Below, one piece after another: positions 1-64,000 of a stretch of DNA of 64,000 bases (the stretch's first letter is position 1; the number at the start of each line of letters is the position of its first letter). Origin of the DNA: Rosistilla oblonga. GTDB lineage: Bacteria > Planctomycetota > Planctomycetia > Pirellulales > Pirellulaceae. The DNA is taken from NCBI RefSeq assembly GCF_007751715.1, contig NZ_CP036292.1, forward strand, positions 4,409,339-4,473,338, written 5' to 3'. The notes beneath the pieces were generated by a model. It made no database searches. It had not been told where the DNA came from and saw nothing but the letters and a program-made list of their open reading frames with translations. The translations under genes and the position numbers were made by a program.

Positions 1-2544
1 CTCAGCTCGCTCTACTCCCCCGACACGCTGGTCTTTCCCGAAAACGGACGGATCACCAACGCCTGCGGCTACTGGGGTGCGATCCTCGCCGGTTCGCTGC
101 TGACCGGCGCTGGCGTCGGCGCCTGCCTAGTCGTTTCGGTCCTTGGCGGAATCGCGGTCAGCGTCCTCTGGAAAGGTGGCGTTTCGGCGCCGGTGATGCG
201 TTCGCTCGGCTGGACCCTGGTCCTGCTGTCGCTCACGACCGGGGCGTCGCTGTCGGAATTGGACCTCGCCAATATGCCGATCGTTGGCGCCGGCGGCTAT
301 CTTGGGGCGATGACCAGCACGTGGTTGCGGATGCACTTCGCATCGGCGGGCGCCTGGATTCTGACCTTCACCTGCCTGATGTTCGGGATGCTGATGGCAA
401 CCGATTACATCCTGGTTTATGCGACTAGCAAAGTTGCCAGCACCAGCGCCAAGACCTCGGTCGCTGGGCTGCGTCAAGTCGGGAAAATACTCCCCAAACG
501 CGCCGTTCACGGGGGAGAACTGCAGAGCGATCTGGACGGTTCGGAATATCTCGAAGGCGACGACGCCGACGAACCGGAAGCCGAAGCCGCGTCGCAGCCG
601 AGCGTTCGGATTCGCGGCCGCAAGCCCGAGCAGTTGACGGCGGCTGCCGAAGCCGAGCCGGCGGAGGAAGCGAGCCCCGAGGTCGAAGCCGAAGTGACCG
701 AGGCGGAACCCGAAGAGGTGGAAGTCGAAGCGGAGGAAGCGGCCGAGACACGCGAGATCGTTGTCGAAGACGAGAAGCTGACGGTGCGTCTGGATCCGCC
801 TCACGAGGAGACTCCCGAGCTGAAGGTCAAGACGAAGCAGAATCGCAAACCCAAAACCGAGTCGTTGGACGAATCGATGCGGGAGCAGATGCCCGAAGGG
901 GCCGACGATTACCTGTTGCCAGCGGTGACCTTGTTGGACGAATCGGACGACATTTGTTACGACGACCAACTTGTCGAAGTCCGTCGCAAGGCCCGCCTGT
1001 TGGAGCAAGCCTTTGCCGACTTCAACCTGAACGTTCGCGTCAAGGAGATCGAAACCGGTCCGGTGATCGCGCAATACGAAGTCGAACTCGAGAAGGGTCT
1101 GCGACTGAACAAGATCACCGGCTTGGCCGACGATCTGGCGATCGCGTTGCGTGTCCCCACGGTCCGGATCGTGGCACCGATCCCGGGCAAAAACACTGTC
1201 GGTGTCGAGGTTCCCAACGATACGCGGCAGACGGTTCGGTTGCGTGAAGTGATCGAAGAGTGCAGTGGTTCGGCGAACAAGATGAACATCCCGGTCTTCT
1301 TGGGTAAAGACGTCTCGGGCAACCCGTTGACTGTCGATCTGGCCAAGATGCCTCACCTGTTGATCGCGGGCCGTACCGGTACGGGTAAAAGTGTTTGTTT
1401 GAACTCGATCATCACATCGATCCTGATGACTCGCCGTCCCGACGAGGTGCGGATGTTGATGATCGATCCGAAGATGGTCGAACTGTCGGGATATGGCCGC
1501 TTGCCGCACCTGATGCACCCTGTTGTGACCGACATGAAAAAGGCCGAAGCGATCCTCGCCTGGGCTGTCGACAAGATGGAGGAACGGTATTCGTTGCTGG
1601 CCAAGGTCGGCGTCCGGCATATCAACGGATACAACCAATTGGGCCGCGAGGAATTGGAGCGACGGTTCCAGCCCGAGAACGAAGAAGAGGCAGCGAACAT
1701 CCCCGATCACCTGCCGTTTATCGTGATCGTCGCGGACGAAATGGCCGACCTGATGATGACCAGCGGAAAAGATGCCGAAACGCACATCATTCGACTGGCT
1801 CAGAAAAGCCGTGCTGTCGGTATCCACTTGATCCTCGCGACGCAAAAGCCGACCGTCGACGTGATCACCGGTCTGATCAAGAGTAACCTGCCGGCAAGGC
1901 TCTCGTTCCAGGTGGCTAGCAGCAGCGATAGCCGCGTTGTTCTCGATGCAAACGGTGCCGACAAACTGCTGGGCAACGGCGATATGTTGTTCCTGTGGCC
2001 CGGTACCAGCACGATGATCCGCGGTCAGGGAACCTACCTAAGCGATGAAGAGATCGATCGTGTCGTCGACCAGTGCAGCATGACCGAGCAGAATTTTGTC
2101 GGCGAGTTGATGAACCTGAAGGTCAAAGACGAAGAGGGAGCCGCTGGCGGCGACGAACCGACCGCCGCGCTGCGACGCCGCGACGATCTGTACGAGAGTG
2201 CGATCGAGGTCGTGCTCAACGAGGGGCGTGGCAGCCTGTCGCTGCTGCAACGGGCCCTGGGAATCGGTTACGGCCGTGCCGCTCGGATGATCGACTTCAT
2301 GGCCGAAGACGGAATCGTTGGCCAATACAACGGGGCTCAAGCTCGCGAAGTCATCATCACCGCGTCCCAATGGGAAGCGATGAAAAACGGAAATGCGGAA
2401 GCGGCGGAGCCGAGCAAACCGGCGAAACGCAAATCCAAACCGGCGCCGGCCGTTGTCGAACAGGACGACTGGGACGAGGAGGAGGATGTCGATGCCGAGT
2501 CGATGGAATATGAAGAGGAAGTCGAAGAGAGCTGGGACGGTTAA
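1..2544 (+). CDS. ftsK: DNA translocase FtsK (5' end outside window)
   Basis: ATP-driven DNA pump that acts at the division septum and helps clear and resolve chromosome termini. The frame is open from base 1 with no start, so the true N-terminus lies upstream; 847 codons are visible. The first ~130 codons hold hydrophobic stretches of the FtsK membrane domain. A long acidic Glu/Ala-rich linker follows (codons ~180-300). The motor has a Walker A motif GRTGTGKS near codons 457-464 and a Walker B motif VADEMAD near 577-583. A winged-helix gamma domain (DNA-sequence reader) covers about codons 720-790. The protein ends in an unusually acidic tail of Asp and Glu. It converges on glnE with a 36-bp gap that holds the 12-bp palindrome GCCTCGCGAGGC at 2551-2562. 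Family assignment is secure; the start is not visible. Confidence 0.95.
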   Translation, partial: LSSLYSPDTLVFPENGRITNACGYWGAILAGSLLTGAGVGACLVVSVLGGIAVSVLWKGGVSAPVMRSLGWTLVLLSLTTGASLSELDLANMPIVGAGGYLGAMTSTWLRMHFASAGAWILTFTCLMFGMLMATDYILVYATSKVASTSAKTSVAGLRQVGKILPKRAVHGGELQSDLDGSEYLEGDDADEPEAEAASQPSVRIRGRKPEQLTAAAEAEPAEEASPEVEAEVTEAEPEEVEVEAEEAAETREIVVEDEKLTVRLDPPHEETPELKVKTKQNRKPKTESLDESMREQMPEGADDYLLPAVTLLDESDDICYDDQLVEVRRKARLLEQAFADFNLNVRVKEIETGPVIAQYEVELEKGLRLNKITGLADDLAIALRVPTVRIVAPIPGKNTVGVEVPNDTRQTVRLREVIEECSGSANKMNIPVFLGKDVSGNPLTVDLAKMPHLLIAGRTGTGKSVCLNSIITSILMTRRPDEVRMLMIDPKMVELSGYGRLPHLMHPVVTDMKKAEAILAWAVDKMEERYSLLAKVGVRHINGYNQLGREELERRFQPENEEEAANIPDHLPFIVIVADEMADLMMTSGKDAETHIIRLAQKSRAVGIHLILATQKPTVDVITGLIKSNLPARLSFQVASSSDSRVVLDANGADKLLGNGDMLFLWPGTSTMIRGQGTYLSDEEIDRVVDQCSMTEQNFVGELMNLKVKDEEGAAGGDEPTAALRRRDDLYESAIEVVLNEGRGSLSLLQRALGIGYGRAARMIDFMAEDGIVGQYNGAQAREVIITASQWEAMKNGNAEAAEPSKPAKRKSKPAPAVVEQDDWDEEEDVDAESMEYEEEVEESWDG

Positions 2545-2580
2545 CGAGGGGCCTCGCGAGGCGTCGGTTCCATCCGCTCT

Positions 2581-5500
2581 CTAGCTCTGGCACAACCGGG
2601 TGAAGATCTCGCGATGCAGACGTTGGTGTTGCTCGCACTGAGCGATCAACGATTCCGAATCGCCAAATCCCAGCAGATAGACCAACTTGCCCAGCATGTC
2701 CTCATCGGTCGGCAGATCGTGTCGTTGGGGCGTGTTCAACAGCCGCAGCGCCGATTCGACGCGCCGCAAGAACGCGTAACCATCCTCCAATTGATTGGCG
2801 GTTTCGCCATCCAAGATCGCCGCCCGTCGCAAGGCTTCGATCGCGCCAAGCGTCCCCGGCACAAGCACCTCGGGATGCGCCTTGGCATGTTGCAGCTGCA
2901 ACATCTGGACGACAAGCTCGACATCCATCGTGCCGCCGGCGGAGCGTTTCAGATTCTTCTGCGACGCCCCCTGCTGGTTCGACTGGCGAAGTTCCCAAAC
3001 CTGTTGTCGCAGGTCGGCGATCGCGCTCGATTGGTTTACGACTTCGCGAATCGATTGCATGGCAAGGTCCTGCGCCGCCGCAGAACCATGGATCGGCCGC
3101 GCCTTGCACAGCGACAACCGCTCCCAGAGAGTTCCCGATCCACCGTCGAAGTAGTGGACCAATTGGGCAAACGGAACCGCCAAGATGCTGCTGCCGCCGC
3201 TGGGTCGCAGTTTCGTATCGACGTGGTACAGGCGGCCCTGCGGCGAAACCGCGTTCGCCAATTGCGTAGCTCGCTGGCACAACTGGTTGAAGAAGTGGTT
3301 GTTGGTTGTCCCTTCGCTGCGTCCGCCCCGCCGCGGTTTGGTGTGCCCTTCGCTTTCGTATAAAAACATCAGGTCCAAATCGCTGTGGTAGTTCGGCTCG
3401 CGGCCTCCCAATTTCCCCACCGCCAGAATCACCAACTCGCAAGGCCGGCCATCGCGAGTTTGCGGGTCGCCGAAACGCTGAGCAAGGATCTCGTATTGTT
3501 CACCAACGATCCGCTGGATGCAGATCTCGGCGCAATCGGCCAACGTTTGGTGCGTCGATTGGATATCGTCTTTTCCCAACACGTCGCGGACACCGACGCG
3601 AAGGTGGACCGAATTGCGGAAGCTGAACAGGATCCGCGGCACGTCCTCGGCGCCACGGCACATCTCGCCGGCCAGCGAATCGAGTTCCTCGTGCGATGGC
3701 AAACGGTTCAAAATCAGCGAATCCATCAATTCGTCGATCATTCCCGGGTTGCTGGTCAGGATGCCGATCAAATACGGCCCGACCGCCGATAGCCGAACGA
3801 CCATCTCGAGCGTCGCCGGCGCAAAGCTTGCGAGTTCCCAGAGTGCGCTCTTGCCACCTAACGAATCGCTAAACCGAACCATGTTCTCAAGCGCCAGCGG
3901 AGGGTCGGGAGTTTTCGCGAGCGAGGCGAGCAACCGCGGTGCGATCGCCGCGAGGAAGTGGCGGCAGCGGCGTGTCGAAAGGAAGGGGATCTTTTCGTTA
4001 GCCAGTTCCATCAGCAGCTGATACGCCTGCTTGGGATCGGCAAATTCGAACGGCTGCAGCGTTTCGATGATCTGTTGATCGCTGGGGTCGGGATCCAAAA
4101 CCAATTCGGTTTCGATCGGCACCTGTTCGTCATCGCCAAACGCGTCGTGCAACAGATGGTCGAGAATCCGCCGGTTGACCAACTGCATCTCGGCAAGCTT
4201 GCTGCCAAACGCAGCGACTGAATTTGGCCCCTCCGCGTCGCGATATCCCAATCGCCAGCAGAACCGCGTCAATTCGCGTGGCTCGCTAGGAATCGTGTGC
4301 GTTTCCAGATCGAACATGATCTGCAGATGATGCTCGACGCTGCGAAGGAACTTGTAGTTCTCCGACAACACCGTCGCTTCTTGAGGCGTCAAACAGCCGA
4401 CTTGCTGCAGGGCGTCGATCGCGTGCAGAGTGTTCCCGGTGCGGAGCGGTTCGAGATCGCCGCCGTTGAGCAGTTGAAGAAACTGGATCGAGAACTCGAT
4501 ATCGCGAATCCCGCCGTGGCCGGTTTTGACGTTACGCGATTCGTCGCCAGCTCGCTTGGCTCGCTTTTCGATTCGCCGCTTGATATGGCGAATCCCCGCG
4601 ATGTCGACGCGGCTGAGAAAACGCCGGTAGATCCACGGCTTCAAGGCTGTCAAAAACTCTTCGCCCAGATCTAAATCACCAGCGATCGGCCGCGCTTTGA
4701 TCAGCGCTTGGCGATCCCAAGTCCTGCCGCTGGAGTTGTAATAACGAATCGCCGATGCGATGTCCGATACGGGAGGCCCGTTTTCTCCGTGCGGCCGGAT
4801 TCTCAAATCGACTCGATAGGCGGCTCCCAGATCGGTCTGCTCGGTCAACAAACGGATGACCATCCGCGTCAGGCGATCGAAGTATTCGGCGGCGGGAATC
4901 GACCGCGTGCCGTTTGTCTTCTCGGCTTCGTCGCACAGGAACATCAGATCGATGTCGCTGCTGTAGTTCAGTTCGGATCCGCCCAATTTGCCAAGAGCCA
5001 AGACGACCAAGCGGGCCCGGGCACCGTCGTGTCGCACGGGAAAGCCACGCGAATCTTCCAACAGTCGCTGGGCCGCAACGATCGCACCTTGCGTGATCGC
5101 ATCGGCCAGAATCGATATCTGTTGCGTGACTCGCTCCAGCGGTGCTTCGCGGATGAAATCACCGTACGCGATCCGCAGCGTCTCGCGCTGTTTGTAGGCT
5201 CGCAGCACGCGCATTACCGATTCTTCATCGCGAGCCGCCTTCAGATCGTGCAACAGATCGTCGATCAGAACTTGGTAGGCGACCGATTGGCCATCGGTGA
5301 TCCGCACCTGATCAAACGAATCGGGAGCCCGGATCAATTGGTCGGCAAGATATTGGCTGGTCGAAAAGATCCGCAGCAGGGTCGGAAAGGAATTCCGATC
5401 GCGTTCGAAGAGGGCGACCAGCGATTGAGGGCTGCGCGACGCGGCGATGAACCGATCCAGGTTCGCCAGCGCGCTATCGCGATCGCTGGCGTCGGGAAGA

Positions 5501-5673
5501 TGGCTGCCCAGCTGGCTGCACAAAAAGCCAAACATCTCGTCGTTTAATCCGCCACGACGGATCGACGCGAGCGATTCCAAACCACGCACCGGATCCTCGA
5601 CCCCAAGCGATTGCAACCACTGGGCGGCGGCATCGGGATCGGTCAGTTGATCGTTCTCATTGGTCAAAGACAT
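2581..5673 (-). CDS. glnE: Bifunctional glutamine synthetase adenylyltransferase/adenylyl-removing enzyme
   Basis: Attaches AMP to, and removes it from, glutamine synthetase in response to PII, so it tunes nitrogen assimilation in the cytoplasm. At 1030 aa it is slightly longer than the ~950 aa of the enterobacterial enzyme. It has the two expected nucleotidyltransferase halves: an N-terminal one with LGKLGGSELNYSSDIDL near residues 225-245 (deadenylylase) and a C-terminal one with VGKLGGREPNYHSDLDL near 745-765 (adenylylase), each followed by a helical GlnD-UR-type region. The start at 5673 (MSLTNENDQ) is chosen over an in-frame ATG at 5757 because the 28 extra residues are low-complexity and unlike the family. 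It is last in a run of minus-strand genes after the chaperone cluster, but 159 bp separate it from the zinc-ribbon gene, so cotranscription is uncertain. Confidence 0.95.
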   Translation of the reverse strand: MSLTNENDQLTDPDAAAQWLQSLGVEDPVRGLESLASIRRGGLNDEMFGFLCSQLGSHLPDASDRDSALANLDRFIAASRSPQSLVALFERDRNSFPTLLRIFSTSQYLADQLIRAPDSFDQVRITDGQSVAYQVLIDDLLHDLKAARDEESVMRVLRAYKQRETLRIAYGDFIREAPLERVTQQISILADAITQGAIVAAQRLLEDSRGFPVRHDGARARLVVLALGKLGGSELNYSSDIDLMFLCDEAEKTNGTRSIPAAEYFDRLTRMVIRLLTEQTDLGAAYRVDLRIRPHGENGPPVSDIASAIRYYNSSGRTWDRQALIKARPIAGDLDLGEEFLTALKPWIYRRFLSRVDIAGIRHIKRRIEKRAKRAGDESRNVKTGHGGIRDIEFSIQFLQLLNGGDLEPLRTGNTLHAIDALQQVGCLTPQEATVLSENYKFLRSVEHHLQIMFDLETHTIPSEPRELTRFCWRLGYRDAEGPNSVAAFGSKLAEMQLVNRRILDHLLHDAFGDDEQVPIETELVLDPDPSDQQIIETLQPFEFADPKQAYQLLMELANEKIPFLSTRRCRHFLAAIAPRLLASLAKTPDPPLALENMVRFSDSLGGKSALWELASFAPATLEMVVRLSAVGPYLIGILTSNPGMIDELMDSLILNRLPSHEELDSLAGEMCRGAEDVPRILFSFRNSVHLRVGVRDVLGKDDIQSTHQTLADCAEICIQRIVGEQYEILAQRFGDPQTRDGRPCELVILAVGKLGGREPNYHSDLDLMFLYESEGHTKPRRGGRSEGTTNNHFFNQLCQRATQLANAVSPQGRLYHVDTKLRPSGGSSILAVPFAQLVHYFDGGSGTLWERLSLCKARPIHGSAAAQDLAMQSIREVVNQSSAIADLRQQVWELRQSNQQGASQKNLKRSAGGTMDVELVVQMLQLQHAKAHPEVLVPGTLGAIEALRRAAILDGETANQLEDGYAFLRRVESALRLLNTPQRHDLPTDEDMLGKLVYLLGFGDSESLIAQCEQHQRLHREIFTRLCQS

Positions 5674-5832
5674 CGCAAGCAGGGCCTCGGCGTTCGGTGG
5701 CGTAATGCCGTCTGGTTCAGGCCCTGTGATTCTACCACCCCGATCACGCGATGCCACGCGGGGGCATTGGCGGGCGGGGCAGGAAAGCCCACCCCACCAC
5801 GGGAACGCCAGCGTATAGAAACAGCCTGAGGC

Positions 5833-6138
5833 TTAATCAGCAGCCTTTTTCGGCTTCGATTCGGATTTGGCTGCTGGCTTTTTGTCGCTCGACTTCGAAT
5901 CCGAACTCGACTTGCTGCTCTTCTTATCAGCCGCGGCCCCCTTCTTGTACGATTCGCTGCGGTAATCGGTCTGATAGAACCCCGATCCCTTAAAGACGAC
6001 CGCCGCTCCGGTACCAAACAATCGTCGCAACTTCAACTTCTTGCACTCGGGGCACTTCTTCAAATGTGGATCATTGATCCCTTGAAAATGCTCAAACTCG
6101 TGACCACACGCATCGCACTCGTAATCGTAGGTTGGCAT
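5833..6138 (-). CDS. FmdB/CxxC_CXXC_SSSS family zinc-ribbon protein
   Basis: Small 101-aa protein beginning MPTYDYECDACGHEFEHFQ, the signature of the FmdB-type putative regulatory zinc ribbon. Two Cys pairs, CDAC (residues 8-11) and CPEC (34-37), would bind one zinc. A conserved patch LRRLFGTGAAVVFKGSGFY follows. The last 35 residues are a Lys/Ser/Ala-rich basic tail typical of planctomycete members and probably disordered. The family's molecular role is not established. It is the last member of the chaperone cluster, 100 bp after grpE, which suggests it is made together with the folding machinery. Confidence 0.85.
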   Translation of the reverse strand: MPTYDYECDACGHEFEHFQGINDPHLKKCPECKKLKLRRLFGTGAAVVFKGSGFYQTDYRSESYKKGAAADKKSSKSSSDSKSSDKKPAAKSESKPKKAAD

Positions 6139-6172
6139 TCATTGGTTCCTGAAAATAGTTCAATGGCAAAGC

Positions 6173-6210
6173 CCCGCAGCACAACAACAGGTAGCACCTG
6201 GCACTGCGGG
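6173..6210 (-). other. Intercistronic hairpin between grpE and the zinc-ribbon gene
   Basis: CCCGCAG (6173-6179) pairs with CTGCGGG (6204-6210), and an inner AGGT/ACCT pair lies within the loop. There is no T-run after it on the minus strand, so it looks like an mRNA stability or processing element rather than a terminator. Confidence 0.45.
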
Positions 6211-6238
6211 AGTATCAAAATGGTGAAGTTGCGGCGAA

Positions 6239-6817
6239 TCAGCTACCGGTGCTGACGACGACCTGGCTCGGACGAACGACGCGATCGTGCAATTGGAAGC
6301 CTTGCGTTGCTTCGATCATGACGGTGCCAGCAGCGAATTCTTCGCTTGGCATCTGCGAGATCGCTTCGTGCACGTGCGGATCAAACGCCTCTCCCTTAGC
6401 GGGAATCGGCTTGCAGTTGAATTTGCCCAGCGTGTCTTCGAACTGCTTGGCGACCATCTGCACGCCTTCGACAAGACCGCTAGTCGATTGCGAAGTCTCC
6501 GCCGCTTCGAGCGCACGACGCAGGTTGTCGAAGACTTCCAACAGCCCTTGGATCAGGGGCAGCGAAGCGTATCGAATCTGTTCCTCGGCTTCGCGGCGGA
6601 TCCGCTTGCGGACATTCTCCAGCTCCGCATGCAGCTTGAGAATCTGATCGTTGGCTTCCGCCAATTGGACCTCCAACGAAGGGCCTTCGTTATCTCCGCC
6701 GATCTCGCCAGCGACAGCTTCCAAAGCGTCGTCGTTGGGATTTGGTTCGGAGCTTGCGTCGAAGCCAACATCGTCGGTTGTGGTTTCGTCTGGTTCGTTT
6801 GATTCGGGGTTATTCAT
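6239..6817 (-). CDS. grpE: Nucleotide exchange factor GrpE
   Basis: Releases ADP from DnaK and so drives the Hsp70 folding cycle in the cytoplasm. The 192-aa protein has the usual plan: an acidic disordered N-terminus (residues 1-45), a long coiled-coil helix (about 50-100, with LAEANDQILKLHAELENVRKR), and a C-terminal beta domain with the family signature around VHEAISQMPSEEFAAGTVM and a DRVVRPSQVVVS ending. Length matches the family. It lies 126 bp after dnaJ on the same strand, within the groEL-groES-groEL-dnaJ-grpE cluster. dnaK itself is not in the window. Confidence 0.95.
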   Translation of the reverse strand: MNNPESNEPDETTTDDVGFDASSEPNPNDDALEAVAGEIGGDNEGPSLEVQLAEANDQILKLHAELENVRKRIRREAEEQIRYASLPLIQGLLEVFDNLRRALEAAETSQSTSGLVEGVQMVAKQFEDTLGKFNCKPIPAKGEAFDPHVHEAISQMPSEEFAAGTVMIEATQGFQLHDRVVRPSQVVVSTGS

Positions 6818-6849
6818 AGTGAAAGAGCATTTCCTGTTTGATGGATGGC

Positions 6850-6869
6850 GTACCGCTTCGACGCGGTAC
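6850..6869 (-). other. Intercistronic hairpin between dnaJ and grpE
   Basis: GTACCGC (6850-6856) and GCGGTAC (6863-6869) form a perfect 7-bp stem with a 6-nt loop. No T-run follows, so a processing or stability role is more likely than termination. Confidence 0.4.
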
Positions 6870-6943
6870 TATAAATCTCGTCGTGGATTTCGTCCGCTGC
6901 GGCAGCTTGGCAAGCGTGCCATTCCTGAGTGATTGCGACTGGG

Positions 6944-8086
6944 TTAAGCGTCCGATTCCTCGGGTTCAAAAAACGTCTTGATCTTATCCAAAAATGACTT
7001 CCGTTCGGGCATCACATGCTCCTCGTCGAGTTCCGCCAATTGGCGAAGCAGCTTCTCTTGCTTTTCGTTTACCTTTTTGGGGACTTCGATAAACGTTTGG
7101 ACCAGCAGATCGCCGCGTCGGCCGCCGCGTGGATCGGGCATCCCGCGACCGCGTAAACGGTAGACCTCGCCGCTGCGGGTCCCCTTCTGAATCGTGAGTG
7201 TTTCGCGGCCATCGAGCGTCGGCACGTCCAATTCGGCTCCCAACACCGCCTGCGAATATCCGATCGGCAACTTCAGGATCAGGTTCGAACCGTCGCGTTG
7301 GAACAACGCATGCTCGATCACTTGAACGAAGCAGTAGGCGTCGCCGGGAGGCCCACCATCGGGACTCGCTTCCCCTTCGCCGGTGATCCGAACTCGCATT
7401 CCGTCGTCGACGCCGGCGGGGATGTCGACGTCCAGGCTGACCTGGCGTTCCTCCAACCCTTGGCCCCGGCAACTCTGGCACGGATCGCGGATCACTTTAC
7501 CTGCGCCACCGCAATGTGGGCAGGAGGTCTGGACGCGCAAGATCCCCGCCGATTGAATCACTTGTCCCACGCCACCGCAGGCGACGCAGGGTTGCGGTTC
7601 GCTTCCTTTGGCTGCACCGGAACCATCGCAATCGGTGCAAGCGACACGGCGGCGGAACTTAACTTCTTTGCGAACTCCGCTAGCCGCTTCTTCCAGGGTC
7701 AACGTGACGTCACAGCGAACGTCGCCGCCGCGGCGAGCGCGTCGTCGTCGGCCGCCACCACGACCACCGCCAAACATATCGCCAAAGACCGATCCGCCGA
7801 ACATGTCGCCGAACGCTTCGAAGATATCCTCGACGTCGTTAAACTGAGGACCGCCCCCCCCTAAACCCGCGTGACCGTATTGATCGTAGCGGGCTCGTTT
7901 CTCCTGATCGCTCAAAACCTCATAGGCTTCGCTGATCTCTTTGAATCGCTCGACGGCATCTTCATCGTCGCGATTGCTGTCGGGATGGTATTTAATCGCT
8001 AACCGGCGGTAAGCCCTGTCGATCTCTACCTTGCCGGCTTCCTTGCTGACGCTCAGCAATTCGTAATAGTCCCGTTTCTCGGCCAT
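6944..8086 (-). CDS. dnaJ: Chaperone protein DnaJ (Hsp40)
   Basis: Cochaperone that delivers unfolded substrates to DnaK and stimulates its ATPase. The 380-aa protein has an N-terminal J domain with the essential HPD (YHPDSNRDDED). A Gly/Phe-rich linker follows, including repeated DMFGG units and an Arg-rich stretch. The zinc-binding domain has all four CxxCxGxG motifs (CTDCDGSG, CVACGGVG, CPHCGGAG, CQSCRGQG). The C-terminal substrate-binding domains are intact. The start at 8086 (MAEKRDYYELL) fits the family; an in-frame ATG 27 bp upstream would add an atypical MQQRRRNHP. A terminator-like hairpin lies only about 30 bp upstream, so expression may depend on read-through from the chaperonin genes. 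Confidence 0.96.
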   Translation of the reverse strand: MAEKRDYYELLSVSKEAGKVEIDRAYRRLAIKYHPDSNRDDEDAVERFKEISEAYEVLSDQEKRARYDQYGHAGLGGGGPQFNDVEDIFEAFGDMFGGSVFGDMFGGGRGGGRRRRARRGGDVRCDVTLTLEEAASGVRKEVKFRRRVACTDCDGSGAAKGSEPQPCVACGGVGQVIQSAGILRVQTSCPHCGGAGKVIRDPCQSCRGQGLEERQVSLDVDIPAGVDDGMRVRITGEGEASPDGGPPGDAYCFVQVIEHALFQRDGSNLILKLPIGYSQAVLGAELDVPTLDGRETLTIQKGTRSGEVYRLRGRGMPDPRGGRRGDLLVQTFIEVPKKVNEKQEKLLRQLAELDEEHVMPERKSFLDKIKTFFEPEESDA

Positions 8087-8110
8087 CGGATGATTCCGTC
8101 GTCGCTGCTG

Positions 8111-8154
8111 CAATAAACAGGGCCACTACCGAATGAACGCGGAAGTGGCCCTGT
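8111..8154 (-). terminator. Terminator-like hairpin after groEL, before dnaJ
   Basis: ACAGGGCCACT pairs with AGTGGCCCTGT (8117-8127 with 8144-8154), an 11-bp perfect stem with a 16-nt loop. On the minus strand it is followed by TTTATTG. It sits 30 bp after the groEL stop and 30 bp before the dnaJ start, so it would attenuate rather than fully separate the two halves of the chaperone cluster. Confidence 0.6.
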
Positions 8155-8184
8155 GTTGTCGTAAATAGGTTAAACCGTCACTCG

Positions 8185-9804
<1,620 letters not shown>

Positions 9805-9849
9805 GGTACTGTGTCCTTAAGCGTTGCGGTGAATGTGCGTTTTATAGTT

Positions 9850-9870
9850 GGCAGGCGATGACTGCCTGCC
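9850..9870 (-). other. Hairpin between groES and groEL
   Basis: GGCAGGC (9850-9856) and GCCTGCC (9864-9870) form a perfect 7-bp stem with a 7-nt loop, 46 bp upstream of the groEL start. It is not a CIRCE element (no TTAGCACTC/GAGTGCTAA). It could shape mRNA processing or translation of groEL. Confidence 0.45.
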
Positions 9871-9953
9871 CTCAATTTCGAACCGCGGAAGTAACCATCC
9901 GCGTTCGCGTTTTGTCAGCCGATCCGAAGCTCGACCAACGACTTGGAATCGGA

Positions 9954-10250
9954 TCAAACAACCTTAGCCAAGATGTCGCTCTCGCGAAGAATCTTCAGCT
10001 CTTGGCCGTCGACTTCGATCTCGCTGCCACCGTAACGGCCGTAGATCACGACGTCGCCGATCGCAACGGTCAATTCACCGCGGCTGCCGCTATCCAACAG
10101 CTTGCCAGGACCAACGGCGACAACGGTGCCGCGTTGTGGTTTTTCTTGAGCCGAATCGGGGAGGACGATACCGCCAGCGGTGGTCTCTTCAGCCGATGCG
10201 GGTTGAACGACGATACGGTCATCCAAAGGACGGATATTGATCTTTGCCAT
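9954..10250 (-). CDS. groES: Co-chaperonin GroES
   Basis: Heptameric lid of the GroEL cavity. The 98-aa protein begins MAKINIRPLDDRIVVQP and has the mobile loop (EETTAGGIVLPDSAQEKPQRG) and the roof region (GDVVIYGRYGGSEIEVDGQELKILRESDILAKV). Length and sequence are standard. A Shine-Dalgarno AGGA lies about 11 bases before the start. It sits between two groEL genes. The AT-rich 111-bp gap upstream contains TATAAG-like boxes on the minus strand, so groES-groEL may also have its own promoter, though no convincing -35 element was seen. Confidence 0.96.
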   Translation of the reverse strand: MAKINIRPLDDRIVVQPASAEETTAGGIVLPDSAQEKPQRGTVVAVGPGKLLDSGSRGELTVAIGDVVIYGRYGGSEIEVDGQELKILRESDILAKVV

Positions 10251-10311
10251 CTGTCTAGCTTCCTAACTTATATGATTTATTTGAGTTTTTGTTTTTGAGA
10301 TTGAACGAGCC

Positions 10312-10344
10312 GTCCGGGGTGCGCTCCGTCGGAGGTCCCCGGAC
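10312..10344 (-). other. Hairpin between the first groEL and groES
   Basis: GTCCGGGG (10312-10319) and CCCCGGAC (10337-10344) form an 8-bp stem; the loop contains CTCCG/CGGAG, which can extend it. It lies 17 bp after the groEL stop. Directly after it on the minus strand there is no T-run, so it may be a processing or protection element. Confidence 0.45.
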
Positions 10345-10361
10345 TACCGGAAATGGCCGGC

Positions 10362-12077
10362 TTACATCATGCCTGGCATGCCGCCCATTCCGCCCATGCC
10401 TGGCATACCGCCCATTCCGCCCATGCCTGGCATACCGCCCATGCCACCCATTCCGTGGTCATGGTGGTGGTCGTCGCCCGCTTCTTCCTCGACAGGAATC
10501 TCGGTGATCAACGATTCGGTGGTCAACAACAGCGCCGCGACGCTAGCAGCGTTCGACAGCGAGGTTCGCACAACCTTGGCGGGATCGATGATTCCGGCCT
10601 TGATCATGTCGACGTATTTGTCCGAATTGGCATCGTAGCCTTCGTTCTTATCCTTCAGGTTGCGGACGCGATTAACGACAACGCCACCCTCGAGACCTGC
10701 GTTTTCGGAGATCGCTCGCAGCGGCTTGTCCAAAACGTTGCGGATGATCCGAACGCCAAGCTTCTCATCGCCTTCGGTCGATTCTTCCAACTTCAGCAAC
10801 GCTTTTTCGCAGCGGATCAAAGCAACGCCACCGCCGGGAACAATGCCTTCTTCCAAAGCAGCTTGAGTCGCGGCGCGAGCGTCGTCGATCAACGCCTTGC
10901 GTTCTTTCATCTCGGTTTCGGTCGCAGCACCAACGCTGATCTGAGCGACGCCACCAGCCAACTTGGCCAAGCGTTCTTGCAGCTTTTCGCGATCGTAATC
11001 GCTGTCGGTGTGAGCGATTTCGTTGCGGATCTGAGCGACGCGAGCTTCGATCTTGTCCTTCGCTCCGGCACCGCCAACCATCGTGCAATCTTCGCTGGTG
11101 ATCTTAACCTTCTTAACGGTTCCCAGATCGTCCAGTTTGACGTTTTCCAGATCGATCCCCAGATCCTTGAAGATCGGTTGAGCACCGGTCAGAACAGCGA
11201 TATCGCCCAGGATCGCCTTGCGACGATCGCCGTAACCTGGAGCCTTGACGGCACAGACGTTCAAGATGCCGCGCATCTTGTTGACAACCAGAGTCGCCAA
11301 CGCTTCGCCTTCGACGTCTTCGGCGATGATCAACAGTGGCTTCTTCGATTTGCTGATCGCTTCGAGCAACGGGATCATCTTCTTGTTGCCGCTGATCTTC
11401 TCTTCGAAAATCAAGACCGAGCAGTTTTCCAGCTCGACGGTTACTTCGTCTTGGTTGGTGACGAAGTGAGGCGACAGGAATCCGCGGTCGAACTGCATAC
11501 CTTCGACAACGTCGACGGTCGTTTCGTTCGATCGGCCTTCCTCGACGGTGATCACGCCATCTTTGCCAACTTTGGCAAACGCGTCAGCCAGAACGCGGCC
11601 GATCTCGGGATCGTTATTACCAGCGATCGTAGCAACTTGACGGATCTCCGCCTTGCTCTTTTCGCTGATCGGGGTCGACAGCTTTTGGATCGACGCGGTA
11701 ACCATGTCGACAGCCTTGGCGATTCCGCGGCTGAGCGCCATCGGGTCGGCGCCGGAAGCTTCCATCTTCAGCCCTTCGCGGAAGATCGCTTCAGCCAACA
11801 CGGTCGCCGTGGTGGTGCCGTCGCCAGCGACGTCGTTGGTCTTGCTGGCGGCTTCTTTGATCAATTGAGCGCCGAGGTTTTCGTTGGCGTCGTCCAGGTC
11901 GATGTCTTCAGCAACGGTTACCCCGTCCTTTGTCACCTTGGGCGAACCCCAACCTTTGTCCAGCACTGCGTTGCGACCACGAGGGCCCAACGTACTGCGA
12001 ACCGCACGCGCCAATTTTGCGGCACCCGCCAATAGCGGTTGCCTCGCATCGTCATCAAACACGATCTGTTTTGCCAC
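10362..12077 (-). CDS. groEL: Chaperonin GroEL, copy with long Gly/Met tail
   Basis: Second Hsp60 gene of the cluster and first in transcription order. The 571-aa protein has the ATP motif [12 protein letters not shown], the Asp-containing [15 protein letters not shown] segment in place of the usual [15 protein letters not shown], and the GIVPGGG loop. The C-terminus is an acidic patch, a His cluster (DDHHHDHG) and then about 27 residues of repeated GMGGM/PGM units ending in PGMM. This is longer than the usual GGM tail and adds possible metal-binding histidines. The gene lies upstream of groES rather than downstream. A sigma-54-like element (12256-12272) and an inverted repeat lie 147-195 bp upstream of its start. 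The two copies are clearly diverged, suggesting specialised roles. Confidence 0.96.
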
Positions 12078-12223
12078 GTCGTGTCTCTCCTGTGAACGTC
12101 ATTGTGTCCGAGCCGCCAAGCCGTGAAGCCCAACAGACCCATAAAAAATGTGAACGGTGAAATCGCTGCAATGCCAGGCTGCCAGACGTCGCACGCAAAC
12201 CAATATTGAGGTCGGTGGCGCAG

Positions 12224-12240
12224 AGTGGCAGCCCGCCACT
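12224..12240 (-). other. Inverted repeat in the groEL leader
   Basis: AGTGGC (12224-12229) and GCCACT (12235-12240) form a 6-bp perfect inverted repeat with a 5-nt loop. It falls just downstream of the transcription start predicted from the -24/-12 element, so it could be an operator or a leader hairpin. It does not match CIRCE. Confidence 0.35.
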
Positions 12241-12255
12241 GAAGCTCCCCTCATG

Positions 12256-12272
12256 AGCAAGATGTGTGCCAA
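12256..12272 (-). promoter_or_regulatory. Sigma-54-type -24/-12 promoter for the chaperone cluster
   Basis: On the minus strand the sequence reads TTGGCACACATCTTGCT. This matches the sigma-54 consensus YTGGCACG-N4-TTGCW at all but one fixed base, and the GG and GC doublets are exactly 10 bases apart. The predicted start is near 12245, giving a leader of about 170 nt to groEL. No activator site was identified. Confidence 0.6.
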
Positions 12273-12779
12273 ACGCTATTGCTTTATTGTAAAACGCTAT
12301 CATGCAAGGCTTTACGCAACATCGACTCACAGCCGATCAACCCCTTGCGCGACCGCGGTGCCAGTTTGGCAGCGAGCGGAAGGAGCCGGTCAGCGACGTC
12401 GCGGCGGCGTTTATTAACGCTGACAGTCCCCCCCGCTGCCGTGTCGCTTGGACAACCACAGGGCAAATCACTTTTTCAATCAGGAGCGTCTCGGAGAAAT
12501 GGTAACCGATCGATTAGCCAGCGATTCGCGTGGTGCCTCGCTTAAACGCCGGGACGCCAACAAAGCCTAAACTCCAACCGTGATTCGCCCCCGTTGCCAA
12601 CCACCCCATTGTCTACCCTTGTCAGCGGATTCGGGTACATTACAACGACACCCGACGCGGCTTCGGCCAGATCCCGCCCCACGCGGGTGCGCTCATTGGG
12701 CCGCTCGATATCACCGGGACGCTCGCTCGAACGAACACGCTCCCCGATTGGCTCTCCCTTCCCACTGCGATAGGTACTG
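12273..12779. other. Noncoding spacer between groEL and the DUF3467 gene
   Basis: The spacer separates divergent genes. Apart from the sigma-54 element at its left edge, I see one forward promoter-like pair, TTGTCA (12619-12624) and TACAAC (12641-12646), with a 16-bp spacer. It could serve the DUF3467-maf unit, but the leader would be about 125 nt. No RNA gene or convincing short coding frame was found. Confidence 0.4.
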
Positions 12780-13424
12780 ATGAACGATACTCCGTCTGAA
12801 GGTCAGCCCGCACCGGGCGAAAGTGGACAAAACCTGCGAGCCCGAATTCCCGATCACGTTGGCGAAGGGGTCTTTTCGACCGGCGCGATCGTCGTGACAG
12901 GCCCGACCGAGTTTGTCCTCGATTTCGTGCAGAACATCTCGCGGCCGCACCGCGTTGCGACCCGCGTGATCCTGCCCCATCCGGTCCTGCCTCAATTCCT
13001 CGACGCCCTTCGCAAGAACCTCGAAATCTACAAGGGCCGGTTTGGTGCTCCCGCCGATCCGCCCAAGCCGCCCGCCGATGCGCGGCGTCCAACGCCGCAG
13101 GAGATCTACGACGATCTGAAGATGAGCGACGCGATCCTCAGCGGCGCGTATGCCAACGGCGTGATGATCGGTCACGGAGCGGCTGAGTTCAGCCTCGATT
13201 TCATCACCAGCTTCTTCCCTCAGTCGGCGGTCAGCGCCCGCGTCTACATGGCAGCCGGGCAGATCCCGCGGTTGATCGAATCGCTCGACAACGCGATGAA
13301 GCAGCTGCAGATGCGGACCGGCCAACTGCCGCCCCCCAAGCAGAATCCTCCCTCGACACAGTCACCCGGCGACGATCTGTTGCCCCCCAACGAAAACCGC
13401 CCCGATCCCGAAGAACCTTCGTAA
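12780..13424 (+). CDS. DUF3467 protein with two tandem domains
   Basis: 214-aa soluble protein of unknown function. It contains two copies of the ~60-residue DUF3467 fold. Copy one spans about residues 28-85 (GEGVFSTGAIVVTGPTEFVLDF...LPQFLDALRKNL). Copy two spans about 120-175 (SGAYANGVMIGHGAAEFSLDF...IPRLIESLDNAMKQ). Both share the pattern of a small Gly turn, an (A/T)EF.LDF strand, an Arg-Val strand and an amphipathic C-terminal helix. The rest is Pro-rich and probably disordered (after ~185). Most DUF3467 proteins known to me have one copy, so this looks like an internal duplication. maf starts 15 bp downstream, so they likely share a transcript. Confidence 0.75.
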   Translation: MNDTPSEGQPAPGESGQNLRARIPDHVGEGVFSTGAIVVTGPTEFVLDFVQNISRPHRVATRVILPHPVLPQFLDALRKNLEIYKGRFGAPADPPKPPADARRPTPQEIYDDLKMSDAILSGAYANGVMIGHGAAEFSLDFITSFFPQSAVSARVYMAAGQIPRLIESLDNAMKQLQMRTGQLPPPKQNPPSTQSPGDDLLPPNENRPDPEEPS

Positions 13425-13439
13425 CAGAGCAGCCGATCG

Positions 13440-14105
13440 ATGAGTGATACTCCACCGCCGCAGACCGCTTCCTCGCGGATCGTGTTGGCCAGCGGTTCGC
13501 CGCGGCGCCGCGAACTGCTGGAACAAGCTGGATATGCGTTCGACGTGATCCCCGCCGATCCGTCGGTCGAGTGCGGCGTTTGCAGTTCCGAGACGCCGGC
13601 GGAGCTGGTCGCGCGGCACGCGTTTCGCAAAGCCGAAGATGTCAGCCGGCAGATCGATGCGGGAATGGTGATTGCCGCCGATACCGTTGCGGCTTGCCGA
13701 GGCCAGATCCTTGGGAAACCCGAAGATCGCGAACATGCCAGGCAGATGCTGAAGATGTTGGCTGGAACCCAGCACGCCGTCTTCACCGGCGTTTGTTTGT
13801 GGTCGCTGCCGGACCAGAAGGCCAGCCTCGACGTCTGCTGCACACAATTGCAGATGGAAGCGATCGACGACGCCACGATCGAGGCGTATCTGGACAGCGA
13901 CCGTTGGGTCGGCAAAGCGGGTGCGTTTGGCTACCAAGATGGCAACGACTGGCTGCAAATCCTTTCGGGCAGCCCCTCGAATGTCGTCGGTCTGCCGATG
14001 GAGCGGTTGCAGGAGATGTTGGCCAGCTTTGCCGAAACCGCTCAAGCGATCGATGTCTCCGCTCGCCAGGCCCCTCTCGTCGAAATCGACCGCCCCTCGT
14101 CATAA
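13440..14105 (+). CDS. maf: Maf-family nucleoside triphosphate pyrophosphatase
   Basis: House-cleaning enzyme that hydrolyses noncanonical or modified NTPs to NMP and diphosphate; Maf proteins are also linked to septum inhibition. The 221-aa sequence has the family opening IVLASGSPRRRELLEQAG, the AADTV motif with the catalytic Asp (MVIAADTVAA), LGKPEDREHARQML, and WVGKAGAFGYQ near residues 158-168. The last ~25 residues go beyond the usual family end. It lies 15 bp after the DUF3467 gene. Immediately downstream are dispersed repeats and the IS element. Confidence 0.93.
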   Translation: MSDTPPPQTASSRIVLASGSPRRRELLEQAGYAFDVIPADPSVECGVCSSETPAELVARHAFRKAEDVSRQIDAGMVIAADTVAACRGQILGKPEDREHARQMLKMLAGTQHAVFTGVCLWSLPDQKASLDVCCTQLQMEAIDDATIEAYLDSDRWVGKAGAFGYQDGNDWLQILSGSPSNVVGLPMERLQEMLASFAETAQAIDVSARQAPLVEIDRPSS

Positions 14106-14124
14106 GCACGATTCCATAAATACT

Positions 14125-14168
14125 AGCACGAAGCGCCAGCGAGTGAATTTACCAGCACGAAGCGCAAG
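14125..14168. repeat. Palindromic dispersed repeats, left of the IS
   Basis: Two copies of the unit with core GCACGAAGCGCAAGCG. The first (14125-14148) reads GCGCCAGCGAGTGAAT at its right side. The second starts at 14151 with ACCAGCACGAAGCGCAAG and is cut at 14168 by the insertion sequence; its continuation CGAGTGAAT is found at 15696 after the duplicated target. Confidence 0.8.
14161..14168. repeat. Left target-site duplication of the IS
   Basis: AGCGCAAG directly abuts the left inverted repeat and is repeated at 15688-15695 directly after the right inverted repeat. Confidence 0.85.
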
Positions 14169-14182
14169 TTTTGATGTTGCGC
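14169..14182 (+). repeat. IS left terminal inverted repeat
   Basis: TTTTGATGTTGCGC, identical in reverse complement to 15674-15687. Confidence 0.9.
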
Positions 14183-14197
14183 CGATGGATGCTTTGA

Positions 14198-15577
14198 TCA
14201 GGCGACGCACCGGTATTCCTGGGATAAAAGCTCAGTGTAGCGTTTCCTCAGTGTGCGGAGGCCGTGGTTGGTTTTTAGCCGTCGCAGATGCCACTGGTGC
14301 TCGCGATAGCGAATGCCTAACAGCAACGCCTCGCGGACGGTGTAGCTGCGAGCGTGCTTCCAGCATTTGCGCTGCCGATCGTCGATTCGGCGATCGGCCA
14401 GTTTGCGGCGACGAGTCCATTCCAGATAGCAGAACGTGATCAGCACGATCCCCATCCAGCTCTCGACCGCCTCGAAATCTTTGAAGCTGTACTGGTTCAT
14501 TCCCAGCGTGCTCTTGAGTTCTTTGAAGAACAACTCGATCTGCCAACGTAGACTGTACAGCTCACACACCTGCCGAGCCGACAAGTGCTTTGCATTGGTC
14601 ATCAACAACTTCGTCCCTTCACGTTGAATCTTTTTGCCAATCGGCTTACTCGAGGAAAAGACGAGCATGACCTTGCCCACATTGTGGACCTCGCTTCTCT
14701 CGCTGTGGACGTGATACGTCCGAGTTGACTTCGTCCCGTCGCGGCGGCGTGCCGTTCGATGGCAGGAGGCTCGACGCTGAGCAGCGTAAGGCCCCGCACC
14801 GATCGAAAGACGAATGGTTTGGAAACGTGATGCAGGAAGTTGTTCGATTCGCAAACTCACACGAGGCCGCTTGCCGTGCTTCTTTGCAGAGAAGACGCGA
14901 TTGGTGTTGACCGGAACGATCCAGAAATAGCCTCGCTCCTGGCAAGCCGCACGCACGCATTTCGCGTCAAATGCGGTGTCTCCGAGCACAATCAGTTCGA
15001 TGCCAGCGGGTACCTGCGCGTCGCAAATCAACTGCGCCGCAAGCTGCGCCTGCGTCCGATGTTTGATCTTGTGGACCTTCGCATAAGGCTTGGTGTAGTA
15101 GGGCAGCCACATCGGTACTCGCAATCCGTCAGGAGTCAGCAGCAATGCGAACACGAAACAGTGGCAACTCTTTCGTTGATACTTGTACTTGGTGTAGCGG
15201 CGATTCTTGGCCGGTCGTCGCTTGGAGTTACCGGTGCTGAAGGTGTTTTCGACGGTCTGCCCGGCAGTGGCGACGAGCGTTGAATCGAGCAGCAGGAGAT
15301 AGCGGCCGTTCCAATCCTGATCACGAAGCATCTTTAGGGTGATCGCCGTGAGCAAATCGGCGATAGCCTGCCGGTACCGTTTAAGGAAGCGTCCGGGTTG
15401 TGCCCGATGCCGCGGTTTTCCCTCGATGGCGGAGGCAGCAGACATGCACGAGTTTCGACCGTGCCGCGTAAGAATAGCGATCAAGAATCGCAGCAGCATG
15501 CTTCGAAAGTGAGCAGAACCCTGCGTGTTCGGCAGAAACGACTTGATTGCGGGGAGGGAATCTTCCATGATTGCCAT
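14198..15577 (-). CDS. IS4-family DDE transposase
   Basis: 459-aa transposase that would cut and paste the surrounding element. Catalytic residues fit the IS4 DDE pattern: Asp98 in LLLLDSTLVATAG, Asp200 in IVLGDTAFDAKC and Glu348. The IS4 signature Y-(2)-R-(3)-E-(6)-K is exact: Tyr341, Arg344, Glu348, Lys355 in YSLRWQIELFFKELK. The C-terminus is strongly basic, with many Arg and Lys. No frameshift or premature stop is seen, so it may be active. An internal ATG (MEDSLPA, residue 4) is an alternative start. It is read on the minus strand, against maf and the SNF2 gene. Confidence 0.93.
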   Translation of the reverse strand: MAIMEDSLPAIKSFLPNTQGSAHFRSMLLRFLIAILTRHGRNSCMSAASAIEGKPRHRAQPGRFLKRYRQAIADLLTAITLKMLRDQDWNGRYLLLLDSTLVATAGQTVENTFSTGNSKRRPAKNRRYTKYKYQRKSCHCFVFALLLTPDGLRVPMWLPYYTKPYAKVHKIKHRTQAQLAAQLICDAQVPAGIELIVLGDTAFDAKCVRAACQERGYFWIVPVNTNRVFSAKKHGKRPRVSLRIEQLPASRFQTIRLSIGAGPYAAQRRASCHRTARRRDGTKSTRTYHVHSERSEVHNVGKVMLVFSSSKPIGKKIQREGTKLLMTNAKHLSARQVCELYSLRWQIELFFKELKSTLGMNQYSFKDFEAVESWMGIVLITFCYLEWTRRRKLADRRIDDRQRKCWKHARSYTVREALLLGIRYREHQWHLRRLKTNHGLRTLRKRYTELLSQEYRCVA

Positions 15578-15673
15578 CGGTGAGCTCCTGGGCTTTGTTT
15601 GTGTGGTAACTCACAAACTCAGGATGTCTCACCTCTTTCTGCAATACCAATTCTCGCTAGCAACCCCATCAAC

Positions 15674-15687
15674 GCGCAACATCAAAA
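15674..15687 (-). repeat. IS right terminal inverted repeat
   Basis: GCGCAACATCAAAA, the exact reverse complement of the left end. Confidence 0.9.
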
Positions 15688-15695
15688 AGCGCAAG
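15688..15695. repeat. Right target-site duplication of the IS
   Basis: AGCGCAAG, matching 14161-14168. Removing the IS and one copy restores a complete palindromic repeat. Confidence 0.85.
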
Positions 15696-16047
15696 CGAGT
15701 GAATCCCGGCACGCTCACTCGCTTGCGCTTCGTGCTGGTATCTCGCGCGGCGGGTGGGTAAGGGCTTCAGTCGCGGGCGCTGGAGCGATATATTGAGAGG
15801 CTTGTCACAATTGCTCCCAGGCTGGGAACCTATCGATCGTTCCGCGGGTTGCGTGAGTAACACCAACACGCATCGCAAGCGAACCAATTACCAGCACGAC
15901 GCGCAAGCGAGTGAATAAATACCGGCACGACGCGCAAGCGAGTGGATGAATACCAACACGCCCCGCAAGCGAGTGGATTCTTCACGCTCACTCGTTTGCG
16001 TTTCGTGCTCGTAATGTTGTTTTCACTCGCTTGCGCTTCGTGCTAGT
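15696..16047. repeat. Cluster of palindromic dispersed repeats, right of the IS
   Basis: Copies of the unit with core CGCTTGCGCTTCGTGC in both orientations. Inverted: 15717-15740, 15990-16009 and 16025-16047. Forward: 15890-15916, 15921-15946, 15952-15979 and a degenerate one at 15862-15889. Forward and inverted copies can pair into long hairpins, for example 15952-15979 with 15983-16009. Spacing is irregular and there are no unique spacers of constant length, so this is not a CRISPR array. Confidence 0.8.
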
Positions 16048-16240
16048 AACGCGTGCTCGTTAGAATTCCCCAGCCGCTCCCGCAACCGCCAGGGCAGCTC
16101 CGTTTTTGATTCCGGGACATGGATAACGTCCGCGGCGCGACGTCGCGTCGGTTCGTCTGCCGCATCGGCGAACGACCTGTCGCCCCCCGCGTCTCTTCAA
16201 AACCGAAGTCGCACTGCCAAAACAGAAAGGCGTCTGTTCG
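15741..16240. other. Spacer between the IS and the SNF2 gene
   Basis: The 500 bp hold the repeats listed above between 15862 and 16047. The flanking stretches 15741-15861 and 16048-16240 show no recognisable gene, RNA or strong promoter. The GAAAGG before the SNF2 start is a plausible ribosome-binding site. Confidence 0.5.
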
Positions 16241-19200
16241 ATGGCTTATAACAAACGCGGACGCACTCCTCGCGGTTCGACGTCGCCCAGTGCCACCTCG
16301 ATGCTAAAACAGATTCTGGGCGAAGCGTCCGTCCCGTTTGGTGCCCCGCGTCCAAGGCAATGGCCGCAGGCCGATCCCAATTCGACCGATCCGCTGGTGA
16401 AGCGAGGCATCGAGCGCGTTCGCGCTTGGTACGAAGCCTGCCTCAATATTCTCGATTCGTTTCCCGATAGCATCACCGATTCGGACAGCTACGAATCGCC
16501 ACACGCCTTTTTTGTCTCGGCGGTCTATCCCGACGGAACCGTCACCGGGCAATACCGCAAAGGGCCAGAGCGGCACGATGTGATGCTGGCGATCCCCGAT
16601 GGCAGCGCCCGAAAACGAATCGCCTGCAGCTGCAACGTCTCGTTGGGCAAAGAATACTGCGAACACACCTTCCATTTTGTCGACTACGTCTACGAACAAT
16701 TGCGAGACACCCGCAGTTGGTTGAACCGACAGGTTGCCCAAGGTCTGTTTACGGCGGGGAGCTTCGATCCCAAGAGCTTTGATTTCGGCAGCCGAGCGCG
16801 GATCGAACGCATACTCGAAGACCTGCCGATCGCCCCGCCCGACTTGGATCTCGAAGACGCCGAACTGCCACCATCGCGGTCGGTGTCGCAGGATCGCATC
16901 GCATGGAATCTCTCGACGCGTGGGACCGATCACGAGATCCTGGCGATCCATCAGCAGGCGAAGAAACGTGGCAACGGCTGGACCAAGGGACGCCGCGTAT
17001 CGGTCTCGACGCTCAACGTTCTCGAGGTCACGCTCAGCGAAGCCGACCGCCGCGTCCAGTCGCTGGTGCAAATCGATTCGAGTTATTATCGCGTCAGCAC
17101 GAAACTGGACACCATCGCGGTACTTCGCGAATTGATCGGCCAGCCGAACGTGTTGTTCAACATGCACCCCGCCGAGGTCGTCCGCTTCGACGCCACCTTC
17201 CAATTCTGCCGCGACGACAAGCAGTGTTGGTTGGAATTGGTCGGCAGCAAGCCGCACAACAACACGTTCTTGTATAACGAGGACTGCTTGATCCATATCC
17301 GCAACGACTTGGCCAGCATTCGCATCTGCGAACTGCACCCGAGCCAGATGAAGACGGTCGTCGCGGTCCTCAAGCTGCCGCGGATTCCCGTCGAATTCGA
17401 ACAGGATCTGTTGAAGCGCGTTGCCGATCTGCAGCGTGTGATCAACGTGAAGGTCCCCGAATCGGTCGCCGGCCAGATCATTCCCGACACGTGTCGCCCC
17501 GTCGTCTTGTTGCGTTCACACACCACCGGATCGCTCGACTTCGGCGTCCGCGTTCGCGACGCGATGGATGTCCTGCATCGCCCCGGCACCGGGTTGATGC
17601 TGAAAGCTGGAAAGCTCGAGGGCCGGCCTGTGCAATTCCAACGCGATGCGGACGAAGAGATCCGCGAGTCGGATGCTCTGCTGGGCAAATTGGGGCAGAA
17701 ACCGGGAGAGTTTGACGGCAGCATCAGCGACTTTGAAGCGGCGATCGGGCTGGTCGGATCCCTGCAAGATCTCGAATCGACGGGGATCGAGGTGCTGTGG
17801 GACAAATCGTCCGAAAAGCCGCTGCGAGTTCTGGGATCGGTCACGACCAGCAACGTCAGCGTCGGTATCAACCGCAAGCACGATTGGTTTCAACTGTCGG
17901 GCAACTGCGATCTCGGCGAGGAATCGGTCCCGTTGTCCGAACTGCTCAACGCCCTCCAGAACCCTGGAGAGGAGAGCGTCCGGGGCGACTTTGTCCGGAT
18001 CGGTGACAAGGGCTGGACGAAGATCGAAAAGGGCTTGCGAGCTAAATTGACGGGACTTCGCGATTCGGTCACGCAGGATCGCAAGGGGCTGAAGTTCGAC
18101 GCCACGTCCGCTTCGGCTGTGCGTGATTTCTTGAGCAACGATGTGCAAGTCGAAGCGACGCGTGCCTGGCATCAGTGCCTGACGCGATTGGAACGAGCCG
18201 AAAAACTCGAGCCCGTCCTGCCGGCCGGACTCAACGCGACGCTCCGCGACTACCAGACCGATGGCTTTCGCTGGCTGCGACGGCTGGCCGAATGGGGCGT
18301 CGGCGGGATCCTCGCCGACGACATGGGATTGGGCAAGACGCTGCAGACGCTGGCGGTGATCTTGGATCGCAGCAGCGAGGGACCGACGCTGGTGATCGCG
18401 CCCACATCGGTCGGGTTCAACTGGGTTCGCGAAGCCGAACGGTTTGCGCCCGACTTGAGCGTCCATCTTTACCGCGATACCGACCGCAGCGAGTTCTTGT
18501 CGACAGTGGGTCCCGGCAGTTTAGTCGTCTGCAGCTACGGTCTGGCGCTGCGAGATGCGGACGCATTAGCTGACGTGAAGTGGTCGACGTTGGTCCTGGA
18601 CGAGGCTCAAGCGATCAAGAACAGCCGCAGCAAAACATCGGCTGCGATCGCATCGATCCCCGCGCAGTGGAAGGTCGCGCTGACGGGCACGCCGGTCGAA
18701 AATCATCTGGGCGAACTGTGGAGTTTATTCCACGTGATCTCGCCGGGCGTCTTTGGCGGTTGGGATCAATTCCGCAAACGCTTCGCCGGACCGATCGAAA
18801 AAGACAACGACGAATCGCGACGCCTGGCGTTGCGAGACCGCTTGCAACCGTTTGTGCTCCGCCGCACCAAGACCGAGGTCCTCAAAGACCTGCCGCCACG
18901 TTCGGACATGAACCTGTATGTCGAACTGACAGCGACCGAACGGATGATGTACGACAAGGTGCGAGCGTCGGCGCTGGGCGAGATCGACCAGATCGCTAAT
19001 ATTGGCGATGTCAAAGACCAACGCTTCAAGATCCTGGCCCTGCTGACGCGGTTGCGGCAGATCGCTTGCAGCCCGCGGATGGTCGATGAATCCTTCTCGC
19101 AGCGATCGTCTAAATTGCAGTTGTTGCAAGAGACGGTGGCGGAGCTGAAAGAGGAGGGGCATCGCGTGCTGATCTTCAGCCAATTCGTGAAGCACCTGAC

Positions 19201-19618
19201 GCTGATCCGCGAGATGTTCGACACCGAGGGAATTCGATACGAATACCTCGACGGTCAGACTCCCGCCGACCAGCGGCAAGCTGGCGTCGATCGCTTCCAA
19301 AACGGCGATGCCACCGCATTTCTGATCTCTCTAAAAGCTGGCGGTACGGGGCTGAATCTGACCGCCGCCGACTATGTGATCCACATGGATCCCTGGTGGA
19401 ATCCGGCGGTCGAAGACCAGGCGACCGATCGGGCTCACCGGATCGGTCAAGAAAACCCCGTGATGGTCTACCGATTGATCTCACAGGGGACGATCGAAGA
19501 AGAGATTCTGAAGTTGCACGATGCGAAGCGCGATCTGGTTTCGGGAGTCATGGAAGGAACTCACGCGGCGGCCAAGTTGTCGACAACCGACCTGATCGAT
19601 CTGGTCCGCGGGAGCTGA
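16241..19618 (+). CDS. SNF2/HepA-type helicase with N-terminal SWIM zinc finger
   Basis: 1125-aa DNA-translocating ATPase of the SNF2 family. A SWIM zinc finger, CSCN...YCEH (CxC...CxH), lies near residues 127-147. Residues ~200-640 form a middle region seen in bacterial SWIM-SNF2 proteins. The motor has Walker A DDMGLGKT (~697), DEAQ in VLDEAQAIKN (~786), and a C-terminal helicase lobe with motif VI TDRAHRIGQ (~1062-1070). Such proteins are thought to remodel protein-DNA or polymerase complexes; the exact role is unknown. The gene's stop overlaps the next gene's ATG (TGATG), which suggests translational coupling with the HD phosphohydrolase. It stands beside the IS and repeat cluster, but its composition is like its neighbours. 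Confidence 0.93.
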   Translation: MAYNKRGRTPRGSTSPSATSMLKQILGEASVPFGAPRPRQWPQADPNSTDPLVKRGIERVRAWYEACLNILDSFPDSITDSDSYESPHAFFVSAVYPDGTVTGQYRKGPERHDVMLAIPDGSARKRIACSCNVSLGKEYCEHTFHFVDYVYEQLRDTRSWLNRQVAQGLFTAGSFDPKSFDFGSRARIERILEDLPIAPPDLDLEDAELPPSRSVSQDRIAWNLSTRGTDHEILAIHQQAKKRGNGWTKGRRVSVSTLNVLEVTLSEADRRVQSLVQIDSSYYRVSTKLDTIAVLRELIGQPNVLFNMHPAEVVRFDATFQFCRDDKQCWLELVGSKPHNNTFLYNEDCLIHIRNDLASIRICELHPSQMKTVVAVLKLPRIPVEFEQDLLKRVADLQRVINVKVPESVAGQIIPDTCRPVVLLRSHTTGSLDFGVRVRDAMDVLHRPGTGLMLKAGKLEGRPVQFQRDADEEIRESDALLGKLGQKPGEFDGSISDFEAAIGLVGSLQDLESTGIEVLWDKSSEKPLRVLGSVTTSNVSVGINRKHDWFQLSGNCDLGEESVPLSELLNALQNPGEESVRGDFVRIGDKGWTKIEKGLRAKLTGLRDSVTQDRKGLKFDATSASAVRDFLSNDVQVEATRAWHQCLTRLERAEKLEPVLPAGLNATLRDYQTDGFRWLRRLAEWGVGGILADDMGLGKTLQTLAVILDRSSEGPTLVIAPTSVGFNWVREAERFAPDLSVHLYRDTDRSEFLSTVGPGSLVVCSYGLALRDADALADVKWSTLVLDEAQAIKNSRSKTSAAIASIPAQWKVALTGTPVENHLGELWSLFHVISPGVFGGWDQFRKRFAGPIEKDNDESRRLALRDRLQPFVLRRTKTEVLKDLPPRSDMNLYVELTATERMMYDKVRASALGEIDQIANIGDVKDQRFKILALLTRLRQIACSPRMVDESFSQRSSKLQLLQETVAELKEEGHRVLIFSQFVKHLTLIREMFDTEGIRYEYLDGQTPADQRQAGVDRFQNGDATAFLISLKAGGTGLNLTAADYVIHMDPWWNPAVEDQATDRAHRIGQENPVMVYRLISQGTIEEEILKLHDAKRDLVSGVMEGTHAAAKLSTTDLIDLVRGS

Positions 19619-20967
19619 TGCCGATGAACCGCCAAGAAATGTTATCGCAGATCCCCGAACTGCTCTCCTTTGCCGCATCGCCTCGCGTCGTTCGAATCCC
19701 GCCGGAGATGAACGTCCCGATGACCGATCGCGCCGCGCGATTGCTCGACACGCCGCCGCTGCGACGATTGAGCCAGGTGAGTCAATTGGGATTGGTCGGC
19801 TTGGTCTATCCCGGGGCGACTCATTCGCGGATGGAACATTCGTTAGGCGTCTACCGCAACGCGTTGATGTTTCTGCAACGCTTGGTCACAACAAAACGTT
19901 TTGCCGAAGTCGTCGACCCACGCGGTGCGGAGCGTTTTCTACTGGCGTCGCTGTTGCACGATGTCGGTCACTGGCCGTTCTGCCACCCGATCGAAGACAT
20001 GCGTTTGCCGGGCGTGCCGCGCCACGAACAGCGAGCTCGGCGGATCATCGGCGACGCGGAGATCGCCGATCGGATTCGGAACGATTGGCAAATCGAACCG
20101 GACGAAGTCTGCGATTTGTTGGACGGCAAAGATCTCTCCGACGAGAACCAAGCGCTCAGCAGCCTGTTGAGCGGGCCGATCGATGTCGACAAGATGGACT
20201 ACTTGATTCGCGACAGCTTGCACGCCGGCGTTCCCTACGGCCGCAACTTTGACACCGGGCGGTTGATCGGTTCGTTAGCCATCCATCCGTCGCGGCCTCG
20301 TTTGGCGATCACCGACAAAGGCCGCACGGCCGCGGAGATGATGGTCTTTTCGCGTTACATCATGTTCAGCGAGGTCTACTGGCATCCGACGGTTCGCAGC
20401 GCCACGGCGATGCTGCAACGAGCGATCTACCAGCTGCACGAACGGTTGGATATGGACAGCATGTGCGAATTGACCGACGCCCCGTGGATCGAACGGTTGT
20501 TGATGGCCAGCGCCGGAACCGATGTCCAATGGTTGACTCAAGGATTGTTTGGCCCCAAACGGCGATTGTTCAAAGAGATCGGGCAGTTCAGCGTATTGGA
20601 TTCGCCGCAGATTCATGCGTCGCTTGCCGGTAGACCCTATCCGTGGCTGGTCCGTTGCAGCGAATCGTTCGCTCGGTTGGCGAGCGCCGCAATCGGACGA
20701 CGCGTTGGGCCGACGCACGTCTTGATCGACGCTCCGCCGCAGAAGTTGGAGGTCGACATCAACGTCGATGTCGTCGATGAGCAGGGCGTTGTTCGCACCT
20801 TGGGTGACGTATCGCCCGTCGCGGCGGTGCTGGCACGCCAGCAGTTCGATAACTTTGTCAAACGAGTCCGAATCTTTGTCTGCCCCGAACTTCGCGACAG
20901 CATCACACCGCAGCAAGCGCGCGAGATCCTGGAAGCTGCGGTGGAACAGACGCCCGATGCAACGTAG
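19618..20967 (+). CDS. HD-domain phosphohydrolase (COG1078/dGTPase-like)
   Basis: 449-aa cytoplasmic metal-dependent phosphohydrolase related to dNTP triphosphohydrolases and SAMHD1-like proteins; the substrate is not predictable from sequence. The HD metal-site motifs are complete: HSRMEHSLGVYRNA near residues 66-80, LLHDVGHWPFCHP near 110-122 and the distal DVDKMDYLIRD near 189-199. The ATG at 19618 overlaps the SNF2 stop (TGATG). An alternative ATG at 19624 has better spacing (9 bases) from GGAG at 19611. Coupling implies fixed co-production with the SNF2 helicase. It converges on fliD with a 35-bp gap. Confidence 0.9.
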   Translation: MPMNRQEMLSQIPELLSFAASPRVVRIPPEMNVPMTDRAARLLDTPPLRRLSQVSQLGLVGLVYPGATHSRMEHSLGVYRNALMFLQRLVTTKRFAEVVDPRGAERFLLASLLHDVGHWPFCHPIEDMRLPGVPRHEQRARRIIGDAEIADRIRNDWQIEPDEVCDLLDGKDLSDENQALSSLLSGPIDVDKMDYLIRDSLHAGVPYGRNFDTGRLIGSLAIHPSRPRLAITDKGRTAAEMMVFSRYIMFSEVYWHPTVRSATAMLQRAIYQLHERLDMDSMCELTDAPWIERLLMASAGTDVQWLTQGLFGPKRRLFKEIGQFSVLDSPQIHASLAGRPYPWLVRCSESFARLASAAIGRRVGPTHVLIDAPPQKLEVDINVDVVDEQGVVRTLGDVSPVAAVLARQQFDNFVKRVRIFVCPELRDSITPQQAREILEAAVEQTPDAT

Positions 20968-21002
20968 AGCCACAGCATCGATGGCTGCCGTCGCTGGTCA
21001 TG

Positions 21003-24000
21003 CTACATCGTGATCGGTGCTATGTTGCCGAGGAAGCTCTGGTTGGTTTGCAGCTTGGAAATCGCTTCTTCCATCGCGTAATACTGCTTGTACAGCCGCG
21101 CCTCTTCCGATTCGAGCCGCACGTTATACGATGCGATCCGATCGTTGTTGGTTTCGATCCGCTGCTGCAGCGAGTTGTTTTTGTTCAACAGCACGCTGTT
21201 GCCGACACCGGCCAGTTTGTCGACTGTCTCTTTGATCCGAGCCGCAACGCCGGTCGTTTCGGTGGTGAAAAATTCTTTGACCGCGTCGGGATCGGTCTCC
21301 AGCTTTGCCGTCAACTTGCTCGAATCGAAGGTCATCTGGCCGGTATCGGATAATCGGACACCGATCTCCCCGAGCGATTTGATGTCGCCGGCGGCGTTGA
21401 TTCGTCCGCTGAACAAGTTGCCCAGCTGAGACTGCATCCGCAACACTTCGCCGCTGCCAAACAGCAGGCCGACCGTTTGCGTCGCTTCGTCGAACGCTGT
21501 CAATGCATCCATCCGATCGACCAAGCGGTTGTAGGCCGAAACGAAGTTCGTGACGCTGCTGACGACAGCGTTGTTGTTCTTGGTGACGTCGACATCGACC
21601 GCCGAATCAGTGACCTTCTTGGCGGTTAGGGAGAGCCCGCTGATCGCGTCGCTGAAGACGTTGTCGCTGCTGTGGAAGAGCGTCGCGGCTCCCGATTCGC
21701 CGACTTCGATAACCGCATCTTGAGCCGACGCTGTCTGTCGCAGTCCGATATCGAATCCCGTGGTCGAGACGGCCAGGCGACCGTCGGTGCCTCCACGTTT
21801 GCTGAGGATTTCCAAGCGACCACCAGCAGCCGACGCTGATGCATACTGCCCAGCATCTTGGATCTTCGCCGCGATCGTGGCGACGGTATCCGATGCGTTG
21901 ACGTTCACGGAAATGCCCTGCGAACCAACGATCGCGCTGGTCACCTTGCCATCGATCACGCGCGACTCGGCCGTGCCGGCGATACCCAAACTGGCAGCCG
22001 ATGTGCGACCGTTGCGATCGGTGATGTTTAAAGTCCCCTCGCCGTTGCTGGTATCGACGATCTGGATTCCGTTGCCGTCGGCATTCAGGCTCGCTTCGAC
22101 ACCGATGCTGAGACTGTTGATCTGGTCGATCAAAGCGCCGACGGTTTGCGATTCCAAAGCGCCAAGGCTGACGATCGACGCTTGCCCCGTCGAGTCCTGG
22201 ATCGTAAACGAACCGGTCCCCACGCCGTTGCCTTGGTTCAGTTCCGACAACGCGGTGTTCCGCGAAACGTATTGAGCCCGCAGGTTGTTGCCGTTGGCAT
22301 ACGTATCGGTCGTGTCGATCTCTAGGCCCAACTTCGCCGCGGTCTCGTCGAGGCTGGAAACCTTTAAGTTGCTTGTCGTCCCGCCGGTCAGATCGCGGAT
22401 CGCGATCCCGGTCCCTTGGTCGTTGTAGTCGGCTTCGATGTCGAGTCCGCTTTCGTTGATCGCGGTGATCACATCGGCGACGCTGTTGGCTGCCGACAGA
22501 TCGACGTCGGCGGTCGAACCGTCGTGAGCGGTGATCGATATCGTTCCCAGCGTGCCCAGGCCGGCTCCGCCAGCCAACGTGCTCAGGCTGACCGATTGCA
22601 GACCCGATTGCAGCGCGATCCCGGTCGTCGAATCGGCTTCGCCTTCGAAGACGAGTCCCAGGTCCGACGCGGCCGTGCTCCCTTCGGCATCGGCGATCGT
22701 CAGCGTTCCGGTCCCTTCGCTGAGGTCGGTCAACTCGATCGCGTCTCCGGAAGCCGACAGGCTCGCCTGCAGCTTGGGATCGGCGTCGTTCAGCACGCGC
22801 AACAAGTCTTCGATCGTTGGATTGGATTGCGGATCGATCGCCGCGCCCCCGTCGACGACTGCGAAATCGGCGGTCGATACGGCTGCCGATCCATCGCCAC
22901 CGGCGGTTGCAGTGAAGAGAGCCGACAATTCTTCGTTGCCAGCCAACGCATCGGCGATGTTTGCCGCGGTGGTGTTCCCCTCGTCGATATGGAAAACCAG
23001 TTGTTTGCCGTAAGTTCCCTCCAACAGTTCGACCGTCTCGCTTCCCGCGGCGACGCCGACATCGTTGACAAACAGAACTTCCAAGCCGTCGTAATCGCCG
23101 CCTGCCGCGACCGTTTCGATCGTCAGACGGGCGTTGGGATCGGCAGCGCCAGTGGTTCCCGACGCGTTCGTTGCTTCGCGGGAGAAGTCGCCAAAATCGA
23201 TCGACAATTCGGTCCCGTCGCGGAGCGTGATCGCGATGTCATCTTCACCGCCAAAGCCGACGCCGCGTCCGTCTCGTAGACTCGACAACGAAGTCGCTGC
23301 GGAGAGCGAATAGATATCGCGTCCGCTGGCCGAATCGCTTGCGGTATTGATCCCGCGCAGGCCTAGATCGGACGCTGTCGAACCGCCGCCAACTTCGCTG
23401 ACACTCAAATTTGATAGCGTCTTGCCCGTCTTATCGGTCAACACGATCTTGTCGCCCGAAGTCGATGCGCGGACGTCGATGTCGGTCGATTCGTTGATGC
23501 TCGCCAAGACGTCGTCGATCGTCGTGGCGCCGCTGAGGTCGATCATCGCGGAATTGCCGCTGCGATCGGTGATTCGGATCTGGCCGCGCTCCACACCGCG
23601 GCCTCCATTAAGATCTTCCAGTGCGGCGCTGCTGTCGATGAAGCCGCCGGTTTCGATCTTCAATTGGCCGCTGTAGCCGAGCGATTCGGTGCTGCTGCCC
23701 AGATCGCGCGAACCGAAGCTGTTGGTCTGCGCCAATTGGACCACGCGAACCTGTTGATTCTGCAGATTGACCGAGTCGGCGGTCTGAGTGACCGACAGGG
23801 CTTCGCTGTTCGAAGAGGCGACCGATGTCGTCTCGTAGAGCGTTTCGCGGCCAAACGCGGCGCTGGCCAGATCGAGCCCGACAGCCAATGCTGTCAATTC
23901 GGTGATCGCGACCTGTTCCTGCTGTAGCGCCGCGGTGCGAGATGAAAGCAGATCGCGGGGCCGCGCCGAAATTCCCATCAATTGTTCGACGGTATCCTGG

Positions 24001-24047
24001 ATTGGAATCCCGGTGATCAAACCGACAGAAGATTGAATTGTTCCCAT
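21003..24047 (-). CDS. fliD: Flagellar hook-associated protein 2 (filament cap) FliD, enlarged
   Basis: Cap protein that helps flagellin subunits polymerise at the filament tip, exported by the flagellar type III system. The N-terminus (MGTIQSSVGLITGIPIQDTVEQL) and the C-terminal coiled coil (NDRIASYNVRLESEEARLYKQYYAMEEAISKLQTN) are typical FliD. At 1014 aa it is about twice the usual 450-500 aa. The extra length is several flagellin-IN-type repeats, each a 'Gly-rich G(V/L)G, strand I.I.D..G, .DL..A.T..DV...IN, ....I.I.D..G' unit, at roughly residues 140-235, 270-310, 520-620, 625-720 and 720-800. The start at 24047 follows family similarity; an in-frame ATG at 24113 would add 22 atypical residues. 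It follows the flagellin gene after a terminator. Confidence 0.92.
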   Translation of the reverse strand: MGTIQSSVGLITGIPIQDTVEQLMGISARPRDLLSSRTAALQQEQVAITELTALAVGLDLASAAFGRETLYETTSVASSNSEALSVTQTADSVNLQNQQVRVVQLAQTNSFGSRDLGSSTESLGYSGQLKIETGGFIDSSAALEDLNGGRGVERGQIRITDRSGNSAMIDLSGATTIDDVLASINESTDIDVRASTSGDKIVLTDKTGKTLSNLSVSEVGGGSTASDLGLRGINTASDSASGRDIYSLSAATSLSSLRDGRGVGFGGEDDIAITLRDGTELSIDFGDFSREATNASGTTGAADPNARLTIETVAAGGDYDGLEVLFVNDVGVAAGSETVELLEGTYGKQLVFHIDEGNTTAANIADALAGNEELSALFTATAGGDGSAAVSTADFAVVDGGAAIDPQSNPTIEDLLRVLNDADPKLQASLSASGDAIELTDLSEGTGTLTIADAEGSTAASDLGLVFEGEADSTTGIALQSGLQSVSLSTLAGGAGLGTLGTISITAHDGSTADVDLSAANSVADVITAINESGLDIEADYNDQGTGIAIRDLTGGTTSNLKVSSLDETAAKLGLEIDTTDTYANGNNLRAQYVSRNTALSELNQGNGVGTGSFTIQDSTGQASIVSLGALESQTVGALIDQINSLSIGVEASLNADGNGIQIVDTSNGEGTLNITDRNGRTSAASLGIAGTAESRVIDGKVTSAIVGSQGISVNVNASDTVATIAAKIQDAGQYASASAAGGRLEILSKRGGTDGRLAVSTTGFDIGLRQTASAQDAVIEVGESGAATLFHSSDNVFSDAISGLSLTAKKVTDSAVDVDVTKNNNAVVSSVTNFVSAYNRLVDRMDALTAFDEATQTVGLLFGSGEVLRMQSQLGNLFSGRINAAGDIKSLGEIGVRLSDTGQMTFDSSKLTAKLETDPDAVKEFFTTETTGVAARIKETVDKLAGVGNSVLLNKNNSLQQRIETNNDRIASYNVRLESEEARLYKQYYAMEEAISKLQTNQSFLGNIAPITM

Positions 24048-24139
24048 GGTAAAACCGTTTGGGCAGCAGAGATCGAAGGGCTTAAATTGGTCTGCGGATC
24101 GAAGGGGTGACAACCCGCATAACCGTTACTATCGGCCTA

Positions 24140-24173
24140 AGCAAAACGGCGGCTCGAATGAATCGAACCGCCG
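24140..24173 (-). terminator. Rho-independent terminator after flagellin
   Basis: CGGCGG...CCGCCG with an extended TCGA/TCGA inner stem spans 24147-24173, followed on the minus strand by TTTTGCTTA. It begins 33 bp after the flagellin stop and would separate the very abundant flagellin mRNA from fliD. Confidence 0.75.
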
Positions 24174-24205
24174 TGTCGAGATTTAATAGGTGTTTCGAGT
24201 GGGGA

Positions 24206-27046
24206 TTAACCCAGCAGCGAAAGCACGTTTTGTGGGTTTTGGTTTGCCAGCGACAAGACCGAAGTACCCGATTGAACCAGAATCTGAGCACGCGTCAGGC
24301 GAGCCGATTCGGCAGCGAAGTCGGCATCGCGGATGCTCGATTCCGCTTCCTGCAGGTTCGCTACGGTGTCGTTCAAGCTGACCAGGTTGCTTTCGATTGT
24401 CGTTCGTTGGAACGCACCCAATCGACCGCGAAGCCCGGTGACTTGATCAATCGCTTCGTCGACGATCGCTGCTGCCGCGGTGGGATCGGTTCCCAGAGCC
24501 GCACGACCACCTTCGCCCAATTCGAACAACTTGCCGCTAACTCCACCCAATTGAGCGGTGTTTACGCTGCCGATGCCGATGCGAGCCTGTTGGTTCGCAA
24601 CAACTTGGCTACCCAGTTGGAACAGAGCTCCACCACCGTTGATGTCGAATTCGATCGAACCGACGTAGTCCGCTTCGACCGACATGTTCAGGTCGAGCGT
24701 TCCGGTGTTGATCGTCAACTTGTTGCCGTCGCCGCTAGCATCGACGCCGTTGACCTTCGCCTTGACGTCGGTACCTGTCGCACGAGCTCCTTCGTTGACT
24801 ACGGCACCAAAGGTTCCGTTTTCGCCCTCTTCGATCACCTTCAGATCGACAAACGACTTCGATCCGTATTCGCTTGAGTTCAATTCCAGCGTGGTTCCGT
24901 TAGCAACCGCGGTGACGCCCGTCGCTTCGGAGACCAGGTTGATCTGCGAGATCAATTGATCCAGCGTGGTGCCAGCACTGATGTTGAAGACTTCCGAACC
25001 GGTCGAACCAGCCAATTCGAAGACGACGTCGGCGGTGATACCACCATCGTCAGCATCTTCGATTTCGGTCGTTGCGATCGAATCGTCGGCGATGTGCAGG
25101 ATGCCGTCGCCATCGTTGGTCGTCAATTCAGCCGAATAACCGGTCAGATCGTTTTCGATCGCCGCGATGATGTCAGCCAGATCGGTGTCGGAGTCATCGT
25201 CGACGGTGATCGTGATGTTGTTGTTTTCATCGACGCTCGCCGTAACCGCTCCGCCCGTATCGCCACTGCTGTCGATCGTGATCGTGCCGTTAAAATCCAC
25301 GCCTTGTGGCGTGGTGATCGTGATCTCGTCGGTTGCTGTCGAACCGGAACCACCACTGAAGGCTTCATCTTCAATGTCGTCGGATCCATCGACTGCGAAG
25401 ACGTTGTCGGCGTTAATCGTTACAGCAAACAGATCGCTGAACGTATCCGTGCCGTCCAACAGCGTGGTCGAAGAATCCAAAGCGGCTTGGATCGCCGACA
25501 GGCTCTGCGCGGTCGTGTCGTCGACAGTGATCGACAACTTACCATCGGCAAACGAGACTTCCGCCGCGGCGTTGGTGCCGCCGGTGAATGCCAATGGCGC
25601 GATGTCGTTGTCGTCGGTGGCCGTCGAGGTGAACACGTCGGTTCCAGCACTACCCAATTGAATTTTGAAATCGTCGTTGAAGTTATCGTCCGCTTCCAAC
25701 GCCGCTTTGATGTCGGTCAACGTTTGATTCGCGAGGTCGTTGACGGTGATTGTCAATGCATCGCCAGTTCGGCTGACCACAGCCGCGGCGTTGGCACCGG
25801 CGGTTCCGCCGTTGAGCGCGATTGGTGCGAGCGAGTCGTCCGATCCGTCGGATCGAAAGACGACTTCTTCGTTCCCTTCGGCGACGTTAAATTCGAAGTC
25901 GGTATCGGCAGCCAATGCCGCTTGGATATCTTCCAATGTTACACCGACCGTGTCGTCGACGGTGATCGTGACCACACCTGCCGCTTCAGAAATCGAAGCC
26001 GCACCGGCCGCCGGGGTGCCGCTCTCGATTTCGACCGTCAGAGCATTACCAGCGGTTCCGTCGAATGCACCACCAGCTTTGGCCGAAACGGTGAACGCAC
26101 CGGCAACGCCGTTGACGTTGAATCCATTCGATTCGGCTTGTGCGGTCGCGGTGTTGCCAGCAGTAAATTGAACGGTCGCTGCGTTGCCCAATCCGCCGTC
26201 AAGAGCCCCGCCCTCTTTCGCCGAGATGGTAAAACTGCCGCCGCCATCAAGTGATTTCACCGCGGTCGTCGCTTGTGTCAAAGCGGTCGTTCCGCCGCTT
26301 TTGATATCGACGGTCAGATCGTTTCCGGCGATACCATCCAGGCTGCTGCCATCGAGAACGTCGACGGTGAAGTCAGCTCCGCCAGCAGTCTCCAAAGTGC
26401 CGGTCTTCGCTTCGTCGGCGGCACCTGTCGAGTTCGTCAGCGTGATCTTGCCGGTTCCAGCGCCCGAAGCAGGAACGTTGTCGATCTTGACCGAAGCTTG
26501 CGAGGCCGCTTCTTGGACCGAAACATCGACTTGGATCTTGCCAAGGTTGCCCAAGTTGGCTTGGTCGATTTGAATGTTTTCGATCTTGTTGAAGTTCGAC
26601 GTGCCGCTGGTCAAGAAGTCCAGACTGCCGTCCAACAGTTTGCGACCTTGGAAAGTCGTGGTTTGCGAAATTCGGTTGATCGCTTCCAGCGAGCTGTCGA
26701 CCTGCAACTGGTTCGCCGCGATCTCGTCGGGGCTCAGTGCTCCACTATTCGCCGCTTCAACAACCAGACCGCGAACGTCGTTCAACAGCGTGCTCACCTG
26801 TCCCAGAGCGCTGTCGGCGGTTGCGATGATTTGGTTGGCGCGTTCGGTGTTGCTGACCGCTTTGTTCAAGCTGGTGATTTCGCTTCGCAGCGCTTCGCTA
26901 GCGATCAAACCCGCAGGATCATCCGATCCCGAATTGATGCGAAGGCCGGTGCTCAAGCGAGTCAGTGCTTCTTGTAAATCGCCGTTGGATGATTGCAATC
27001 GGTTTTGTGCAACGAGCGATGGAACGTTTGTATTAATCCGGGTCAT
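24206..27046 (-). CDS. fliC: Flagellin, very large (946 aa)
   Basis: Filament subunit secreted by the flagellar export apparatus. The conserved D0/D1 core is clear at both ends: N-terminal MTRINTNVPSLVAQNRLQ...LSTGLRINSGSDDPAGL with ANQIIATADSALGQV (about 1-150), and C-terminal LSLANQNPQNVLSLLG preceded by the ...ARLTRAQILVQSG helix (about 860-946). The 600-residue middle is Ala/Thr/Asp-rich and built of degenerate repeats (GT.GNALTV.I.SG, ...ITV.D...L.DI.AAL..D) that would project from the filament. Typical flagellins are 270-550 aa. A ribosome-binding GAGG lies 10 bases before the ATG. The leader is long and structured (27047-27767). fliD follows downstream. Confidence 0.94.
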   Translation of the reverse strand: MTRINTNVPSLVAQNRLQSSNGDLQEALTRLSTGLRINSGSDDPAGLIASEALRSEITSLNKAVSNTERANQIIATADSALGQVSTLLNDVRGLVVEAANSGALSPDEIAANQLQVDSSLEAINRISQTTTFQGRKLLDGSLDFLTSGTSNFNKIENIQIDQANLGNLGKIQVDVSVQEAASQASVKIDNVPASGAGTGKITLTNSTGAADEAKTGTLETAGGADFTVDVLDGSSLDGIAGNDLTVDIKSGGTTALTQATTAVKSLDGGGSFTISAKEGGALDGGLGNAATVQFTAGNTATAQAESNGFNVNGVAGAFTVSAKAGGAFDGTAGNALTVEIESGTPAAGAASISEAAGVVTITVDDTVGVTLEDIQAALAADTDFEFNVAEGNEEVVFRSDGSDDSLAPIALNGGTAGANAAAVVSRTGDALTITVNDLANQTLTDIKAALEADDNFNDDFKIQLGSAGTDVFTSTATDDNDIAPLAFTGGTNAAAEVSFADGKLSITVDDTTAQSLSAIQAALDSSTTLLDGTDTFSDLFAVTINADNVFAVDGSDDIEDEAFSGGSGSTATDEITITTPQGVDFNGTITIDSSGDTGGAVTASVDENNNITITVDDDSDTDLADIIAAIENDLTGYSAELTTNDGDGILHIADDSIATTEIEDADDGGITADVVFELAGSTGSEVFNISAGTTLDQLISQINLVSEATGVTAVANGTTLELNSSEYGSKSFVDLKVIEEGENGTFGAVVNEGARATGTDVKAKVNGVDASGDGNKLTINTGTLDLNMSVEADYVGSIEFDINGGGALFQLGSQVVANQQARIGIGSVNTAQLGGVSGKLFELGEGGRAALGTDPTAAAAIVDEAIDQVTGLRGRLGAFQRTTIESNLVSLNDTVANLQEAESSIRDADFAAESARLTRAQILVQSGTSVLSLANQNPQNVLSLLG

Positions 27047-27767
27047 ATTATTTTTCCCTCTATGCGGTTCAACGTGGACCTGTATTTGGACCCGCTCAAA
27101 TCAAGCGGGCTAACCCTTGTGGTTCGGAACCACAATAAAGCTGAAACGTGGACCGGGCGTCTGACCGCGACGGCGTTCTGCGGGTTGCTCGTGAGATTCG
27201 TCTACGCGACTCTACGGCGTCCTCACCAACAACATGTTCACTCGACGCGTCGTTGGCTACCGGCGATCGGGAGAGGTAGCACTACGGATGCTACTGACCC
27301 CCTGTCTCCGACGAAGTATAGATCGGGAATGTTTGTTAGCATTGTGAAAACAAGGTTGGCTTTTCCTTCGTTTAATACTTCCCCCCCACTACGTCCGCTA
27401 CAGTCGTTACAGTCGATTCTTGCGCGTAGCGACCTTGACGATCGCGCCGACTTTACCGACACAAACTTTTCCCAAACTATTGACGAATGCGACTCTATCA
27501 ACTCTCAATCTGAGGTATCCCGGCCTCCCTCGGACCTCTACAGGACCCGGTAGATACAACCGCTTAGGGAGGATGAAGGTTCGTCTTGCATTGCAGAATC
27601 GGATCGTCGATCCGGCCCCAGGCGAGAGAGAGCGACACCACGCAGGCGAGACTCTCCAAGGGAATGCAAGCAACCCAGTTTGCCTACACTAGGTGCATCG
27701 GCTAGCAACGCACCCCAAGTTTTCCAAAACGATAGAAAACCTCAATCTTTTCATCGATCGGGGTCTG
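27047..27767. other. Long noncoding region upstream of flagellin
   Basis: No family-like coding frame was found in 721 bp. Near the flagellin start there are two hairpins, CCCGCT/AGCGGG (27091-27109) and GTGGTTC/GAACCAC (27119-27133), bracketed by the 9-bp direct repeat ACGTGGACC (27072-27080 and 27146-27154). Further out are a 7-C tract (27381-27387) and a 9-bp-period tandem TACAGTCG (27399-27406 and 27408-27415). No good sigma-28 promoter (TAAA-N15-GCCGATAA) was found. The structure near the start suggests post-transcriptional control of flagellin. Confidence 0.4.
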
Positions 27768-28328
27768 TTAACCAACCCGCTGCCGAATCGTAGCTTGCAA
27801 AAGAGCAAAGGCTTCCCGTTCGGCATCCCCTGCCGTCTTGTCGACCAAGACCTGCAGGCGTTCCAGATCAGCCAACAGTTCCGCCGCGGGCAACAGATGA
27901 GTCCGCGTCGCCAGGATCGCCGCTTCGACGACAGCGTGTTTGGCTCGATTGAGTCCAAAGAATGGCGGGCCGATCCCCTCGGCTCGGATAGCGCACTCCG
28001 CCGTGGGACGCTGCGGATCGTAGATCCACCGTACGACTTCGATCGCAAACCAACGGCTCGCCTTCTCCAACACGAACCATCCGCCGTCGATCGGTCGGAC
28101 CTCTGGTGGTGGTTCGATTCGGCCGATCGCAGCCTGTGCGATCATCAACACATCGTCGGTCACATGCACCACCGCCCGCGACGTCGCGCGAAGATTACCG
28201 TAAGTCGTCGACGACTTAAACGGCCGCAATTGGATTTGCGTGATCCCCGCGTCGACGATCGGTCCCATCGGCGCGACGTTTAATTCCCCGCTGGCATTGG
28301 TCGAAGTGACAAGACTTTCCAGGATCAT
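27768..28328 (-). CDS. DUF447-family flavin-barrel-like protein
   Basis: 186-aa protein resembling the DUF447 (COG2457) family, best known from archaea and from bacteria with tetrahydromethanopterin-linked C1 metabolism, including planctomycetes. The opening (ESLVTSTNASGELNVAPMGPIV), the RPFKSSTTYGNL segment and the FGLNRAKHAVVEAAILATRTHLL helix are typical. The N-terminal part is expected to form an FMN-binding-type split barrel. Its ATG overlaps the stop of the upstream pabA gene by 4 bp (ATGA at 28325-28328), so the two are translationally coupled. That pairing points to a pABA- or pterin-derived cofactor; the activity itself is not known. Confidence 0.75.
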   Translation of the reverse strand: MILESLVTSTNASGELNVAPMGPIVDAGITQIQLRPFKSSTTYGNLRATSRAVVHVTDDVLMIAQAAIGRIEPPPEVRPIDGGWFVLEKASRWFAIEVVRWIYDPQRPTAECAIRAEGIGPPFFGLNRAKHAVVEAAILATRTHLLPAAELLADLERLQVLVDKTAGDAEREAFALLQATIRQRVG

Positions 28329-28939
28329 CGGTTCGCCACCGTCGCTTCCACTGCAGGCAAGCGATCCAAAAAGTTCTTCAGCATTTCGTCACCATGTTCG
28401 GTCAGAATCGATTCGGGATGAAATTGCACGCCAAAGATCGGGAACTCTCGATGTTGCAGTCCCATCACCAAGCGATCTCCCGGATCGCCGGGCTCACGAT
28501 CGGTCCACGCGGTGACTTCCAGAACGTCGGGAATCTGCGCCGCATCGGCGACCAACGAATGATACCGGGCGGCGGGAAAGGGATTGGGCAAGCCGCGAAA
28601 AAGTCCGTCGCCACGATGTTCGATCGAACTCGGGACGCCATGCATCGGCTCGCTGCGAACGATCCGCCCGCCAAACGCTTGCGCGATGATCTGGTGCCCC
28701 AGACAAACGCCCAGGATCGGCAACCGCCCCGCGAATCGGCGAGTGATCTCCAGACAAGCCCCCGCTTGATCGGGAGCCTTCGGGCCGGGCGACAAGATGA
28801 TCGCCGCCGGGGCGAGCGCTTCGACTTCGTCGACGCTGATCTTGTCGCTGCGAACGACCAACGTGTGATGCCCCTGCTGCCGCACGTAGCGAGCCAGGTT
28901 GTGGACGAAGCTGTCGTAGTTATCGAGCACCAGTAACAT
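28325..28939 (-). CDS. pabA: Glutamine amidotransferase, aminodeoxychorismate/anthranilate synthase component II
   Basis: Class I glutaminase subunit that supplies ammonia to a chorismate-using partner, giving 4-aminobenzoate (PabA) or anthranilate (TrpG). The 204-aa protein starts MLLVLDNYDSFVHNLARY. It has the nucleophile Cys in GVCLGHQ and the His-Glu pair in GVQFHPES. The start at 28939 is chosen because residues before it in the same frame are unlike the family. Sequence alone does not separate PabA from TrpG; the coupled DUF447 gene favours a pABA role. No component I gene is in the window. Confidence 0.88.
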   Translation of the reverse strand: MLLVLDNYDSFVHNLARYVRQQGHHTLVVRSDKISVDEVEALAPAAIILSPGPKAPDQAGACLEITRRFAGRLPILGVCLGHQIIAQAFGGRIVRSEPMHGVPSSIEHRGDGLFRGLPNPFPAARYHSLVADAAQIPDVLEVTAWTDREPGDPGDRLVMGLQHREFPIFGVQFHPESILTEHGDEMLKNFLDRLPAVEATVANR

Positions 28940-29096
28940 CGCCGCGATTCTAACGCTTTGCATCCTTCCCAGCCAGGATATCCCCCGCCGCCGCTGACAC
29001 ATTCCTCCTCCTGCCAACTGCTCGCTTCCCCTACAGCTTGGTTCGTCAGCGACCAATCAGGCGATTTTGCTGCCGCTGCGATCACAATCCTCGGTT

Positions 29097-29113
29097 CGGG
29101 CACGACGCTTGCA
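29097..29113 (+). promoter_or_regulatory. Sigma-54-like element upstream of the 29178 gene
   Basis: CGGGCACGACGCTTGCA has GGCACG-N4-TTGCA with GG and GC 10 bases apart; the two bases before GG differ from consensus. It is 65 bp upstream of the start codon. Confidence 0.4.
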
Positions 29114-29177
29114 AGGCATAAGGAATCGCGGGGCATCCGTTCCTGGCAAAAAACGCTTTATCAACCACAGGATTCCA

Positions 29178-30398
29178 ATGCTCCACAGCCCTGCTGCGAC
29201 GCCATCCGCCGACGGACTGATCGAGATCGGCGTGATCATCGCGGGGCCGTTGGACGATGTCGACCGGCAGAGCGCGTCGCGGGCAATCGAACAGACGCGT
29301 CGCGATCTCAGCGAGATGATGCCGGAGTTTCGCTTCCGTATGCTGCAGAGTCGCCGTCCGGAACTGGCCAGCGAAGGGAGGACGCAGCCTAGCGTTTTGC
29401 TTCAGCAAGCCGCCGAAGAACGAGACGCCCGGCACTGGGACTTTGTCATCGTCTGCACCGCCTCGGACCTCGTCGGCAACTACGCTCCCTTCTGCTTCGC
29501 CGCCCTCTCCCGCCCGCTGGATGCCGCGGTGATCTCCCTCTCGTTGATCGATCCCCCAGCGATTCACGACAACGCGGAAACGAAAGCTCGGATCCGCGTG
29601 ATCGCTCATCGAACCAGCCGCTTGATGCTGCACGCGATCGGCCATTTGAACGGGCTCAGCGGCCAGGAATCGCCGCAGAATCTGATGTTTCGTCCCGCCA
29701 CCGCGGAAGAGATCGATGCGATGCAAGAGCTCGAACCGCCGCAGATCGACGCGATGCACGACGCGATGGCCGAGATCGCCGACCAACGACTCGAAGAGAG
29801 CACCAGTCGCCCGGCGAGCCGATTTGCTTTTTTGGTCCGCGCCGCTTGGATCAACCGACGCGAGATCGCTCAAGCGGTGATCGGAGCCCGGCCGTGGCAG
29901 TTCCCACGCCATTTGAGTCGCCTGACGATCGCTGCGGTCTCGACAGTTGCGATCCTCCTGATGACCGCCGAAGCATGGGATCTTGGGCTCTCGCAAACCG
30001 CGGGCGAAGTCGCGACGCTCGCTTTGGCCAGCTTGATTCTTACCACGATCTACGTCGTCTTCCGCCAGCAATTACTGGTCCGTCGCGGACGCCAGCACAC
30101 CGAACAAACCGTCGTCACGTCGACCTCGGCGTTGGCGATCGTGCTGTTGGGAATGTCGGTCACCTGGATCGTGCTGATGGTGATCGGCGTCAGTTTTTCC
30201 TGGCTCCTCTTCGATGGCGACCTGATCGCCGCATGGGCCGGTTCCAACGAAATACAAGCTGGCGAAATCGGCCTGGCGACGTTTGTACGCATGTCTGGCT
30301 TTAGCGCTTCGCTGGGGCTGTTGATCGGAGCGTTGGGAGCCAGCTTTGAATCGCAGCATTACTTCCGCCACATCATTTTCGTCGACGAAGAGATTTAA
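29178..30398 (+). CDS. Membrane protein with degenerate zincin motif (HAIGH)
   Basis: 406-aa protein of unknown function. Residues ~10-145 form a soluble alpha/beta-looking domain (IEIGVIIAGPLDDVDRQSAS, then WDFVIVCTASDL). Near residues 155-167 is LMLHAIGHLNGLSG. This resembles the zincin helix HExGHxxGL of archaemetzincin-like peptidases but has Ala where the catalytic Glu should be. The C-terminal half has four hydrophobic segments (about 250-270, 275-297, 315-345, 375-395) after an amphipathic linker. The start at 29178 (MLHSPAATP) has an AGGA nearby; a longer in-frame start at 29067 would add a basic, non-conserved stretch. It may be a sensor or a pseudo-peptidase. Confidence 0.6.
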   Translation: MLHSPAATPSADGLIEIGVIIAGPLDDVDRQSASRAIEQTRRDLSEMMPEFRFRMLQSRRPELASEGRTQPSVLLQQAAEERDARHWDFVIVCTASDLVGNYAPFCFAALSRPLDAAVISLSLIDPPAIHDNAETKARIRVIAHRTSRLMLHAIGHLNGLSGQESPQNLMFRPATAEEIDAMQELEPPQIDAMHDAMAEIADQRLEESTSRPASRFAFLVRAAWINRREIAQAVIGARPWQFPRHLSRLTIAAVSTVAILLMTAEAWDLGLSQTAGEVATLALASLILTTIYVVFRQQLLVRRGRQHTEQTVVTSTSALAIVLLGMSVTWIVLMVIGVSFSWLLFDGDLIAAWAGSNEIQAGEIGLATFVRMSGFSASLGLLIGALGASFESQHYFRHIIFVDEEI

Positions 30399-30495
30399 TC
30401 GGCGGATCGAAAAACCATGCAATCGATCGGGCCGAGCAACTCTGCAGCCAACACGATCACAGCGTGTAACAGTCTGCGGCCGCGAACCAAATCGG

Positions 30496-30512
30496 TTGGC
30501 ATGCTGATTGCA
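30496..30512 (+). promoter_or_regulatory. Sigma-54-type promoter for the cytochrome oxidase operon
   Basis: TTGGCATGCTGATTGCA matches YTGGCACG-N4-TTGCW with one substitution (T for C) and exact GG-N10-GC spacing. The expected start near 30523 leaves a 40-nt leader before the small lipoprotein. A short inverted repeat ACACG/CGTGT (30451-30467) lies about 30 bp upstream. Confidence 0.6.
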
Positions 30513-30562
30513 TTGCAGTCCCGCAAACTCGAAGCACACTCCAACCCGACAGGATCCTTCCG

Positions 30563-30769
30563 ATGCAATTTCATCCATGGCAATCCGTAGCCATCGCCCC
30601 GCTTTTGCTCTGCCTTTGCGGTTGCGACGGCAACGTTGAAACAACCGACGACGCGACGCGGATCGAAGCGGAGATTCCCAAGCTGGAGATCGGTGACCAG
30701 CCGCTCGACCTTCAATCCTCGACCGACGGCGACGTCGATATCGACACGCCTCTCCCCGGCGATTCGTGA
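30563..30769 (+). CDS. Small predicted lipoprotein heading the oxidase operon
   Basis: 68-aa protein with a signal peptide (MQFHPWQSVAIAPLLLCLCGC) and a lipobox-like LCGC, Cys21 being the likely lipidated residue. The mature ~48 residues are acidic (Asp/Glu-rich) with no recognised domain. AGGA lies about 8 bases before the start. It is 66 bp upstream of coxB and directly downstream of a sigma-54-like element, so it is probably the first gene of the oxidase operon. Its function is unknown; it could be a small exported assembly or binding factor. Confidence 0.6.
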   Translation: MQFHPWQSVAIAPLLLCLCGCDGNVETTDDATRIEAEIPKLEIGDQPLDLQSSTDGDVDIDTPLPGDS

Positions 30770-30835
30770 TCTTTCCAGCACGCCTCAAATTCCGATCGAC
30801 TTGTTCATTTCAGCCGACCTGGATCAACGCTCCCC

Positions 30836-31759
30836 ATGCCCCAATCGACGCTCCAACCCGCTGGCGAAGCCGCCGAAGCGATCGCTGTGTTGTTCTATTG
30901 GATGAGCGCCGGGGCGGTCGTGATTTGGATCATAGTCGTCGGCCTCGCCGTTTACGCGATCTATCAACCCGGCCAACATCATCCCCAGACGATCAAGCGT
31001 TGGGTGATCGGTGGCGGAGCGGTTTTCCCGACGATCGTCCTGACCGGATTGCTGTGTGTGTCTCTCCCGATGATGCCCGAACTGCAGCGGCCAGCTCCCC
31101 AGGGCAGCTTGCAAGTCCATGTCAGCGGCGTCCGCTGGTGGTGGAGGATCTCGTATCAGATCGACGACGAAACCGTTGTCGAAACGGCAAACGAAATCCG
31201 CTTGCCCGTCGGCCGCCCCGTCGAATTTAAGCTCGACAGCGAAGACGTCATCCATTCGTTTTGGATCCCGGCGTTGGGAGGCAAAGTCGACATGATGCCC
31301 GGCCGCCAAACGCGGTTGAAACTGCATCCGACACGTGTCGGAACCTTTCGCGGCGTCTGTGCCGAGTTTTGTGGTGCGGCGCACGCTCAGATGAATTTTG
31401 ATGTCGTCGTGATGCCGGCCGATGAGTTCGACGTCTGGCTTAAGCAACTCACGCGACCGACGGCTTCCTCGCAAGAACCCGATGCGACCGATGGCGAAAA
31501 ACACTTCTTTGCCGTTGGCTGTCATGCCTGCCATACGATTCGTGGAACTCAGGCCAGTGGGAGAATGGGGCCCGACCTTACCAACTTTGGATCGCGTCCC
31601 AGCATCGCCGCGGGGCTGCTGCCGAACAACCATGCCAACCTCGTCCGCTGGATCACCGAGACCGATCGCGTGAAACCGGGCGTCGACATGCCGACGTTCC
31701 ACGCGATGGATCGACTGCAGGCCGCCGAGATCGCCGCGTTTCTGGAGGGGCTGAAATGA
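30836..31759 (+). CDS. coxB: Cytochrome c oxidase subunit II with fused cytochrome c domain
   Basis: Accepts electrons at the binuclear CuA centre and passes them to subunit I. The 307-aa protein has two transmembrane helices (about 17-42 and 54-78). The cupredoxin domain follows, with CuA ligands in VIHSFWIP and in the block C-AEF-C-GAAH-AQM (about 175-190). A C-terminal c-type domain with CHACH (about 229-233) and an axial Met near VDMPTF makes it a caa3-type subunit. Its stop overlaps the next gene's start (ATGA at 31756-31759). It follows the small lipoprotein gene. Confidence 0.95.
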   Translation: MPQSTLQPAGEAAEAIAVLFYWMSAGAVVIWIIVVGLAVYAIYQPGQHHPQTIKRWVIGGGAVFPTIVLTGLLCVSLPMMPELQRPAPQGSLQVHVSGVRWWWRISYQIDDETVVETANEIRLPVGRPVEFKLDSEDVIHSFWIPALGGKVDMMPGRQTRLKLHPTRVGTFRGVCAEFCGAAHAQMNFDVVVMPADEFDVWLKQLTRPTASSQEPDATDGEKHFFAVGCHACHTIRGTQASGRMGPDLTNFGSRPSIAAGLLPNNHANLVRWITETDRVKPGVDMPTFHAMDRLQAAEIAAFLEGLK

Positions 31760-34314
31760 GTGACCATCCCGAAGACAAGAATCCCCAGTCGCAACCGACG
31801 TCCGAGCCGGTGACAGCTCCCGCGGCGGAACTGACCGATCAAGAGAAGCGGCTGTTGGAACCGTGGAAGACGCCGACGGGATGGCGGTATTGGGCGGCGG
31901 TGAACAACTCCGAAATCGGCCTCTGGTACACCGTCACCGCGTTTGCATTTTTCCTGTTCGGCGGCGTGCTGGCGTTGATTATGCGAGCCCAGTTGGCGAT
32001 CCCCGAAAACGATTGGCTGAGTCCCGATCAATACAACCAAGTCTTCACGATGCACGGCAGCGTGATGATGTTCCTATTTGCCGTGCCGATTCTCGAAGCG
32101 ATCTCGATCCTGTTGTTGCCACAGATGATGGGAGCGCGAGACCTTCCCTTCCCACGCTTATCGGCTTATGGATATTGGTGCTTCTTGATCGGCGGGATCT
32201 TCGTCTGCGGTTCGCTCTTCTTCGGCGTCGCCCCTCGCGGCGGCTGGTTCATGTATCCGCCGATGACCACCGAATATCAGACCGATGTCGGACCCGACAT
32301 CTGGCTGCTGGGACTCTCCTTCATCGAGATCGCATCGATCGCCGCCGCAGTCGAACTGATCGTCGGCGTCTTGAAATGCCGCCCGCCGGGAATGCGATTG
32401 AACCTGATCCCGCTGTACGCTTGGTACATCCTGGTCGTTGCCGCGATGATCCTGTTCGCCTTTCCGCCGTTGATCGCCGGCGACCTGTTGATGGAGCTCG
32501 AACGTTCGCTCGACTGGCCCTTCTTCGACGCGTCGCGCGGCGGCGATCCGATGTTGTGGCAGCACTTGTTTTGGATTTTTGGACACCCCGAAGTCTATAT
32601 CGTCTTCCTCCCATCGATCGCGCTACTGGCGATGATCGTTCCCACATTCGCACGGACGCCGATGGTCGGTTATTCGTGGATCGTGTTGGCCGCCGTCGGA
32701 ACGGGCTTTCTGAGCTTTGGCCTGTGGGTCCACCACATGTTCACCACCGGGCTGCCTGGGCTGACGATCGGAATCTTTTCAGCGGCTTCCGAAGCCGTCG
32801 CGATCCCAACCGGCGTGCAGATCTTCTGCTTTATCGCCACACTGTTGATCGGCCGCGTGCGGTCATCGGTCTGTTTGTGGTTCGCTCTCGCTGGCTTGGC
32901 GACCTTCATCATCGGCGGCCTGACCGGCGTGATGATCGCGATCGCGCCGTTCGATTATCAAGCCCACGACACCTATTTCATCGTCGGCCATTTGCACTAC
33001 GTCCTGGTCGGTGGCACGATCTTCCCGATCATGGCCGGCGTCTACTATTACTATCCGCTGGTGATGGGGAAACAGTTGTCGCAGCGGCTGGGCAAACTGA
33101 CCTTTTGGTTGACGCTGATCGGTTTCAACGTCAGCTTCTTCCCGATGCATCTGACCGGCTTGATCGGGATGCCGCGCCGCGTCTACACCTACCCGGCCGG
33201 GATGGGCTTCGACACGCTGAACCTCGTCTCCTCGATCGGTGCGTTTGTGTTAGCCGCTGGCTTTGCGGTCTTCCTGTGGGATATTGTTCGTCCGAAGCGA
33301 AAGCAGGCGCATGCGGCGAGGAATTGTTGGAACGCGGGGACGCTGGAATGGCTGGCCGATGTCCCCGACCGACCTTGGGGAATCCGATCGATCCCGATCA
33401 TCGAGAGTCGTTATCCGCTGTGGGATCAAGCGAACTTTGTCCGCGACGTCGATGAAGGGAATTTCTACCTACCCGATGCTGAAGAAGGGCTCCGGGAAAC
33501 GCTGGTCACATCGACGATGGACGCCCATCCGCAACAGTGTCTACGCGTCCCGGGGCCGTCGTTTATCCCGATGTTTGCCGCGATCTTCACCGGCGGGCTG
33601 TTCATCCTTTCGACGTTCCACTGGTACACCGCAGCCGGGATCAGCGGCCTGTTGGCGTTGGTCTGCATAGTCATTTGGCTGTGGACCGGCACCGCTCCGA
33701 TTCCCGAAAAACCATCGAAAGATGTCGGCCGGGGGCTGCGTCTGCCGCTCTACGTCTCCGGCCCTCAAGCGGTCGGTTGGTGGGCGATGTTCATCACGAT
33801 GCTTGGCGACATGACAGCCTTCATGGCGTTGGTCTTCGGCTATTTTTTCTACTGGACCGTACACGAACAGTTCCCGCCAGCCGACCAGCCCGGCCCGGGG
33901 ATCCTCTATCCGCTTGGCGCTTTGGCTGCCGTGGGCGTCGCTTGGGCATGCACTCTCGCCGCACGTCGATGGAACCGCCGCGATCGCCCCGCCCTGTTTT
34001 ATTCAGCGATCGGCATCGGGGCGCTGGCGACGATTCACGCTGGCGTCACCATCGCTGCGGCTCCGATCGCCAACAAGATGGATCCGACCAGCCACGTCTA
34101 TCCGGCGATGGTCTGCGTGTTGGTGCTTTGGATGACGCTTCATTTGGCCGTCGGTTTGCTGATGCTGATCTACTGCGCCGCACGACGCATGGCGGGCAGG
34201 ATGGACGCGGTTCACGACGCCGACATCATGAACGTCTCGCTCTACTGGCACTTCATGGCGCTGACCGCGGCGATTACCGTCGCCGTGATCGCAGGCTTTC
34301 CTTTTGTTGCATGA
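31756..34314 (+). CDS. ctaD: Fused cytochrome c oxidase subunits I and III
   Basis: Catalytic oxygen-reducing, proton-pumping core of a heme-copper oxidase. Residues ~40-520 are subunit I with heme a and heme a3/CuB ligands: MHGS (~96-99), GHPEVY (with the His-Tyr pair, ~275-280), VHHMF (~325) and HDTYFIVGHLHYV (~400-412). Residues ~600-852 are a subunit III-like domain with further helices (VGWWAMFITMLGDMTAFMALVFGYFFYW). A soluble linker of about 70 residues joins them. At 852 aa it is the length of ctaD plus ctaE combined; no separate subunit III gene is present. It overlaps coxB by 4 bp. Confidence 0.95.
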   Translation: MSDHPEDKNPQSQPTSEPVTAPAAELTDQEKRLLEPWKTPTGWRYWAAVNNSEIGLWYTVTAFAFFLFGGVLALIMRAQLAIPENDWLSPDQYNQVFTMHGSVMMFLFAVPILEAISILLLPQMMGARDLPFPRLSAYGYWCFLIGGIFVCGSLFFGVAPRGGWFMYPPMTTEYQTDVGPDIWLLGLSFIEIASIAAAVELIVGVLKCRPPGMRLNLIPLYAWYILVVAAMILFAFPPLIAGDLLMELERSLDWPFFDASRGGDPMLWQHLFWIFGHPEVYIVFLPSIALLAMIVPTFARTPMVGYSWIVLAAVGTGFLSFGLWVHHMFTTGLPGLTIGIFSAASEAVAIPTGVQIFCFIATLLIGRVRSSVCLWFALAGLATFIIGGLTGVMIAIAPFDYQAHDTYFIVGHLHYVLVGGTIFPIMAGVYYYYPLVMGKQLSQRLGKLTFWLTLIGFNVSFFPMHLTGLIGMPRRVYTYPAGMGFDTLNLVSSIGAFVLAAGFAVFLWDIVRPKRKQAHAARNCWNAGTLEWLADVPDRPWGIRSIPIIESRYPLWDQANFVRDVDEGNFYLPDAEEGLRETLVTSTMDAHPQQCLRVPGPSFIPMFAAIFTGGLFILSTFHWYTAAGISGLLALVCIVIWLWTGTAPIPEKPSKDVGRGLRLPLYVSGPQAVGWWAMFITMLGDMTAFMALVFGYFFYWTVHEQFPPADQPGPGILYPLGALAAVGVAWACTLAARRWNRRDRPALFYSAIGIGALATIHAGVTIAAAPIANKMDPTSHVYPAMVCVLVLWMTLHLAVGLLMLIYCAARRMAGRMDAVHDADIMNVSLYWHFMALTAAITVAVIAGFPFVA

Positions 34315-34322
34315 GGTGACTG

Positions 34323-34724
34323 ATGACGGATGCGACCAACACGACAACGCCGACGGTGAGCTACCGAGCGCTCCGAAATCACATCGTCTGGTTGCTGATC
34401 CCGCCGACGACCTGGGCGATCCATTTTCTAGCCAGCTATCTCACGATCGCGATCGTTTGCGCCAAATCGGAGACCGGCGACGCGATGCCGATCCGAATCG
34501 CGATCGCGATCTATACGCTTGTTGCGTTGGGGGTGATCGCGTTGGTTGGCTGGCACAGTCACCGGCAGCATCGCCACGGCGACGCATCTCCGCCGCACGA
34601 CGGCAACACGTCGGACGATCAACTGCGATTCATCGGATATGCGACGCTCCTGTTGGCCGCACTCAGCAGCGTCGCCACGCTCTTCACCGCGTTAGTTGTC
34701 CTCTTTATCGGGAGCTGTGACTAA
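34323..34724 (+). CDS. Predicted oxidase-operon membrane protein
   Basis: 133-aa protein with three hydrophobic segments (about 22-45, 57-77 and 103-130) and a His-rich loop (GWHSHRQHRHGD) between the second and third. It lies 8 bp after the fused oxidase gene, and its stop overlaps the start of ctaG (TAATG at 34722-34726), so it belongs to the operon. By position it may be a small oxidase subunit or a copper-handling factor; no family motif was recognised. Confidence 0.65.
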   Translation: MTDATNTTTPTVSYRALRNHIVWLLIPPTTWAIHFLASYLTIAIVCAKSETGDAMPIRIAIAIYTLVALGVIALVGWHSHRQHRHGDASPPHDGNTSDDQLRFIGYATLLLAALSSVATLFTALVVLFIGSCD

Positions 34725-35386
34725 TGCGACCGATGCTTTGGAATTTGGGGTGGTTGGTTTTGGCGATCGCTTGGCTCGGTCCGTTGCCGGAAATGGCCAG
34801 CCATTCCTTCGCTGCCCACATGACGCTGCACATGGCGGTCGTTGCCGTCGCGGCGCCGATGTTGTCGATCGCCGCGGCGGGGCGTCGGTGGGATCCGGTA
34901 CTCCGATTTCCAAAGCTGTTCGCCCCCGTTCCGGCATCGGTTGGCGAGCTGTTGATCGTCTGGGCCTGGCACGCCCCGGGACTGCATCACTGGGCCCGCC
35001 ACGATGCGTTCGGATTTGTTGTCGAACAGTCGATGTTCCTCGCCGCCGGCGTCTGGGTCTGGCTGTCCGCTTTCGGTGGATCGCAGCCGCGCGACCGCGG
35101 CCGCAGCGCCGCCGGAGTGATCGGGCTGTTGTTGACTTCGATGCACATGACGCTGCTGGGCGCGTTGTTAGTCATGTCGCCACGGTTGCTCTATTCCCAT
35201 CATCACGGAGGCACTGGGCTAACGCCGATCATGGACCAGCACATCGGCGGCGCGGTGATGCTTGTTGTCGGCGGGCTGGCGTTTTTGACCGGCGGATTGT
35301 GGCTGACTCGCGATCTCGTCGATCCGATCCGGATGCCGATCGGGGCGACGAAAAGCTCTCCTCTTGGAAAGGCGAACACACGATGA
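34724..35386 (+). CDS. ctaG: CtaG/Caa3-type cytochrome c oxidase assembly factor
   Basis: Integral membrane protein needed for assembly of caa3-type oxidases, probably for copper insertion. The 220-aa protein has about six transmembrane segments and family motifs with His: HMTLHMAVVAVAAPML (~26-41), AWHAPGLHHWA (~81-91), TSMHMTLLGALLVMSPRLLY (~140-160) and DQHIGGAVM (~180). It starts overlapping the preceding gene and ends overlapping the cytochrome gene (ATGA at 35383-35386). Confidence 0.9.
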   Translation: MRPMLWNLGWLVLAIAWLGPLPEMASHSFAAHMTLHMAVVAVAAPMLSIAAAGRRWDPVLRFPKLFAPVPASVGELLIVWAWHAPGLHHWARHDAFGFVVEQSMFLAAGVWVWLSAFGGSQPRDRGRSAAGVIGLLLTSMHMTLLGALLVMSPRLLYSHHHGGTGLTPIMDQHIGGAVMLVVGGLAFLTGGLWLTRDLVDPIRMPIGATKSSPLGKANTR

Positions 35387-36480
35387 AACGACGACTGAAA
35401 GAGCTTTGCATCCTGCTGGCCGGGCTCGGCGCGATCGGCCTGTTTGTCCTCGTCTCGGGGATCGCACCGATCAACGCCAGCGGCGGACATTGGCCGATCA
35501 CGCGTTGGTTCTTGGACTACGCAAGCGATCGGTCGGTCGACTTCCACAGCTCCGGAATCGAGCCGCCTCCGCTGGATCAGCCCGGCATGATTCGTTTGGG
35601 CGCGGCAACCTACGATTCCAATTGCCGCTGGTGCCACGGCCGCCCCGGCGGGCCGGCTCCCGTCGTCGCCGGGCACATGACTCCCTCGCCTCCCTACCTT
35701 CCCGGAGTCCCGCTCGACAAAGAGCCACGCGAGTTGTTCTACATCGTCAAACATGGGATCAAGTTTGCCGGAATGCCCGCCTGGCCAACGCAGACTCGCG
35801 ACGATGATGTTTGGCCAGTCGTCGCGTTCCTACAACAGTTGCCGCAACTGGACGCGGAAGACTACGATCGCCAAGTGCGAGTCGAAACCGAATCCGATTC
35901 GCCGGTCGAACAACTGGCGGCTCAGACGTGTGCCGCCTGCCACGGAACGTCGAGCTCGCCGGCTGCCGGACCGCGAGTCCCGCTACTCGCATCGCAATCC
36001 CAGGCGTATCTCGAACAGTCGCTTCAGGCCTTTAAAACCGGAACGCGACAGAGCGGAATCATGCAACCGATCGCGGCGCGGCTGACCGATCCGCAGATCG
36101 CGAAACTTGCGGCGTTCTACGCGGCGGAACCGGATGTCGAACGAGAAACGCAAATGGCGAACGTTGCCGAATCGAATCGGGCCGATGTCGACGAATTGGT
36201 AGAGCGTGGCAAGTCGCTGGCCCACCGAGGAGACCGACAAAAGAAGATCGCCGCCTGTGCCGCCTGCCACGGTCCGGGAACGACCGAGCGCAGCGACGAC
36301 TATCCCAAGTTGGTCGGCCAGCCCGCTTGGTATCTGACGCAACAACTGGAACTGCTGCAGCGACGGGCGCGTGGCGGGACAGATCGAGTCGAACGCATGC
36401 ACTCGATCGCCGACAAGCTGACGGCGGAGGAGATCGAAGCGTTGGCGAACTACTACGCTCAACTGCCACTCGGGGAATAA
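35383..36480 (+). CDS. Triheme c-type cytochrome
   Basis: 365-aa exported electron carrier with an N-terminal membrane anchor or uncleaved signal (residues 8-30). It has three CxxCH heme sites: CRWCH in the first domain (~84-88), then CAACH (~189-193) and CAACH (~297-301) in two class I cytochrome domains of the same type. Each of the two latter domains has a downstream Met candidate (SGIMQPIA and ERMHSIA). The ATG overlaps the ctaG stop. As the last gene of the oxidase operon it could relay electrons to the CoxB cytochrome domain. Confidence 0.88.
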   Translation: MKRRLKELCILLAGLGAIGLFVLVSGIAPINASGGHWPITRWFLDYASDRSVDFHSSGIEPPPLDQPGMIRLGAATYDSNCRWCHGRPGGPAPVVAGHMTPSPPYLPGVPLDKEPRELFYIVKHGIKFAGMPAWPTQTRDDDVWPVVAFLQQLPQLDAEDYDRQVRVETESDSPVEQLAAQTCAACHGTSSSPAAGPRVPLLASQSQAYLEQSLQAFKTGTRQSGIMQPIAARLTDPQIAKLAAFYAAEPDVERETQMANVAESNRADVDELVERGKSLAHRGDRQKKIAACAACHGPGTTERSDDYPKLVGQPAWYLTQQLELLQRRARGGTDRVERMHSIADKLTAEEIEALANYYAQLPLGE

Positions 36481-36546
36481 TTGCCGACGAAAAATTTCAC
36501 GCTTCCTTACGATGAAGCGTATGCAACCAAAACGCCGACGCAGCGT

Positions 36547-36563
36547 GCGGCACACCAATTGCG
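36547..36563 (+). promoter_or_regulatory. Possible sigma-54 element before the PerM-like gene
   Basis: GCGGCACACCAATTGCG has GGCAC-N5-TTGC with exact spacing but lacks the usual YT before GG. It is 155 bp upstream of the chosen start. Confidence 0.3.
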
Positions 36564-36717
36564 TTGATCGATGCATTGGCGGAACCGATGTTTCGCCAAC
36601 CGCGTTACCGGCGTGGATGAGCGAGGATCGAGCCGTTTGGTAGAAATACGATCAATCTCTTCTGCGGACGCGACACGCGGATCGTCGTTCTCTCGATCGC
36701 GGTCGATACCAAAAACA

Positions 36718-37821
36718 ATGCCTCGCCATTTTTCATTCTGGTTGCTGGTCGGATTGATCGGCCTCTTCGGACTGCTCTTCTTCCACGTCATCAAACCGTT
36801 TGTGTTGGCGATTTTTGTCGCCATCGTTTTGACGGTTCTGTTTGCACCGCTGCACCAGGCTTTGACCGGTTTCCTGTCGGGGCACAACCGCATCGCCGCT
36901 GGCGTAACGACGGGGCTGGTGATGGTGGTGGTGCTGTTACCGATCGGTGTGACGTTGCTGATGGCGGGGAACCAGGTGACACAGATCGGCCGCGACGCTG
37001 TCGGTTGGTTCGACGGTCGGTCGGACGATGCGTTCGACGAAACGATCGAGAAGCTGGGGAAATCGACGATCGGTTCGGCGATGAATCGAGTCTACCGGAA
37101 GCTCGATCCGCCGCAGCGGCAACAGATCCAGGAATCGGTTTCACGGATCTCCGACGGATTTACCGCCGAACTCTACGACAAGACGCGAGGCCTGATCTCC
37201 AACATCGTCACCTTCGGCGTCGGACTCTGCATCATGGCGTTGTCGTTCTACTATTTCCTCGCCGATCGTGAACTCTTTACCCGCGAGCTCCATCGGATGA
37301 TGCCTTTGGAGAACGAGGAGGAACAGCGGCTGTTCGATAAATTTCAACGAGTCTGCCGCGGCGTGGTCTTGGGAACGGTTGTCGCCGGTGTCGTTCAAGC
37401 CGCATTGGCTGGGCTGTCGTTTGCCGTGTTGGGTGTCCCCAACGTCTGGGTGCTGATGGTCCTGACTATGTTTTGCTCCTTCATCCCCTTCCTCGGTTCG
37501 GCCGCGGTTTGGGCATCGGTCGCAGCCTGGTTGATGATCGAAGGGAACTATGGATCTGCCATCGGCCTGGCGATCTACGGAGCCGCATTGATATCGACCT
37601 CCGACAATCTCGTCCGCGCCTACGTGATCGGCAATCAAGCCAAGCTGCATCCGCTGGTCGCGTTGGTGACCGTTCTGGGAGCATTGAAGCTGATGGGGCT
37701 GTGGGGCATCTTCGTCGGGCCGATGATCGCGGCCTTCTTCTACGCGCTACTGAACATCGCCCGCGAGCGAGTCGTTCGGCAGAACCAACAACAGCATGTC
37801 GCCGCTCCACCGGAAACGTGA
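36718..37821 (+). CDS. AI-2E/PerM family membrane transporter
   Basis: 367-aa inner-membrane permease of the AI-2E transporter family, whose members move small organic molecules or act as ion antiporters. It has the family's layout: paired N-terminal helices (FWLLVGLIGLFGLLFF and PFVLAIFVAIVLTVLFAPL), a soluble amphipathic middle (~100-165), then helices including the PNVWVLMVLTMFCSFIPFLGSAAVW signature with conserved P-x-x-G, and a C-terminal LMGLWGIFVGPMIAAFFYAL. The start at 36718 is chosen because the frame upstream is not hydrophobic or conserved. The substrate is unknown. Confidence 0.88.
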   Translation: MPRHFSFWLLVGLIGLFGLLFFHVIKPFVLAIFVAIVLTVLFAPLHQALTGFLSGHNRIAAGVTTGLVMVVVLLPIGVTLLMAGNQVTQIGRDAVGWFDGRSDDAFDETIEKLGKSTIGSAMNRVYRKLDPPQRQQIQESVSRISDGFTAELYDKTRGLISNIVTFGVGLCIMALSFYYFLADRELFTRELHRMMPLENEEEQRLFDKFQRVCRGVVLGTVVAGVVQAALAGLSFAVLGVPNVWVLMVLTMFCSFIPFLGSAAVWASVAAWLMIEGNYGSAIGLAIYGAALISTSDNLVRAYVIGNQAKLHPLVALVTVLGALKLMGLWGIFVGPMIAAFFYALLNIARERVVRQNQQQHVAAPPET

Positions 37822-37864
37822 GCCAAGTGCGACGGAGATCCATCCGCTCGGCGAGTTGTTCGGA

Positions 37865-37881
37865 TTGGCATGCCAGTTGCG
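37865..37881 (+). promoter_or_regulatory. Sigma-54-type promoter before the epimerase gene
   Basis: TTGGCATGCCAGTTGCG has TTGGCA-N6-TTGC and exact GG-N10-GC spacing. It is nearly identical to the element before the oxidase operon. The expected start near 37892 leaves a ~54-nt leader. Confidence 0.6.
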
Positions 37882-37945
37882 ACGTTTGTTGGTGAAATCA
37901 AAAGCTCATCAACATCCGTTTCCCTTCAACGACTGGAGTCATCCC

Positions 37946-39001
37946 ATGTCCGAGCGTCGTCCCGCAGTTATCGTTACCGGAAGTTCGGGTTTGCTGGGAC
38001 GGCCGGTCTGCACGCAACTGGCCCAGCTCGGTTATGAGGTCTATGGATTCGATCGCGTTGGCCTTCCCGAACCGCCCAAGCGTCCCCCCCATGTCCACGA
38101 TGTCGAGTGCGATATCAGCAGCTACGAAAACGTACGCGGCGCCGTCGATGACGTCCGTCGACGCTGCGACGCCAAACTGGCTTCGGTTGTACATATGGCG
38201 GCCTATTATGACTTTTCAGGCGAACCGAGTCCGCTGTATGAAGAGATCACAGTCAACGGCACCGACCGGCTGTTGAACGCGCTCAGCGACTTCGAATTGG
38301 AACAGTTTGTTTTCACCAGCACGATGTTGGTGCACCAGCCCTGTTCACCGGGCGAACGGATCGCCGAAGACGATCCGCTGCAGGCGAAGTGGCCCTATCC
38401 GGAGAGCAAGATCGCGACGGAGCGTTTGATTCGCGAAGGGCATCCCGGCGTCCGATCGGTGATGTTGCGAATCGCCGGTGTCTATACAGATTACGGACGC
38501 CAACCGACGATCGTCCAACAGATCAAACGCATCTATGAACGCGACTTCCAAAGTCACTTCTTTCCTGGAGATACCGCCGCGGGGCAAGCTGCGGTGCACT
38601 GCGACGATGCAATCGCGGCTATCGTTGCAACCGTCCAGAAGCGATCCGATATCGAACCGAAAACGGCGATCCTGATCGGTGAACCGGAGCCACCCTCTTA
38701 CGAAACGCTGCAGGATGCGATCGGTCAGCGATTGCACGGCAAAGACTGGAAGACGCTGTACGTCCCCCCGGCCCTCGCCAAAGTGGGAGCCTCGGTGACC
38801 GACACACTCTCGGGCGGCGAAGCGTTTATCAAACCGTTTATGGTCGACATGGCGGACGACCACTATGCCCTCGATATCTCGCGAGCCAAACAGCTGCTTG
38901 GTTGGGAACCTCGGCATCGCTTGATCGACAGTATCCCCAAGATGCTCGACGCCCTGCAGGACGATCCCGACAGATGGTACCGGCAGAACGGTTTGCAATA
39001 A
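37946..39001 (+). CDS. NAD-dependent epimerase/dehydratase family protein
   Basis: 351-aa extended short-chain dehydrogenase acting on an unidentified sugar nucleotide or related substrate. The NAD-binding motif TGSSGLLG is at residues 9-16, a DxD-type acidic end of beta 2 follows, and the catalytic Tyr-x3-Lys is YPESK in [13 protein letters not shown]. The start at 37946 has GGAG 8 bases upstream; an earlier in-frame ATG would give a nonconserved 50-residue leader. The VKOR-like gene follows after 98 bp, so a shared transcript from the sigma-54-like promoter is possible. Confidence 0.88.
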
Positions 39002-39099
39002 CGAGTTCGAAAAACTGCGGACAAACCTATTCCCGGCAAACTGTCGACCATGCGAACAACCGCACCAATCGTGAAACGAGTCACCCCAAAGAGCCCTCG

Positions 39100-39735
39100 A
39101 TGTTTTTAAAAGCCACAGTCCCCTGCCACGACATCGATCGGCCCGTGCCGCCGTACAAGCACAATCCGTCGGCTTGGTCTCAACGGATTCCGATCTGTCT
39201 GCTGGCTTTTGTCGCCGCCGGGATCTCGGTCCATCTGTCCCTGTTTCAGTGGGGACTGATCGAATCGGTCTGGGATCCGGTCTTTGGTGACGGCTCGGAC
39301 AAAGTTTTAAAGTCGGATGCGGCGCTGAAAATGTATGGAATCCTGGGGATTCACGACGCCGCGTTGGGAGTGCTCGCCTACCTGGGCGATGCGGTCCTTG
39401 GACTCGCCGGTTCGGCACGCCGTTGGCAGTATCGGCCCTGGTTAGTGGTCCTCTTTGGAATCGATGTGATTCCACTGGGAATCGTCAGTGTCATTTTGGT
39501 GGCGGTCCAAGGACTGGTTGTTGGATCGTGGTGCTTCCTCTGTTTGATGACCGCTCTAATCTCCTTGATCCTGGTCTACTGGGCGTGGGACGAAGTGCGA
39601 GTTGCGTTGACGTATCTGTGGATCGTTTGGAAACAGAATCGCGACCGCCGGCTACTGTGGGATGCCTTTTGTGGCAATCGCAGCGAACCGTTGGATCGCG
39701 CTGCCGAAAGCCTTCTAACCCGAGAGGTAAAGTGA
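39100..39735 (+). CDS. Vitamin K epoxide reductase (VKOR)-like membrane protein
   Basis: 211-aa protein with four to five transmembrane helices. The VKOR active-site CxxC is present as [12 protein letters not shown] (Cys145, Cys148), next to a quinone-binding membrane site. VKORs recycle disulphide-forming enzymes by passing electrons to quinone. The loop after the first helix reads [17 protein letters not shown], and the pair of shuttle cysteines found in typical VKORs is absent. No thioredoxin-like partner is encoded next to it. It overlaps the next small membrane gene (TGATG at 39733-39737). Confidence 0.8.
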
Positions 39736-40082
39736 TGTGGGGACGAGTCGTCGAAATTATGACCGCGGCCTGGATGGTATTCAGCCCATTCATCTTCGCG
39801 GGCGATCACAGCGAAACACTGCTGATTCTGAATTCATTCACCGCCTTGTTGATCGCGTCGCTAGCAGCCCTCTCCTACTGGCCGCCGACACGTTACGCGC
39901 ACTTGGGAATCCTGATCGTCGCAACCGGGATGTTGATCTGGGGCCGATTCGCCGAACTCCCTCCGCCCCCCTTTCAACAGAACTACATCGTTGTCGGATT
40001 GTTTCTGATGATGATCGCGATCATTCCCAACGAAGCTTCCGACCCACCGCGGGTGTGGCGGAAAGAGGTCGATCACGCGTGA
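39735..40082 (+). CDS. Small three-helix membrane protein
   Basis: 115-aa protein with three hydrophobic segments (about 7-24, 30-47, 56-73) and a fourth weaker one near 86-97. The first carries MVFSPFIFAGD, reminiscent of the SPW-repeat family, but the match is partial. Its ATG overlaps the VKOR-like stop, so the two are probably translated together and may form one membrane unit. Function unknown. Confidence 0.65.
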   Translation: MWGRVVEIMTAAWMVFSPFIFAGDHSETLLILNSFTALLIASLAALSYWPPTRYAHLGILIVATGMLIWGRFAELPPPPFQQNYIVVGLFLMMIAIIPNEASDPPRVWRKEVDHA

Positions 40083-40124
40083 GCGCTCGCGAGCGCGAGC
40101 GGTAAACACGATGGCTCACCTCGT

Positions 40125-41717
40125 TCAACCGCTCGCCAGGTGGTCGTCGGTTTGGCTGGGCGAAGCGAGGCGTTCGAGCTGGATGTCGGAAACTCGCAGC
40201 TCCGCGGTTTCCAGATAGACTCCCAGATGGCCTTTCGAAAACGTCTGATCGGCTAGCGACAAGACGACTCTGCCATTGATCGACAGCTCGATATAGCTGC
40301 CGAAGACGATCAACTGGACCTCGGCTTCGGTTCGGATCTCCGAATACCAAAACCCCGTTTGCAGCGGCCGGAACTGCATCATGTGCTCACCGCTGCCAGC
40401 TTCGCCCGTCCCCCAAGCACGCAGTTGGGCGACTTCTTTGAGCATATCGAGCGACAGATAATATCCGTCTCGCGTCTCCTGATCAGCCCGGAAAACCAAG
40501 CCACATTTGCCGACGCCCTTCATCTGCAGCATCGCTTGAAAGCGGAAGTGGTCGAGCGTCTCATCGAAGACAAACGCCTGGAATCCGCTGTCGCACGCGA
40601 GGTCCAGATGGCCGCCATCGACGCGGCAATATTCGACCCGCGGTCCGGCGTCGTCTACCAAGCTGTGGATGCACCGCGAATCGACCGGTTCGCGAACGTA
40701 AGCGTCGATCCCTTCGAACGTCACCGCCCGCAACATCCCTTCGCCATTCTTGACCAAGCGTTTCGGCGGCGGCATCAAATTCTCCGCCGTCCGATCGCCG
40801 ATATCCATTGAATAGAAATTCCACAACAGCCAGCCCTTGTCGTCGCGACAAACGCGGCCGGCGTAATTCCCTTGAGCCAACAAAACGTTGTCGTGGTAGC
40901 TGAGCCACGAATCGCCGATCTTCTTGGTGTGCCAATAGCGGATCTTGGCGTCCTCGCGGATGCTGCCGATCAAATAGTGGTCGTCGTCGACGCAGATCGC
41001 GTTGGGGACTTCGATGTCGTCGTACAACCGCGGATGGTGCAGTGGCGGTTGAGCGACAAAACGATTCGGTTCGACTTCCTTCATGAGCGCCACGCAACCG
41101 CGGCGAACGATCGGCCCGGTGTTGATCCGCCCGGCCGCTAACAACCATCCCGCCTTGCCGTCGTGGTAATAAAACGGATCGCGGAAACTGATCCAGTGCC
41201 GCCCTTCATCCAACGACGACTCGTAGTACTTAGGATCGGGCTCCAGCGGAAAACAGCTCTCCGCGTCGAACGTCGCATGCCGCGCATCGGCCTCCTGCGA
41301 ACGACTCTCTCGCACCGCCTGCTTCACCCGTTCGGGATCTCGCGGACCGCGATGGTCTTGCCAATGGACCGGCGTCTTCTTCCAACGGTACAGATCGTCG
41401 CTGACCGCCATCCCCAAGCGTTGGTACTTTCCCTGATCGCGCCGCGACAACCCGGTGTAAAACATCCGCCACGATCCCGGTTTGTGCGGATCGGGAGAGA
41501 TGTGCATCGTCCACAACATCAGGTCGTCCCAGCTGCCGGGGTCGCCGATGAAGAGCGCATTGTTCACGCGTCGCCAATTGATCGCGTCGGTGCTGACCGC
41601 GTGCGCGATAAAATCGTGATTGGGCAACACGAGGTGGAACAAATGATAAAGGCCGTCGTGAAACAGAACGTCCACATCGCCAATCGTTTTGCGGCTGCCA
41701 TCGGTTTCTGCAAACAT
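40125..41717 (-). CDS. Glycoside hydrolase family 32-like protein
   Basis: 530-aa protein with a five-bladed propeller of the GH32/GH68/GH43 type, followed by a C-terminal beta-sandwich. Candidate catalytic motifs are [10 protein letters not shown] near residues 12-21 (nucleophile-like Asp), [10 protein letters not shown] near 175-185 (the RDP motif) and [10 protein letters not shown] near 237-246 (acid/base Glu). Residues ~360-520 form the lectin-like C-terminal module. There is no obvious signal peptide with the start at 41717 (MFAETDGSR). It likely acts on a fructoside or related sugar, but the substrate cannot be read from sequence. It converges on the small membrane gene and is divergent from the MDR gene. 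Confidence 0.75.
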
Positions 41718-41803
41718 TGCTACTCTTCGGTTCAGATTAGTTCGAGGCGGGCATGACGAGGCGTCAGCGGCCGGAATCGGCCCTGGATCGCTGCATTGCA
41801 ACG

Positions 41804-41820
41804 ATCGGCACGCGGTTTGC
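41804..41820 (+). promoter_or_regulatory. Sigma-54-like element before the MDR oxidoreductase
   Basis: TCGGCACGCGGTTTGCC contains GGCACG-N4-TTGC with exact spacing; the base before GG is C instead of T. It lies 84 bp upstream of the start codon. Confidence 0.45.
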
Positions 41821-41903
41821 CGCTCGTCTACCGTAGCGGCTCGCCGCTGTCACAGCAATTTGCAGCCGCCCCTTGGCAGGCCCACTTTTACAGGAAACCA
41901 TCG

Positions 41904-42902
41904 ATGTCTACTCAATATAGGGAAGCCGACGCAACCGCCAGCGAGCGTCCAATCGGCCAAACGATGCAGGCGATCGTCTACGACGACTATGGCGAAGCCG
42001 ACGTTTTGCATCGCGCCGAGCTACCGATTCCGCGGCGATTACCGGGGCAATTGCTGCTGTCGGTGGCAGCATCCAGCGTCAATCCGATCGATTACCGATT
42101 GCGACGCGGCGAGATGAAAGGGTTGTTGCCTTTCGGCTTTCCACGCATTCCCGGCTACGACATCGCCGGCACCGTTGCCGATTGTGCTCCCGACGCCCCG
42201 TTCAAACCGGGCGATCGCGTGATCGCGTATCTCGACTACATCCGCGGCGGTGCCTGCGCCGACTTTGCTGCCTGTTCGGTTGGCGTCGCCGCCCGAATCC
42301 CCGACACGCTGCCGACCGAAGAAGCCGCAGCGATCCCCTTGGCGGGGACGACCGCCCTGCAATCGCTCCGCGACCACGGCAAGATCCGAGCGGGGCAACG
42401 CGTTTTGATCAACGGAGCCAGCGGTGGCGTGGGGATGTTTGCGGTGCAAGTTGCCAAGTCGTACGACTGCCACGTCACGGCCATCGCCAGCGGCGCCAAC
42501 GAAGACTTCTGCCGCGAACTGGGGGCGGACGTCTTTTACGACTACAACAAAGTCGACTTTACCAAGGCCGGCGAGCGGTGGGATCTGATCTTCGATGCGG
42601 CCGGCAAATCGGGCTATCTCGAAGCCCGTGCGGTCCTGACCGATTCGGGCCGCTTCGTGTCGACCGAACCGGACGTCCAGGGAATCATGATGTCGCTGTT
42701 GACGACGCCGCTGTCGAAGCGGGGCAAAGTGATGCTCGCCAAACCGTGCGGTGACGATCTGCGAGCCCTGATCGGTCTGTACGAACTGGGCAAGCTGAAG
42801 ATCACGCTCGACAGTCAGTTCCCGATGAGCGAAACCGCCGCCGCGCACCGCCGCATCGAACAGGGAGTCGATCGGGGCAAAGTTGTCCTGATAAACAGCT
42901 AG
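41904..42902 (+). CDS. Zinc-independent MDR oxidoreductase (quinone reductase-like)
   Basis: 332-aa member of the medium-chain dehydrogenase/reductase superfamily, quinone oxidoreductase branch, using NAD(P)H. The GroES-like N-domain (MQAIVYDDYGEADVLH...PGQLLLSVAASSVNPIDY) lacks the zinc-binding cysteines of alcohol dehydrogenases. The Rossmann part has INGASGGVGMFAVQVAK with the AxxGxxG loop. AGGAAA precedes the ATG at 41904 (MSTQYREAD); a second ATG at residue 20 (MQAIVYDDYG) matches the family start but has a weaker ribosome site. Probably a stress- or redox-related reductase. Confidence 0.87.
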   Translation: MSTQYREADATASERPIGQTMQAIVYDDYGEADVLHRAELPIPRRLPGQLLLSVAASSVNPIDYRLRRGEMKGLLPFGFPRIPGYDIAGTVADCAPDAPFKPGDRVIAYLDYIRGGACADFAACSVGVAARIPDTLPTEEAAAIPLAGTTALQSLRDHGKIRAGQRVLINGASGGVGMFAVQVAKSYDCHVTAIASGANEDFCRELGADVFYDYNKVDFTKAGERWDLIFDAAGKSGYLEARAVLTDSGRFVSTEPDVQGIMMSLLTTPLSKRGKVMLAKPCGDDLRALIGLYELGKLKITLDSQFPMSETAAAHRRIEQGVDRGKVVLINS

Positions 42903-43010
42903 CCGTCCTCGATGGGAGTCCGCCGCGCGGCTGGCGGCTTGGGCTCCAAGCTGCTTCGTTTGCAACCAGCCCCGCCGCGAATATCGGCTAGCATCCCGAA
43001 GAACGTCGCC

Positions 43011-43027
43011 TTGGCACGCGATCTGCT
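43011..43027 (+). promoter_or_regulatory. Sigma-54-type promoter before the DJ-1/PfpI gene
   Basis: TTGGCACGCGATCTGCT fits YTGGCACG-N4-TTGCW with one substitution (CTGC for TTGC) and exact GG-N10-GC spacing. The start codon is about 50 bp downstream. Confidence 0.55.
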
Positions 43028-43075
43028 TCTCCATTCTCTGAACGAACCTTCACTCAGATAAATATGGAGAATCAA

Positions 43076-43642
<567 letters not shown>

Positions 43643-43665
43643 TTCCTGGCGTCGCCAGCCGCTGC

Positions 43666-43692
43666 ATCGCATCGTCGCAGTGGCGATGCGAT
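43666..43692 (+). other. Hairpin between the DJ-1 and PPOX genes
   Basis: ATCGCATCG (43666-43674) pairs with CGATGCGAT (43684-43692), a 9-bp perfect stem and 9-nt loop. No T-run follows. It may tune the ratio of the two messages. Confidence 0.45.
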
Positions 43693-43730
43693 CGCCTCCG
43701 CCCTCCCTAAAAACGAAAGGTGCAATCACC

Positions 43731-44213
43731 ATGGATACTCAACAAAAACTGATCGATCTTGTCAAAGAATTCGACAACGCGATGCTAGTCACTCGCAGCA
43801 ACGATCGCACGCTCGACGCCCGTCCGATGGCGATCGCCGAAGTCGAAGAGGATGGCCAAATCTGGTTCGTCACCGACCGCAACTCGGGCAAAGTTGCCGA
43901 CCTGATGCTAGACGTCGAGGTCGCGGTGACGATGCAGAGCGGCCACAAGTTCGTCTCGATCTCCGGGACCGCGGAAGCTGTCGACGATCGGGCGAAGCTG
44001 AACGAACTGTGGAAAGAGGCTTGGAAGGTCTGGTTCCCCGAAGGGAAGGCGAGCCAAGCGATCGTGCTGTTACGCATCAAGCCGCTGCACGGCCAGTACT
44101 GGGACAACTCCGGCTTGCAAGGCGTCTCCTATCTGATCAAAGCTGGCAAGGCTTACCTACAAGGGAAGCGTCCCGAGACCGATGAAGCAACCAACGCGTA
44201 CGTCCCGCTATAG
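43731..44213 (+). CDS. Pyridoxamine 5'-phosphate oxidase-fold protein (general stress protein 26-like)
   Basis: 160-aa split-barrel flavin-binding protein. The pattern MDTQQKLIDLVKEFDNAMLVTRS..., RPMAIAEVEEDGQIWFVTDRNSGK and FVSISGTAEAVDDRAKLNELWKEAWKVWFPEGK is that of the GS26/YzzA group rather than true PdxH. Members bind FMN or FAD and are induced by stress. The start at 43731 has AAGG 10 bases upstream. It lies downstream of the DJ-1-like gene and is probably co-expressed. Confidence 0.86.
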   Translation: MDTQQKLIDLVKEFDNAMLVTRSNDRTLDARPMAIAEVEEDGQIWFVTDRNSGKVADLMLDVEVAVTMQSGHKFVSISGTAEAVDDRAKLNELWKEAWKVWFPEGKASQAIVLLRIKPLHGQYWDNSGLQGVSYLIKAGKAYLQGKRPETDEATNAYVPL

Positions 44214-44353
44214 ACGACGCTCCACAATCGGAGTCACCAGACTTCGAAACGACTCTTCATTGCGGGTGACCTGCGGATTCAATCGCTCACCGGCACGAAA
44301 CAGAGCGACGTCAACATTTAGAATGTCTTTACTCTCAGGCGAATTAGCCGGCA

Positions 44354-44839
44354 CTAGTCCAGCTTCTTCGCTTTCTTACGATGGAAGTGGCGAGCGATCC
44401 GATCTTCCACAAAACCAAGCACGACCAGCACCACCGCAGCACAGGCGGTCAGAATCAATGCAAGCGACACGCGGCCGACTGCGGTAGCGACGCCGATGCC
44501 AGCGGTCAGATAGATCGTCGCCGCCGTCGTTAGACCTTCGACGCCCTCCCGCTTTTGATGGACGATCGTGCCGGCGCCAAGGAAGCTGATCCCCACGACG
44601 ATCGCCTGCAGAATACGAATCGGATCGGCTTTCAGAAGGGCATCCTTTTCGTGCTGAGCGAATTGGTCGACGATCTCCTGCCCCAGGATCATCATCAACG
44701 CCGATCCTGCGCTGACGAAGATATGCGTGCGAATACCAGCCGGTTTGCCAGCGATCTCACGCTCGATTCCCAACACCGCGCCACAGGCGGCAGCGATCGC
44801 GATCGTTTGTAGATTTTGAACGTCAAGCTCTTGCAACAT
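44354..44839 (-). CDS. MgtC/SapB family membrane protein
   Basis: 161-aa inner-membrane protein. It has the MgtC signature region: AACGAVLGIEREIAGKPAGIRTH near residues 17-39 and FLGAGTIVHQKREGVEGLTTAATIYLTAGIG near 85-115, with four to five transmembrane helices and a basic tail (FHRKKAKK). The longer C-terminal soluble domain of Salmonella MgtC is missing. Family members relate to Mg2+ limitation and ATP synthase control; the role here is inferred only from family. It converges on the PPOX gene with a 140-bp gap that shows no terminator. Confidence 0.9.
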   Translation of the reverse strand: MLQELDVQNLQTIAIAAACGAVLGIEREIAGKPAGIRTHIFVSAGSALMMILGQEIVDQFAQHEKDALLKADPIRILQAIVVGISFLGAGTIVHQKREGVEGLTTAATIYLTAGIGVATAVGRVSLALILTACAAVVLVVLGFVEDRIARHFHRKKAKKLD

Positions 44840-44973
44840 TTTTGACTCGGCACAACGACGCGTTAAAGGATCTTTCCAAACCAGGCGTGAAGCCGCGCTG
44901 ATCCGCTTTGCCCAACTAACGCTATTTTACGACGGCGCCAGATGCAGAACCAATCAGGCGCTGAATGATCGAA

Positions 44974-45008
44974 CGAGAAAAGCCGGTCCCCACGCGAGCG
45001 AACCGGCT
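44974..45008 (-). terminator. Terminator-like hairpin after the TIGR03067 gene
   Basis: AGCCGGT (44981-44987) pairs with ACCGGCT (45002-45008); TTTCTC follows on the minus strand. The stem is 7 bp with a 14-nt loop, 34 bp after the gene's stop. Confidence 0.5.
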
Positions 45009-45042
45009 GATTTGAAGTCACACAAAGAGGCGACGGCGGCAT

Positions 45043-45594
45043 CTACTTCGTCTTGCTCGCCGAACGACCATCGGGAACGGGATCGCCCTGCCGTCGCACT
45101 AGATGAAACAACATCACCTTGCTCCCCTCGGGCGATTCAAATTTCGTGGGGCGATCGTTTCCAGGCAACGCATAACAGAGCGACCATTTGTCATCTCCCT
45201 GGAATTTGAGGATCCCCGCGGCGACGATGTCTTCCGTCGGAACCTTCAAGTCGCGTTTGGCGACCGTCGATTTCTGCGGCACCGAAGTCATGTTGATCTG
45301 AATCGGATCCTCAGCCGAATCGATACTGAAGACGGCGCGAAACCGCTGGTGCTCGTTGCGATCATAAGTCGTGATCGTGTTCGTCGCGACAGTGTTGTAG
45401 GTTCCCTTGAGTTCCGCTTCGGACAGTTCGCGGCCTTGGTTCGCGCCTCCGACAACCTCCCATCGACCCTGCAACCGCTGCATCACGGAGTCGTTTAGTT
45501 TGGCATCCTTCTTCCCGTCGTCAGCCAATGCGATCGGCGAACATGTGGCGAGAAGGGTCAGGGCTGTGAGACGGGCAATAAATCGCGTTGACAT
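45043..45594 (-). CDS. Secreted TIGR03067-domain protein
   Basis: 183-aa protein with a clear signal peptide (MSTRFIARLTALTLLATCSPIALADD, cleavage near 24). It then has the planctomycete TIGR03067 pattern: LQGRWEVVGGANQGRELSEAELKG, DRNEHQRFRAVFSIDSAEDP..INMT and GILKFQGDDKWSLCYALPGNDRPTKFES. The domain is a lipocalin-like beta structure, common in planctomycetes and of unknown function. A sigma-54-like element lies about 45 bp upstream and a terminator-like hairpin downstream, so it is probably a single-gene unit. Confidence 0.85.
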   Translation of the reverse strand: MSTRFIARLTALTLLATCSPIALADDGKKDAKLNDSVMQRLQGRWEVVGGANQGRELSEAELKGTYNTVATNTITTYDRNEHQRFRAVFSIDSAEDPIQINMTSVPQKSTVAKRDLKVPTEDIVAAGILKFQGDDKWSLCYALPGNDRPTKFESPEGSKVMLFHLVRRQGDPVPDGRSASKTK

Positions 45595-45640
45595 CGGTAG
45601 GCTCCAGTTCGAGTAAGTGAATTGAGATCTTCACTACCGA

Positions 45641-45657
45641 TGCACGTTCTGTGCCCA
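45641..45657 (-). promoter_or_regulatory. Possible sigma-54 element before the TIGR03067 gene
   Basis: On the minus strand: TGGGCACAGAACGTGCA, with GGCAC-N5-GTGCA and exact GG-N10-GC spacing. The G in place of T before TGC is a mismatch. Confidence 0.35.
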
Positions 45658-45714
45658 ACGCCGCCGCCGACTCAAAAAAACAACCGAGCATGCCCGAGCG
45701 ACACTTTCCGGCAG

Positions 45715-47223
45715 CTAACCGTGCGAGCGACCACAGCCGCCGAAACAATCGAAGGCGATCCGTGTCAGCACCCGTTTCCCACGCACACTCTGGATCGCAT
45801 GCGTCTTGAATCGGCCTGGGGTTTCAGATTCCGCGGCGTTGGAATCTTCGTATTTCACCCGATCGTTATCGAGCAGAGTTTCGACAAACTGCACCACCTC
45901 GTCGGCCGCTCCTTGAACATCGGGCAGCCCACCCAAGACCGCCGCGCGGGCGCTCACCTCGCCGACCAACACCGACGCGGGAGCAAAGGCTACGACGCCC
46001 TTGAGTCGCCGATCCAAACCGCCCAACGGCACCTCGTGTTCATGAATCGCTTCGGCAATCGTCTCGCCTGCCATCTGAAACGACTGAACCGCAAACTTCG
46101 CGGTGCTGGCAACCCCCAGACGTTTTGCCAGGTCAGTAGTCACCGATTTCGGGATGCTAATCTTTTGCGAACGCCCCGACATCGATGGAGCGCCACCGGC
46201 CAACAGCGAAACCGGAGCCAACATCGCCGAACTACCGAGGGGGATGTTGTGAGCCGCAAAGGCATCGCGGATCGACAGATGATTGGCGCCTCCGTTGAGC
46301 TCGCTATCGACAAGGATCATCGCCCGCCCGACAGCTCGGAAGTAACGGCTTTCCGACGGTGCGATCTTCGCCGCTCCGATCAACAACCGGCCTGTCGTTT
46401 GAGCAGCTTCCAGCAACGATTGTTCATCGCGATTGGGACGCGAGTTAAAGATGTTGGCGAGCGTATCGTAGACACATCCGCTGACGACACGTCCAAAACT
46501 GTGGATCTCCGAACTCAGCTCATCCGGCGGCGCACTGTGTGGCAAGAGGATCGGGTGCTGCCAGACAAACTCGTTTAGCGCCCGACGCGGTTTGGACGCA
46601 GCATGCGACGCTCCATACTCGCGGCGAATCCCATCGGACAGATCCTCGGCGGTCGCTTCGACGTAGTTGGCTGTTCGCAAATCGGGCGACTCCGCCAACA
46701 GCGTCTCGCGGGTCAGCGGATCCATCAACGCGGTAAGGATCGCCACAAGATCGCCGAAGGCTTCGTGGAAGGCGCCGGTTTCGGTGAAGTTGACGCTGAA
46801 CAACTGGGGCCGAATCGCATCGAGAAAGGCGTGCCCTGCTTCGTGCGCGACGACGTCGGTGCTGGCCCCTGAATACGTCGTTTTCTGGCCGCTGGTGTGA
46901 TGGAAAAACGAAAGCGAAGACCGATCGTAGTAGGCGTTCAGATCGTCTCCCGCATCCTGACGCAGCAACAGCGTCTTCTTGTTTCCCTGCCAACGTTTCA
47001 GCGGCCCGTTGAGCGCTTCCCACGTTTCGATACTTCGTAGCGCCGCCTCGCGGCACTGCCAAAACAGAAACTCCTTCGTCCCAACGCTATGCTCCCCTTC
47101 GCCTTGCACTCCCGAAAATCGGAAGCCCGCTCGGTCGGCAGGTCGCTCGGGAAGTGGATCGATCGTCCGCAGCGGTGCAAACGCTTGTGATAAAGGATCG
47201 TTGGGAATGAAGTTGATCGGCAT
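45715..47223 (-). CDS. Thermolysin-like (M4-type) metallopeptidase without signal peptide
   Basis: 502-aa gluzincin-type zinc peptidase. The zinc helix is VVAHEAGHAFLDAI (His127, Glu128, His131). The third ligand Glu154 lies in AFHEAFGDLVAIL, the arrangement of M4/M36 peptidases. The protein starts MPINFIPNDPLSQAFAPL and shows no hydrophobic signal sequence or propeptide, unlike exported thermolysins. The C-terminal ~150 residues contain an uncharacterised region with a Cys pair near the end (FDCFGGCGRSHG). It may act in the cytoplasm or be exported by another route. Confidence 0.8.
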   Translation of the reverse strand: MPINFIPNDPLSQAFAPLRTIDPLPERPADRAGFRFSGVQGEGEHSVGTKEFLFWQCREAALRSIETWEALNGPLKRWQGNKKTLLLRQDAGDDLNAYYDRSSLSFFHHTSGQKTTYSGASTDVVAHEAGHAFLDAIRPQLFSVNFTETGAFHEAFGDLVAILTALMDPLTRETLLAESPDLRTANYVEATAEDLSDGIRREYGASHAASKPRRALNEFVWQHPILLPHSAPPDELSSEIHSFGRVVSGCVYDTLANIFNSRPNRDEQSLLEAAQTTGRLLIGAAKIAPSESRYFRAVGRAMILVDSELNGGANHLSIRDAFAAHNIPLGSSAMLAPVSLLAGGAPSMSGRSQKISIPKSVTTDLAKRLGVASTAKFAVQSFQMAGETIAEAIHEHEVPLGGLDRRLKGVVAFAPASVLVGEVSARAAVLGGLPDVQGAADEVVQFVETLLDNDRVKYEDSNAAESETPGRFKTHAIQSVRGKRVLTRIAFDCFGGCGRSHG

Positions 47224-47438
47224 TTTCTAACTCCTGTTCGAACATCCGCAGCGTGAGTCCCTACAGGAACTAAATGCAGGGAACGGAGAATTTGCGACAG
47301 CAATTCCCTGCACTTTTCACCATACCACAATCCCCAATGCAGTTAGTCGGCAAAAATCGCCGACGGGTCGCGTCGAGGTGTCGCTGCGTCATCGTCTGCG
47401 ATCAGACGAACTATCGAACATGATCATCCCTTGACCGA

Positions 47439-50774
<3,336 letters not shown>

Positions 50775-51268
50775 AAGAAGGTGCTCTTGTGGGAGGAGAT
50801 GAGGTATTTGATCGAGCATCGTCGATGAGGCGTGATGCCCACACATCAGCGGGGGATGCCAGCGACGGCATACATATTAACGCCCAGAAGCTCGCTGAGG
50901 GAGGGTCGAACCAGTGGTGCGGAGTCGCCGCCGCCCCCAACGCGTCCTTCGGCAGTCGCAAAGCGACGGCATGCAGTAGCCAGGGACGCAAGTCCCTGGT
51001 TCCCACAAGCACAGCGTCCTCTCGCAGTCGCGAAGCGACGGCATGAAGATAGGACTGGTGCACCTGTCGTCGCTTCGCGACTGAGGCGTGGAGTGGGTTG
51101 ATTCGGCTGATTCCTGGGACTTGCGTCCCAGGCTATTGCATTCCGTGGCTTCGCCACTGGACAGGGCAGCCCTCCCCGAGAAACTCGCTAAACGCTTGTT
51201 TCTCGACCCTCCCGGCTTCGCCGGGCGGGTGAATTTGCATGGGCCAAGACTGGCGTCGTGCGCGGCGA
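50775..51268. repeat. Palindrome-rich noncoding spacer
   Basis: No gene seen. It contains two direct copies of CAGTCGC(A/G)AAGCGACGGC (at 50953-50973 and 51025-51045), an inverted relative GTCGTCGCTTCGCGACTG (51066-51083), CCAGGGAC/GTCCCTGG (50980-50999), CCTGGGAC/GTCCCAGG (51113-51132), GTGGC/GCCAC (51145-51157) and CCCGGC/GCCGGG with loop TTC (51211-51225). These REP-like palindromes are distinct from the 14-16 kb family. Confidence 0.7.
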
Positions 51269-52372
51269 CTATTCGTCGGCGACGTTGACGTAGACCTTCA
51301 ACGCGGAGGCATCTTCGACCAACAAACGCATCATCTCTTTATAGTTGTCCAGGCCGTCGACGGGGCTGGTGAGGATCTTTTCCAGCACGCTTGGGAACAT
51401 CATCTCGCCCAACGCCAGGTCGCGGATGCCCATCTCGAAGTGATCGCGGTTGGCGTTCACGCTGCCAACTAACAACTTGTTACCAAGAACCCAGTTGATG
51501 TTGATCTCGTCGGTGGGCAAGGTGTGCGTCTTGTCGCCACCGGTGATACTGGTCCAGACCAGGACGCCGTTGTGACCAAGATGCTTCATCGCATCGAAGG
51601 CCAGCTGGCTGCTGCCGGTCGCGTCGACGATCAACTCCGGCTTGCCCGTCTGCTTGACCAACTCTTCCAACGGAGTCTGTTTGGTGCTGATGTATTTCGC
51701 TTCCATCCCGGTCACGATCTCGCTCTTCAAGTTCGGCGCTTCGCCGCGAGCGATCGTGTAGACATCCAGGCCGCGCAGCTTCAAGATCAGCGTCGTCAGC
51801 AGACCGATCTGACCGCTTCCCAGAACGTAAGCCACCTCGGGACGCCAAACCTTCATCCGGCGTTGGGCTTCATAGGCTTGGTGAACCGCTTTGGCAGCGC
51901 AGCTCATCGGTTCCATCAGCACGTGCAAGTGCTTCAGACCTTGAGGGACGCGAACGATGTAATCCTCGGCGTCGACAAAGTACTCGGTCAAGAAACCGTG
52001 TCGCAGGTTGATCCCGCGCTCATAATAGGTCTCTTCGCTTGTCATGTCATAGGTGCCGATCTGATCGTAGATCGATCCCCCCGGACGGCGGACGGTCGCT
52101 GTCACGTAATCGCCTGGTTTGAAGCGACGGACATTCGCCCCAACCGCTTCGACAACGCCAAACGATTCGTGACCGAGGACCAGGTATTCGAAACCGGGAG
52201 GCGCATTGCCGTACAAGGCGTCGTTGATCTCGCGGTCGGTCGCATCGACGCCCACTTTCAAAACACGAACCAAAACTCCCTTTTCGTCCGGAATATCGGA
52301 GACCTTTGGCATGGGAATATCTTCGAGATGGACGCTGTTAGGCTTTCCAGGCGTGACGGCGACTGCTTTCAT
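51269..52372 (-). CDS. gdh: Glucose 1-dehydrogenase-like MDR enzyme
   Basis: 367-aa medium-chain dehydrogenase of the glucose dehydrogenase branch, oxidising an aldose with NAD(P). Features: the opening [23 protein letters not shown], a zinc-site region GVDATDREI and [13 protein letters not shown], the [19 protein letters not shown] block, and the Rossmann [11 protein letters not shown]. The C-terminal [11 protein letters not shown] and [16 protein letters not shown] are typical of the archaeal-type glucose dehydrogenases. It would feed gluconate or a similar acid into central metabolism. It is divergent from sufR, and the shared spacer has an operator-like inverted repeat, but the repeat is nearly 200 bp from this start. 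Confidence 0.85.
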
Positions 52373-52569
52373 AAGTGTCTCAGTTAGATCTGTTTTGGGT
52401 GGAAAAAAAGAATGTGGCTTCGGCGGTACAACAATCCAGCAAACGGCTGAATTGGAAAGCGACCAAGGGCTTGAATCACTCCATTGATTGCATTTAAACC
52501 GACACGGACCGTCCCATCGTAACAGCCGAATGCTGCTGTTTGGAGTGGGCGTCTTGAGGGGCAGAATTA

Positions 52570-52595
52570 TTTTTGACAGGGACCGTTGTCAAAAA
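52570..52595. promoter_or_regulatory. Operator-like perfect inverted repeat upstream of sufR
   Basis: TTTTTGACA-N8-TGTCAAAAA, a perfect 9-bp inverted repeat, overlaps -35-like hexamers facing both ways. Its position 60-85 bp before sufR suggests autorepression by SufR, whose known targets elsewhere are palindromes in suf promoters. Confidence 0.65.
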
Positions 52596-52614
52596 GAAGG
52601 AATGCCCTTAGAGT
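52586..52614 (+). promoter_or_regulatory. Predicted sigma-70-type promoter of sufR
   Basis: TTGTCA (52586-52591), a 17-bp spacer and TAGAGT (52609-52614). The -35 lies inside the inverted repeat. A mirror promoter, TTGACA then TAATTC with 17-bp spacing, faces the glucose dehydrogenase gene. Confidence 0.5.
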
Positions 52615-52655
52615 GAAGTGCAGCAAAGCTTCTCGCACTCCCGAAATCGGACCTC

Positions 52656-53303
52656 ATGAACCCTACGCAACCAACGACCGACGTTCGCCAAGTCGACCGG
52701 CAATTGTTGGACCAGCTGAGGCGCCATGAATCGATGGTGATCGCGGATCTTGTCGATGCGATGGGTGTCACCGCCACGGCGGTTCGCCAACGAATCGACA
52801 GGATGCTGGAAATGGGACTGGTCCAACGGGCCAAGATCAACGGCGGCCGCGGGCGACCGAGTTTTGCCTACATGCTCAGTCCGGCGGGACACCGTCAGGC
52901 GGGTGCTGATCCGGGCCAACTTGCGGTAGCAATGTGGCAAGCGATCAGCGAATTGCCCGACCCGGAAACTCGCAAATGGTTGCTGCAGCGGGTCGCCCAA
53001 CGCGTGGGGGCGGAATACCGCGAGCAACTGGCGGACAGCAGTTTAGCGGATCGGATGGATTCGATGTCGCATTTGCTAGCGGAGAAGCGGATTTTGGCCG
53101 AATTTTCCAACGACGGCAGCCTGCCCGTTTTGGACGTTCACGCCTGTCCCTACCCCGACCTGACCGACGAAGGCCAGCGACGCGACATGTGTCACTTAGA
53201 ACAAGAGATGTTGAGCGAGGCCTTGGGGCAACCGATGGAGCTGTCTCGCTGTCAATTAGACGGGCATTCGTGTTGTCAATTTGCCCCCGTACCAAGCCAA
53301 TAA
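52656..53303 (+). CDS. sufR: SufR-type Fe-S-sensing transcriptional regulator
   Basis: 215-aa repressor-like protein. A winged helix-turn-helix lies at about residues 15-75 (VIADLVDAMGVTATAVRQRIDRMLEMGLVQR, then a Gly-Arg-rich wing GGRGRPSF). The C-terminal region has the SufR-like Cys set: HACPYP, DMCHLE, SRCQLDGHSCCQF, able to hold an Fe-S cluster. In cyanobacteria SufR represses suf when its cluster is intact. Placement directly before sufC and the inverted repeat in its promoter support autoregulation of this cluster. The first residues to about 10 are unconserved. Confidence 0.88.
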   Translation: MNPTQPTTDVRQVDRQLLDQLRRHESMVIADLVDAMGVTATAVRQRIDRMLEMGLVQRAKINGGRGRPSFAYMLSPAGHRQAGADPGQLAVAMWQAISELPDPETRKWLLQRVAQRVGAEYREQLADSSLADRMDSMSHLLAEKRILAEFSNDGSLPVLDVHACPYPDLTDEGQRRDMCHLEQEMLSEALGQPMELSRCQLDGHSCCQFAPVPSQ

Positions 53304-53381
53304 ACGACCATACGAACCGACAACGGCCCCCAATTGGCGGCGAACCGAGTGCGGTTTGGATAACCAGGAATCGAAGAAATC

Positions 53382-54203
53382 ATGACAAAACCAACCTTAA
53401 CCATCACCAATCTGCACGTTTCCGTTGGCGACAAACCGATCCTTCGCGGCGTCGACCTGGTCATGCGACACGGGGAAACCCACGCCATGATGGGCCCCAA
53501 CGGTAGCGGAAAGAGCACCTTGGGATTGGCGATCATGGGACACCCCGGTTACGAAGTGACCGAGGGTTCGATCACCCTGGACGACCAAGACGTGCTGGCG
53601 ATGAGCCCCGATGAGCGGGCTCGCGGTGGAATCTTCATGGCGTTCCAACGCCCGATGGCGATCCCCGGCGTCAAGATGGCCGACTTCCTGCGTCACGCAA
53701 CAACCAATGTCCGCAACCCCGAACGCAAGGAAGGGGAAGAGTTGATCCCGATGCGTGAGTTCCGCAAGGAACTGAAGGGGAAGATGGAACACTTGCGAAT
53801 GGATGTCGAATTCGCTCGCCGTTACGTCAACGACGGATTCAGCGGTGGCGAAATGAAGCGTGCCGAAATCTTGACGATGGCGATGCTGCAACCAACCTTC
53901 GCAATCCTCGACGAAACCGACAGCGGTCTGGACGCCGATGCCGTTCGTTTGGCCAGCGAATCGATCGCCGAGATCGGCCGCGAGAAGATGGGTCTGTTGA
54001 TCATCACCCACCACGACAAATTGCTCGAACACAATCCGCCCGAATTCACTCACGTGATGTTGGGCGGCCGGATCGTCGAAACCGGCGGCAGCGAATTGGC
54101 CGACGAATTGCACACCAACGGATACGACCGAATTCGCAAGGCGCATCCCGAAGCAGACGCTCTCAACCAAGAGATGCTGTCCGAAGAAGCTGTCGAAGCT
54201 TAA
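53382..54203 (+). CDS. sufC: Fe-S cluster assembly ATPase SufC
   Basis: 273-aa soluble ABC-type ATPase that drives the SufBCD scaffold. Walker A is GPNGSGKST (residues 38-46), the signature is [11 protein letters not shown] (~154-164), and Walker B runs into the SufC-type [13 protein letters not shown] (~174-187). A conserved switch His is in [10 protein letters not shown]. Spacing to sufR is 78 bp and to sufB 95 bp. The order sufC-sufB-sufD follows the common bacterial pattern with sufC first. Confidence 0.96.
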
Positions 54204-54298
54204 GCATCGAACCGGCGACTCAGGTCGCTACTCGACGCAAACGACGAACAAAAACGCCGCGCTCGAATCAGGCGGCTAACCTATATAAGGAATTTCCC

Positions 54299-55705
54299 AT
54301 GGCGATCGATATCGCAGACAACTCCGAAATTGGCGAGATCAACAAGTACAACTTCCGGACCGAAACGACCGGAGTGTTCAAGGCCCAGAAGGGTATCAAC
54401 GAAGCGATCGTTCGCCAGATTTCCGAGATCAAGAACGAGCCGAAGTGGATGCTCGACTTCCGGCTCAAGAGCCTGAAGACGTTCGAAGAACGCCCGATGC
54501 CCAAGTGGGGCGGTGCGATCGATATCGATTTCCAGGATATCTTCTATTACCTGAAGCCGACCGATCATCAGGGAAAGACCTGGGACGACGTTCCCCAAGA
54601 GATCAAAGACACCTTCGAAAAGCTGGGCATTCCCGAAGCGGAACGCAAGTTCTTGTCGGGCGTGAAGGCGCAGTTCGAGAGCGAAGTGATCTACGGTTCG
54701 TTGGAAGAGGATCTGGCCAAGCAGGGCGTGATCTTCACCGACACCGACACCGCGGTTCGCGAGCATCCCGATTTGGTCCGCGAGTACTTCGGTAAGATCA
54801 TTCCGCCGGAAGACAACAAATTTGCCGCGCTCAACAGCGCCGTTTGGTCGGGCGGATCGTTCATCTACGTTCCACCGGGCGTCAAGATCGACTTCCCGCT
54901 GCAAGCCTATTTCCGCATCAACGCGGAGAACATGGGTCAGTTCGAACGGACGTTGATCATCGTCGACGAAGGGGCCAGCATCCACTACGTCGAAGGCTGC
55001 ACCGCGCCGATGTACAGCAGCGAAAGCTTGCACAGTGCGGTTGTCGAAGTGATCGTCAAGCGAGGTGCTCGCGCCCGTTACACGACGATCCAAAACTGGG
55101 CCAACAACATCTACAACCTGGTCACCAAGCGAGCTTACGCTTACGGCGACGCCACAATGGAATGGGTCGACGGCAACTTGGGCAGCAAGTTGACGATGAA
55201 GTACCCTGCGGTTCACATGATGGAACCGGGTGCTCGCGGCGAAATCTTGTCGATCGCGTTTTCGGGTGCCGGACAGCATCAGGACGCGGGTGCCAAGTTG
55301 GTTCACGCCGCACCGCACACCACCGGCCAGATCATCTCCAAATCGATCAGCAAGAACGGCGGCCGCAGCAGTTACCGCGGTCTGGTTCGCGTCGAAAAGG
55401 GTGCTCACCACAGCAAGAACAACGTCGTCTGCGACGCGTTGATCTTGGATGACATCAGCCGCAGCGACACCTATCCCTACATCGAGATCTTGGAACAAGA
55501 CGTCTCGATCGGGCATGAGGCGAGCGTTTCGCGGATCGGCGAAGAGCAGCTGTTTTATCTGCTCAGCCGCGGCCTGACCGAACAGGAAGCCAGCGCGATG
55601 ATCGTCAACGGGTTCATCGAACCGTTGGTCAAAGAGCTGCCGATGGAATACGCCGTCGAAATGAACAAGCTGATCCAACTGCAGATGGAAGGCAGCGTCG
55701 GCTAA
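54299..55705 (+). CDS. sufB: Fe-S cluster assembly scaffold SufB
   Basis: 468-aa scaffold protein on which the nascent cluster is built, in complex with SufC and SufD. The beta-helix core has the SufB-type blocks [60 protein letters not shown] and [25 protein letters not shown], the last with the Cys shown in other SufB proteins to be essential. A C-terminal helical part has [25 protein letters not shown]. An AAGGA ribosome site precedes the ATG. Length is normal. Confidence 0.97.
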
Positions 55706-55769
55706 GCAATCGGATCGACCGCAGGGCCTTTAGCGCTTCGCGCTGCTGAAGGCCCCGTCTCCGATTTGC
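55706..55769 (+). other. Large three-part hairpin between sufB and sufD
   Basis: Nested stems: GCAATCGGA with TCCGATTTGC (outer, one bulge), GGGCCTT/AAGGCCC (55724-55730 with 55749-55755), and AGCGC/GCGCT with loop TTC (55732-55744). A TTTTCCTT stretch lies 14 bp later. It may attenuate or stabilise the message between the two scaffold genes. Confidence 0.55.
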
Positions 55770-55817
55770 TCGCTTTTCCTTGATAGAAAAACCATTTAGA
55801 CGTCACCAAAATCAGAC

Positions 55818-57125
55818 ATGACACAAACAGCGACGCAAACAAAATTTGACACCGAAGGCTTTGAAGCGTTCCTCGCTACCAAGTCGCAACCGCAATGGGT
55901 TGTCGACGCGCGGCGAAAAGCGTGGGAAAGCTACCAGCAGATGGAATGGCCGCATCGTCGGCACGAGGAATGGATTCGCAGCGATTTGCGGCTGTTCAAC
56001 CTCGACAAATTCTCCGTCCCCACCGACACTCCAGCCGCTGCCGAAACGCACCCGTTGCTGAACGTGGGCGTCGATTTGGCGGGGCACGTCGACACGCTCG
56101 ATTGCCACATGGTCAGCGAATCGCTCGACCCTGAACTGGCAGCCAAAGGCGTGATCTTCGGCAGCCTGGACCGCTTGGTCAGCGAGCATCCCGAGATCAT
56201 CCAACCGCTGCTCTTTTCGGCAGTCGATCCGACCTACGACCGTTTCGCCGCGTTGCACGCTGCGTTCTGGAGCGGCGGTTCGATCCTGTATGTTCCACGC
56301 GGCGTCGTGATCGACAAACCACTGCACATGTCATCGTTCATGAACGACGGCGCAACCGATCTTTCCCACACGCTGGTCGTGTTGGAAGAGGGAGCCGAAG
56401 CGACGGTCCTGCAAGAATCGAACAGCTTCGATCGCAAGGCGGGCGGTTTCCACTGCGGTGCGATCGAGTTGATCCAACGCCCCGGATCGCACCTGCGTTT
56501 TGTGACCCTTCAAGATTGGGGCTACAAGACCTTCCACTTCGCTCACCAACAAGCGATCGTCGACCGCGATGCAACATTGCAATGGACGATCAGCGCGATG
56601 GGAGCGGGCTTCGCCAAGGTGAACCAGCAGGTTCAACTGGTCGGCCCCGGAGCGGACAGCCAAGTCAACGGCGTGATGTTCACCGAGGGACGCCAGCACC
56701 TGGCCTACCACACCCTGCAGCATCACTCGGCACCCAACTGCCACAGCGACTTCCTGTACAAATCGGCTCAGCAAGACAACAGCCAAACCGTTTGGAAGGG
56801 AATGATCAAGGTCGACAAGATCGCTCAGAAGACCGACGGTTACCAACGCAACGACAACCTGTTGCTCAGCGGTTCGGCTCGCGCCGATTCGATCCCCGGC
56901 CTGGAGATCGAAGCCGACGACGTCCGCTGCACCCACGGCAGCACGTCCAGCCAAGTCGATGCCGAACAGATCTTCTACGCTCGCTGCCGCGGATTCACGC
57001 AGAAGGAAGCGGTACGGATGATCGTCACCGGATTCTTCCAGCAGATCTTCGACCGGATCTCGATCGAAAGCGTTCGCGACGCGTTGGGCGATGCGATCGC
57101 AAAACAAGTCCGAGACTACGCGTAA
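55818..57125 (+). CDS. sufD: Fe-S cluster assembly protein SufD
   Basis: 435-aa paralogue of SufB that completes the SufBC2D complex and helps cluster formation and iron entry. It has the beta-helix repeats (GGSILYVPRGVVIDKPLHM, FVTLQDWGYKTFHFAHQQA, VWKGMIKVDKIAQKTDGYQRNDNLLLSGSARADSIPGLEIEADDVRCTHG) and the C-terminal helical domain (DAEQIFYARCRGFTQKEAVRMIVTGFFQQI). Length is typical. It is followed by the MIP18-type gene after 41 bp. Confidence 0.95.
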   Translation: MTQTATQTKFDTEGFEAFLATKSQPQWVVDARRKAWESYQQMEWPHRRHEEWIRSDLRLFNLDKFSVPTDTPAAAETHPLLNVGVDLAGHVDTLDCHMVSESLDPELAAKGVIFGSLDRLVSEHPEIIQPLLFSAVDPTYDRFAALHAAFWSGGSILYVPRGVVIDKPLHMSSFMNDGATDLSHTLVVLEEGAEATVLQESNSFDRKAGGFHCGAIELIQRPGSHLRFVTLQDWGYKTFHFAHQQAIVDRDATLQWTISAMGAGFAKVNQQVQLVGPGADSQVNGVMFTEGRQHLAYHTLQHHSAPNCHSDFLYKSAQQDNSQTVWKGMIKVDKIAQKTDGYQRNDNLLLSGSARADSIPGLEIEADDVRCTHGSTSSQVDAEQIFYARCRGFTQKEAVRMIVTGFFQQIFDRISIESVRDALGDAIAKQVRDYA

Positions 57126-57166
57126 GCGACGTCCATTCACCCTACTATTCGGCGGAGCTTACCGAA

Positions 57167-57484
57167 ATGCCGTTGCAAGAAGATACCGTCCGCGAGTCGT
57201 TGAAGAAGGTCATCGATCCGGAATTGTTCGTTAACATCGTCGATCTGGGCCTCGTCTACGAGGTCTACATCACCGAGAAGGAAGACGAGAAGTACGACGT
57301 CAAAATCGACATGACGATGACCAGCCCGATGTGCCCAGCCGGCCCGCAATTGGTCGCCGGAGCGAAAGCTGCGATCGAAGAATGCGAAGGGGTCGAAGAG
57401 GCCGAGGTCAAAGTCGTGATGGATCCGCCATGGACTCCCGACTGCATGACCGACGACGCCCGCGACCAACTGGGCATCTTTTAG
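57167..57484 (+). CDS. sufT: MIP18/DUF59-type Fe-S assembly factor (SufT-like)
   Basis: 105-aa protein of the MIP18 family, which helps mature cellular Fe-S proteins. Conserved DPELFVNIVDLGLVYEV (residues ~18-34) and MTMTSPMCPAGPQL (~56-69) with the family Cys; the C-terminus has VVMDPPWTPDCMTDDAR. GGAG is about 9 bases before the ATG. It closes the sufR-sufC-sufB-sufD-sufT cluster; neither a SufS-type cysteine desulfurase nor a SufU/SufE partner is present nearby. Confidence 0.9.
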   Translation: MPLQEDTVRESLKKVIDPELFVNIVDLGLVYEVYITEKEDEKYDVKIDMTMTSPMCPAGPQLVAGAKAAIEECEGVEEAEVKVVMDPPWTPDCMTDDARDQLGIF

Positions 57485-57528
57485 ACCGATCGAGCCACCA
57501 AGGCTCTTAATAGGTAGCAAGCTTACAA

Positions 57529-57554
57529 CCGGATGGGCGCCGACGCGCATCCGG
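57529..57554 (+). terminator. Possible end-of-operon hairpin after the suf cluster
   Basis: CCGGATG (57529-57535) and CATCCGG (57548-57554) form a 7-bp stem with further pairing inside. There is no T-run, so termination may be Rho-dependent or this may be a stabilising hairpin. Confidence 0.35.
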
Positions 57555-57753
57555 ATTCCGTCGCGTCGCCCTTGTACTCGCAAGAGACACTTCTTGGCCG
57601 CGGCGGATGCTCCAATGCTATCGCCCCCCCGATCTGCCTCCGTATATCGGAGTTTCCGCAGAATCGGAATAATCGTTAAAGTCGATCACACGGCGCGGTC
57701 GAATCTATCGAAGGGGAGGGTGGAGCTGCGCATAACTTGCATTGAAGTGTGTG

Positions 57754-58758
57754 ATGTTGCGCTCATCGAAAACCACCTGCTGCCTGTTGTTGCTCCTGCT
57801 GATTTCGGCGTCGGGCTGCAGCTTGGTCCCCGACGCGATCCACGATCCGCAGGTCCACAATCCGTTTCCCCAGCTGAAACGGATCGCTGTCCTGCCATTC
57901 TTCAATCAGTCCAACGAACCGACGCTGAATCAAGATGCGGTTGCCGAAGCTTATTACGGCGAACTGCAAGCGATCCTCGGCTTCGAAGTCCTACCCGTTG
58001 GCGTGACCAAGCTGAAGTGGCACGAATTCAATCGCCAGTACGGCGATTCAGCTGGCCCCGACTATTTCCAACGCTTCGCCCAATATCTCGATGTCGACGC
58101 GGTCGTCGTCGGTGCGGTCACCGACTTCACCCCGTATTACCCGCCGCGGATGGCGATGACGACACATTGGTACGCAGCCAATCCCGGCTTCCATCCAATC
58201 CCGCCGGGCTATGGCCTGCCGTGGGGAACGCCAGAGGAAAAAGACATCCCCCGCGATGTCGTCCTGGAAACCGAATTCGAATTGGCTCGCGCTCAGCTGA
58301 AGACTCAGTCGCCGCAGAGCCCCGCCGCCCCGGCACCTCAGGCTCCGTATCCAAGCAGCGACACCCCGCCAGCTCCTGCCGACATGACGATCTTCGACCC
58401 TGCGGCTGGCGATCCAGCGATTGCTGGCAGCCTGCCGGGTGGATGGCCCGACCCTACTGGCCTGATACCCGATCCACCAAGCGTCGTTCCACCGCCGATG
58501 CTAGCGCAAGCAGAGCCGGTGCTATCACACACGCGAATCTACCGCGGAGACGATTCCGAATTTACGCAAAAGTTGGCCGATACCTTCTATTCCGATGATG
58601 ACGCCCGTTTTGGAGGGTGGCAATCTTACCTATCCCGCAGTGACGATTTCATCCGTTTTTGCTGCAAGTTGCATATAACCGAAATGCTCGGTTCTAGGGG
58701 GGGCAAGCATAAAAGCGACCTCATCCTTAGGTGGCCTATCAGCCGATACGAACGCTAG
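57754..58758 (+). CDS. Predicted lipoprotein of unknown function
   Basis: 334-aa protein with a lipoprotein signal peptide (MLRSSKTTCCLLLLLLISASGC; lipobox SASGC, Cys22). The N-terminal domain (KRIAVLPFFNQSNEPTLNQDAVAEAYYGELQAILGFEVLPVG..., DVDAVVVGAVTDFTPYYPPR) resembles the TolB/CsgG-like domain of proteins that sense or bind at the envelope. The middle is a long Pro-rich disordered stretch (~185-250). TTG (57742) and GTG (57751) starts are also possible; ATG 57754 gives the cleaner signal peptide. Confidence 0.65.
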   Translation: MLRSSKTTCCLLLLLLISASGCSLVPDAIHDPQVHNPFPQLKRIAVLPFFNQSNEPTLNQDAVAEAYYGELQAILGFEVLPVGVTKLKWHEFNRQYGDSAGPDYFQRFAQYLDVDAVVVGAVTDFTPYYPPRMAMTTHWYAANPGFHPIPPGYGLPWGTPEEKDIPRDVVLETEFELARAQLKTQSPQSPAAPAPQAPYPSSDTPPAPADMTIFDPAAGDPAIAGSLPGGWPDPTGLIPDPPSVVPPPMLAQAEPVLSHTRIYRGDDSEFTQKLADTFYSDDDARFGGWQSYLSRSDDFIRFCCKLHITEMLGSRGGKHKSDLILRWPISRYER

Positions 58759-58825
58759 GCAGTTCAGGCAAGATGGACCTGAGGTGCGAAACTGGCGAAC
58801 ACGAGCACTTTTAGGGCGTCACTGG

Positions 58826-59053
58826 ATGGACAAGGAAATCAATGTTCTGGCTCTCGTCAAAGGAGAGGAGAAGTTTATCTTTTTGTACGACGACGCAAAT
58901 CGGACCGAGACCTTACGGTTGTTGGGACGTTTTGCAGCCGATCCCGAGATCGACTTTTCGTGGTACGACGCGGCGGTATTGAGCAAGCGGATTCGCGACT
59001 CGATCCCAGCCGTGGTTGAAGAGGAACCGATCCACCGACGATTTGCAGCCTAA
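58826..59053 (+). CDS. Small conserved-looking protein upstream of xerC
   Basis: 75-aa soluble protein, MDKEINVLALVKGEEKFIFLYDDANRTETLR..., ending ...EEEPIHRRFAA. It is compact with a beta-alpha pattern, and resembles small planctomycete proteins of unknown function. A GTG at 58784 would add 14 residues. It is 14 bp before the xerC start, so the two are probably in one unit and xerC expression may be coupled to it. Confidence 0.55.
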   Translation: MDKEINVLALVKGEEKFIFLYDDANRTETLRLLGRFAADPEIDFSWYDAAVLSKRIRDSIPAVVEEEPIHRRFAA

Positions 59054-59067
59054 GGAATTTGATCGCG

Positions 59068-59967
59068 ATGCGTAGCGCTATCCCCCAGTTCTTGCAATAC
59101 CTTGCACATGAACGCAACGCTTCGGATCTGACGATCAAGGCCTACCGCGAAGATCTGTTTGGGTTGGTCGAGTTCCTCGAGGATCAGCGTGGCAGCACGC
59201 CGAAGCCGCAGGACCTGTCGCCGCAAGACCTCCGCGGCTACCAGGCGGCGTTGCAAGAGGCGGATTACGCCCGCAACACGATCTCGCGGAAACTGGCTTC
59301 GCTGCGAAGCTTTTACCGCTTTGCCCAGCGGCAGGAACTGGCGACGACCAACCCTGCCAGCCCGCTGCGGAATCCGCGACGGCAGCGGAAACTGCCGCAC
59401 GTCCTCTCGGGGGGCGAAGTCAATCGGATCCTCAAGACGCCGCCGACGAACGACCCCAACGGCCTCCGCGACCGCGCGATCCTGGAAACGCTGTACAGCG
59501 CCGGGCTGCGTGTTAGCGAATTGGTCGGGCTGAACGACGGCGATCTCGACTTCGACCAACAGATCATTCGCGTTCGCGGTAAGGGCCGCAAGGAACGGAT
59601 GAGCCCGTTGGGTTCGTTTGCCATCCGCGCCCTGCGACGTTACATGCCGACTCGCAATCGCGATCCGAAAGAGCCTCAGTCCCCTTCGGCCGCTACGTTT
59701 TTGAACCGCTTCGGTCGCCGATTGACCACGCGCAGCGTCGGCCGGATGCTGGAAAAACACATCCAGGTCGCGGGGCTCGACACACGAACCAGCCCGCACA
59801 CGCTGCGGCACAGCTTTGCCACGCATCTGTTAGACGCAGGCGCCGACATCCGTAGCGTTCAGGAATTGCTCGGGCACAAGAGCCTGGCGACCACGCAGAT
59901 CTACACGCACGTCAGCGCCGCCAACCTGTTGGCGATCTACGAAAAAGCTCATCCGCGAGCTCGATAG
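59068..59967 (+). CDS. xerC: Tyrosine recombinase XerC/XerD type
   Basis: 299-aa site-specific recombinase for chromosome dimer resolution, normally acting at dif with FtsK. An N-terminal SAM-like DNA-binding domain (residues 5-90) precedes the catalytic domain. The catalytic residues are in place: Arg in SAGLRVSELVGL (~150), HTLRH (~250) with Arg/His, ELLGHKSLATTQIYTHV with His and the nucleophilic Tyr (~280). AAGGA is 11 bases before the ATG; the earlier TTG at 59059 has poor spacing. XerC and XerD cannot be separated by eye. FtsK, its partner, is at the start of this window. Confidence 0.92.
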   Translation: MRSAIPQFLQYLAHERNASDLTIKAYREDLFGLVEFLEDQRGSTPKPQDLSPQDLRGYQAALQEADYARNTISRKLASLRSFYRFAQRQELATTNPASPLRNPRRQRKLPHVLSGGEVNRILKTPPTNDPNGLRDRAILETLYSAGLRVSELVGLNDGDLDFDQQIIRVRGKGRKERMSPLGSFAIRALRRYMPTRNRDPKEPQSPSAATFLNRFGRRLTTRSVGRMLEKHIQVAGLDTRTSPHTLRHSFATHLLDAGADIRSVQELLGHKSLATTQIYTHVSAANLLAIYEKAHPRAR

Positions 59968-60082
59968 CAAACCCTGCCTCGAGCCCTCCTGCCGCTGGCC
60001 GCGATGTCGCCCGGCGGCGTCTCTTTTAGGGCGGGATTGCTATTGCCGTCGGCCGCCGATAATCGCGACAGTACCGGCAACC

Positions 60083-60748
60083 ATGTGGAAGGGAATGCGC
60101 GAACCATTGAATAACTTAAATCATCTGCACCGAACGGTCTTTGTGCCGCTGGCCCTGTGCGCCGCGATTCTACTCGCAGTGCCAGGTTGCGGCCGGTTGA
60201 TGCATCAATTGATCCCGCCATCCCCGCCGACATCGTTGACTGTCAATCCAGCGATGTTGCCAGCGGTGAAGCCCGACTTCTTGTGGCTGCAAATCGTCGA
60301 TACCGTCGACGATTATTTCCGAATCAAAACCGAGCAGCCTCTGAACGGAATCGACGGATCGTTGGAGTCGACCTACCGCGTGGGGGCTTCGATTTTAGAG
60401 CCGTGGAACCGCGATAGCACGCGCGGATTCGAACGCTTGCAAAGCACGCTGCAATCGATCCGCCGCAAAGGGATTGTCAACGTCCACGCCCAGCAATCGG
60501 GATATTCGATCGAAGTCGTGGTGCTCAAGGAGATCGAAGACGTCGATCACAGCCAAGGGGGAAGCGAGGGTTCGCTGTCGCTGCGACACGATGGAACGGT
60601 GACCCGCAGCGATGAGATCTTCACCGGCGAACCGATCACGCTGGGCTGGATTCCGCTGGGCCGTGACACCAGCCTGGAACAAGTGATCCTAAACGAGATC
60701 CTCGATCGCGTCCTCGAACCCGATCGCAAGAAACTACTGCATCATTGA
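60083..60748 (+). CDS. Predicted lipoprotein (planctomycete type)
   Basis: 221-aa exported protein with signal peptide and lipobox AVPGC (Cys36). The mature part begins with a Pro-rich linker, then the segment FLWLQIVDTVDDYFRIKTEQPLNGIDGSLESTYRVGASILEPWNRDSTRGFERLQSTLQSIRRKG, and a predicted helix-rich C-terminus. No known function. ATG 60083 has no clear ribosome site; ATG 60095 (MREPLNN) is directly after GGAAGGGA and is an alternative. It is convergent with rdgB (16-bp gap). Confidence 0.6.
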   Translation: MWKGMREPLNNLNHLHRTVFVPLALCAAILLAVPGCGRLMHQLIPPSPPTSLTVNPAMLPAVKPDFLWLQIVDTVDDYFRIKTEQPLNGIDGSLESTYRVGASILEPWNRDSTRGFERLQSTLQSIRRKGIVNVHAQQSGYSIEVVVLKEIEDVDHSQGGSEGSLSLRHDGTVTRSDEIFTGEPITLGWIPLGRDTSLEQVILNEILDRVLEPDRKKLLHH

Positions 60749-60764
60749 TCCACGTGGCCGCGGT

Positions 60765-61379
60765 TCACTCCCCAGCCAGTTGATCTAACAGCCGGCGAAG
60801 CTGCGGAATGAATTCCCGCAGCGCACGCGCTCGATGGCTGAGCGCCTTCTTCACGCTCGGCCCCAATTGCCCGAAGGTCAAGTGATACTCGGGGATCTCG
60901 AACATCGGGTCGTATCCAAAACCGTGCGTCCCGTGACGCTGTTGGATAATCCGGCCGCAACACTTCCCGTTGGCGGTCAGTCGTTCGTTCCCGTCGGGAT
61001 CCGAAAGACTGAGGTAGCAGTTGTAATAGGCGGTGCGGCGCTCCAGCGGCACGCCTTCCAAACGCTCCAACAAAAGATCGTTGTTCTTTTCGTCGGTCGC
61101 ATCGTCCCCCGAGAAGCGAGCGCTGTAGATCCCCGGCGCCCCATCGAGGGCGTCGACCGACAGACCGCTGTCTTCGCCGAGCACCCACTGGCCCAGATGC
61201 TTGGCCTGTTGAGTCGACTTCAGCCGTGCGTTCTCGGCGAACGAATCTCCATCCTCGACGACTTCGATCGCCGTGGGCCAATCGGCCAACGTGGTCAAGC
61301 GAACTCGATCGGCTGGCATCACGGCTTGGATCTCGATCGCCTTTTTGCGATTCCCCGTCCCTAGTACTAATTCAAACAT
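60765..61379 (-). CDS. rdgB: XTP/dITP diphosphatase (HAM1/RdgB)
   Basis: 204-aa house-cleaning enzyme that hydrolyses ITP, XTP and their deoxy forms to monophosphates, preventing their incorporation into DNA and RNA. It starts MFELVLGTGNRKKAIEIQ (family pattern TGN..K..E). The active-site Asp/Glu motif is SFAENARLKSTQQAKHLG with GEDSGLSVDALDGAPGIYSARFSG. The substrate-recognition part is GFGYDPMFEIPEYHLTFGQL. It is 5 bp downstream of the ExbD-like gene, so it is part of that operon. Confidence 0.95.
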   Translation of the reverse strand: MFELVLGTGNRKKAIEIQAVMPADRVRLTTLADWPTAIEVVEDGDSFAENARLKSTQQAKHLGQWVLGEDSGLSVDALDGAPGIYSARFSGDDATDEKNNDLLLERLEGVPLERRTAYYNCYLSLSDPDGNERLTANGKCCGRIIQQRHGTHGFGYDPMFEIPEYHLTFGQLGPSVKKALSHRARALREFIPQLRRLLDQLAGE

Positions 61380-61384
61380 CGCGT

Positions 61385-62209
61385 CTATTTCGCCTTGGAT
61401 TGTTTTTCCGTAAACACGCTCAGGTCGATCCGTCCCTTGCCGACGACAGGGATCTTGCCGTTGCGCAGATCGTTCGCATCGCAAAGCCCCTTCAGCGTCC
61501 GATAGGTGCTCAACCCATCGCTGCGGACCAGGAAGACGATCGAATCGTCCTTGCCATTGAGGACCTTGTTCATTAACGCTTTGAAGTCTTCGTCGCCAGC
61601 CGCCTCGGCGGTCCGGATTCGTTTGGGCGGCGACAGGTTGTGCATCACCAACGCCCCCTCGGCGCATTCGACGAAGTGAGGCGTGAAGGAGAGCCCGCTG
61701 CCCTGCGGCAAGACGGTCACGTTCCCTTCGGTCGGAACGTCTTTCCGCTTCTGCAGTTGAGCTTCCAGCTGGGCGAGTTCTTCCTGGACCGCCGAAAGTT
61801 CGGTCTGCATGTCGCCGATCGTTTCGCGATCCTTGGGGTTCACCTGCGGGATCACGACTTCCATCTTCTTCTGCTCTTCCAGCTGCTTCTCCAGCTCTTC
61901 GGTCTCCTTGAGCAGTTCTTCCAGCTCCGCCTGCGTCAGCTTGCGTTCCTGCTGAGTCTCCTTCAGATGGAGCGCTGCGGAATTGGAAACCGAGATCCGT
62001 TGCTGCAACTGCTGGATCGATTCGTCCGCCTCTTTCTGCTTCTTCTGAACCGTTTCGTATTCTTCGATCTGAGCGATGTCGGGCGAATCGGTCTGCGCAA
62101 GAGCCAGCGTGGCGATCATCATCGTCAACACTCCGATCACACAGGCAACGATACTCAAGAATGGAAACAGTGAGATATCGTCGTCGTTGGTTCGAGGACG
62201 TCTAGCCAT
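61385..62209 (-). CDS. ExbD-like membrane-anchored coiled-coil protein
   Basis: 274-aa protein with an N-terminal DDDISLFPFLSIVACVIGVLTMMIATLALAQ segment (one transmembrane helix, ExbD/TolR-like start). A long coiled coil (about 45-175, rich in Glu, Gln, Lys and Leu) follows, then a compact C-terminal domain (IVFLVRSDGLSTYRTLKGLCDANDLRNGKIPVVGKGRIDLSVF). It lacks the usual ExbD periplasmic fold but sits exactly where ExbD would, 9 bp after the ExbB-like gene. It probably uses the proton-motive force together with that protein. Confidence 0.72.
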   Translation of the reverse strand: MARRPRTNDDDISLFPFLSIVACVIGVLTMMIATLALAQTDSPDIAQIEEYETVQKKQKEADESIQQLQQRISVSNSAALHLKETQQERKLTQAELEELLKETEELEKQLEEQKKMEVVIPQVNPKDRETIGDMQTELSAVQEELAQLEAQLQKRKDVPTEGNVTVLPQGSGLSFTPHFVECAEGALVMHNLSPPKRIRTAEAAGDEDFKALMNKVLNGKDDSIVFLVRSDGLSTYRTLKGLCDANDLRNGKIPVVGKGRIDLSVFTEKQSKAK

Positions 62210-62218
62210 GATCGATTC

Positions 62219-63862
62219 CTATCGCCTTCCGTTTCGCGAAGCCTTCTTCGAACCACCGCCAAACCAACCGGAGCGGCGGGTTTCGACTTGTTGCACAACC
62301 ACCTGCTGGTCTCCCAGTTTCTCCAGCACGCCGCTGAGGCTCGAGAGCCCGCGGTCGAGTCCCGCCAGGTGTTCCTGCATCGTGTTCTGCGAATGAGCAA
62401 ACGTGCCACTGACGTTGGTGTTCATGCTGGCCGCTTGATCGGCGAGATTCGCCAGCGTGCCTTGAATCTTCTCCGCCGCGTTGGCCATCTGATCCAATTG
62501 CGCCTGCAGTACCGCTTGCTGATCGAGCGTCTGTTTTTGCAGCATCGCAACGTGTTGTTGTTGCTGTTGTTCGATCCGACCGTTGACTTCGTCCCAGCCT
62601 TTGGAGACCTGCGAGGTCAAGCTGGTCCCGATCGCGTCGAGCTTCTTCAACCAGCGTTCCATCTCGGCGTGCTGAGTTCCCAGCGCCTGTTCGACCGCCG
62701 CGCGGAAGATCGCCACGTCGCCGCCACTGCTGGCTCCACCAACGCCTCGTTCGGCGCCCCCTTCGCGACCGTCGTTCAACCGTCGCAACAGGTTCTCGTT
62801 GCAATATTCGTCGACATTCGAGATCAGATCCTCTTCGCTCTTCTGCAGCGCCGACGCGGGCAGCTTGACCAACATACTCATGATCAGCGCCAACAACGTC
62901 GTATCAAACGCGGTTCCCAGACCACCGAAGACGTCCTGCAACGCAGCCTTCATCGCGTCCATGTTGCCGCCGCCGCTGAGGCTGGTCGCCAGACTGGCAA
63001 CCGCCGCACTAACGCCCATCACCGTACCGATAAAGCCCAAGATCGGCAGCGACCAAATGAAGACCTTCAGAATCGTATAACTACCGGCGACGTTGTTCGC
63101 ATCGATCGCCGATTGCGATTCCATCATCGTGACAGTTTCGGCGGCGCTTTTGCGGACGCGGAAGTGCTCGATGCCGCGGACCACGCGGTTGACCAAAAAC
63201 GTGTCGCTCGACGCTCCGGGCAGTTCGTTGATGTTCATGATGAACCGGTCCAACGAATCGATCGTGATCTCGTTGGAGATTTCCACCGGCAGGACGTCCA
63301 ACAGCATCGCGTCTTTCTGTTTCTTCAGGTTCAACCATTTCAGGAACAGGATCGCCAACGCCCAGAACATCAACAGAGTCGTCGGGAAGGGGACCGGGCC
63401 ACGATCCCAAAACAGCTGACCGAACTGAAACTGTCGCAGCGGGTACATCAGCCCCAGCCAGATGACCGTCGCCACTGCACCGATCAATCCGCTGATCACC
63501 AGGCTGACGTCGCTGCTGGCCGCTTCGCCATTGCCCGCGCTGAACCAGCTCTTCTGTGGGCGTTTCGCTTTGACGTGACGCTTCTTTCCCGCCGGCGCTG
63601 CTGCTGCGGCGGCAACTGGAGCTGTCGAGACGTTGGGAAGTGACGGAGGCGTCGCGGCGGCAGCCGGCTTTGCCGCGGCTGGCTTCTCGCCCAAGTTGAT
63701 ATTGGGGAATCCGCTGGCAGTTTCCGCAGCTTCCATCGGTTCGGCATCGGGGATCCGAACCGTCGCCCGACAATAGGGACATGCGCGGCTCTTGCCCGCC
63801 AGATCGATGGAAACCTTGAGCGACTTATTGCACTTGGGACAGGGGATTTTGAAGAACGACAC
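62219..63862 (-). CDS. MotA/TolQ/ExbB-family protein with N-terminal zinc ribbon
   Basis: 547-aa proton-channel family protein. The first 35 residues form a zinc ribbon (CPKC...CPYC, residues 8-11 and 28-31). An Ala/Pro-rich linker (40-105) and two N-terminal transmembrane helices follow. The MotA/TolQ/ExbB core has IFIWSLPILGFIGTVMGVSAAVASL (~265-290) and GLGTAFDTTLLALIMSMLVKLP (~310-335). After it comes a Gly/Ser linker and a long coiled-coil C-terminus (~385-530). The zinc-ribbon-plus-ExbB layout is characteristic of planctomycete members. Its operon is ExbB-like, ExbD-like, rdgB. Confidence 0.82.
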   Translation of the reverse strand: MSFFKIPCPKCNKSLKVSIDLAGKSRACPYCRATVRIPDAEPMEAAETASGFPNINLGEKPAAAKPAAAATPPSLPNVSTAPVAAAAAAPAGKKRHVKAKRPQKSWFSAGNGEAASSDVSLVISGLIGAVATVIWLGLMYPLRQFQFGQLFWDRGPVPFPTTLLMFWALAILFLKWLNLKKQKDAMLLDVLPVEISNEITIDSLDRFIMNINELPGASSDTFLVNRVVRGIEHFRVRKSAAETVTMMESQSAIDANNVAGSYTILKVFIWSLPILGFIGTVMGVSAAVASLATSLSGGGNMDAMKAALQDVFGGLGTAFDTTLLALIMSMLVKLPASALQKSEEDLISNVDEYCNENLLRRLNDGREGGAERGVGGASSGGDVAIFRAAVEQALGTQHAEMERWLKKLDAIGTSLTSQVSKGWDEVNGRIEQQQQQHVAMLQKQTLDQQAVLQAQLDQMANAAEKIQGTLANLADQAASMNTNVSGTFAHSQNTMQEHLAGLDRGLSSLSGVLEKLGDQQVVVQQVETRRSGWFGGGSKKASRNGRR

Positions 63863-64000
63863 TGGGGAGGGCTCGCGAGTAGTTCAGGAAAGAGGTTTAA
63901 AGCAGCGGGGGTGCGGAGTTACGAATCCGAATCGCGTTCCAATCCATTCTAGTTCGTCGATCGTCTCCGCACCGAAACGGTGTGCCGATCAAAAGCCAAA
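63863..64000. other. Noncoding upstream region of the ExbB-like gene
   Basis: 138 bp up to the window edge. On the minus strand AACCTCTTTCC lies before the start codon, but no convincing promoter was recognised. Nothing else seen. Confidence 0.4.

What the first reader, a model, noticed from the sequence alone, without database searches (positions are those of the whole stretch)
12256..45657. A sigma-54-like -24/-12 element recurs upstream of eight transcription units
Elements with GG and GC exactly 10 bases apart and GGCA core lie in the coding orientation upstream of: the groEL cluster (12256-12272, TTGGCACACATCTTGCT), the membrane pseudo-zincin gene (29097), the oxidase operon (30496, TTGGCATGCTGATTGCA), the PerM-like gene (36547), epimerase/VKOR (37865, TTGGCATGCCAGTTGCG), the MDR oxidoreductase (41804), DJ-1/PPOX (43011, TTGGCACGCGATCTGCT) and TIGR03067 (45641, minus). 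The pattern TTGGCA-N6-TTGC alone is expected about 0.1 times in both strands of 64 kb at equal base use, yet three exact copies are in intergenic, promoter-proximal positions. The downstream genes are stress, redox and respiratory functions, so this may be an undescribed sigma-54 regulon.
Basis: partly seen in the sequence, partly recalled or inferred. Interest (0 to 1): 0.8.

Follow-up and report, generated by a model that had tools for sequence, protein, structure and literature searches.

The report
Sigma-54 heat-shock promoter in planctomycetes
A promoter signal that needs an activator protein to fire sits in front of the main heat-shock chaperone genes of this planctomycete and of most of the planctomycetes examined, together with extra control sites, which suggests that this phylum switches on its heat-shock genes in a different way from textbook bacteria.

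Summary
In detail: all eight elements exist, and in this genome GG-N10-GC elements are enriched mainly at spacer 6 and upstream of genes. RpoN with all three domains and 18 strong activator domains are encoded. Support is uneven: groEL outstanding; epimerase/VKOR, DJ-1 and oxidase good; 29097, PerM, MDR and TIGR03067 weak.

The element before groEL2-groES-groEL1-dnaJ-grpE recurs in 25 of 25 genomes of the order, usually about 100 bp downstream of a palindrome, TGYCA-N3-TGRCA (20 of 25), often with a second dyad (17 of 25, not this genome) and a downstream half-site (22 of 25). A separate groES-groEL operon shows the layout less completely. HrcA is missing from 147 of 148 planctomycete genomes; CIRCE was in no planctomycete groEL promoter scanned. 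Two genomes without rpoN lack element and palindrome at the 4 groEL upstream regions scanned.

Sigma-54 control of chaperones in Planctomycetota was predicted in 2025 (PMC12316311), so the regulon is not wholly undescribed; I found no report of the enhancer layout or HrcA replacement. Nothing here is tested by expression.

The parts
12256..12272 (-). -24/-12 element TTGGCACACATCTTGCT of the groEL2 cluster (predicted start near 12246, leader about 169 nt)
   Evidence: score 19.65; element present in 25 of 25 order genomes
12359..12371 (.). palindrome TGCCAAACTGGCA (read on minus), candidate enhancer site, 99 bp upstream of the element
   Evidence: TGYCA-N3-TGRCA in 20 of 25 groEL2 and 15 of 21 groEL3 promoters; 13 sites in the whole genome, of which 2 are the two groEL promoters
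12289..12315 (-). inverted repeat GTAAA-N17-TTTAC at the place where relatives have YAAGTY-N13-RACTTR; this genome's own promoter does not reach 9 of 12 for that dyad
   Evidence: the left half GCGTAAAGCCTT is kept in all three genus members
12226..12231 (-). downstream half-site CTGCCA, about 15 nt after the predicted start
   Evidence: half-site of this kind in 22 of 25 order groEL2 promoters; null 1.3%; 1 of 33 other own promoters
10362..12077 (-). groEL2 (divergent chaperonin, GTG start at 12077)
   Evidence: PF00118
9954..10250 (-). groES
   Evidence: PF00166
9788..9804 (-). internal element GTGGCAAAGCAATTGCT before groEL1
   Evidence: score 14.8; same in G002; no palindrome
8185..9762 (-). 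groEL1
   Evidence: PF00118
6944..8086 (-). dnaJ
   Evidence: PF01556/PF00226
6239..6817 (-). grpE
   Evidence: PF01025
30496..30512 (+). element TTGGCATGCTGATTGCA before a small lipoprotein-like reading frame (30563-30769, my reading) and the COX2-COX1/3 oxidase operon
   Evidence: score 19.75; in G001 a different element, CTGGCACATCGATTGCA, lies 144 bp before cox2
37865..37881 (+). element TTGGCATGCCAGTTGCG before NAD-dependent epimerase and VKOR genes
   Evidence: score 16.75; 14.2 or more in G001, G002, G012, G014; 11.4, 10.8 and 8.6 in G020, G037 and G032
43011..43027 (+). element TTGGCACGCGATCTGCT before DJ-1/PfpI and pyridoxamine-oxidase-like genes
   Evidence: score 17.9; 14.7 or more in G001, G002, G050; 11.2 in G014; none in G012, G020, G039, G044
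29097..29113 (+). weak element CGGGCACGACGCTTGCA before gene 29178-30398
   Evidence: score 13.1; kept in G002, about 93% identical there; 10.7 in a 52% relative in G001
41805..41821 (+). weak element TCGGCACGCGGTTTGCC before zinc-type dehydrogenase
   Evidence: score 13.45; conservation uninformative, G002 is 99.6% identical here
36547..36563 (+). doubtful element GCGGCACACCAATTGCG before AI-2E/PerM-like gene
   Evidence: score 10.1; predicted start at 36573 lies 2 bases inside the 416-aa frame
   Evidence: score 11.2; no Pfam match to the gene; conservation not tested

Best explanation
The stronger GG-N10-GC elements are sigma-54 promoters, used widely in this planctomycete for scattered stress, redox and respiratory genes. 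The best supported drives the groEL2-groES-groEL1-dnaJ-grpE cluster. There, an AAA+ enhancer-binding protein, not yet identified, most likely binds the palindrome TGCCAAAWTGGCA about 100 bp upstream, loops to RpoN-RNA polymerase held at -24/-12, and opens it under protein-folding stress. In many relatives a second dyad at a fixed distance from -24, and in the order a half-copy of the palindrome just after the start, probably tune or restrain the promoter. Shown: the elements, their enrichment, conservation, rpoN and activator genes, and lack of HrcA and CIRCE. Inferred: that RpoN binds, that the palindrome is the enhancer, that stress is the signal, and that the cluster is one transcription unit.
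For: Spacer-specific enrichment upstream of genes. RpoN with AID, core-binding and DNA-binding domains and an ARRTVTKYRKKM box; 18 strong activator domains. groEL2 element in 25 of 25 order genomes, 21 at score >=15, against 0.009 expected at >=15 per 520 bp in relatives. The separate groES-groEL operon has a hit >=14 in 17 of 21 loci and >=11 in all 21. Beyond the order: 18 of 19 planctomycete-labelled groEL loci at >=11, 9 of them >=15, against 4 and 2 of 61 others; 21 of 25 rpoN-bearing phylum genomes have an element >=10 before at least one groEL locus. The two rpoN-less genomes show neither element nor palindrome at 4 groEL upstream regions. Palindrome 86-169 bp upstream of the groEL2 element in 20 of 25, against 0.04% expected; two palindromes exactly 41 bp apart in L207, L212, L288, L289, L290. 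In L287 three palindromes lie between groEL2 and a divergent Clp-family (Clp_N + AAA) gene with its own score-20.4 element. HrcA in 1 of 148 genomes, weakly. Passages of PMC2754498: R. baltica heat shock induces Cpn60 RB8966, Cpn10 RB8969, GroEL RB8970, DnaJ RB8972, GrpE RB8974.
Against: No transcript ends, binding or mutant data. Four rpoN-bearing genomes (G060, G069, G089, G105) have no element >=10 before either of the two groEL loci scanned in each. Half of the planctomycete-labelled hits score only 11.1-12.5, where chance gives about one in thirteen per locus. Five of 25 groEL2 and 6 of 21 groEL3 promoters lack the exact palindrome. The palindrome, dyad and half-site were read off the order's sequences and then counted there; loci outside the order are the semi-independent test, and there the palindrome holds (in right order with an element in 11 of 19 labelled loci, and beside an element in 14 of 24 phylum genomes), the dyad partly (9 of 19 and 3 of 12) and the half-site hardly (1 of 19 and 4 of 18). 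Neither of this genome's own groEL promoters passes the dyad test. The activator was not identified: none of the 18 activator genes has the palindrome within its 3.5-kb stretch and one has an element >=11 within 300 bp upstream. Exact TTGGCA-N6-TTGC is not enriched in every planctomycete genome (e.g. G077 20 against 25). PMC2754498 reports that rpoN itself was not seen to be regulated on heat shock.
Confidence: 0.77

Rival explanations
1. The palindrome is an operator for a repressor that loops between the upstream palindrome and the downstream half-site, with sigma-54 or another factor giving basal transcription; heat releases the repressor, as HrcA does elsewhere.
For: A half-copy of the palindrome recurs just after the predicted start in 22 of 25 groEL2 promoters of the order, a typical repressor position; the dyad of many relatives keeps a fixed place.
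Against: The downstream half-site is nearly absent outside the order (1 of 19 phylum loci, 4 of 18 named loci), whereas palindrome plus -24/-12 persists. Palindrome distance varies (86-169 bp) and it is sometimes paired at 41 bp, as enhancers do. A sigma-54 promoter needs an activator anyway (established knowledge).
Confidence: 0.15
2. The elements are chance matches or binding sites of an unrelated factor, and groEL is read from a sigma-70-type promoter.
For: Weak elements (36547, 45641) score within background; four rpoN-bearing genomes show no groEL element at the loci scanned.
Against: Spacer-specific enrichment, conservation in the order, and absence in the two genomes without rpoN.
Confidence: 0.06
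3. One single stress regulon under one activator covers all window elements.
For: Several downstream genes are stress- and redox-like; window upstream regions are about five times richer in elements than the genome sample (P 0.001, on a window picked for this feature).
Against: Only the groEL2 element has the palindrome within 300 bp; DJ-1, oxidase and epimerase elements differ in phylogenetic spread.
Confidence: 0.06

Closest known systems
Sigma-54 (RpoN) promoters with NtrC-family enhancer-binding proteins
   Same: -24 GG / -12 GC geometry, RpoN with all domains, many AAA+ activators, palindromic upstream site at variable distance
   Different: targets are the core heat-shock chaperones; an extra fixed dyad and a downstream half-site in many relatives; activator unknown
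Predicted sigma-54 regulon of Planctomycetota (PMC12316311, PLoS One 2025; listing and passages seen)
   Same: predicts enrichment of GroEL, GroES, GrpE, DnaJ, DnaK, Usp and COG3385 transposase groups under sigma-54 in Planctomycetia
   Different: class-level statistics from matrices; the terms UAS, upstream activat, palindrom, CIRCE and HrcA do not occur in its main text
HrcA/CIRCE control of groESL
   Same: controls the same operon in many phyla (27 of 61 non-planctomycete loci had CIRCE within 4 mismatches)
   Different: HrcA in 1 of 148 planctomycete genomes; CIRCE in 0 of 19 planctomycete-labelled loci and 0 of 46 order loci, 0 of 28 phylum loci scored and 0 of 9 further stretches

Membership tests
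Sigma-54-dependent promoter | GG and GC doublets separated by 10 bases in a TGGCA-N6-TTGC context | tested here: met
Sigma-54-dependent promoter | upstream, coding-strand position, not equally frequent in genes | tested here: met
   12.2 against 0.35 per 100 kb at score >=14 in the 400-kb sample
Sigma-54-dependent promoter | genome encodes RpoN and activators | tested here: met
Sigma-54-dependent promoter | transcription starts about 12 nt after GC and is lost in an rpoN mutant | not testable with these tools
   needs RNA and a mutant; the rpoN-less draft genomes G126 and G136 (90 and 96% complete) lack the element at 4 groEL upstream regions
Sigma-54-dependent promoter | upstream activator site bound by an activator | tested here: inconclusive
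   groEL2 and groEL3 only: conserved palindrome in 20 of 25 and 15 of 21; not found at the other eight window elements; binding not shown
HrcA/CIRCE heat-shock control | hrcA gene and CIRCE repeat before groESL | tested here: not met

The most novel reading that the evidence does not exclude
Planctomycetota control their core heat-shock chaperones (the groEL2 cluster, a second groESL, at least once a Clp-family gene) by a dedicated enhancer and sigma-54, in place of HrcA/CIRCE. An undiscovered enhancer-binding protein reads folding stress, and the promoter has a conserved layout: palindrome, often a fixed dyad, -24/-12, and in one order a downstream half-site. This would be an ATP-driven, activator-dependent heat-shock switch for most of a phylum.
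Probability: 0.5. Interest if true: 0.82.

Novelty: new variant of a known kind. Interest (0 to 1): 0.66.

Why it matters
How planctomycetes sense heat is open: R. baltica induces chaperones without the expected sigma factor genes responding, and the authors speak of a 'significantly different response cascade' (PMC2754498, passage). The sites found here name DNA targets that can be mutated or used as bait to find the regulator. If right, most of a phylum uses an activator-gated sigma factor for a response that elsewhere commonly depends on a sigma-70-family factor or a repressor.

Tried and rejected
One regulon for all eight elements: rejected, because the groEL palindrome is not at the others. 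CIRCE/HrcA as the groEL control: rejected. Counting raw genome matches as promoters: corrected, because 17 copies of TTGGCACGGTATTTGC stand 45 bp before a 474-aa transposase and 8 copies of TTGGCACTGAATTTGC stand 893 bp before a fragment with a marginal transposase match. My note gave rough early counts, about 20 and 9; use 17 and 8. Genome-wide palindrome list: 13 sites, not above the reversed-pattern control (13 against 15 per strand). Beside the two groEL promoters only weak or misplaced pairings with an element were seen (L310, L312, L316 before a thioredoxin gene, L317, L320), so no wider regulon is claimed. Finding the activator by palindromes near the 18 activator genes: nothing; Pfam was run on 10 of the 18. 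A conserved 5' leader hairpin: noticed, not tested.

Dropped or partial rows: L140 and L170 (close kin) were left out only. L304 and L307 gave no chaperonin motif and were not scored there; G066 (L304) was scored afterwards. In one search, 30 of the listed groEL matches became loci; mostly one locus per genome was scored, and one search added a second locus for G060, G069, G076 and G105. groEL3 upstream stretches were fetched for 20 loci of 19 relatives plus the own locus; those of G005, G008, G010, G026 and G031 were not fetched. In the groEL3 scan the whole 1.8-kb stretch was searched, where chance gives about 0.18 hits >=11 per stretch (rate). Gene starts come from a home-made caller and are approximate. 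The sigma-54 matrix and the CIRCE consensus were typed from recall.
Full report
Setting. The window is G000:C1:4409339-4473338 of a 7.25-Mb one-contig genome; the window is 58.7% GC. It is planctomycete-like: the best named groEL2 relative outside its own records is Blastopirellula marina, 77%. The species was not established. 'Order' and 'phylum' are the tool's kinship labels.

Observation. Every element is present. Exact TTGGCA-N6-TTGC is found 4 times (0.20 expected), one of them inside a gene. The decisive control is the spacer test: upstream of genes on the coding strand, spacer 6 gives 7 hits in the window against 0-2 for nine other spacers, and 16 in a 400-kb genome sample against 1-9. 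Spacer 6 is also slightly the highest for other intergenic DNA (33 against 15-29) and gene-antisense (44 against 15-43) in the sample, and for gene-sense in the window (11 against 4-9); gene-sense in the sample is ordinary (35 against 19-41). With the recalled-consensus matrix, hits >=14 in the sample are 6 upstream, 6 other intergenic and 2 in genes. In the window 8 of 24 hits >=10 are upstream, where 6.3% of the space lies (P 7e-5); 30496 was not counted among the 8, since the next called gene is 324 bp away. The window's upstream regions are denser than the sample's (P 0.001), but the window was chosen for this feature.

Strength of each element. Oxidase 19.75, groEL2 19.65, DJ-1 17.9, epimerase 16.75, internal groEL1 14.8, MDR 13.45, 29097 13.1, TIGR03067 11.2, PerM 10.1. 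Conservation: epimerase has hits >=14.2 in G001, G002, G012 and G014, and weak ones in G020, G032 and G037. DJ-1 has hits >=14.7 in G001, G002 and G050, 11.2 in G014, none in G012, G020, G039 and G044. In G001 its upstream DNA no longer aligns by blastn while the element stays at -62. The oxidase element is identical in G002; in G001 a different element stands closer to cox2; of ten more distant loci one (L114) has a strong hit (17.0), two weak ones, seven none. PerM, MDR and 29097 could be checked only in closely similar DNA (88-99.6% identical), apart from a 52% relative of the 29097 gene in G001 with a weak hit (10.7) and a 40% PerM relative in G012 with none. TIGR03067 was not tested. For PerM the predicted start is 2 bases inside the 416-aa frame.

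groEL2 cluster. groEL2-groES-groEL1-dnaJ-grpE is preceded by the element in 25 of 25 genomes examined (own included), 21 at score >=15; the low ones are G025 9.8, G028 12.6, G033 9.9 and G031 12.8. Background in relatives' 20-kb stretches is 0.009 hits >=15 and 0.053 hits >=11 per 520 bp. A second, unlinked groES-groEL operon has a hit >=11 in all 21 loci examined, 17 of them at >=14; in two of the 21 no groES motif was recognised.

Control sites. Upstream of these elements lies TGYCA-N3-TGRCA: 20 of 25 groEL2 and 15 of 21 groEL3 promoters within 200 bp, against 0.04% expected. In three genus members the stretch between it and -24 has diverged while CTGCCAAACTGGCA, GCGTAAAGCCTT and the element (one change) stay. 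In five of the six distant loci with more than one palindrome, two are exactly 41 bp apart. A second dyad, YAAGTY-N13-RACTTR, sits about 42 bp before the element: scores >=9 of 12 at -45..-39 in 17 of 25 groEL2, 9 of 21 groEL3, 9 of 19 phylum and 3 of 12 planctomycete-labelled loci, against 4% in random DNA and 1 of 35 own-genome elements. Both own groEL promoters are among the 34 that fail; the own groEL2 promoter has GTAAA-N17-TTTAC there instead. A half-palindrome (CTGCCA or close variants) lies 28-33 bases after TTGC in 22 of 25 groEL2 promoters; in groEL3 the opposite arm is at 38-41 in 12 of 21; 1 of 33 other own promoters has it. This last site is nearly confined to the order (1 of 19 and 4 of 18 elsewhere). 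These motifs were read off the order's sequences, so counts there are partly circular; the loci outside the order are the fairer test.

Breadth. Of 19 planctomycete-labelled groEL loci 18 have an element >=11 (9 of them >=15, the other 9 between 11.1 and 12.5) and 11 also the palindrome in the right order. Of 61 other loci 4 have an element >=11 (2 >=15), 1 has both in order (L267, Puniceicoccales), and 27 have CIRCE. Of 25 further rpoN-bearing phylum genomes, 19 of 24 scored first have an element >=10 (14 of them with the palindrome). A second locus, or for G066 the first one scored, raised this to 21 of 25, through G076 (18.4) and G066 (12.9), both without a palindrome. G060, G069, G089 and G105 show none at the two loci scanned in each; G089 has a palindrome only. 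The two rpoN-less genomes (146 of 148 have rpoN; both are drafts) have neither element nor palindrome at 4 groEL upstream regions, two in each; the gap before the second groEL of each pair was not scanned. HrcA: 1 of 148, weak. In L287 a Clp-family gene diverges from groEL2 across three shared palindromes, with its own element of score 20.4.

Other genome targets. The next genes after exact-match intergenic sites include glutamate dehydrogenase, a protein with two Usp matches, Hva1_TUDOR, CHAD, TM2, RDD, BrkB-like, GreA, a DUF1559 pilin-like protein, a sucrose-synthase-like glycosyltransferase and DabA. Of 32 distinct intergenic sites outside the window, 7 had no gene called downstream, and the next genes of 19 of the other 25 were run against Pfam, so this is not a full regulon list.

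Literature. PMC12316311 (listing and passages) already predicts sigma-54 control of GroEL, GroES, GrpE, DnaJ, DnaK, Usp and COG3385 in Planctomycetia; it names Bacteroides and Flavobacterium chaperone promoters as sigma-54-dependent and warns about repeats for transposases. PMC2754498 (passages) reports heat induction of what looks, by its gene order, like the same cluster in R. baltica and no change of rpoN. Studholme and Dixon 2004 was seen only as a citation. Searches for sigma-54, sigma54 with groEL, RpoN, enhancer-binding proteins, HrcA and heat shock together with planctomycete terms gave no listed title about these enhancer sites or HrcA loss. Only three papers were fetched (PMC12316311, PMC2754498, PMC8215388), and of these only passages were read.

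Verdict. A real observation, mostly right about sigma-54, too broad about one regulon, and partly anticipated in print. The new part is the groEL promoter layout and its coincidence with the absence of HrcA and CIRCE.

Noticed in passing
G000:C1, e.g. L001 1501-1516 and 16 further places: A Tn5/IS4-type transposase gene in 17 copies carries a strong sigma-54-like element 45 bp before its start, so the insertion sequence may depend on the host's sigma-54; PMC12316311 also flags COG3385 transposases in Planctomycetia.
   Followed up: partly
L007 1501-1516 and 7 further places: A second repeated sequence with TTGGCACTGAATTTGC stands 893 bp before a fragment with a marginal transposase match.
   Followed up: no
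window 12224-12240: Just after the predicted groEL2 start, AGTGGC-N5-GCCACT can fold as a hairpin in the leader, conserved in the three genus members.
   Followed up: no
window 30563-30769: Small lipoprotein-like reading frame (my reading) between the oxidase element and cox2; 99% identical in G002, not found in the G001 stretch.
   Followed up: partly
L316 1501-1513: One of the 13 genomic palindromes (TGCCAAATTGACA) lies about 125 bp before a thioredoxin gene, without a good element between them; a sigma-54 promoter was proposed for R. baltica thioredoxin RB10378 (PMC2754498 passage).
   Followed up: partly
L267 1520-1640: A Puniceicoccales (Verrucomicrobiota) groESL promoter has the same palindrome 99 bp before a strong element.
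   Followed up: no
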